Below, one piece after another: positions 1 through 26,813 of a stretch of 26,813 bases of DNA (the first letter of the stretch is position 1; the number at the start of each line of letters is the position of its first letter). The stretch is from IMG/VR virus record IMGVR_UViG_3300021960_005941, positions 1 to 26,813 of that record; one strand, 5' to 3'. Under the pieces are notes generated by a model, which saw only the letters and a program-made list of their open reading frames with translations, did no database searches and was not told the origin of the DNA. A program made the position numbers and the translations under genes. The stretch is from a virus.

Positions 1-1
1 G

Positions 2-1006
2 CCGGAGAATTGTAAACGGTGCAAGTATGTCGAGGAACTTGATGGACGCAGCAAACGTCTTGAAGAAAACAAATATCACTATGACAACAATGCACATCTT
101 ATAGAACAAACTGCTGAAGATGGCAGTGTGCCTTATTATCCAAGCAACATCGATATACGTGTGGGTACTATTTGTAATTTAAAATGCATACACTGTGGCA
201 CAGGCGCTAGTAGCAAATGGAACGAAGATAAAGCAATGTTGGACAAGTATCCTAATACAGAGTACTACAACATTGATAACAAGTGGATCGAACAAGATAG
301 TTTTATTTGGGACAACATCAAAAAAAATTTAGAACACACAAAACGTTTTAACTTCTTAGGCGGAGAACCATTTGCCAATAAACAACACAACAAATTTATC
401 AAAGAAGTAGCATTTACTGATGTTGCAAAAGATATAACACTTACATATGTAAGCAACGGTACACTACTTACAGAGAAAGTTTTTGAACAACTTGTAAGTT
501 TTAAAGAAGTTGTTATTAGATTAAGTTTAGATGCTATACAAGAACCAGGCGAGTATTTTAGATTTCCTATTAAGTGGAATAGTTTTGTTAAAAAATTAGA
601 ACTAATGGAACAGTATGCCAAAGATAATGAACACTTGGATATTGGAGTTCAATGGACCTGTAGTAATATAAGCATGTTTTATCTAGTAGACACGTTTGAT
701 TATATGCATAAACATTTTCCAAATATTAAATTTATATTTGCTAATCATGTAGAATGGCCTGTACATATGAGCGCACAAGTATTACCAAACGAAACTAAAC
801 AAATTATAGCAGATAAAATTAATAATTACGACTTTGGAGAATATTCTGACAAAGTGCCTTTTTATGTTAACCATATGTTAGAAAAAGACTTGTGGAAAAC
901 TGAAGGTAAAACTTTTATGAATTATTTAAATGATCTTGATATAGCTCGTAATATAAGCTGGCAATATAGTTTTAAAGAAATGAAGTTAGAAAACTATAGA
1001 AAGTAA
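2..1006 (+). CDS. Radical SAM protein with preceding Cys pair (twitch/SPASM-like), 5' end outside window
   Basis: The frame is open from base 2 and enters from upstream, so this is the C-terminal 334 residues of a longer protein. The GTG at 128 is internal, not the start. The visible part opens with a C-x2-C pair (visible residues 4 and 7), then a charged linker. The radical SAM cluster follows as ICNLKCIHC (C-x3-C-x2-C, bases about 173-196), and a GGEPF motif lies at about 360-374. The 4994-6097 protein shows the same order, with GCIKC placed about 35 residues before its CNFACKTC, so the two are paralogues. Radical SAM enzymes cleave S-adenosylmethionine with a [4Fe-4S] cluster to start radical chemistry; the extra cysteines probably bind an auxiliary cluster. 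The substrate is unknown. A nitroreductase gene follows 38 nt downstream, the same partner as at 4994/6099. Confidence 0.85.
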   Translation, partial: PENCKRCKYVEELDGRSKRLEENKYHYDNNAHLIEQTAEDGSVPYYPSNIDIRVGTICNLKCIHCGTGASSKWNEDKAMLDKYPNTEYYNIDNKWIEQDSFIWDNIKKNLEHTKRFNFLGGEPFANKQHNKFIKEVAFTDVAKDITLTYVSNGTLLTEKVFEQLVSFKEVVIRLSLDAIQEPGEYFRFPIKWNSFVKKLELMEQYAKDNEHLDIGVQWTCSNISMFYLVDTFDYMHKHFPNIKFIFANHVEWPVHMSAQVLPNETKQIIADKINNYDFGEYSDKVPFYVNHMLEKDLWKTEGKTFMNYLNDLDIARNISWQYSFKEMKLENYRK

Positions 1007-1012
1007 TTATAT

Positions 1013-1021
1013 GATAAATAC
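1013..1021 (+). promoter_or_regulatory. Late-promoter-like GATAAATAC motif
   Basis: GATAAATAC differs at one base from the T4 late consensus TATAAATAc. It sits 24 nt before the ATG at 1045. It would start transcription near 1027, leaving room for the strong GGAGGAG ribosome site at 1033-1039. The same GATAAATA variant occurs on the minus strand near 19090 and 23855. It is an inference from motif and spacing only. Confidence 0.45.
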
Positions 1022-1044
1022 AAGTAATAAATGGAGGAGTAACA

Positions 1045-2073
1045 ATGACCATACTAGAATCTTTAAAAGAGGATGTGCTGGAAAAATTTCCTAATCAAAT
1101 AGTGTATCCTAATAAAACGCAAGACTTACTTGCTTACTGCGAAAAGAATGTAAATTTAATTACTGAAGCATACGAATTAGATCTTGCAGAAGGTGGTGAT
1201 AGACATACAAAGATGGTGATAAGTCAGCATTATTATGGTAATCGTCGTCAGACAAAAAATATTGAATTGCAAGTTGAGCAATGGATACATACTAAATTAG
1301 TTGAAATACTTATTAAAAACAAAAACAGAATCGAAAAGGGACATATTGAAAATTTATTTAATCTTTGGAAAAATGTTTTTGAAGGAAAAACTAGTCACGA
1401 AAATAGTCAAAGTTTGCTAGAAAAATTAACTATAAATCGTGCTAGTTATAGTGAATTTGCTCCAGATCCGGTTGACAAAGTTAAAACGCAAAAGATATTG
1501 GAAGCAGCAAATGGTATTACTCCTAGTTTAGGAAATAACTTTCACTATAGAGTTGATGTACTTCCGCAAGATGCAAAGGATGCAATGTATCCATATATGC
1601 ACGGAACGTTTGCTAATTGCACACAAGAAACAAGAAAAGAGTTTGGAGATAATCCACATGCTTACAGCGAAAAAGAATGGAGAGCAAAGGGCATTTGTTT
1701 TAACACACAATTTGAAGCACCATTAATTTTGGCATATAGCATTCCAGTTCGCATTAATGGTAGTCCAGAACATTGGAGACCTAATGAATTTGAAACCAGT
1801 AAAGATGTAACTTTGGTTGGAGTTGGCTTAAACATGTGGAATACTATTTGTACTGTAGAGGATATGGGATTAAATAGTTGTTGTCTAAGAGCATATCACA
1901 ATAAGGCACTCGAACAAATTAAAGTCTCTTCAAATGAAACTTTACCAGGCGATTGGCAATGGCAACCGTATGTATTCCTATGCATCGGTAAGGGTGTTAG
2001 ACCAAAAGGCGATCATAGAAAATACAAGCCAAGAGGTATTACTAATACTTTAAAGATTGAAGTAGCTGCCTAG
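1045..2073 (+). CDS. Nitroreductase-family FMN oxidoreductase with long N-terminal extension
   Basis: The C-terminal two thirds (from about residue 129) match the nitroreductase pattern: an NRASYSEF opening, an ILEAANGITPSLGNNFHYRV segment typical of FMN-phosphate binding, and VGVGLNMWNTICTVEDMGLNSC, the family's 'large hydrophobic helix then GLGSC' region. Residues 1-125 have no clear match and make the protein longer (342 aa) than the usual 180-220. Members use FMN and NAD(P)H to reduce nitro, quinone or enone groups, and some act as dehydrogenases on heterocycles in natural-product pathways. The ATG at 1045 has an excellent GGAGGAG site 5 nt upstream. It follows the partial radical SAM gene, and its 3' end overlaps the convergent SGNH gene by 32 nt. 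The substrate is unknown. Confidence 0.8.
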   Translation: MTILESLKEDVLEKFPNQIVYPNKTQDLLAYCEKNVNLITEAYELDLAEGGDRHTKMVISQHYYGNRRQTKNIELQVEQWIHTKLVEILIKNKNRIEKGHIENLFNLWKNVFEGKTSHENSQSLLEKLTINRASYSEFAPDPVDKVKTQKILEAANGITPSLGNNFHYRVDVLPQDAKDAMYPYMHGTFANCTQETRKEFGDNPHAYSEKEWRAKGICFNTQFEAPLILAYSIPVRINGSPEHWRPNEFETSKDVTLVGVGLNMWNTICTVEDMGLNSCCLRAYHNKALEQIKVSSNETLPGDWQWQPYVFLCIGKGVRPKGDHRKYKPRGITNTLKIEVAA

Positions 2074-2635
2074 CAAACTCTTTATGAGCTAACATACCCG
2101 GGTGGCTATTATCATTAGCCCTCGGGTATTTTTGTTTTATATGATCTAAATAAATTTTTGTACAAGAAGTATTATTCCATTGTGGTTTATCAACTGGAGC
2201 CATTAATATATGATTTAGGTTACGGTGTAAACTATTAACATGATTCATACGTAAAAATAAATCATTTATCATTTCGTAATCACTGTGTAAGTACTTAAAA
2301 AACATCTTGTCTCTTTTATCTTTGTGAGTATGATCAATAATGTGGCCAGTTTCTTTATTTTCATAGTAATGATATCTGTCTAAAAAACTCCAGTGTACAA
2401 AAACAATATCACTAGGTTTTAAATCAAAGTTTATAATAGTATGCCAAATTGCCTTATTACTATATCCTCCCTTACCTAAATTAATACACTCAACATTAAG
2501 TTCGTCGGCAATTAGTTGAGGCCACGCATACTTACTAGGTTGTGGAAATATACTGCAATTTTTTTCAAAGTTCCAAACATCGTCAAGTGCAGTGCCTCGA
2601 GTGTAACTGCATCCAAATGCTACTAGTCTAGTCAT
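2042..2635 (-). CDS. SGNH/GDSL-type hydrolase
   Basis: The N-terminus MTRLVAFGCSYTRG carries the block I serine motif (GxSxTxG-like, Ser10). Near the C-terminus NDNSHPGMLAHKEFA gives the block V Asp-x2-His pair. Block III may be the GKGGYSN region. At 197 residues the length fits a single-domain SGNH esterase or lipase, such as those that remove O-acyl groups from sugars or lipids. There is no signal peptide or membrane segment, so it should act in the cytoplasm or on virion material. It is translationally coupled to the upstream sulfotransferase-like gene by an ATGA overlap (2632-2635), with AAGGA about 6 nt before its start. Its last codons overlap the nitroreductase gene on the other strand. 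The substrate is unknown. Confidence 0.72.
   Translation of the reverse strand: MTRLVAFGCSYTRGTALDDVWNFEKNCSIFPQPSKYAWPQLIADELNVECINLGKGGYSNKAIWHTIINFDLKPSDIVFVHWSFLDRYHYYENKETGHIIDHTHKDKRDKMFFKYLHSDYEMINDLFLRMNHVNSLHRNLNHILMAPVDKPQWNNTSCTKIYLDHIKQKYPRANDNSHPGMLAHKEFARQLLQSLKY
2094..2138 (+). terminator. Rho-independent terminator for the + strand nitroreductase transcript
   Basis: A stem of ATACCCG (2094-2100) pairs with CGGGTAT (2123-2129). An inner stem of GGCTA (2104-2108) pairs with TAGCC (2116-2120) around a 7-nt loop. A T-rich tail, TTTTTGTTTT-like, follows on the + strand only. It lies 20 nt after the + strand stop at 2073, so it would end the radical SAM-nitroreductase transcript. 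It is embedded in the C-terminal codons of the opposite-strand SGNH gene. Confidence 0.8.
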
Positions 2636-3144
2636 ACTAGATCCTTGATGACATTTTCAAATTCAATCTTTAAATTATCGTGGTTTATTATTACATCCGA
2701 AAACATATAAGGGCTTGTATAATAACCACTAAGTGCTACACTAGTATCAAAGTCTCCTATTTGTTTTAGCGTGTTTATATCATCTAGCATATCTTCGTGA
2801 TATATAGTTACTGATTTGCCCCAGTTATAGTTATTCTGTTGTGCATCGTGTAAATCATAACGAAACTTGGTATATGCAAAACTATCAAGTAGACACTCAA
2901 TATCTGTTGTAATACTTAACTCTTGGCCAGTGTACGGCCCGTATTCTTTTGTGTGGCTTGTTACTACTCTACTACATACCATATTCCACCAATTGTGTCT
3001 TTTACTGTTAATAAATACCCAGTTAGTAGGATCGTCGGGTATCCATAACTCTTGACAATGAACATGTTCTATGTTATTATTGTTTAAGTAAGAAGTGATT
3101 ATATGACTGCCTGTGCGCCCTGGAGTTTTAATTAGATGCTTCAT
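2632..3144 (-). CDS. Sulfotransferase-like P-loop protein
   Basis: The N-terminus IKTPGRTGSHIITSYL resembles the 5'-phosphosulfate-binding loop of sulfotransferases (PRTGS type) starting near residue 7. The SKRHNWWNMVCSRVV stretch could be the 3'-phosphate-binding Arg/Ser region, as in Stf0-like proteins. At 170 residues it is short for the family (usually 220-300), so the C-terminal acceptor-binding part is reduced. It would transfer sulfate from PAPS to a hydroxyl or amine; the acceptor is unknown. It is the first gene of a two-gene minus-strand unit with the SGNH hydrolase (ATGA overlap). No Shine-Dalgarno site precedes the ATG. Instead a perfect TATAAATA ends 5 nt before it, which hints at a leaderless late message. 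A second sulfotransferase-like gene lies at 7777. Confidence 0.6.
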   Translation of the reverse strand: MKHLIKTPGRTGSHIITSYLNNNNIEHVHCQELWIPDDPTNWVFINSKRHNWWNMVCSRVVTSHTKEYGPYTGQELSITTDIECLLDSFAYTKFRYDLHDAQQNNYNWGKSVTIYHEDMLDDINTLKQIGDFDTSVALSGYYTSPYMFSDVIINHDNLKIEFENVIKDLV

Positions 3145-3157
3145 GTAAATATTTATA
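3144..3157. promoter_or_regulatory. Possible bidirectional late promoter
   Basis: The minus strand has a perfect T4-type late motif TATAAATA at 3150-3157, reading toward the gene starting at 3144. The plus strand has the one-mismatch TGTAAATA at 3144-3151, reading toward the gene at 3167, whose GAGGA site (3158-3162) would fall right at the message start. The core TAAATATTTA is palindromic. Both activities are inferred from motif only. Confidence 0.5.
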
Positions 3158-3166
3158 GAGGACTAT

Positions 3167-4282
3167 ATGACCAAAGACTTAAAATGGAGTAATTATGACT
3201 TTACAAAAATACCATTTGACGATATTGTTAGTGTTGGTCAGCGTACCCTGCTGTATCGTGACATATTTACTGTTAGTTGGCTACTGGGAAGATTCTGCAA
3301 TTACAAGTGTAGTTACTGTTGGCCCTACGCACGGTCAGATAGAAAAGATCATAGACCAACAGAACTATGCCTTAGCACAATTAATGAGATAAAGAGACAA
3401 GCACGTGAAAACGGATTTAATAGTTATCATTTTAGTCTTAGTGGGGGTGAGCCTACTTTCCATCCTGGCTACTTGGACATTTTACAGCATCTGGCTGATG
3501 ACGTAGACAATACAAACTACACTAGTGTACACATGACATCTAACTGTAGTCGCAATATGGCATGGTTTGAAAAGTATGTAGAAGCAGTCAAGCCATTCCA
3601 CCGTGCCAGTATTACAGCAAGTCTGCACACAGAACATTTAAATACAGTTGAGAAGATGCAAGACTTTGCAGATAAACTAATCTTCTGTCAGGAGCACGAT
3701 GTTCAAGTTACAATCAATATGGTTATGGTTCCAGACTGGTTTGAAAGAGATTGGGAAAACGCCCTGTTCTTCCACGAGCAAGGAATCAACGTTACACTCA
3801 AGCCACAATCAGACCCTACTGCTAGTAGGGTGGTTGATGGATACAAACCGGAGGACCTAAAGCGTTTGCACAACGGTATGCCACAACGTGCATACACTGA
3901 AAGCAAACGCAAATGGGCAGAACGTCCTAAGCCTGCTTTTCAAATACCTACCGGAGTCGATGGCAAGTTAGACACAAGTATACCGTGGCACATGCAGATT
4001 GAGTTTAAAGACAAAGAAGGTAACGCATGGTATATGGATCAAGCAGAACGCTTTAATGCATTTGGCTTTAACAAGTTCAAAGGCTGGAGTTGTAATGCAG
4101 GGTATCAAGGTATTATTATACGTGAACCAGATGGTAGTGTTAAACGTAGTTACAGTTGTCACGATGTTCCACTAGGTAATATCGAAACAGGATTTAAATT
4201 ATTTAATGCGCCAGCTCCTTGTATTACTAATAGTTGTGTAAGTAGTGCAGATAGTAAAATACCAAAGAGAAAGCATGTCTAA
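3167..4282 (+). CDS. Radical SAM protein with C-terminal SPASM-like cysteines
   Basis: The radical SAM cluster is RFCNYKCSYCW (C44, C48, C51), with GGEPT at residues 93-97 for SAM binding. The C-terminal part has C309, C331, C352 and C357 in a 'C-N-A-G ... G-S-V-K-R-S-Y-S-C-H-D ... LGNI ... P-C-x4-C' arrangement typical of SPASM or twitch domains that hold auxiliary Fe-S clusters. Such enzymes modify peptides or other substrates; anaerobic sulfatase-maturating enzymes and RiPP maturases are the known relatives. The length (371 aa) fits. The ATG has a GAGGA site 4 nt upstream and lies just after a possible bidirectional late promoter. It is the first gene of the long + strand operon to 12942, and its end overlaps the next gene by 8 nt. 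The substrate is unknown. Confidence 0.85.
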   Translation: MTKDLKWSNYDFTKIPFDDIVSVGQRTLLYRDIFTVSWLLGRFCNYKCSYCWPYARSDRKDHRPTELCLSTINEIKRQARENGFNSYHFSLSGGEPTFHPGYLDILQHLADDVDNTNYTSVHMTSNCSRNMAWFEKYVEAVKPFHRASITASLHTEHLNTVEKMQDFADKLIFCQEHDVQVTINMVMVPDWFERDWENALFFHEQGINVTLKPQSDPTASRVVDGYKPEDLKRLHNGMPQRAYTESKRKWAERPKPAFQIPTGVDGKLDTSIPWHMQIEFKDKEGNAWYMDQAERFNAFGFNKFKGWSCNAGYQGIIIREPDGSVKRSYSCHDVPLGNIETGFKLFNAPAPCITNSCVSSADSKIPKRKHV

Positions 4283-4994
4283 ACAAGAAACTATAGTATA
4301 CAAAGACTACCTTGGAGGTATTATTAGAGAACACCTGTCGGGTATAGCTAGAGAATACATTGGCGCCCCTGCTGATATTCCAAGTGGAACATTTTGGTTT
4401 AGAAAAGGTAATATACATAAACTAGACGAGATACAAAAGTTTAGTAAACATTTTATCGAACCGTTATTAGATAAAGAATGTTTTTTAATTGGCGATACAG
4501 CCTTTATGTTAAATCATCCACCGCATGATATACATATTGATTGTCCTAATTTAAAAGACGATATCAAAGGATATAAGAGTGTTGTAATACCTCTCGAAAT
4601 AGATACAGACAATTATCCTATGCTATATACTGCTGATCAATATTACTATGGGCCTACTACACGTTTTAGAGCAGGATGCGAAGAGTTAGATAATAATGAC
4701 GTAGTTAAAAATCAAAAAGCAAACGGTGTACATTTTAGTTATGATTATGAAGCTGATGGTGTAAAGCATTTAAGTAATTCAATTACTGAAGAATGGTATA
4801 CTGAGCATATTGATGAACCCATACATGTTCCGTATAGTAGTTTCAAAGGTATAAGTATAGAAAAGTCTAATGAATGGAAGCCTAGTAGTGTAATTATTTT
4901 TGATAGTTCGAGGATACATTTTGCTGAAAAAATTCAAAAAGTAGGTGCTACTTATAAAATCGGCATTAGTTTAAATTATGGAGTGAAAGCCTAA
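4275..4994 (+). CDS. Putative 2OG-Fe(II) dioxygenase-like protein
   Basis: The metal-binding pattern is H87-x-D89 (HDIHIDCPN) and a distal H215 in FDSSRIHFAEK, followed 13 residues later by K228, which could contact 2-oxoglutarate in place of the usual Arg. This is the spacing expected of the double-stranded beta-helix dioxygenases that hydroxylate or desaturate with O2 and 2-oxoglutarate. I chose the ATG at 4275 over the in-frame GTG at 4245 because it limits overlap with the upstream radical SAM gene to 8 nt, the style of this operon. The stop overlaps the next ATG by one base (TAATG at 4992-4996). It lies between two radical SAM genes. The substrate is unknown, and the fold is inferred from motif only. 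Confidence 0.6.
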   Translation: MSKQETIVYKDYLGGIIREHLSGIAREYIGAPADIPSGTFWFRKGNIHKLDEIQKFSKHFIEPLLDKECFLIGDTAFMLNHPPHDIHIDCPNLKDDIKGYKSVVIPLEIDTDNYPMLYTADQYYYGPTTRFRAGCEELDNNDVVKNQKANGVHFSYDYEADGVKHLSNSITEEWYTEHIDEPIHVPYSSFKGISIEKSNEWKPSSVIIFDSSRIHFAEKIQKVGATYKIGISLNYGVKA

Positions 4995-6097
4995 TGCCTT
5001 ATTGCAATGTTTTAAATAATCATGTATGTATTCGATTACCTGGTAGATATGCTCCTTGCTGTTATTGGAATAAAGATACAACTAAATTTCAAGATAATCC
5101 AAAGAAATATTTTACTACTATTGATAAACCATTTAAAGAATATATTGCCAGCGAATTGCATCAAGATGTTGTAAAGGTTATGAATGAAGACGGTGATTGG
5201 CATCCAGGATGTATAAAATGTAAAAATTTAGAAGACGCTGGACTTCCTAGTATAAGGCAAAAAATTAACGAACATCTTCCAGATAAAAATATACAATATA
5301 TGCAAATAAGTTTAAGCAATCATTGTAATTTTGCTTGTAAAACTTGTGATTCACGTAGCAGTAGTACAATTATGAAAATGGTAGATGCTAATCCAGAATT
5401 AGCAAAATGGTTTCACAAAGGTGAACTAATTACAAATACAGATTATAAAAAAGTATTTGATAACATTGACTTGAAAAATTTACAGCTTATTGAGTTTTTA
5501 GGTGGTGAACCGTTTGTAGATCCACAAACTACAAATTTTTTAAACTATCTACTAGAACACAGTAATTTATCAAATGTAACATTTAAAGTTCATACTAACA
5601 CTAGTTTCTTTCCAAAAAAACTTGTACCTATTTTAGCACAAATGAAAAGAATAAATTTACACCTTAGCGTTGATTCTTGGCATCGTAGTGTTGAATATTC
5701 TCGATTAGGATCAAATTTTGAAATAATTAAAAAAGTCACAAATCAGTGGATTGAATTTTCGAAACAATACAAAAATACTTACATAACACTATTTCCGACA
5801 GTAAACGCTTTTAATGTTAAATATTTAAAAATGACAAAAGAAGCAGCAGAAGAATTAGGTATAGATTTTGGATACGAATGGGTAGAACATCCTAAGCAAC
5901 TAAATCTAAACGCCTTGCCTGAAAGTTATGTTAATTCAATTAAAGATGATTACAATAAAAATTTCTTTAAAACTTATAAATTCAATCAACAGCAGTTTGA
6001 TGATTTAAAAGATTTTTTAAAAGACACCGACGGAGCACAAGGAAAATATCTCAAAGACTACCTACCAGATTTGGCTAAATATATTAAAGGAGAGTAG
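4994..6097 (+). CDS. Radical SAM protein with N-terminal (permuted) twitch/SPASM-like cluster
   Basis: Cysteines come before the radical SAM core: C4, C11, C21-C22 (YAPCCYW) and C72/C75 (GCIKC). The SPASM-like 'C...G-x-Y-A-P-C-C' and 'C-x2-C' elements are therefore N-terminal rather than C-terminal. The core follows with NHCNFACKTC (C110, C114, C117) and LGGEPF at residues 168-173. The same arrangement is seen in the partial gene at 2-1006. Predicted chemistry is SAM-radical modification helped by an auxiliary Fe-S cluster; the substrate is unknown. The start overlaps the upstream stop by one base. The stop is followed after one base by a nitroreductase gene, repeating the pairing found at 1006/1045. 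Confidence 0.85.
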   Translation: MPYCNVLNNHVCIRLPGRYAPCCYWNKDTTKFQDNPKKYFTTIDKPFKEYIASELHQDVVKVMNEDGDWHPGCIKCKNLEDAGLPSIRQKINEHLPDKNIQYMQISLSNHCNFACKTCDSRSSSTIMKMVDANPELAKWFHKGELITNTDYKKVFDNIDLKNLQLIEFLGGEPFVDPQTTNFLNYLLEHSNLSNVTFKVHTNTSFFPKKLVPILAQMKRINLHLSVDSWHRSVEYSRLGSNFEIIKKVTNQWIEFSKQYKNTYITLFPTVNAFNVKYLKMTKEAAEELGIDFGYEWVEHPKQLNLNALPESYVNSIKDDYNKNFFKTYKFNQQQFDDLKDFLKDTDGAQGKYLKDYLPDLAKYIKGE

Positions 6098-6098
6098 C

Positions 6099-6746
6099 AT
6101 GGAAATCACTCACAAAGATATTGAAAAAGCAATTATTAGAAGTCAGCATTGTCAAAGAAATTTTGATTTGTCACAGGCAATGCCAGACGAGGATATTGAT
6201 CTTTTAATTCATGCAGTAACAAATTGTCCAAGTAAACAAAACATTTCATATTATAAAGTGCATGTAATTACTGATAAGGATACTGTACTTGCTATTCATA
6301 ATATGACAGACGGATTTACAAAGAATTACGATACTGGCGAAACTACAACAAATAGTCAAACACTAGCAAATGTATTGTTTGTATTTGAAAGAGAAGACTT
6401 TACAGTAAATTCATTAGGTTCAAGTAGAAATCAACAAACTGTAAATCTTACAAATGATGACTTAACCAAAGAAGATTGGAATTCATTTAAAAAAGATAGC
6501 CATATGAGTACAGGTGTAGCAGCTGGTTATGCAAATCTTACTGCAAGTATTCTTGGATATAATACAGGGTGTTGTGCTTGTTTTGATAACGAAGCAATCA
6601 AAGAACATCTTGGAATATCAAATGATATAATGTTGTTAATGGGCATTGGGTACAAAAACGAAGAAGTTAACAGACGTGTACATCCTGTTACTGGATTTAA
6701 ATTTCCAGCACTAAAGAAACAGGAAATCACAGTTAACCGCATTTAG
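6099..6746 (+). CDS. Nitroreductase-family FMN oxidoreductase (second copy)
   Basis: The opening RSQHCQRNFD, then IDLLIHAVTNCPSKQNISYYKVHVI, is the nitroreductase N-terminal pattern (Arg-rich FMN phosphate contact, then 'A..aPs..n..p+.v.vi'). The central SHMSTGVAAGYANLTASILGYNTGCCACF matches the 'g.a..n..l.A...Gl..c' helix region, and IMLLMGIGYKNE is the family's 'i..++.+G+p' strand. The length of 215 residues is normal, without the extension seen in the 1045 copy. It has a GGAGAG site 4 nt before the ATG and follows the radical SAM stop by one base, so the two are almost certainly co-translated. It should use FMN and NAD(P)H; the substrate is unknown. Confidence 0.85.
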   Translation: MEITHKDIEKAIIRSQHCQRNFDLSQAMPDEDIDLLIHAVTNCPSKQNISYYKVHVITDKDTVLAIHNMTDGFTKNYDTGETTTNSQTLANVLFVFEREDFTVNSLGSSRNQQTVNLTNDDLTKEDWNSFKKDSHMSTGVAAGYANLTASILGYNTGCCACFDNEAIKEHLGISNDIMLLMGIGYKNEEVNRRVHPVTGFKFPALKKQEITVNRI

Positions 6747-6747
6747 T

Positions 6748-7239
6748 ATGAAGTATGTAGTTACGGGTCATACCAGCGGTATTGGAAAAGAACTATTCAA
6801 CAAACTACAACCAAATGTAAAAGGATATAGTCTTTCTTCAGGCTTTGATATAAACAATAAACAACAGCGTACTAGTATTATTCAACGAAATCTAGACGCT
6901 GATGTTTTTATCAATTGTGCAGAAGATAAATTTGGACAATCCTTATTACTTTTAGAATTGTATGAAGAGTTTAAAAATACAAATAAAATAGTTATAAATG
7001 TAGGAAGCAATGTTACACAAATTAATTTACAAGATGCACCTAATCTATTAGATTATTACACTTACAAGAAAACATTAAAAACACTATCAGATGACTTAGA
7101 TAAATTAAGCACATTAAATGTAAAATATGTTACTTTTGGATATGTAGGCACAGAACGAATGTTTAAGAAACACCCTGAAGTAACAGACTATATAGCAGTT
7201 GACGAAGCAGTAGGAATTATATTAAATGAAATATTTTAA
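6748..7239 (+). CDS. Minimal short-chain dehydrogenase/reductase (SDR)
   Basis: VVTGHTSGIGKEL at the N-terminus is the TGxxxGIG nucleotide-binding motif, DVFINCAED corresponds to the NNAG strand, INVGSNVT holds the catalytic Ser, and DYYTYKKTL gives YxxxK. GYVGTERM matches the 'PG.v.T.m' loop. At 163 residues it is well below the usual 230-260: the helices after the active site are shortened and the substrate-binding region is nearly gone. All catalytic elements remain, so it may be an active NAD(P)H oxidoreductase on an open or protein-bound substrate. The ATG follows the nitroreductase stop by one base, and its end overlaps the next gene by 14 nt. Confidence 0.75.
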   Translation: MKYVVTGHTSGIGKELFNKLQPNVKGYSLSSGFDINNKQQRTSIIQRNLDADVFINCAEDKFGQSLLLLELYEEFKNTNKIVINVGSNVTQINLQDAPNLLDYYTYKKTLKTLSDDLDKLSTLNVKYVTFGYVGTERMFKKHPEVTDYIAVDEAVGIILNEIF

Positions 7240-7780
7240 AAAATTAGATAATTTACCTACATTTGATTTATATAACGAATTTAAAAAATTAAATATTAAT
7301 TGGTATCAAAATCAAGTTTGTATTAATACTATACCTGGTGTAGATGATTACAAATTAGGATGCGGTAGTTTGCAATATAACTGGGAAGAAGCAGAAACTC
7401 GTGTAAACAACAACGGAGAAGAATATACGCATGTTCCTGAGTACAATATTAAGTACACTGAAAAAGATTTTACAGTCTTGTGTTCATTATTCGTTGACAC
7501 ATTATTTGAATCCGTATATAATAGTATAACAAAAGAATATAATATAGGTCGACTACGATTAATGAAGTCAAAGCCAAAGACTTGTTTAAGTTGGCATAAA
7601 GATACTTCTCCTCGTTTGCATTTTCCAGTTAAAACGCAAGAAGGATGTATTATGGTTATTGAAGACGAATGTTTTCATATACCAAACAACGAATGGTATT
7701 GGACAAATACTGTAGTTAAGCATACGGCTTTTAATGGTAGTAAAGAAGAAAGAGTACACCTAGTAGCAACACTATTATGA
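7226..7780 (+). CDS. Aspartyl/asparaginyl beta-hydroxylase-like dioxygenase
   Basis: The C-terminal half shows the aspartyl/asparaginyl beta-hydroxylase signature: SWHKDTSPRLHFPV (H124-x-D126, then R130 and HFP), distal H166 in KHTAFNGS, and EERVHLVATLL with R176 for 2-oxoglutarate. Members hydroxylate Asp or Asn side chains, or free amino acids, with Fe(II), O2 and 2-oxoglutarate. Length is 184 residues. It overlaps the SDR gene by 14 nt and is coupled to the next gene by an ATGA overlap (7777-7780). A related signature recurs at 10504. The substrate is unknown; a peptide or amino acid would fit the family. Confidence 0.75.
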   Translation: MKYFKKLDNLPTFDLYNEFKKLNINWYQNQVCINTIPGVDDYKLGCGSLQYNWEEAETRVNNNGEEYTHVPEYNIKYTEKDFTVLCSLFVDTLFESVYNSITKEYNIGRLRLMKSKPKTCLSWHKDTSPRLHFPVKTQEGCIMVIEDECFHIPNNEWYWTNTVVKHTAFNGSKEERVHLVATLL

Positions 7781-8322
7781 AATGTGCAGTAATATCAAAT
7801 CCAAGAACAGGATCAAGGTCTTTAGCCAACAAATTATCATTACAGTTTGATAATCCTATTGGGTACCTTCATTTTGCTGAAAGTGTAGAAAGTAGTTGTT
7901 TAACGTATCAAGAACTGATATCACAGGATTGGATATTACACGGACATTGGCACACTTTACATAATCTTTCAGATCAATATATACAGCATATCAAACAAAA
8001 TTACACAGTATACGAAATTGTTAGAGATCCGTTACATAGATTTATAAGCTCAATTATAACAATGGCAACAGGCAACATAGATTTTCAGTTCAAAGATATT
8101 CCTGCAAAAATTGATACTAAATTAGTTTATAAATACTTTGAAAGAATGTCTCTAGTAAACAAGAATAAACTTGACTGGAACGTTAATACATGTTATAATT
8201 TTAATAAGATGTATAATAATACAAGTTTAGACAATTTTAAAAGAAATATTTCTGCTATAGAAAATTATCAAGAAATACAAAGTCTTTACTATAAAATAAC
8301 AAAGGAAATACATGGTAGTTAA
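7777..8322 (+). CDS. Sulfotransferase-family protein
   Basis: CAVISNPRTGSRSLANKL at the N-terminus is a 5'-phosphosulfate-binding loop (PRTGS). YEIVRDPLHRFISSI near residues 84-98 is a clear 3'-phosphate-binding motif (VRDP..R..S). Residues H54-H58 (HGHWHT) could include the catalytic base. At 181 residues it is compact. It would move sulfate from PAPS to a hydroxyl; the acceptor is unknown. There is no ribosome site; translation is likely coupled through the ATGA overlap with the dioxygenase gene before it. It overlaps the desaturase gene by 11 nt. This copy has a much better 3' motif than the one at 2632. Confidence 0.78.
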   Translation: MKCAVISNPRTGSRSLANKLSLQFDNPIGYLHFAESVESSCLTYQELISQDWILHGHWHTLHNLSDQYIQHIKQNYTVYEIVRDPLHRFISSIITMATGNIDFQFKDIPAKIDTKLVYKYFERMSLVNKNKLDWNVNTCYNFNKMYNNTSLDNFKRNISAIENYQEIQSLYYKITKEIHGS

Positions 8323-8965
8323 TAGTTTATTATTTGGAGTGCTTTGGTACCAAATTATTGCTCATGTGGGTATCAGTGCAGGGTTACATAGATATTGGGC
8401 TCATCGTGCATTTATTGCCGGAACATTTTTTGAAATACTAACGCTTTATATGAGTGTAATCGCCGGTTCTCGCAGTCCTATTGGTTGGATTGCTGCACAC
8501 CGTATGCACCACCATCATAGCGATACTGAGTTAGATCCACATAGTCCAAATACCAAAGGCTTTTGGAAGGTATTTTTTAGTCTATGGACAATACCTAGTA
8601 TTCCTTCTAAGTATAGTAGAGACTTGTTTAGCAATCCTCGAATGCTGTTCTTTCACAATCATTGGTTTAAAATATGGTTAACAAGTGCAATTGTTTGTTT
8701 TTTGATTAGTCCGTATGTATTTTTGTCATTTATTATTATACCTGCTGTGTTGTCAACAATTGGATTTGGATTGGTAAATGCACTTACACATAATGGATCT
8801 CAAGTGCATAACGTACCATGGATAAACTTGTTAGTTGCAGGTGAAGGATATCATAAAGAACATCATAACGGACTGAGCGTAAGATATCACAAATATGATT
8901 TTACTGGTGCAGTATTAGAGTTTATGATTAATATTGGAGTCATCGAATCAAATGGAAAGAAATGA
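8312..8965 (+). CDS. Membrane fatty-acid (delta-9-type) desaturase
   Basis: Three histidine boxes typical of acyl-CoA or acyl-lipid desaturases are intact: HRYWAH (residues 26-31), HRMHHHH (63-69) and GYHKEHH (179-185), with the fourth ligand probably in THNGSQVHN (160-166). Hydrophobic spans lie near residues 5-20, 36-60 and 123-155. The enzyme inserts a double bond into an acyl chain using a di-iron centre, O2 and an electron donor in the membrane. At 217 residues it is shorter than the usual 260-320, with only a short lead before box one. AAAGGA lies 5 nt before the ATG. In the island it may tailor a lipid or change host membrane fluidity; which of these cannot be told. Confidence 0.85.
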   Translation: MVVNSLLFGVLWYQIIAHVGISAGLHRYWAHRAFIAGTFFEILTLYMSVIAGSRSPIGWIAAHRMHHHHSDTELDPHSPNTKGFWKVFFSLWTIPSIPSKYSRDLFSNPRMLFFHNHWFKIWLTSAIVCFLISPYVFLSFIIIPAVLSTIGFGLVNALTHNGSQVHNVPWINLLVAGEGYHKEHHNGLSVRYHKYDFTGAVLEFMINIGVIESNGKK

Positions 8966-9566
8966 AATAAAACAAAACGAATTAGTGCTGTCTGAAGAAG
9001 AAGAAAGAATTCATAAACCTCGTTTGAATAGACGGTTGTGGTTAAATTGTGACACTGATAGTTGGCCTAGCAGCGTTAAAGAAAACGCAATATGCCCACT
9101 GAGCATAACTGTTGAAAAAGATTTACAACTAGAACTACTTGAAATAGCAAAAACGCTTGAATACAAGGATGTTCATTCAGTTCTAAACATTTGTTTTTGG
9201 CCGGATTGTGCCGCTACAGATTTACTTAAAGAAAAGTTTTCAATTTTTGCTGAGGATATTGACAAGTACCTTGTGTTAAGAAATCGTCCGTTAGAGTCTG
9301 TTTATCCTCATAAAGATCCTGTTAGAGGAACAAGTATATACCTGCCGTTGGGTCCTCTTGGAAGCGAATACAAACCTTTAGAAATATATTATGATAACGA
9401 CGAATATGGTGTTCCAGAAAATGATACGCCTATTGTATATGCTTGGAACACAAAGGCTACTCATGCTGTTTTTAACAATAATAATTATAGATACAATATG
9501 CAAGCAAGTTTAAATCTTCCTTACGCAGAGGTGTTTGAAAAATATCGTAATGTATTTAAAGTATGA
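8952..9566 (+). CDS. Putative 2OG-Fe(II) dioxygenase-like protein
   Basis: The signature is SVYPHKDPVRGTSIYLPLGPLG (H120-x-D122), distal H171 in NTKATHAVFNN, and R180 in NNYRYNMQASLNLP. This fits the HxD...H...R layout of the cupin-type dioxygenases. The first 40 residues are acidic and then Arg-rich and match nothing I recognise. I used the ATG at 8952 rather than the TTG at 8934; GGAG at 8936-8939 serves either start poorly. It overlaps the desaturase by 14 nt and the methyltransferase by 17 nt. The substrate is unknown. Confidence 0.6.
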   Translation: MERNEIKQNELVLSEEEERIHKPRLNRRLWLNCDTDSWPSSVKENAICPLSITVEKDLQLELLEIAKTLEYKDVHSVLNICFWPDCAATDLLKEKFSIFAEDIDKYLVLRNRPLESVYPHKDPVRGTSIYLPLGPLGSEYKPLEIYYDNDEYGVPENDTPIVYAWNTKATHAVFNNNNYRYNMQASLNLPYAEVFEKYRNVFKV

Positions 9567-10254
9567 TGTAAAAAAATACTTTAATGCTATTAAGGCATTA
9601 GACAGCACTAAAGTTTTAGACTTTGGTTGCAATCATGCAAACTTTCTCAATGAAAAGTTTACCGGTGAATATATTGGTTTAGATATTGATAGCAGAATAA
9701 TCAAAAACAACAAAAAAACATATCCACAACATCAGTGGATACACTACAACAAATACAACTATCAATACAATTGTGAGTATAGCACTACGGATGATTGGCC
9801 TGATATACCAACAGGTATCGAAACAGCAGTTGCTTTTAGCGTGTTTACTCATACTACATTTGATGAATTTTCTTATACAACAAACAAACTGAAATCGCAC
9901 ATTGCACCCGGTGGAGATATACTGGCAACTTTTTTTAGTTCGATTGATCGAGATTCAATATATAAGATATTATCGCATAGACAAGAATATTTTTCTGGTC
10001 ATGAAAATTATATTGTAGAAAAGATTTCAAACAAGGATGTAGTATACCTTTGTGTAAACACTGTATCAAATCAAATATTAATATTTGATAACATAAAAGA
10101 TTTGCCAAAGTTTTCTAATCATATGTATTTTTTAACTTTTTACAACGATGAATGGTTATCTACTAAACTTCAAGGACATGTAGTTGATGTTACTGATAAC
10201 TTTACAAATATAATGAGCACACAAAAATGTCTAAGATTATCTATAACTCGTTAG
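9550..10254 (+). CDS. Class I SAM-dependent methyltransferase
   Basis: Motif I is TKVLDFGCNHANF (residues 20-32), motif II YIGLDID with acidic D45/D47 for the SAM ribose, and AVAFSVFTHTTFDEF is the motif IV region. IAPGGDILATFFSS is the post-IV strand. The C-terminal 100 residues are specific and unknown. A Rossmann-fold methyltransferase of this type acts on small molecules, sugars or proteins. The ATG at 9550 keeps the overlap to 17 nt. A TTG at 9535 lies 3 nt after AGAGG and is an alternative start that would add five residues. It overlaps the next small gene by 28 nt. Confidence 0.75.
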   Translation: MYLKYDVKKYFNAIKALDSTKVLDFGCNHANFLNEKFTGEYIGLDIDSRIIKNNKKTYPQHQWIHYNKYNYQYNCEYSTTDDWPDIPTGIETAVAFSVFTHTTFDEFSYTTNKLKSHIAPGGDILATFFSSIDRDSIYKILSHRQEYFSGHENYIVEKISNKDVVYLCVNTVSNQILIFDNIKDLPKFSNHMYFLTFYNDEWLSTKLQGHVVDVTDNFTNIMSTQKCLRLSITR

Positions 10255-10520
10255 TTAAACTACCTAAGTCATTTGATACTGTTGAACAAGCATTGTCCTA
10301 CATAGAAGAAATTGTCGGTGTTCCGCCGTTTTTGCACACTATACATTCAGACTTTCAATTGATAAACAGTGATCATATAAATATTACTAGATATTTTGAT
10401 ACATTAGAAAGTTATCAGCAATGGATATTTTCCAAAGAACGTAATACACTAGATCAGCAGTTGATAGATTTAGGATTTTATCTTTATACAAAGCAGGCCC
10501 ACAATGACAGCATTACTTAA
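10227..10520 (+). CDS. Small protein of unknown function
   Basis: This 97-residue protein is not recognised. The middle, from about HSDFQLINSDHINITRYF followed by a 'tLESYqqWi' helix, faintly recalls ferredoxin-like dimeric alpha-beta barrels (monooxygenase or stress-response type), but there is no diagnostic residue. There is no Cys-rich core, leader-like region or membrane span, so it does not look like a ribosomal peptide precursor. It overlaps the methyltransferase by 28 nt and the next hydroxylase by 17 nt, in line with operon style, which supports its being real. No good ribosome site is present. Confidence 0.6.
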   Translation: MSKIIYNSLVKLPKSFDTVEQALSYIEEIVGVPPFLHTIHSDFQLINSDHINITRYFDTLESYQQWIFSKERNTLDQQLIDLGFYLYTKQAHNDSIT

Positions 10521-11223
10521 CAGAAAACAACTCCCCGCCTTTTTAAAATTGCCCTATCAGTTTGATATGAATAAACTACTAACAGCATTTGAAAAATTTA
10601 GCAATCCAGAGTTATACAATGATTTAGATGCAAGCAATCCGGATAGTGCATATGGCGATTTTTACAATAGTAAAACAAAATTAGATCATCTAAAAAAGTT
10701 TGCAAATACTTCAGAAAACGTTTCGCAGGGCAGTAAATTTTATAGACAGCTAAGTTTAACAGAGTTTGACGGTGAACGCCCTGAGCGCAAGTTAGACAAT
10801 GATACTCGTGTTGCAACTTATAGGAAAAGTACCAACGTAGAAGATCCTGCGTACCAAGCAGTAATGGACGAGAGACGTTATACACGCCGTAAAGATATAT
10901 GTACCGGGTACTGGAATGATGTATTAGACACGTTTAAAGCACCTGTAACACGCACTAGATTTGCGTATATGGCACCGGGTCATAGTATTAAGCCTCATAT
11001 AGACTATAATACTACATACAGCATACGTGTGCATATTCCTATTATTACAAATCAAGATGCCGTAATGTGCGTAAAAGATAAAAATGGTATTAATAAAATA
11101 CACATGCCAGCAGACGGTTCGGTTTACTTTTTAAATACCGGACTTACACATTGGGCAGAAAACAACGGAACCGAAGGAAGAACACATCTTGTGATATCTC
11201 TTAACGGACAGGATGATTTGTGA
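10504..11223 (+). CDS. Aspartyl/asparaginyl beta-hydroxylase-like dioxygenase (second copy)
   Basis: The signature is TRTRFAYMAPGHSIKPHIDY (H165-x-D167), IRVHIPI with R175, distal H216 in NTGLTHWAENNG, and EGRTHLVISL with R226. This is the same beta-hydroxylase pattern as at 7226 but with a longer N-terminal half (239 aa). Residues 40-135 are rich in Asp, Lys and Arg and carry no known motif. It should hydroxylate using Fe(II), O2 and 2-oxoglutarate; the substrate is unknown. Its stop overlaps a GTG start (GTGA) of the following gene. Confidence 0.75.
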   Translation: MTALLNRKQLPAFLKLPYQFDMNKLLTAFEKFSNPELYNDLDASNPDSAYGDFYNSKTKLDHLKKFANTSENVSQGSKFYRQLSLTEFDGERPERKLDNDTRVATYRKSTNVEDPAYQAVMDERRYTRRKDICTGYWNDVLDTFKAPVTRTRFAYMAPGHSIKPHIDYNTTYSIRVHIPIITNQDAVMCVKDKNGINKIHMPADGSVYFLNTGLTHWAENNGTEGRTHLVISLNGQDDL

Positions 11224-11861
11224 TTTTAGAAATTAGTGAAATTGATACTAATCTACTGTTTAGTCCTGCTGCTACGTTAGAGCAAGATACCCGTCCGGCA
11301 GACATATACACATTTATACCAACTGATTATCCTGAGTTAGCAAAACAGTTAACAGACTTTAGCAATGAATTGCACTTTAGAGATGATCACAGATTAGTAA
11401 AGAATTATATTAATATGGATTTTTTACAGTTTCCTTTTGTGACTATGTATAAACGTGATAAACAAGTAGTAGGATTTGCCACAGGGCATGTGCGAGATTG
11501 TTATCCTAAAAATAGTGTGAGGCTGTTAAACAGATTTTATCATGATAAAACATACAGTAGAAAAAAATTCACACGAGAACTTCTACGACCCAGCACATTT
11601 TGCTGTATTCAACAACAAATGATTACTGCATCGAGCCTAGGGTTTGATACAGGATTTATCAGTAGAGAGTTGAGAGCAATCAAGTTTTTTAGTAGATTTA
11701 TTAAAGAACTTGACAAACGCGGCACACACAGTTGGGAATATAAAGAAGGGCCTTTTTTAGTATCGCCTGACGCCCAAGATACTAAGTCGTGGCAAAGTCT
11801 TGCACTTGTAGAATTTAAAAAAACACATCATAATTTTTGGAGTCATTGGAAATGCAAATAA
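11220..11861 (+). CDS. Unknown protein, weakly GNAT-like
   Basis: Not firmly recognised. FVTMYKRDKQVVGFATGHVRD near residues 74-94 followed by a long helix (STFCCIQQQMITASSLGFDTGFISRE) resembles the strand-turn-helix order of GNAT acyltransferases. The glycine-rich acetyl-CoA loop (Q/RxxGxG/A) is not evident, so acetyltransferase activity is doubtful. The C-terminus is rich in aromatic and basic residues (FKKTHHNFWSHWKCK). The GTG start at 11220 is supported by AGGA 6 nt upstream and by the GTGA overlap with the stop before it. It overlaps the next gene by 10 nt. Confidence 0.6.
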   Translation: MILEISEIDTNLLFSPAATLEQDTRPADIYTFIPTDYPELAKQLTDFSNELHFRDDHRLVKNYINMDFLQFPFVTMYKRDKQVVGFATGHVRDCYPKNSVRLLNRFYHDKTYSRKKFTRELLRPSTFCCIQQQMITASSLGFDTGFISRELRAIKFFSRFIKELDKRGTHSWEYKEGPFLVSPDAQDTKSWQSLALVEFKKTHHNFWSHWKCK

Positions 11862-12388
11862 AACTACACGACCCTTTTGTAATAGAAACAGGCATAAAAG
11901 GAGATTACGATTTTTTTGCTCCTTACATGGATCAAATGGAATGGACTGATACTAATAAACTGTACGCAGAACATGAAGAGTACCAGGACACTATGTATGG
12001 AAGAAAAATGGTACATCATTACATCAAACATATTAACAAGTATGATATAAAATTAAAAAAATTTATAATCAAAATGTTTAAAGAGTTCGGTGTGCCTACC
12101 AAAGACTGGCGTGCTGATTTCTTTTTAACCAAGGCTGGTGGGAGTATGCCAATGCATATTGACGGTATGAGCAAGGTTGCATTTTTGTTGCCGCTGTCAG
12201 AAAATACTGGACCTGTAGTATGCGAACACAATAATAAAAACTTTGAATTAACTTATCAATCTTTAACTATACTAAATACGCAAGTTAGTCACGGTGTATC
12301 TGCACCAACTAAAGATCGGTTGCTGTTTAGAATAGCAGTGCATGATGTAATGTTTGAAGAGTTAGGTATATATAAAAAACTACAATGA
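11852..12388 (+). CDS. Putative 2OG-Fe(II) dioxygenase-like protein
   Basis: The signature is ADFFLTKAGGSMPMHIDGMSK (H102-x-D104) followed by AFLLPL, then distal H147 in LNTQVSHGVS and R156/R160 in KDRLLFRIAV. The strand pattern matches the beta-hydroxylase-type members nearby but is shorter (178 aa). I chose the ATG at 11852, which has GGAG 9 nt upstream, over the TTG at 11837. It overlaps the previous gene by 10 nt and is coupled to the next by ATGA (12385-12388). The substrate is unknown. Confidence 0.65.
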   Translation: MQIKLHDPFVIETGIKGDYDFFAPYMDQMEWTDTNKLYAEHEEYQDTMYGRKMVHHYIKHINKYDIKLKKFIIKMFKEFGVPTKDWRADFFLTKAGGSMPMHIDGMSKVAFLLPLSENTGPVVCEHNNKNFELTYQSLTILNTQVSHGVSAPTKDRLLFRIAVHDVMFEELGIYKKLQ

Positions 12389-12942
12389 TTTGTGTCTTGC
12401 CAAATTTTCCGCAGGCAGTAATTGATGCTGCTGTAAATTTTTCTACAACAACAGATACGTCTGACGAATTCTCCTTAGGTGGAGATCCAAGAACATTCTG
12501 TATTCAATGTCCTCCTGATTTAATCTCGTTTATTAATAAATCTTTACCTGTTACAGCTGACGATGTTCATCGTTTTAGATTTACTAAAGGATCTTCCAAT
12601 CCGCATTGCGATTCAAGAAGAAAAGTTGCATTACAAATTCCAGTACAAATTGATTATTCGTCTTCTAGATGTTTTTATGCTAAGGAAAAGTTTCTTAAAA
12701 AGTTAGTCGAAATTGAATCACCTAATAAGACAGGCGATGACGGCATTGTTCGAAAATCTCAACGATGGCAATATGAATCTAAATATTTTGATCATTACGA
12801 TTATCGTTTGCCATTTTTAATGGATACTAAATATCCCCACGGGGGGTACGTGGTATCTGATACTAATACTATTTTATTATCAGTATCGTATTACGATTTG
12901 TCATATAAACAATTATTACCTGCTTTTTCAAAATTTAAGTAA
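12385..12942 (+). CDS. Divergent dioxygenase-like protein lacking the usual 2OG Arg
   Basis: A possible metal triad is H74-x-D76 (SSNPHCDSRRKVALQIPV) and H152 (YPHGGYVVSD). The HxD is followed by the same 'RR-x-A-x-Q-I-P' type strand seen in the neighbours. After the distal His, where family members have an Arg or Lys about 10 residues on, this one reads SDTNTILLSVSYYD with no basic residue. It may bind another co-substrate or be inactive. An insert of about 60 residues (KFLKKLVEIES... to ...YDYRLPFL) separates the two halves. It is the last gene of the + strand operon; its stop abuts the stop of the opposite-strand gene with no spacer. Confidence 0.5.
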   Translation: MICVLPNFPQAVIDAAVNFSTTTDTSDEFSLGGDPRTFCIQCPPDLISFINKSLPVTADDVHRFRFTKGSSNPHCDSRRKVALQIPVQIDYSSSRCFYAKEKFLKKLVEIESPNKTGDDGIVRKSQRWQYESKYFDHYDYRLPFLMDTKYPHGGYVVSDTNTILLSVSYYDLSYKQLLPAFSKFK

Positions 12943-14325
12943 TTAAAGAGACTGGTCTCCTTTGTATTTTAATACAGTATTTCCTTCGCTGGCCTTGCGA
13001 CATACTGTATTAATATTCATATTATTAGTATGTTCTATTAAACGTGCATTCCTGTCTTCTCTAACAGTCTTGGTGTTTCCGTTTATCTCCCAATATGTGT
13101 GATCAAATACATCAAAGTCAAAATGCTTGTCACTTAGCGGAGACCCTGGAAGAATAAACAACTGTTCTCCCATAGCAATAGTTGGAACTACATCTGCATA
13201 CTTTGTATTGATTAATGTAATTAAATCTAATGTTTCTTGGAAGTCTTCTTCTGTTTCGGTTATGTATCCTATAATAAACAAAAATACTGCTTTGAGATTG
13301 TATTTCTGCATATTGTTCATAAAGAATATTAAATCATCGTTGGAAAACATTTTACCCATGTGCTGTCTCACACTTTCACTTCCGCTCTCTACACCGGGCA
13401 ACACTACCTTAAAGTTTGCATCTGCCATTAGTTTGTAGTCTTCCTCTGGCATTTGTTTAGAAGGTCTAATAATTATTTTGGTTTCAAAGTTCATTGGAAA
13501 TTTTTCAGCAGCCATTAAGGTTAATAATTCTCGAAATTTACTCATACTGCCGTTAAGTAAACTATCGGCAAATTTTACGTCTTTTACCTCTGGATATTTG
13601 TCTCTTATAATTTTTAAATCTTCTACTATTTTACTAGGGCTTTGGAATTGGAATTTTGACCAAAGACTTTTTACATCACAAAAAGAACAATTTAACACAC
13701 ATCCTTTGCTGGTTCTTATGTAAATTCCGCCATTGTATCTCGACAAATTCAAATCATCGAAATTGCCAACAGGAATATCGTCCATGCTAAGTTTCTTGTC
13801 TATATAGTAATTGTTTATTCCAGGGTGCGATTCGTTGTTCAGCAATTTAACCAATGCTTCTTCGCCATCACCGGGTATACTATAGTCTATTAAATTGTCT
13901 TCTAGAAATTTTTTTGAAACAGTGTTTGACCCTGGTCCGCCTATAACTATCTTTTTATCAGGGAAATGTTTTTTAAAAAATACGCTAAGTTTTTCAGCAG
14001 CATATGCACTTTCAAAACTAAAAAGAGATAAACCGATGTACTTGCAAGTAATAGGAATATTTGTTTCAAAATATTCTTTAATCCAAGAATAGTTTATTTT
14101 CCATATGCGATCAAACTCATCGTTTTGAAGTAAGTTTCCTTCTACAGTGCCAAATGACCAATATTGTCTTTCCTTGCATACATCATAAAAATCTCTATTC
14201 CAATCTAAGTAAGTTGACTGTATATTATTTTTTAACAAGTATGCTTTTAGAACCGCCGGACCAGCGGGCGGCGTATCGGGCGAGATTTTAGGAACGCTTA
14301 CAAATACAATTTTACATTGAGCCAT
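12943..14325 (-). CDS. B12-binding-type radical SAM protein
   Basis: The N-terminal 160 residues form the Rossmann-like B12-binding type fold: IVFVSVPKISPDTPPAGPAVL, IGLSLFSFESA, KKIVIGGPGSN and YSIPGDGEEAL. The cobalt-ligand DxHxxG motif is not seen, so cobalamin may be held without a protein His, or not at all. The radical SAM core follows with RTSKGCVLNCSFCD (C209, C213, C216) and VVLPGVESGSESV. The length of 460 residues is typical. Known relatives do methyl transfers to unactivated carbons, ring contractions or methylthiolation; the substrate here is unknown. It abuts the + strand operon tail to tail and follows the subtilase by 24 nt. There is no ribosome site, only TATAAATA ending 4 nt before the ATG. 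Confidence 0.85.
   Translation of the reverse strand: MAQCKIVFVSVPKISPDTPPAGPAVLKAYLLKNNIQSTYLDWNRDFYDVCKERQYWSFGTVEGNLLQNDEFDRIWKINYSWIKEYFETNIPITCKYIGLSLFSFESAYAAEKLSVFFKKHFPDKKIVIGGPGSNTVSKKFLEDNLIDYSIPGDGEEALVKLLNNESHPGINNYYIDKKLSMDDIPVGNFDDLNLSRYNGGIYIRTSKGCVLNCSFCDVKSLWSKFQFQSPSKIVEDLKIIRDKYPEVKDVKFADSLLNGSMSKFRELLTLMAAEKFPMNFETKIIIRPSKQMPEEDYKLMADANFKVVLPGVESGSESVRQHMGKMFSNDDLIFFMNNMQKYNLKAVFLFIIGYITETEEDFQETLDLITLINTKYADVVPTIAMGEQLFILPGSPLSDKHFDFDVFDHTYWEINGNTKTVREDRNARLIEHTNNMNINTVCRKASEGNTVLKYKGDQSL
12945..12970 (+). terminator. Weak hairpin at the convergent operon end
   Basis: AAAGAGA (12945-12951) can pair with TCTCCTTT (12956-12963) around CTGG with one bulged C, followed by GTATTTT. 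It lies directly after the + strand stop at 12942, inside the 3' end of the opposite gene. The stem is short and AT-poor only in its middle, so termination is uncertain. Confidence 0.3.
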
Positions 14326-14329
14326 ACAG

Positions 14330-14337
14330 TATTTATA
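14330..14337 (-). promoter_or_regulatory. Perfect T4-type late promoter motif TATAAATA
   Basis: The minus strand reads TATAAATACTGT directly before the ATG at 14325, matching TATAAATAcT. The gap to the start codon is only 4 nt. In T4-type late promoters transcription starts about 6 nt after the motif, so a message from here would begin at or in the start codon. The overlapping TTGACA (14339-14344) has no -10 at the right distance. Confidence 0.6.
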
Positions 14338-14349
14338 ATGTCAACAAAA

Positions 14350-17241
14350 TTAAGTTCTAGTAATAGAACCTTTCATGCCCATACTGTTTGGATCACTCCA
14401 TAAAGGTGAATAAAGTATTCTATTAGGACTTCTAGTAATACTATCGTCATCACCCCAGGCTTGTTTAGGTAAAACTGTAATAGTATTGTTCATTCCTAGA
14501 TGCGCACTACACTGATAGTAATATACACCTGGTACTGTAGGGGTCCAACTAACTGTGCCGTTTGTAGGGCCTTGGTTTGTTGCAGCAGGTGTGCTTACTG
14601 CATCTCCTGTACCAGTCGAACTTTGCCATTTTATATACAGCGGATGAGCGCCAGTATTATTTGTAAGTGTAATTGTATCACCTTCGTATATAGTAATTGC
14701 TGGGTCATTGCCACTTACAGCACCACTACGGTCTGTAGCACTATTAAATGTGTAATCACTTGTGCCGTTAGCAGCATCGATTACAAACGCATGTGTAACT
14801 GGGCTAGTACCTGATTGTGTATCTGTAAATAACAAATCTTGTGTAGCATTGTTATGAATGTATGTTTTCATCTGTGCAGGTGTCATGCCTGGATTGGCCT
14901 GAAGTACACTTGCTACCATTCCTGCTACTTGCGGAGACGCCATACTAGTGCCTGATATCTTCATGCATTCGTCTGTAGCACTTGAACCTGTAATAGGAGA
15001 CTGTACTGTACTTACACTTGCTTCGGTACCATCTGTTAAATCACATCCACCCGATTTGTCTGTACTAGCACAACTCATAATACTAGTACCCGGAGCAAAA
15101 ATATCTACTCCCGGACCGTGACAACTTGACTCTGCTTTTTGTTCTAATGATCCTTGATAGCTAGTATCTATATTGCCAACCATAAACGCATTTGTGCTGT
15201 ATGGACTACTACCTCTATATGGAGTTTCTGCACCGTTGCCTACAGTGATTGTGTCATTCCAATTGTCGCCTGTAGCGGTATCAATGTACCAATAACTATT
15301 ACCAGCTGCTATACAGAAGTGTATACCTGCTGCTATACATTCTTCAACATCTGCATCTACACTTGCTACTCTAACATTAAGTTTTCTACTACCACCAATC
15401 TGTGGAATAATTCCAAAATATGTATACCAATCGTTGTCGGTGTTTACTACACCATCAGTTCCTGGTGTTAAACTATTGCCTCTATAGGTTATAGCAGTAG
15501 GATCAGTACTACGTGTTCCGCTATATCCCCAACTAGCATTGACTACTGTAGGGCGCTTAAATCCAGTCTTAGGGTCCACTGGCTTGTTGTTGTGCCAGCC
15601 TTTGATAACATCAAAACAATTGCTTACACTAATACCGCCACTATCGCCTGCGCCTTCTAATCCGCCAACTTTTACACTATATATGTCTGCATCACGAGCC
15701 CAGCCTAATGTACGACCTGCTACAGTACCACCACAGTGCGATCCGTGTCCGTTGTAGTCTCTATAATGGTTTGCACTCATTGTACCGCTTACACCACTGT
15801 GAGCATACCAATCAATTTCTTTTACTCTACTTAGTGCATCTGGTGAATATCCTGAGTGTCCTGCATCAAATGGATTGCCTGTGTCTCCGTCACCAAATAA
15901 ACTTTGTATAACTCTTTTAGAAACTTTAGCAATACATGGTTCGATATACTTTTTAAATAAAGCATAACCTAACGGAAGTGTTGATTCAATTTGTGCTGGT
16001 GTTCTGACATCGTCTGTCCATTCAGGAGCAAGACTACCGCCATCCCATAAACTTGAATAATCAAACATACAAAAGTTTAGTAGATACAAGTATTCTTTTG
16101 CTGCTACTTCAAATGCATCTGCGTCTGTCTTCCAATCATCTGGATTTAATTGGTAACCTGAAGGATCCCATTTGCCTGCGTCAAATGCTTCTTCCATTGC
16201 TGCATATAAAGGACCAGTTGCCCAGTCAGCTGATAAGTAAGCATACATTTTTAAATCTTGCGCTGGCAGTCCGTGCATGTGTAGTGTATGGAATATGTGT
16301 TCAATAACTTCTTGAGCATCGATGTCACCAGTTCCTGGTGTGCCACTACTGTTTTGATACCACACCATATCATTCATCATATAACTATCTAAAAAGTTAA
16401 CATAACCAGCATACTGTGCTGCTCCGTCGTCTGTTAACCAGTTTGGAGTATATGAAGCACCACCACCGTAGCCAACACGTTGCGCTGTTTGTTTACCTTG
16501 GTGCCAGCTAACTTCGGCATCGCCTCTAAGTGTAAGTATTAAATTTTCTTGGATTGGTGGTGAAACATTTGCTGCTGTTGGATCAAGGAACCAATTATAC
16601 ATCTGAGCAACTTTATTACCCCATTCATCAGGAACTGTTGTTGCTCCACCAACTGCACCAGCTAAAACAATCTTAACACCTTTTACTTGTATACTTCTGT
16701 CAAAAACTGCTCCGTTTGTGCTATCAGATGTTATTGCACCTTTGTTGTACATATTGTTTGAATTGTAATTAATTTTTGTAAACTCGATATGATCAGACTG
16801 TAGTCCTGAATCTTGTATAACAATATCAACACCTTGGCCTGTTAGTGTATGCGGAAAGTCTGCTGTAACACTGGTTGTACCACTACCCCATAAGTCTTCT
16901 CTAACAACACATCTAGCATTGCCCCAGTTTAGATCAGCTGCGGTAATAGCACTGGTTTTTCTAAATGCATCAGTAACAAGTGCGTTATTACCAATTTCAA
17001 TATCGTCTCTAAGTTCGGGTGGAATTTGTACATCAACTACTCTAGCATCACTACGTAACGCAACAGCTTCTTCATCAGTTAAGCTATAGTGAGTATTACG
17101 CTGACTTAATGGTCTTGCGTTTGCTACTGCAACTGTGCGATTAGGAATATCTCCTGCACCCGTGTTTGCAATCATTTCTGCATTAAATGCATCGTAGTCA
17201 ACACCTGCTTCTAGTGTGACAATATATTCTTTTTCGCTCAT
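14350..17241 (-). CDS. Large subtilisin-family serine protease with C-terminal cupredoxin-like domain
   Basis: Residues 1-80 resemble an I9-type propeptide (EYIVTL opening, 'R-S-D-A-R-V-V-D-V-Q' end). The S8 triad is D144 (DIVIQDSGLQ), H499 (NGHGSHCGGT) and S766 (SGTSMASPQVAG), with oxyanion N648 (AAGNS). Asp and His are normally about 30-50 residues apart; here about 355 lie between, including a His cluster (H315, H318, H321, H323). Residues 830-925 form a plastocyanin-like module with H866 and the type 1 copper motif YYYQCSAHLGM (C911, H914, M917). There is no signal peptide. AGGGGG precedes the ATG by about 6 nt. Lying just after the fibre-like gene, it is probably a virion or tail-associated protease, or a maturation protease. 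Confidence 0.85.
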   Translation of the reverse strand: MSEKEYIVTLEAGVDYDAFNAEMIANTGAGDIPNRTVAVANARPLSQRNTHYSLTDEEAVALRSDARVVDVQIPPELRDDIEIGNNALVTDAFRKTSAITAADLNWGNARCVVREDLWGSGTTSVTADFPHTLTGQGVDIVIQDSGLQSDHIEFTKINYNSNNMYNKGAITSDSTNGAVFDRSIQVKGVKIVLAGAVGGATTVPDEWGNKVAQMYNWFLDPTAANVSPPIQENLILTLRGDAEVSWHQGKQTAQRVGYGGGASYTPNWLTDDGAAQYAGYVNFLDSYMMNDMVWYQNSSGTPGTGDIDAQEVIEHIFHTLHMHGLPAQDLKMYAYLSADWATGPLYAAMEEAFDAGKWDPSGYQLNPDDWKTDADAFEVAAKEYLYLLNFCMFDYSSLWDGGSLAPEWTDDVRTPAQIESTLPLGYALFKKYIEPCIAKVSKRVIQSLFGDGDTGNPFDAGHSGYSPDALSRVKEIDWYAHSGVSGTMSANHYRDYNGHGSHCGGTVAGRTLGWARDADIYSVKVGGLEGAGDSGGISVSNCFDVIKGWHNNKPVDPKTGFKRPTVVNASWGYSGTRSTDPTAITYRGNSLTPGTDGVVNTDNDWYTYFGIIPQIGGSRKLNVRVASVDADVEECIAAGIHFCIAAGNSYWYIDTATGDNWNDTITVGNGAETPYRGSSPYSTNAFMVGNIDTSYQGSLEQKAESSCHGPGVDIFAPGTSIMSCASTDKSGGCDLTDGTEASVSTVQSPITGSSATDECMKISGTSMASPQVAGMVASVLQANPGMTPAQMKTYIHNNATQDLLFTDTQSGTSPVTHAFVIDAANGTSDYTFNSATDRSGAVSGNDPAITIYEGDTITLTNNTGAHPLYIKWQSSTGTGDAVSTPAATNQGPTNGTVSWTPTVPGVYYYQCSAHLGMNNTITVLPKQAWGDDDSITRSPNRILYSPLWSDPNSMGMKGSITRT

Positions 17242-17251
17242 TTAAGCCCCC

Positions 17252-19051
17252 TTAGATTAAGTTAGCCCATGCACCGTTTTCATAACCTTGGAATTTGTTA
17301 TCCGTTGTATTGTATATAATGTCGCCGTTTTGGGCTGCTAATGCGTTTCTTTCTGTTGTAGTAAAACTTGCCATACGTAGTGGTGAACTTGTTACCACAA
17401 CAGCATTTCCTGCTGTTAAGTTTAAGTTAGCACTTGCACTAATTTCTGGTGTTTCTGTACCTGTTGATATAAATCTATCTGCTGTTACAGTATTAGTTAC
17501 TACTAGATCATTTTCAACTGTTAAATCACTACTTACAGTTACAGCTGGAGTAATTGTAATACCACTACTGTCACTAGTGTCAATATTAGTTGTTCCAAAT
17601 ACAAGTGACCCTGCTGTAACAGTGGTTGAAGCAGTTATAGCACCGGTAATGTTTATAGCACCTGTACCGGTAATGTTATTGCTATTTAAATCTAAGTTGC
17701 CGCCTAGTTGTGGTGTTGTATCATCAACTACATCACCGCCACCACCAGCACCACCGGTTGCAGCCCACGCACCATTTTCGTATGACTCTAATTGGTTTGT
17801 TGTACTATTATACAATATCATACCATTTGCTGCTGTAAGCGCATTACGTTCGGTAGTTGTTAATGATCCTGTTTGTACAAAGCCGTCAATTTTAGCATTA
17901 CCAGCTACGTCTAGTTGTTCTGTCGGCGATGTAATTCCTATGCCAAACTTATTGTCTTTCCAAACAAAATATTTGGATCCTGTGTTTAAGACTCCGTCAG
18001 ACGAGTTACCAAAATATAGCGAGTTTTCTCTTCCAAAAATAACAGAAGTTGCTAACTCTCCGTTTGCATCATTTCTTTCAAACAAAATAGCACCGTATTG
18101 GCTACTAGTATCGCCTGTAAGATCTGAAGTAGTTTCTCTTGTGAGTCGTAAATTACTTCTAGCATTATCTGCATTGACTTTTAAAGTCATTTCCGCTGTC
18201 GGTATTCCACTGGCAACAGTTAATTGTTGATTATCAGGGGCAATGGTTGCAGATGTTATAGTCCCAGTAATTGTGTTATTTACAGCATCGATAATTACAG
18301 ATGAATCATCGCCAAACACACTACCTCTTACATCGCCAATCAGACTACCTGTAATAGTCGAAGCTGTAATAGTTCGTGTAGCAGCGTTTATCATTACTGT
18401 TGAATCGGTTGCTAACAGATTACCAGAAATAGTATCAGCTTCAATGTATCCTAATATATCAATGTCACCTGTACCAAGAATCTTATTATTGTTTAAATCT
18501 AAGTCGCCAGTTAATGAAGAACCTATGCCACCGCCGCTGTTATTATCGACGCCTATTACCCAATCTGCACCATCATACTTTAAAATACTATTTGTTGTTA
18601 CACCTGTTGTGTCTACATTAGAAAGTTGATTAAGTGTAATACCTGTTAAGTTACTACCATCGCCGTAATGGTCTGCACTTACTCTGCCTAATGCTGCATC
18701 AACTAATACAGTAGTGTCATCACCTCTAACATTACCCTGTATATCAATTGAATACTCTTGGCCTTCTTCAACACCTGCTCCACTAGCAATACCAGTTAAT
18801 CCGCTGCCGTCACCTACAAAAGCGGTTGCACTAATATTCCCTGTTCCTGAAATATTAAATCCATTTAAACTTAAATTTTGTGTTAATGATGCAGGTGAGC
18901 TTGCTGCGCTACTTGATACTAATACTCCGCCTTGTGTTGATCCGTCGCCAACATATATTTGTTTAGTATCAGTTGTGTATATTAGTTCGCCAACAGCAAA
19001 AGTCTCGGCAGCTCTTTCTGCATTGGTTCCACGTCTTAGCTGTAATGCCAT
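17252..19051 (-). CDS. Tail-fibre-like structural protein with internal repeats
   Basis: The N-terminus LQLRRGTNAERAAETFAVGELIYTTDTKQIYVGDGST is the attachment-type module found at the start of many phage fibre and tropism proteins. It is followed by repeats: GDGSGLTGI/GDGSNLTGI; three 'D-D/S-T/S-V-x-I/V-D/N-A' units; and two DLN-x-N-x-I-x-GTG units. At the C-terminus two copies of 'TTERNAL.A.NG.I.YN.T.N....YENGAWA' occur near residues 398-430 and 565-598. Composition is Thr/Ser/Gly/Asn-rich with no Cys, as in beta-rich trimeric fibres. It probably forms part of the tail or fibre that meets the host surface. An AGGAGA site lies 7 nt before the ATG. A GATAAATAC late-type motif lies about 37 nt upstream. 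The antisense strand is open over long stretches, an effect of the repeats. Confidence 0.85.
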   Translation of the reverse strand: MALQLRRGTNAERAAETFAVGELIYTTDTKQIYVGDGSTQGGVLVSSSAASSPASLTQNLSLNGFNISGTGNISATAFVGDGSGLTGIASGAGVEEGQEYSIDIQGNVRGDDTTVLVDAALGRVSADHYGDGSNLTGITLNQLSNVDTTGVTTNSILKYDGADWVIGVDNNSGGGIGSSLTGDLDLNNNKILGTGDIDILGYIEADTISGNLLATDSTVMINAATRTITASTITGSLIGDVRGSVFGDDSSVIIDAVNNTITGTITSATIAPDNQQLTVASGIPTAEMTLKVNADNARSNLRLTRETTSDLTGDTSSQYGAILFERNDANGELATSVIFGRENSLYFGNSSDGVLNTGSKYFVWKDNKFGIGITSPTEQLDVAGNAKIDGFVQTGSLTTTERNALTAANGMILYNSTTNQLESYENGAWAATGGAGGGGDVVDDTTPQLGGNLDLNSNNITGTGAINITGAITASTTVTAGSLVFGTTNIDTSDSSGITITPAVTVSSDLTVENDLVVTNTVTADRFISTGTETPEISASANLNLTAGNAVVVTSSPLRMASFTTTERNALAAQNGDIIYNTTDNKFQGYENGAWANLI

Positions 19052-19062
19052 TTGAAATTCTC

Positions 19063-19102
19063 CTAGGTGATATTCTTTCTTGTTAAAGTATTTATCACCT
19101 AG
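19063..19102. repeat. 10-bp perfect inverted repeat overlapping a late-promoter motif
   Basis: CTAGGTGATA (19063-19072) and TATCACCTAG (19093-19102) are exact reverse complements separated by 20 nt. One arm is part of the minus-strand motif GATAAATAC (19088-19096), the likely late promoter of the fibre-like gene. The other arm lies next to its AGGAGA ribosome site. It could be a protein-binding operator or an RNA stem closing off the 3' end of the 19112 gene. Confidence 0.55.
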
Positions 19103-19111
19103 AAGTAATTA

Positions 19112-19420
19112 TCATTTATTTAATTTGAGAAAACGTTTAACTCGTTTAGTCAAGTCTTTTTTAATACGCTCCATATCCATTCGAAAATCAATATTATCAA
19201 TAGTTGGTTCATATTCTTGAAACAGTGTTTCTAAACTTTGTTCAATATCGTCAATAGATTGTTTCTTACGACTATCTTTAATATCAACTTCCCATACATT
19301 CCCATCTTTAAACTTAATAATGCATTTTTTCATATATTCAATGGGCAGAATTTCAATTTCGATATCTTGAAATATATCGTCCCAGTTGGTTTCGTCGGTG
19401 GTGTTATTTGGATCTTCCAC
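19112..19420 (-). CDS. Small conserved marine T4-like phage protein, function unknown
   Basis: 102 residues: an acidic N-terminus (EDPNNTTDETNWDDIF), a beta-type middle (CIIKFKDGNVWEVDIKD) and a C-terminal basic helix (FRMDMERIKKDLTKRVKRFL). The pattern is one I associate with a small protein conserved in marine T4-like phages next to the 19424 gene, from memory only. The start is GTG at 19420; an in-frame stop lies immediately upstream, so no longer form exists. It is 3 nt downstream of the preceding gene's stop. Confidence 0.7.
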   Translation of the reverse strand: MEDPNNTTDETNWDDIFQDIEIEILPIEYMKKCIIKFKDGNVWEVDIKDSRKKQSIDDIEQSLETLFQEYEPTIDNIDFRMDMERIKKDLTKRVKRFLKLNK

Positions 19421-19423
19421 TCA

Positions 19424-20023
19424 CTATGCGCTCTCAGTTGTTTTCTTTGCTGTTTTACGTTTAGTCGGGGATAGTTCTTCGGCTTGTTCTCTTAGAGCTT
19501 TTGCTTCTTTAAACAGTCTATCAGCGTCACTACGTAATTTAGCAGCAATGTCTTCATCTGTCAACACTTCATTTTGAGGAGCTTCTAGTGTAGTAGGTGC
19601 TGGAGTTTCAACTGGGTTAGCAGCTGGTGCAGGATTTGCTCTACTTTTAACAGCAAGATCCTCAAGTGCCACACCTTTTTGTTTTGCAATAACTTCGTTT
19701 AATTCACTTAACAGTATCGCAGTTGATCTATTAGGAACCATCTCAATTTCATTTGTTGGAAACTTACGCATATGTCCAGTTGTATGTAGTCCAGCTAACA
19801 TATTTCTACCATCTGAAAGATATTGACGTTCCATTGCTTCGTAAAATTCATCTGCTCTTTGGCCTGCATCTGACTCAACTAACTTCATTAGATCGTCGTG
19901 GTCTGCTGCGGCTAACGCATCTGATGTAACAACCAAACATGAATATGGATCATTTGGAATTGTACGATACGCTACAACTACCTTTCGTTGATTGTTTTTA
20001 ATTCTTCCTACGTGTTTATACAT
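19424..20023 (-). CDS. Conserved marine T4-like phage protein, function unknown
   Basis: 199 residues. The first 120 form a compact domain (KHVGRIKNNQRKVVVAYRTI, CLVVTSDALAAADHDDLMKLV, GRNMLAGLHTTGHM), the next part is a Pro/Ala-rich linker (about 128-150), and the C-terminal is a charged helix ending in a basic tail (PTKRKTAKKT). I recognise the N-terminal pattern as common in marine T4-like phage genomes but know no function. It is three bases after the 20027 gene and three before the 19112 gene, so the three are one transcription unit. Confidence 0.75.
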   Translation of the reverse strand: MYKHVGRIKNNQRKVVVAYRTIPNDPYSCLVVTSDALAAADHDDLMKLVESDAGQRADEFYEAMERQYLSDGRNMLAGLHTTGHMRKFPTNEIEMVPNRSTAILLSELNEVIAKQKGVALEDLAVKSRANPAPAANPVETPAPTTLEAPQNEVLTDEDIAAKLRSDADRLFKEAKALREQAEELSPTKRKTAKKTTESA

Positions 20024-20026
20024 GTA

Positions 20027-20281
20027 TTACTCGCTTTCTGTAGTAGCCTCTGGAGCAGGCGCAGCGGCGGCTGCTGCTTCTGCTGCTTCCTTGGCTTGTT
20101 TTTGTTGTTCTTCAACATTGTTTAGAAACAACTCTAATTTGTTATAGATAATCCCAACTGCTGCCATTTCCTTTGGTTTAAATGCACTACGCTCACTAGC
20201 AACATCAATGATGCCTTTCATAGTGGCTAAATCCTGGATTGTTAGTTCGTTTGGATCAGGTTGTGTTTGTTCTTCTGCCAT
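20027..20281 (-). CDS. Small Ala-rich conserved phage protein, function unknown
   Basis: 84 residues. The core NELTIQDLATMKGIIDVASERSAF, then 'KPKEMAAVGIIYNKLELFL', is a likely helical domain. The tail from about residue 60 is an Ala/Glu/Pro-rich run, probably disordered or coiled. It is first in the 20281-19112 unit, with AGGAG about 7 nt before the ATG. The function is unknown. Confidence 0.75.
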   Translation of the reverse strand: MAEEQTQPDPNELTIQDLATMKGIIDVASERSAFKPKEMAAVGIIYNKLELFLNNVEEQQKQAKEAAEAAAAAAPAPEATTESE

Positions 20282-20319
20282 TTTAATACTCCTATTATAA
20301 ATTACTTATTTGGCTTTTC

Positions 20320-20595
20320 TTAATTATACTTCAGATGTGGACAAGCTAATAAGAAATAGCTAAGTTCTGAAGGTGATTCAAATCCTACTTTTAGCGAAGG
20401 TGTGATTTGATCGTCTACTAATTGGACAGCTCGTCCAATAAAATATCTACCGTTACAGTTTGATGTAATCCATTCTTCCATTGCACTAGTAATGTTATAC
20501 TTCATTGCAAAGGTCGTTGTTTCAAAGTAAGGTGGACAGAAATCCACCTTACGTATGTCTAAAACATCTAAAGGATTAATTTTGTTTTTTATCAC
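20320..20595 (-). CDS. Small conserved phage protein, function unknown
   Basis: 91 residues, with KVDFCPPYFETTTFAMKYNIT, ITSNCNGRYFIGRAVQLVDDQI and KVGFESPSELSYFLLACPHLKYN. The last part looks like a C-terminal strand-helix that ends the protein, and there are three Cys. It has a GTG start at 20595 with GAGGAGG about 4 nt upstream. Its GTGA overlaps the stop of the VWA gene, so translation is coupled to it. The function is unknown. Confidence 0.7.
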   Translation of the reverse strand: MIKNKINPLDVLDIRKVDFCPPYFETTTFAMKYNITSAMEEWITSNCNGRYFIGRAVQLVDDQITPSLKVGFESPSELSYFLLACPHLKYN

Positions 20596-21902
20596 GCAGC
20601 CTCCTCGTAGTGCGCTGTCATACCAAACGGTGCCTCAAGGTTCTTATCGTGGTTACTATGGATAACAAATACTGTTTCGCACCAGTCTGGGTCGCCCCAA
20701 CTATCCCACGCATACCCGTCTGTAAACATAATGAATCTTTTAGGCTGTATACCTTGCTCTTTCATGTAAGTCCAGTTAGCGTCAAAGTCAGTGCCACCGC
20801 CGCCTTTAATTTCATAGTCTGTAATTGCACGACCGTCATCAGCAGTAAAGTCATCTTCATTGTATACTTTTGTATCAAAGCACCATATCTTAATTTTGTA
20901 GTCTTTGAACTGTTCCATAATGCCATGTACTTCGCCTAAGAAGTCTGCTGCCTGTTCATTACCAATTGAACCACTCATGTCTATTGCAACACAAATATCA
21001 ATTGTTTCTTCAAAATTCATGCCTGGCAGAATAGCACCAGTGTGCCAGCCTTTGCGTGACGGACGACTAAACGTGTAATCGCTTTTAATAGTACTCTGAA
21101 TTTGTTGTTGAATTATCTCACGCCAATTCATTTTAGGTTCTGTAAGTTCTTTGATCAAACGCTGTACACCTGCTGGAGTATTTCCGGCACCTGCACTTTG
21201 CGATGCTTGAATCATTGCTTCTTTGATCTCGTCTTTGATTTGTTCACGTTCTTCTTTTGTATATGTAGGACGTCCTTTGCCTTTGCCCTCTTTACTTTCG
21301 TCCTCGCCTTCCCAGTCAATATGCTCGTCTAGCATTTCGCCTAATTGCTCTAAGAACTCTTCGCCGTTTTGCTTGGCTTGATCAAACAAGTCGTCGTATA
21401 CTGCTTCACTTGCCCAACCACGATATTTAAAGTCTTGGAAGCAATTTACAATACTTGGAATAGTACCAATACGGTCGTCTACCAATAAGTTGTTTACAAT
21501 ATAGTCGGCAGCAATATTATACAAACGTGGATCACGGTCTTCTCTACGTGTAAGGTGATCAAATACCATATGTAAAATTTCATGTGCTACAACAAATTCA
21601 ATTTCTTTATTGTTCATAGCATTAAAGAATTGAACATTGTAGAACAAGTTACGACCGTCTACGGCGGCTGTAGGTAGCCAATCTGCACGTTGAATTTTTA
21701 AACGTGTAGCCATGTTGCCAAAAAACGGATGTCTTAATAACAAACCAACACGAGCAGTAATAATACGCTCATGTACTTCTTTATCCATTTCATCTAACTG
21801 TTCTTCTGTTATGTCTGGATCTGGTTGCCATGTTCTAAGTTCAGATGCTGTCTTACTAGCAGACATATGCATTGCTACGTACTGTGGTAAAAAATCTAAC
21901 AT
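20592..21902 (-). CDS. VWA-domain protein with HExxH metallopeptidase-like motif
   Basis: Residues 107-111 are HEILH in VVAHEILHMVFDHL, a zinc-peptidase-like motif followed by NIAADYIVNNLL, as in the DUF2201/VWA-like peptidase family. The C-terminal VWA domain has the MIDAS residues D308-x-S310-x-S312 (AIDMSGSIG), T371 (GGGGTDF) and FTDG at 393-396. A charged linker (about 195-235) separates the domains. Such proteins work with MoxR AAA+ ATPases, as here with the 22004 gene just upstream; the phage role is unknown, perhaps remodelling or maturing a host or virion protein. AAAGGG lies 6 nt before the ATG, and a near-consensus sigma70 promoter lies at 21932-21960. Confidence 0.85.
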   Translation of the reverse strand: MLDFLPQYVAMHMSASKTASELRTWQPDPDITEEQLDEMDKEVHERIITARVGLLLRHPFFGNMATRLKIQRADWLPTAAVDGRNLFYNVQFFNAMNNKEIEFVVAHEILHMVFDHLTRREDRDPRLYNIAADYIVNNLLVDDRIGTIPSIVNCFQDFKYRGWASEAVYDDLFDQAKQNGEEFLEQLGEMLDEHIDWEGEDESKEGKGKGRPTYTKEEREQIKDEIKEAMIQASQSAGAGNTPAGVQRLIKELTEPKMNWREIIQQQIQSTIKSDYTFSRPSRKGWHTGAILPGMNFEETIDICVAIDMSGSIGNEQAADFLGEVHGIMEQFKDYKIKIWCFDTKVYNEDDFTADDGRAITDYEIKGGGGTDFDANWTYMKEQGIQPKRFIMFTDGYAWDSWGDPDWCETVFVIHSNHDKNLEAPFGMTAHYEEAA

Positions 21903-21931
21903 AGTTGCCCTTTCTATCAGCTCTTATATTA

Positions 21932-21960
21932 ACTATACACTAATATTTAACAGTTGTCAA
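21932..21960 (-). promoter_or_regulatory. Sigma70-type promoter for the VWA gene
   Basis: On the minus strand TTGACA (21955-21960), a 17-nt spacer and TATAGT (21932-21937) lie about 30 nt before the ATG at 21902. The -35 box starts right after the U-tract of the MoxR terminator. Confidence 0.8.
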
Positions 21961-21962
21961 GA

Positions 21963-21993
21963 GAAAAGTTGGGCGAGATTGACCCGCCCAACT
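21963..21993 (-). terminator. Rho-independent terminator after the MoxR gene
   Basis: Reading minus, AGTTGGGCG (21985-21993) pairs perfectly with CGCCCAACT (21967-21975) around a 9-nt loop and is followed by TTTTC. It stands 11 nt after the MoxR stop and runs directly into the next promoter. Confidence 0.85.
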
Positions 21994-22003
21994 GTATGGC
22001 GTC

Positions 22004-23086
22004 TTATGCACTCTGAGCAGCTTTGATATACTTACCATAACGGTCATGGAATTCATCAAAACATGCAATTGCATCTGGATCAATTGGTAGTGAGTATTGC
22101 GTAAGAGCTAGTTTAATACCCATAACAACTAATTCAGTTTCAAAGTTATCCATTGCAAAGCGTAAAAAGTTGTTGACTTTATCGTCAAACTTTTTATCAT
22201 TTTTGTCACATGCTTCTTTAAGCTCGTAACAAAGACTTACAGTCAAGGAATACTTGGCACTGATTTCTTGTGTCTGTAACTCTTTTACTTTGCCAGATAA
22301 AATATCGCTTGGATTAGGCATACTAGATGCAATCTTGCGATGCGCCATAAATTTAATTCCAAGTCCTTCGCCAACAGAACCAGCAACTAGATCTGTTGTA
22401 GTAGACTCGTCATCGTCATCTTCAAGTAGTTCCGATACAAACGTCCATGAGCGAGGAGAAGCAAATGAACGACTAGAACTACGTGGATCAAAATCGTACA
22501 AATCGCCTTTGGCAAAAGTTAAGTAGCCAACAACGTCTTTGTGGATATTGTTTGCAACTGACCATTCAAACCAGTCATCAAAACTGACAGCTAGTTCTAA
22601 GTGAACAAATCGGTTAGCAAGTGGAGCAGGCATACGATATGTCACGCCTTTGTCTGCTTCACGGTTACCTGCGGCAACAATTACAACGTTGTCTGGTAAT
22701 TTATATTCACCAATACGACGATTGAGTGTTAATTGATAAGCAGCCGCTTGTACAGCCGGTGCCGCAGAATTCATTTCATCTAAGAACAATGTAATATGAT
22801 CGTACTTAGATGCCATTTCTTCATCTGGCAATTCCATAGGTGGTGCCCACACCATTTTACCTTGTGTTGAATCAAAGTAAGGAATGCCTTTAATATCTGT
22901 TGGTTCCCACAATGAAAGACGAATGTCAATCAAATGAGAATTAGTAAAACTATCTGTAACTTGCCCTACAATATCCGATTTACCAATACCGGGAGGACCC
23001 CAAATAAAGATAGGACGTTTTTTGCGCATTGCCCGGCGCAAACTTGCTTTTGCCTTGTTTGGCGAAACTGTTCTTAAATCTGACAT
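22004..23086 (-). CDS. MoxR-family AAA+ ATPase
   Basis: Walker A is GPPGIGKS (residues 30-37), Walker B HITLFLDEMNSA (D103, E104), sensor 1 VVAAGNRE with N141, and an Arg-finger-like R159 in PAPLANRFVHLEL. These match MoxR-type ATPases, which form rings and remodel or activate metal- or VWA-linked partners. The 360-residue length is normal. The partner is the VWA/HExxH gene downstream. GAGAGGA lies about 7 nt before the ATG, and a strong promoter lies at 23124-23152. It is followed by its own terminator, so it is mostly a single-gene transcript. Confidence 0.88.
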   Translation of the reverse strand: MSDLRTVSPNKAKASLRRAMRKKRPIFIWGPPGIGKSDIVGQVTDSFTNSHLIDIRLSLWEPTDIKGIPYFDSTQGKMVWAPPMELPDEEMASKYDHITLFLDEMNSAAPAVQAAAYQLTLNRRIGEYKLPDNVVIVAAGNREADKGVTYRMPAPLANRFVHLELAVSFDDWFEWSVANNIHKDVVGYLTFAKGDLYDFDPRSSSRSFASPRSWTFVSELLEDDDDESTTTDLVAGSVGEGLGIKFMAHRKIASSMPNPSDILSGKVKELQTQEISAKYSLTVSLCYELKEACDKNDKKFDDKVNNFLRFAMDNFETELVVMGIKLALTQYSLPIDPDAIACFDEFHDRYGKYIKAAQSA

Positions 23087-23123
23087 GCTGTATTCCTCTC
23101 ATGTTTATCAGTGCCTATAAACT

Positions 23124-23152
23124 AATATAACATTGGAATTAATGATTGTCAA
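23124..23152 (-). promoter_or_regulatory. Sigma70-type promoter with extended -10 for the MoxR gene
   Basis: On the minus strand TTGACA (23147-23152), a 17-nt spacer and TATATT (23124-23129) occur, with TGT directly before the -10 (extended -10). The -35 overlaps the stop codon of the upstream gene. The ATG is about 38 nt after the -10. Confidence 0.82.
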
Positions 23153-23541
23153 CCTCTACTTGGCAAATTTTCTGATCTTTTCATGGCTTTTGTTATACCA
23201 TACTTACGAAGATCACCACTAAACAGTGTAAGTTCAACTGCTTTTTTCTCGTTGGTTACGTGTATAGCAGTGTTATCAAGGTAATATGGACAGTCAATAA
23301 ACTGATCTAAAAATATAATTACTTGTGTAGTAATTGGCATATCAGGTGGATATAGTATTTTATATGTTGCTAGATCAATTTTAGAAAGCATGTCAAAACC
23401 TTCTTCGGTTAAACGAAGCCCGCCTACTTCTTTTTCTCTAGTGTTCTTCCACCATGTTGGAAAGTACTGAGCTATGTTCTCTTTACTAATTGCTAGGTTA
23501 AGTTGTTTTAAAAAAAGTTTTGTATATACTGTCTTATTCAT
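23149..23541 (-). CDS. Small conserved phage protein, function unknown
   Basis: 130 residues, not recognised. LTEEGFDMLSKIDLATYKI looks like a winged-helix-type stretch. It is followed by TTQVIIFLDQFIDCPYYL and a C-terminal strand region (IHVTNEKKAVELTLFSGDLRKYG). I associate such a protein with marine T4-like phages, from memory only. Its start overlaps the previous gene by 8 nt, and the next promoter's -35 box overlaps its stop codon. Confidence 0.7.
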   Translation of the reverse strand: MNKTVYTKLFLKQLNLAISKENIAQYFPTWWKNTREKEVGGLRLTEEGFDMLSKIDLATYKILYPPDMPITTQVIIFLDQFIDCPYYLDNTAIHVTNEKKAVELTLFSGDLRKYGITKAMKRSENLPSRG

Positions 23542-23824
23542 TTGTAACTTTTTCGCCTGCTGTTAATTTAAATACAGCAAAGTCGTTAGTCTTAAACATT
23601 ATGTTTAGTTTCTTAGAAAGATTAATTGCATGTCCAGGATTTGAAAAACTTGTCTTCTTATACTTAGGTCCAGGATAATTTGTTAATTTGTTTTGTGACT
23701 TTAAGTTGAATGGTTTGTCTTTGTAGAACACAGCCCAAATGGCCTCAGCATCAAGTACCTGTTCACTTTTGTAGGTTTTGCCATCTACAAATTCCATTAA
23801 TATATGCGGTGCTGGTCTACTCAT
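23534..23824 (-). CDS. Small protein, function unknown
   Basis: 96 residues, no recognised domain: ILMEFVDGKTYKSEQ at the N-terminus, a Lys/Asn/Pro-rich middle (NKLTNYPGPKYKKTSF) and a strand-rich C-terminus. A stem-loop with AAAGGA in its loop lies just before the ATG, and a GATAAATA motif upstream suggests late expression. Its stop overlaps the next gene by 8 nt. Confidence 0.65.
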   Translation of the reverse strand: MSRPAPHILMEFVDGKTYKSEQVLDAEAIWAVFYKDKPFNLKSQNKLTNYPGPKYKKTSFSNPGHAINLSKKLNIMFKTNDFAVFKLTAGEKVTNE

Positions 23825-23825
23825 G

Positions 23826-23860
23826 TGCGTATCCTTTAGTTATATACGCATATATTTATC
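23826..23860 (-). promoter_or_regulatory. Late-promoter-like GATAAATA plus leader hairpin exposing the ribosome site
   Basis: The minus strand has GATAAATA (23853-23860). After it, TGCGTAT (23844-23850) pairs with ATACGCA (23826-23832); the loop (23833-23843) holds AAAGG. The hairpin ends 1 nt before the ATG at 23824. Transcription from the motif would start near 23847, so the message would begin inside or near the stem. Confidence 0.45.
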
Positions 23861-23872
23861 ATTTTTTGCAGA

Positions 23873-24118
23873 CTATTTCCATTCTCCACCACCACCGATT
23901 TCAACTTTTATGATGTCGTCTGATGCTCCACTAGCATTTTCTTTGACAAATTTTTCAAGATCTCCGTGCAATCGACTCATTACTATACCTAAAGTAAACG
24001 AAAGATTTTTTGCTTGTGCAATATCCATACGAACTTCTTTGGCACGACTGTTTTCGGCAGCCTGAACTTGTTTAATAAACTGTTGTAATGGAGCAGTGTT
24101 AATCGGATCGTTTGACAT
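23873..24118 (-). CDS. Small conserved phage protein, function unknown
   Basis: 81 residues. Two amphipathic helices (LQQFIKQVQAAENSRAKEVRMD and QAKNLSFTLGIVMSRLHGDLEKFV) with a Gly-rich end suggest a coiled-coil or adaptor. Its start overlaps the previous gene by 20 nt. The stop is followed by a 48-nt stretch with a late-type motif. I believe it is conserved in marine T4-like phages, but its role is not known to me. Confidence 0.68.
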   Translation of the reverse strand: MSNDPINTAPLQQFIKQVQAAENSRAKEVRMDIAQAKNLSFTLGIVMSRLHGDLEKFVKENASGASDDIIKVEIGGGGEWK

Positions 24119-24572
24119 TACTTAGGGCCAGTTTCATTTCAATTTCGGTCTTATATGGACCCATGTATTCGTTACGCTCTACAGTAACTTGCTTTGGACA
24201 AAAACTTTTAAGCCAATTTACGTTAAACTTAATTAGATAATATCCTGCACAATAAACACTACGACTTTTTTCGCTTTTTGTAAATAACGGAAGTTTGTTT
24301 TGGATATCAAACATGCTATTGTATGGTGTTGTACGTGTTGGAAATCCGTGTACTGAAAAGTCTTTTTGTTCTGCAGGTGCAATAACTTTTGCAGTTAAAA
24401 AACTAGGACCAAACTTTTTAGTTAGATCTGCTGCATCAGGATAAAAAATAATTTTACCTTTATTACTAAAAATAAATCCTTCATCATTTTTACTAAGTGT
24501 TCCAACTTTTTCACCAGCTTCTTCAACAATCCAAAACTTATCCTCTAAAATTGGTTTAGCATTAATTGTCAT
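24099..24572 (-). CDS. Small protein, function unknown
   Basis: 157 residues from the ATG at 24572, which has GAGGT about 6 nt upstream. An upstream in-frame start at 24647 would push it deep into the RNase H gene and is rejected. It opens with two likely beta segments (KFWIVEEAGEKVGTLSK, GFIFSNKGKIIFYP). It ends with VERNEYMGPYKTEIEMKLAL. No domain is recognised. It overlaps RNase H by 11 nt and the next gene by 20 nt. Confidence 0.68.
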   Translation of the reverse strand: MTINAKPILEDKFWIVEEAGEKVGTLSKNDEGFIFSNKGKIIFYPDAADLTKKFGPSFLTAKVIAPAEQKDFSVHGFPTRTTPYNSMFDIQNKLPLFTKSEKSRSVYCAGYYLIKFNVNWLKSFCPKQVTVERNEYMGPYKTEIEMKLALSNVKRSD

Positions 24573-25557
24573 TTGTATACCTCGCTTGTAAGGGTGTTGC
24601 ATAAGACTGTGCTTGGTCTGCAATACGTTGCATATCCCACTTAGCACAGAATTTCATAAGACGCATACCTACTTGCTGTACTGTTTTAGGTTTTGCGTTC
24701 TCTTCGATAGTACTATTAATTATCTCTCTAATTTCTGTAGGTTGTGCAGTCAAGTCACACAATACAACATTACGATTATAATCATCTAGTACACGATGCT
24801 CTACACCTTCGTGGTCAGTCCAACGCTGTAGCATCATGTTATTCCAGTTGTAGCCTTTAGTGTCTTTGTCTGCAAATGCTTCAATAAGACCTACTTTGTT
24901 CTTAGTGCCTTTCTTGCGTACACCAGGGTAAGCACTAAACACGTTGTCACTAGTATCGCCACGCATACACTTTTCAAACAACATAAAGGCAGGCTCAGGA
25001 GCCGGCTTAGGTTCTTTAGTTTTCTTGTCAATAACAGGCTCACGCTTCTTATCGTCAAAGTATCCTTCGTGTGTAATAATAGTATTGCTAACACCGTTGT
25101 ACTGTTGTACATTAGGTGCAATAAGTTGTGCAAAGTCGCCGTCAGTACTAATAATAATATGATTGTCATTAGGGTGTGCTTGCACCCAACCAGCAATTAA
25201 GTCATCTGCTTCTAGTTGCGGATGACGCATTACTGTACAGTTAGTTTTATCTGTAATAAATGTTTTAAATTCGTCAAAGCACTCCCAAAAGATTGTATCT
25301 TCTTCTTGCTGTGCAGGAGTTAGTGCATCGCGAGCAACTTTTCTGTTGCGCTTGTAAGGCTCGTAATAGTCCTTGCGCCAGCTGCGACCTTCTAAACAAA
25401 ACACAACATGATCTGCATCAAAGTCTTGCCATGCTTTCTTAACACCTGACAATGTAATATGGAAGGCCATACCGACCTTAGTGTCAATATCGCCACGTAC
25501 TACATGCCTTGCACGAAAGAAAGTGTTAGCAGTGTCTACTAGAATATAAGTTGCCAT
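24562..25557 (-). CDS. rnh: T4-type RNase H / 5'-3' exonuclease (FEN family)
   Basis: The active-site acidic residues of the FEN/5' exonuclease family are present: D8 (ILVDTAN), E116/D118/D119 (PQLEADDL), D139/D141 (ISTDGD) and D201/D204 (RGDTSDN). RKDYYEPYKRNRK is the helical arch basic stretch. The length of 331 residues is close to T4 RNase H (about 305). In T4 it removes RNA primers from lagging-strand fragments. Expression is from a near-perfect sigma70-type promoter with tandem repeats at 25582-25615, pointing to early or middle expression. It overlaps the next gene by 11 nt. Confidence 0.88.
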   Translation of the reverse strand: MATYILVDTANTFFRARHVVRGDIDTKVGMAFHITLSGVKKAWQDFDADHVVFCLEGRSWRKDYYEPYKRNRKVARDALTPAQQEEDTIFWECFDEFKTFITDKTNCTVMRHPQLEADDLIAGWVQAHPNDNHIIISTDGDFAQLIAPNVQQYNGVSNTIITHEGYFDDKKREPVIDKKTKEPKPAPEPAFMLFEKCMRGDTSDNVFSAYPGVRKKGTKNKVGLIEAFADKDTKGYNWNNMMLQRWTDHEGVEHRVLDDYNRNVVLCDLTAQPTEIREIINSTIEENAKPKTVQQVGMRLMKFCAKWDMQRIADQAQSYATPLQARYTNDN

Positions 25558-25578
25558 TAGTTTGCCTATTGTTGTTTA

Positions 25579-25608
25579 TATATACGATTATATACGATTA
25601 TATACGAT
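25579..25608. repeat. Three tandem 10-bp repeats (TATATACGAT)
   Basis: TATATACGAT is repeated three times with near-perfect match (25579-25608), just inside the RNase H promoter. It places a TATAAT-like -10 box every 10 nt, one of them at the exact 17-nt distance from the -35. Confidence 0.8.
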
Positions 25609-25615
25609 TTGTCAA
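25587..25615 (-). promoter_or_regulatory. Consensus sigma70-type promoter for RNase H
   Basis: On the minus strand TTGACA (25610-25615), a 17-nt spacer and TATAAT (25587-25592) match the bacterial consensus at all 12 positions. The ATG at 25557 is 30 nt past the -10. A second TATAAT 10 nt closer to the -35 is too near to use. Confidence 0.85.
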
Positions 25616-25618
25616 GCA

Positions 25619-25990
25619 TTAACTTACTTCGCTTTTGCCTTTATCAATTGGCACTACATTAATGTAACCAGTGTTTACTTTAGAGTCAGCTGCTTCTTCT
25701 TGTAGCATATTATATACAATGTCACGGAACCATCTATCAACAATTTCCTCTTCGGGATCCGATTCTTCTCCGTATCCGTTTTGTATTAGTTCTTCAATAA
25801 AGTATCTGTTCCAGTCTAGTTCAAAAAACCCATTACGAATATTATCACCGTTTACTTGCATATCAAGTACATTTACCCAAGGTTCTTTTTTACGTGTAGC
25901 ATATTCCTTAGGATCTGTTACCTTAACCTGTTCGAGTTCCTTTTCTTCTTTAGCAGTGATGCCAGTTATATTTTTTAACCACTTTTTCAT
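25619..25990 (-). CDS. Conserved marine T4-like phage protein, function unknown
   Basis: 123 residues from the ATG at 25990; a TTG two codons upstream is less likely. The N-terminus is basic then charged (KKWLKNITGITAKEEKELEQ). It is followed by EPWVNVLDMQVNGDNIRNG, the aromatic FFELDWNRYFIEELIQNGYG, and EEEIVDRWFRDIVYNML. I associate this combination with a conserved protein of marine T4-like phages, without known function. The start overlaps the stop of the mini-ORF before it (TAATG). Confidence 0.72.
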   Translation of the reverse strand: MKKWLKNITGITAKEEKELEQVKVTDPKEYATRKKEPWVNVLDMQVNGDNIRNGFFELDWNRYFIEELIQNGYGEESDPEEEIVDRWFRDIVYNMLQEEAADSKVNTGYINVVPIDKGKSEVS

Positions 25991-26085
25991 TACCAACCTG
26001 CCTTTCTTATCTTATCTTGATCAATAGGTGCCTTCATAGCCTTTTCATGCTGTTTGTTTTTATACTCTCTAAGTTCCCCACGCAT
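25990..26085 (-). CDS. Possible 31-residue mini-ORF between QueE and its neighbour
   Basis: From the ATG at 26085 a short ORF reads MRGELREYKNKQHEKAMKAP, then IDQDKIRKAGW. It ends in TAATG shared with the start at 25990 and overlaps the QueE end by 17 nt. Its codons fill the 78-nt gap exactly. The composition is protein-like (Lys/Glu-rich, no bias artefacts). No strong ribosome site is visible. The same frame is open further upstream, but there it only overlaps QueE. Confidence 0.4.
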   Translation of the reverse strand: MRGELREYKNKQHEKAMKAPIDQDKIRKAGW

Positions 26086-26813
26086 TTCCGAAGAGTGAAA
26101 TGTGTAGTCTGGGGGTGAATCGCCATCCTTCCGCCATACACGCTTCGGCAACGTCTTTAACATTGAGGGAGTATTCTTCACTGCGTCCACCCATTGGCAT
26201 AAGATATACCGGACATTCCACCCCGGCACTTCTGTAAGCGTCCACAGCTCTTTTAACTTCTTCAAAGTCGTCTTCAGTAGCCACAACAAACTTAAGATAA
26301 AGTTCGCTATCAGTAACGCACTGATACTCACTAGCAACATCAGGCTTGATAGCAGTTTCCCAAGGTTCTCCTGAGACACTAAGTTTTGGGGAACAACTCC
26401 AAGTGACTGTAAGTCTGTCGCTGTTGTTGAGATAGTTGTAGAGATCGTCGTGTAAATGTTGTGTAGTATTTGTTTCAAATGTGATGTTCCTTAAATCCTG
26501 CATACGTGGATGTTCAAACAGCTCTACGTAAAGCCGTTGCCACGCTAACAACGGTTCACCGCCTGTCATGATCAAGTGTACATCTTGACCATTGTCCTGT
26601 ACCCACTTACCGTTAGGAGTAAGTGAAAGTAAATGCTCAACTACTTCGTCTACAGTTGCTTGTCGATTAAAGTGCTTGAACTCAGGATAGATACTTGCAT
26701 ATGTATCGCAACCTGTGTGTATAATAGGCAAGTCTGTAAATTCTTTAGTTGTTTCATGTACACCTGCGTCAAGTAATCCTTGTACTTCGGCATTGTGGAT
26801 AATGCCTGCTTTT
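26069..26813 (-). CDS. queE: 7-carboxy-7-deazaguanine synthase (QueE), 5' end outside window
   Basis: The frame stays open to base 26813, so the true start is beyond the window; the M at 26731 is internal. Phage QueE features are seen: PIIHTGCDTYASIYPEFKHF after the (missing) Fe-S region, LIMTGGEPLLAWQ (GGEP), TFETNTTQ (QueE FETNGTQ-like), WSCSPKLSVSGEPW, and the typical ending LFGNAWGT. The CxxxCxxC cluster itself is upstream of the window. QueE turns carboxy-tetrahydropterin into 7-carboxy-7-deazaguanine, a precursor of preQ0 and queuosine. In phages it feeds tRNA or DNA 7-deazaguanine modification. The other pathway genes are not in this window. Confidence 0.88.
   Translation of the reverse strand, partial: KAGIIHNAEVQGLLDAGVHETTKEFTDLPIIHTGCDTYASIYPEFKHFNRQATVDEVVEHLLSLTPNGKWVQDNGQDVHLIMTGGEPLLAWQRLYVELFEHPRMQDLRNITFETNTTQHLHDDLYNYLNNSDRLTVTWSCSPKLSVSGEPWETAIKPDVASEYQCVTDSELYLKFVVATEDDFEEVKRAVDAYRSAGVECPVYLMPMGGRSEEYSLNVKDVAEACMAEGWRFTPRLHISLFGNAWGT

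Follow-up and report, generated by a model that had tools for sequence, protein, structure and literature searches.

The 26,813-nucleotide stretch analysed here (IMG/VR record IMGVR_UViG_3300021960_005941; hereafter the window) contains the right end, cut off, of a 30–60 kb island that is present in hundreds of viral contigs and points to a previously undescribed, virus-encoded chemical assembly line. Positions 2–14325, which a sequence-only reading had described as one dense tailoring block, are a fragment, because the island runs past the window's left edge. Our leading, still tentative reading takes the island, of which the window holds the right end, to be anchored and modular, with a fixed core that would build a scaffold, variable cassettes, early expression, and a glycan or glycoconjugate product on the envelope of the infected cell. 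A wider proposal, which we hold slightly more loosely, is that this abundant, uncultured phage family and Bdellovibrionota have in common a pathway with a core of three dedicated radical SAM proteins, GT-A glycosyltransferases and a methyltransferase, and that it yields a radically modified glycoconjugate of a new class, diversified in each phage by swappable cassettes.

Twenty packed genes fill positions 2–14325, with neighbors overlapping or separated by a few bases, and all but one or two are enzyme-like. The inventory given by the sequence-only reading (four radical SAM proteins, two nitroreductases, six HxD...H proteins, single transferases and reductases, and few other genes) was confirmed, although only 10 of the 20 genes reached the Pfam gathering cut-off. 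The matches were to Radical_SAM (four genes), Nitroreductase (two), Asp_Arg_Hydrox (OX2 and OX4), Sulfotransfer_2 (ST2) and FA_desaturase (one). At the left end, the N-twitch radical SAM protein RS1 (2..1006, + strand, N-terminus cut by the contig end) is followed by the nitroreductase-family NTR1 (1045..2073, +; PF00881, 5e-8), an SGNH-like hydrolase (2042..2635, −; motif GCSYTRG, nothing above the Pfam cut-off, homologues of 26–71% in other islands) and the sulfotransferase-like ST1 (2632..3144, −; P-loop TPGRTGSH), before which lies a T4-late-type promoter box, TATAAATA (3150..3157, −). RS2, the invariant radical SAM anchor (3167..4282, +; PF04055, 8e-14), has the motif CNYKCSYC and a C-terminal four-Cys, SPASM/twitch-like region. 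Behind it, all on the + strand, lie OX1 (4245..4994), the N-twitch radical SAM protein RS3 (4994..6097), the nitroreductase-family NTR2 (6099..6746; PF00881, 3e-13), an SDR-like NAD-binding protein (6748..7239; motif TGHTSGIG) that often adjoins OX2, the Asp/Asn beta-hydroxylase-like OX2 itself (7226..7780; PF05118, 1e-8), the sulfotransferase ST2 (7777..8322; PF03567, 9e-5, above cut-off; phrog_3347), the fatty-acid-desaturase-family DES (8312..8965; PF00487, 6e-12), OX3 (8934..9566), the class I methyltransferase-like MT (9535..10254; PF08242, 6e-5, below cut-off), the 97-aa orphan g97 (10227..10520; no Pfam or PHROG match), the Asp/Asn beta-hydroxylase-like OX4 (10504..11223; PF05118, 2e-11), a weakly assigned GNAT-like acetyltransferase (11220..11861; PF00583, 0.023), OX5 (11837..12388) and OX6 (12385..12942). 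The orphan and the GNAT-like gene were missing from the earlier inventory. The block closes with RSB12, a radical SAM protein of the B12-binding type (12943..14325, −; PF04055, 2e-19; PF02310 weak; nearest NCBIfam models below cut-off), preceded by a second TATAAATA box (14330..14337, −). The subtilisin-like tail protein PROT (14350..17241, −; phrog_9158, phrog_3677 protease, phrog_677 baseplate/tail-fibre connector) forms the island's structural border; it is 91% identical in the sibling contig G001. The adjoining tail-fibre-like g599 (17252..19051, −; phrog_25721 weak, read as tail fibre by eye) is 57% identical there.

The motif CX3CX2C is present in all four radical SAM proteins of the window, and HxD in all six OX proteins. 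Across 24 aligned rows, among them OX1 (H97, D99 and H225), OX3, OX5 and OX6, the H, the D and a second, distal H do not vary. As profile searches gave no Pfam match for these four, their 'dioxygenase' label is a motif label, and they are putative Fe(II)/2-oxoglutarate dioxygenases by the HxD...H motif. The ST1, SGNH and SDR assignments are likewise motif-based.

RS2 is the sole invariant gene among the 20. Its identity ranges from 77 to 100% across 61 phage proteins, with saturation at silent sites (mean pS 0.77; pN 0.12), so recent horizontal spread was rejected as the cause of the similarity. Seven cysteines (C44, C48, C51, C309, C331, C352 and C357) are invariant in a 30-row alignment. IMG/VR holds at least 594 relatives, of which the best 80 share at least 80% identity; a search of cultured phages found none, and 50,697 phage records gave no match for RS2 or for the core protein GTL2 and no close match for the core radical SAM protein rS465. 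When whole records were compared with whole records, RS2 ranked first to third most conserved of 32–50 reciprocal best hits, with 85% identity versus 65% for a DNA-polymerase-like and 59% for a portal-like gene (the latter two named by eye); two of the island's enzymes are better conserved than the DNA-polymerase-like gene. An AlphaFold model of RS2 built from 30 close homologues reached a pLDDT of 55.6 and is used only weakly below.

The other 19 genes lie outside the core. RS2 was the query for a set of 60 non-redundant loci and hence occurs in 60/60, but ST2, g97 and OX6 had no counterpart in any of them. The loci with a counterpart numbered one each for RS3 and OX3, two for MT, four for NTR1, seven for RS1, 10 for SDR, 14 for DES, 15 for OX4, 25 for NTR2 and 30 for OX2. 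In G001, the island is replaced apart from RS2 and a few homologues of about 50%, even though the flanking DNA is 91% identical to that of the window. Some cassettes are common to other phages in the same order, namely RS1-NTR1-SGNH-RS2 and DES-OX3-OX4-GNAT-OX5. Pair-adjacency permutation of the window families gave a weak signal for OX2/SDR/NTR2, with OX2-SDR near the shuffled expectation, and a suggestive one, at small counts, for RS1-NTR1-SGNH and OX4-OX5. With 19 of the 20 genes non-core, the exact gene set is not one pathway; the window is RS2 plus interchangeable cassettes.

The core lies off the window's contig, which is why it was missed by the sequence-only reading. In 13 islands, the anchors follow the order p115-GT8a-GT8b-p192-GTL2, then GTL1-MT-p75-HLE rSAM, then rS465, with RS2 last; GTL2, rS465 and RS2 are present in 13/13, MT and HLE in 12/13, and GTL1 and p75 in 11/13. 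Whether gene order would be conserved or shuffled across phages had been set as a check beforehand, and both were found: the anchors are fixed and the other genes turn over. The earlier single-pathway claim fails for the window's own gene set but gains support for the core (RS2, rS465, HLE rSAM, two GT-fold proteins and a methyltransferase), which keeps its order in the 13 islands and recurs on bacterial chromosomes. The sequence-only reading saw no glycosyltransferase, and this holds for the window only because the contig is cut, since 19 of 20 large relatives have GT-fold genes in the island; the same number carry rS465 with GT-like genes, and the exception has RS2 at the contig edge. A sequence profile of the GT-like family gave only noise against the PDB, and a fold model was therefore used. 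The GTL2 model (pLDDT 90) predicts a GT-A fold with a DxD motif in which D64 and D66 are conserved; its Foldseek matches were mostly glycosyltransferases, with nucleotidyltransferases as well, and TM-scores to solved glycosyltransferases were only about 0.3. One island also carries a DegT sugar-aminotransferase-like gene and an NAD-sugar epimerase. The fibre genes FIBa and FIBb immediately precede p115-GT8a-GT8b-p192-GTL2, an adjacency that is also compatible with virion decoration.

Whole relative records mostly contain 10–23 Radical_SAM domains (two in one incomplete record), and islands of this phage family hold as many as two dozen tailoring enzymes of oxygen-sensitive types. Together with the 91% identical sibling flank, these numbers indicate that the gene density is not due to chance or mis-assembly. 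The possibility of a mis-assembled host contig, raised with the sequence-only reading, was rejected on the basis of that flank and about 60 non-redundant loci. Its 'T4-like' label is supported by the T4-late-type promoter signal and by T4-type polymerase and recombination genes in relatives (assigned by eye); judged by the ATPase and one fibre gene, the closest relatives in culture are PA5oct-like jumbo phages. Cofactor supply was rejected as a general feature: of 20 records, 7 have MetK and 5 have an A-type Fe-S carrier, and as copies are included in these counts, they are only supportive.

The core also occurs in bacteria. RS2, rS465, the HLE rSAM and a GT-fold protein cluster on Bdellovibrionota chromosomes, where, in loci with enough context, RS2 lies beside rS465 in 9/9, with a GT-like gene in 8/9 and HLE in 7/9; the phage and Bdellovibrionota RS2 proteins form separate clades. 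GT8b is absent from 16 of 17 RS2-bearing Bdellovibrionota genomes, indicating that the full anchor set is not always needed. On one chromosome, FIB-p115-GT8a-GT8b-p192-GTL2 sits beside RS2 and rS465 with every protein diverged. A fibre operon travelling with RS2 in bacteria was rejected as a general pattern, since it was found in this genome only (1 of 291 sampled), and the fibre was accordingly demoted as a substrate.

A sigma-70 consensus precedes RS2 in 35 of 56 loci, compared to 2.7% of random ATGs, although the RS2 promoters are homologous and so not independent of one another. In 33 loci it ends 5–6 nt before the ATG, so close that the RS2 mRNA should be leaderless. Consensus sigma-70 promoters are also frequent before p115 (its own in eight islands) and GTL1. 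The window's own RS2 has no sigma-70 promoter and a general scan of the window gave no excess over shuffles; the signal was seen only at anchor genes in relatives. For the T4-type late promoter, 25 of 53 sites lie just upstream of starts (background 3.3%), and late-type promoters stand on fibre genes in five islands. If the anchors start transcription units with strong host-sigma-70 promoters, as we propose, the core is probably expressed early in infection.

We infer that the core acts as one pathway, whose product is most likely a glycan or glycoconjugate that bears decorations and sits on the envelope of the infected cell. The scaffold would be built by GT-A-fold GTL2, GTL1, the GT-like GT8a/b, the methyltransferase and the radical SAM proteins HLE, rS465 and RS2, the last two performing obligatory radical steps on it. 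The anchors would open early transcription units from host sigma-70 promoters, cassettes would be gained and lost behind each anchor, and their products (rSAMs, HxD oxygenases, nitroreductases, sulfo-, methyl- and acetyltransferases, SGNH hydrolases and desaturases) would decorate the scaffold differently in each phage. On the envelope, the glycoconjugate would hide receptors from competing phages; hypervariable decoration would follow because phages contest host receptors. Points against this reading are the low TM-scores of GTL2, the fibre genes next to the GT operon, the Bdellovibrionota genomes that lack GT8b, and the missing sigma-70 promoter of the window's own RS2.

We consider it rather unlikely that the island instead decorates the phage's own tail fibre, with the glycosyltransferases glycosylating the fibre and the rSAM, hydroxylase and sulfotransferase enzymes elaborating it for tunable receptor binding. 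The position of FIBa/FIBb before the GT operon, the same order on the one diverged Bdellovibrionota chromosome, the tail genes PROT and g599 at the border, and the peptide S-glycosyltransferases SunS and ThuS as the nearest solved folds to GTL2 all agree with it, whereas the fibres' late-type promoters differ from the sigma-70 promoter of p115, with which the GT operon begins, and the bacterial genomes without GT8b keep RS2. A diffusible or intracellular small molecule, either a natural product or a modified peptide, acting on host or competitors seems marginally less probable than the fibre. The enzyme mix resembles natural-product chemistry, with TauD, AMP-binding, PLP-like and PP-loop proteins and a tryptophan-halogenase-like gene beside the radical SAM proteins in relatives; many rSAM/SPASM enzymes act on peptides, and the low-confidence RS2 model matches EpeE, a sactipeptide maturase and anSME, among others. 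However, no precursor peptide, NRPS or PKS was seen, and ORF clustering of loci and islands (ORFs of at least 30 aa) returned p75 as the only conserved small protein, which is conserved over its whole length and missing from Bdellovibrionota.

It is improbable that the enzymes build a hypermodified DNA base. Phage DNA hypermodification systems use rSAM enzymes and transferases, early promoters would be compatible, and 7-deazaguanine chemistry is suggested by a QueE-like gene near the right edge of the window and by GTP cyclohydrolase I in relatives; but these genes lie outside the island, no TET/JBP-type oxygenase, base-directed glycosyltransferase (neither by Pfam nor PHROG) or nucleotide kinase was found in the window island, and RS2-bearing bacteria keep the core without adjoining phage replication genes. 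Least probable is that auxiliary metabolic genes with no relation to each other have gathered loosely at a recombination hotspot, where RS2 would be merely an essential resident: the rarity of most genes, their differences between siblings and the near-shuffled OX2-SDR adjacency would fit, but not the anchor order fixed in 13 islands, the bacterial core or the near-uniform enzyme class (mostly 10–23 rSAM).

Lytic phages are thought to take a host enzyme or two, whereas this widespread phage family devotes 30–60 kb to redox and transfer chemistry. If the wider proposal of a pathway common to phages and Bdellovibrionota is true, this is a virus-encoded, diversity-generating assembly line with core enzymes conserved above most other phage genes. 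Should the product decorate the surface of the cell or the virion, the island would be a direct record of phage–phage competition. The fixed anchors RS2, rS465, HLE, GTL and MT offer a short list for expression and assay, and the Bdellovibrionota copies permit genetics without phage culture.

Compared with known systems, RS2 has a radical SAM core that appears similar, in sequence and low-confidence fold, to prokaryotic viperins (NF038283), but it scores 41.3 bits against a cut-off of 180, is not a member, and has four additional invariant C-terminal cysteines. RS1 (242.9 bits) and RS3 (197.3) are members of the twitch-domain radical SAM family NF033640 (cut-off 170), for which we found no described function, whereas RS2 (46.0) is not. 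The glycosin S-glycosyltransferases SunS and ThuS match GTL2 best among solved structures, at 10–12% identity and a TM-score of about 0.3, and have only a GT-A-type fold in common with it. The T4-like viral genome TARA_ERS488813_N000010, 183 kb long and environmental in origin, carries 12 radical SAM genes and was reported in terms of Fe-S metabolism; a core, an order and a pathway were not described there (PMC5332604). In pelagimyophages, which are marine and T4-like, the host recognition cluster is a large hypervariable island by the tail-fibre genes; it contains glycosyltransferases as well as 'cassettes related to radical SAM proteins' (PMC7029224). Hypervariable content beside tail-fibre genes is found here too, and glycosyltransferases are present in the relatives though not in the cut window; a fixed anchor core was not described there, and the records here mostly carry 10–23 radical SAM proteins.

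Twenty genes fill positions 2-14325 of the window, a linear virus record of 26,813 bases. Pfam matches above the cut-off were to Radical_SAM (four), Nitroreductase (two), Asp_Arg_Hydrox (two), Sulfotransfer_2 (one) and FA_desaturase (one). The remaining four HxD...H proteins gave no profile match and kept the H-D-H triad in alignment, while the sulfotransferase-like ST1, SGNH, SDR, methyltransferase (MT) and GNAT genes were assigned by motif or weak match only. Of the radical SAM proteins, RS1 and RS3 are of the N-twitch type and RS2 is not. The dense enzyme island proposed in the sequence-only reading was confirmed, and its coordinates take in just the right end of a bigger island. The apparent lack of a glycosyltransferase in that reading was due to the contig cut, as both glycosyltransferase-like (GT-like) genes and the conserved gene rS465 occur in 19 of 20 large records; in the exception, RS2 sits at the contig edge. 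The island is bordered by a subtilisin-like tail protein (14350-17241, minus strand, 963 aa) with a baseplate/tail-fibre-connector-like C-terminus, followed by minus-strand phage genes. Much diverged homologues of this protein adjoin other islands too.

The invariant gene is RS2 (3167-4282). At least 594 relatives were found in IMG/VR, with identity of 80% or more for each of the best 80, and a search of 50,697 phage records gave no match. Mean identity among 61 distinct proteins was 85.5%, and silent sites were saturated (pS 0.77, pN 0.12), which indicates old purifying selection and rules out a recent spread. When four nearly whole relatives were compared, RS2 placed between first and third among the 32-50 reciprocal best hits and rS465 followed closely; mean identities were 65% for a DNA-polymerase-like and 59% for a portal-like gene, both named by eye. 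Three cluster cysteines and four C-terminal cysteines were kept in all 30 aligned rows, and a low-confidence structure model matched viperin, EpeE and anSME.

A single order was found across 13 islands. The tail-fibre genes FIBa/FIBb are followed by p115-GT8a-GT8b-p192-GTL2, variable radical SAM and other genes, GTL1-MT-p75-HLE (a radical SAM gene), rS465, more variable radical SAM genes and RS2; after RS2 come an oxygenase/transferase block, as in the window, and tail genes on the opposite strand. Among these anchors, GTL2, rS465 and RS2 were present in 13/13 islands, MT and HLE in 12/13, and GTL1 and p75 in 11/13. The 75 aa p75 (e.g., G001:C1:80510-80740, minus strand) is about 75% identical across its islands and always lies between MT and HLE; the Bdellovibrionota loci lack it.

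Across 60 non-redundant loci, every one selected by RS2, most of the window's other island genes were rare. No locus had the sulfotransferase gene ST2, the 97-aa orphan g97 or the HxD...H gene OX6; RS3 and OX3 were each present in a single locus, MT in two, the nitroreductase gene NTR1 in four and RS1 in seven; the commonest were OX2 (30/60) and NTR2 (25/60). In the relative G001 (170 kb), the DNA matching window positions 18544-26813 is 91% identical and that of the protease gene 90% identical, but its island differs from that of the window except for RS2 (93% aa identity) and a small number of homologues whose aa identity is about 50% or less, among them OX2, SDR and NTR2. A tryptophan-halogenase-like gene (phrog_2928; L243:7769-9184, plus strand) lies inside the G001 island. 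Twenty viral records, some of them near-copies of one another, were scanned for Radical_SAM matches; one truncated record among them had two, and the others had 10-23 each. Some cassettes recur in order, namely RS1-NTR1-SGNH(-ST1)-RS2 in three loci (L006, L057 and L061) and DES-OX3-OX4-GNAT-OX5, which begins with the desaturase gene, in L030.

Bdellovibrionota chromosomes also carry RS2 homologues amid housekeeping genes, with 59-67% identity to phage RS2, in 17 of 291 sampled genomes of the phylum. Nine loci had enough context; rS465 was adjacent in all of them, eight had a GT-like gene and seven had HLE. One chromosome (L093) carries the complete FIB-p115-GT8a-GT8b-p192-GTL2 series, diverged in sequence, next to RS2 and rS465; this is the one genome of the 291 with GT8b. 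Phage and Bdellovibrionota RS2 formed separate clades (93/99 and 99/99), so repeated re-acquisition by phages did not take place. A second dense radical SAM array without RS2 (L245-L247, G043:C1 ~745-774 kb) encodes mostly N-twitch-like proteins and partners without assigned function on a Bdellovibrionota chromosome. RS2 contigs with phage-island genes are also filed under bacterial MAGs (L082, L083, L085, L095 and L098) labelled Rickettsiales, Gammaproteobacteria, Chloroflexi and Acidimicrobiaceae. The L083 RS2 is 85% identical to phage RS2, with a run of neighbours common to L083 and L040, and several of these contigs appear to be of phage origin and to have been placed in MAGs by binning. 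The contig of L095 (L254:3-8877) encodes two giant collagen-like proteins (1186 and 1662 aa) with GSSGSAG repeats and, by eye, phage-fibre-like parts.

TATAAATA, the T4 late promoter, was depleted in 14 islands including that of the window (53 observed vs 149 expected). A gene start followed 25 of the 53 sites at a distance of 8-70 bases (background 3.3%, p ~4e-23), and FIBa was preceded by such a site in five islands. TTGACA-N15/16/17-TATAAT, with at most two mismatches, preceded RS2 in 35/56 loci vs 2.7% of random ATGs; this sigma-70 promoter is near-perfect in most relatives, for example just above G001:C1 70679 (minus strand). In 33 of these 35 loci only 5-6 bases separate the end of the -10 box from the ATG, so the mRNA is predicted to be early and leaderless, implying leaderless translation of RS2 in phage relatives. 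The window RS2 is an exception, with a divergent sulfotransferase-like gene directly upstream and late-type boxes between. Sigma-70-type promoters also precede p115 (eight islands) and GTL1 (seven islands). We infer that the anchors are the first genes of early transcription units, to which cassettes are appended downstream.

The GTL2 model (pLDDT 90) matched glycosyltransferases, with SunS/ThuS on top (E 1.7e-5, TM ~0.3); as modelled, GTL2 is a GT-A-fold protein and no close kin of SunS/ThuS. GT8a and GT8b, termed GT-like solely from DxD-type motifs, gave no above-cut-off Pfam match. A DegT aminotransferase-like gene and a sugar epimerase gene occur in one phage island, and SAM synthetase and an A-type Fe-S carrier are encoded by 7/20 and 5/20 records, respectively.

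The reading that we favour, with somewhat below even confidence, is that a conserved core pathway would make a glycoconjugate early in infection and swappable cassettes would decorate it, so that the product, most likely on the host envelope, would shut out rival phages. Decoration of virion fibres would fit the GT operon adjoining fibre genes, but the early promoters of this operon and the bacteria with the core but without the fibre part speak against it, and we regard it as rather unlikely. A small molecule or peptide product is unlikely. Outside the island, the window ends with a QueE-like gene (26069-26812, minus strand), and G001 carries GTP cyclohydrolase I and, by eye, a DpdA-like protein (LLGDSGGFQIAKG; no Pfam match), its deazaguanine-type genes lying at L241:3935-4618 and L302:11888-13441 (both plus strand). 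These genes suggest 7-deazaguanine DNA modification outside the island; DNA base modification as the function of the island itself is improbable, and that the island is unrelated cargo is more improbable still.

Earlier descriptions cover a T4-like genome of marine origin that has 12 radical SAM genes (PMC5332604) and, for pelagimyophages, a host-recognition cluster that includes radical SAM cassettes (PMC7029224). For the anchored core, its conservation, its sharing with Bdellovibrionota and its promoters, no description was found in the open-licence literature, and it is a real possibility that this pathway is of a new kind.
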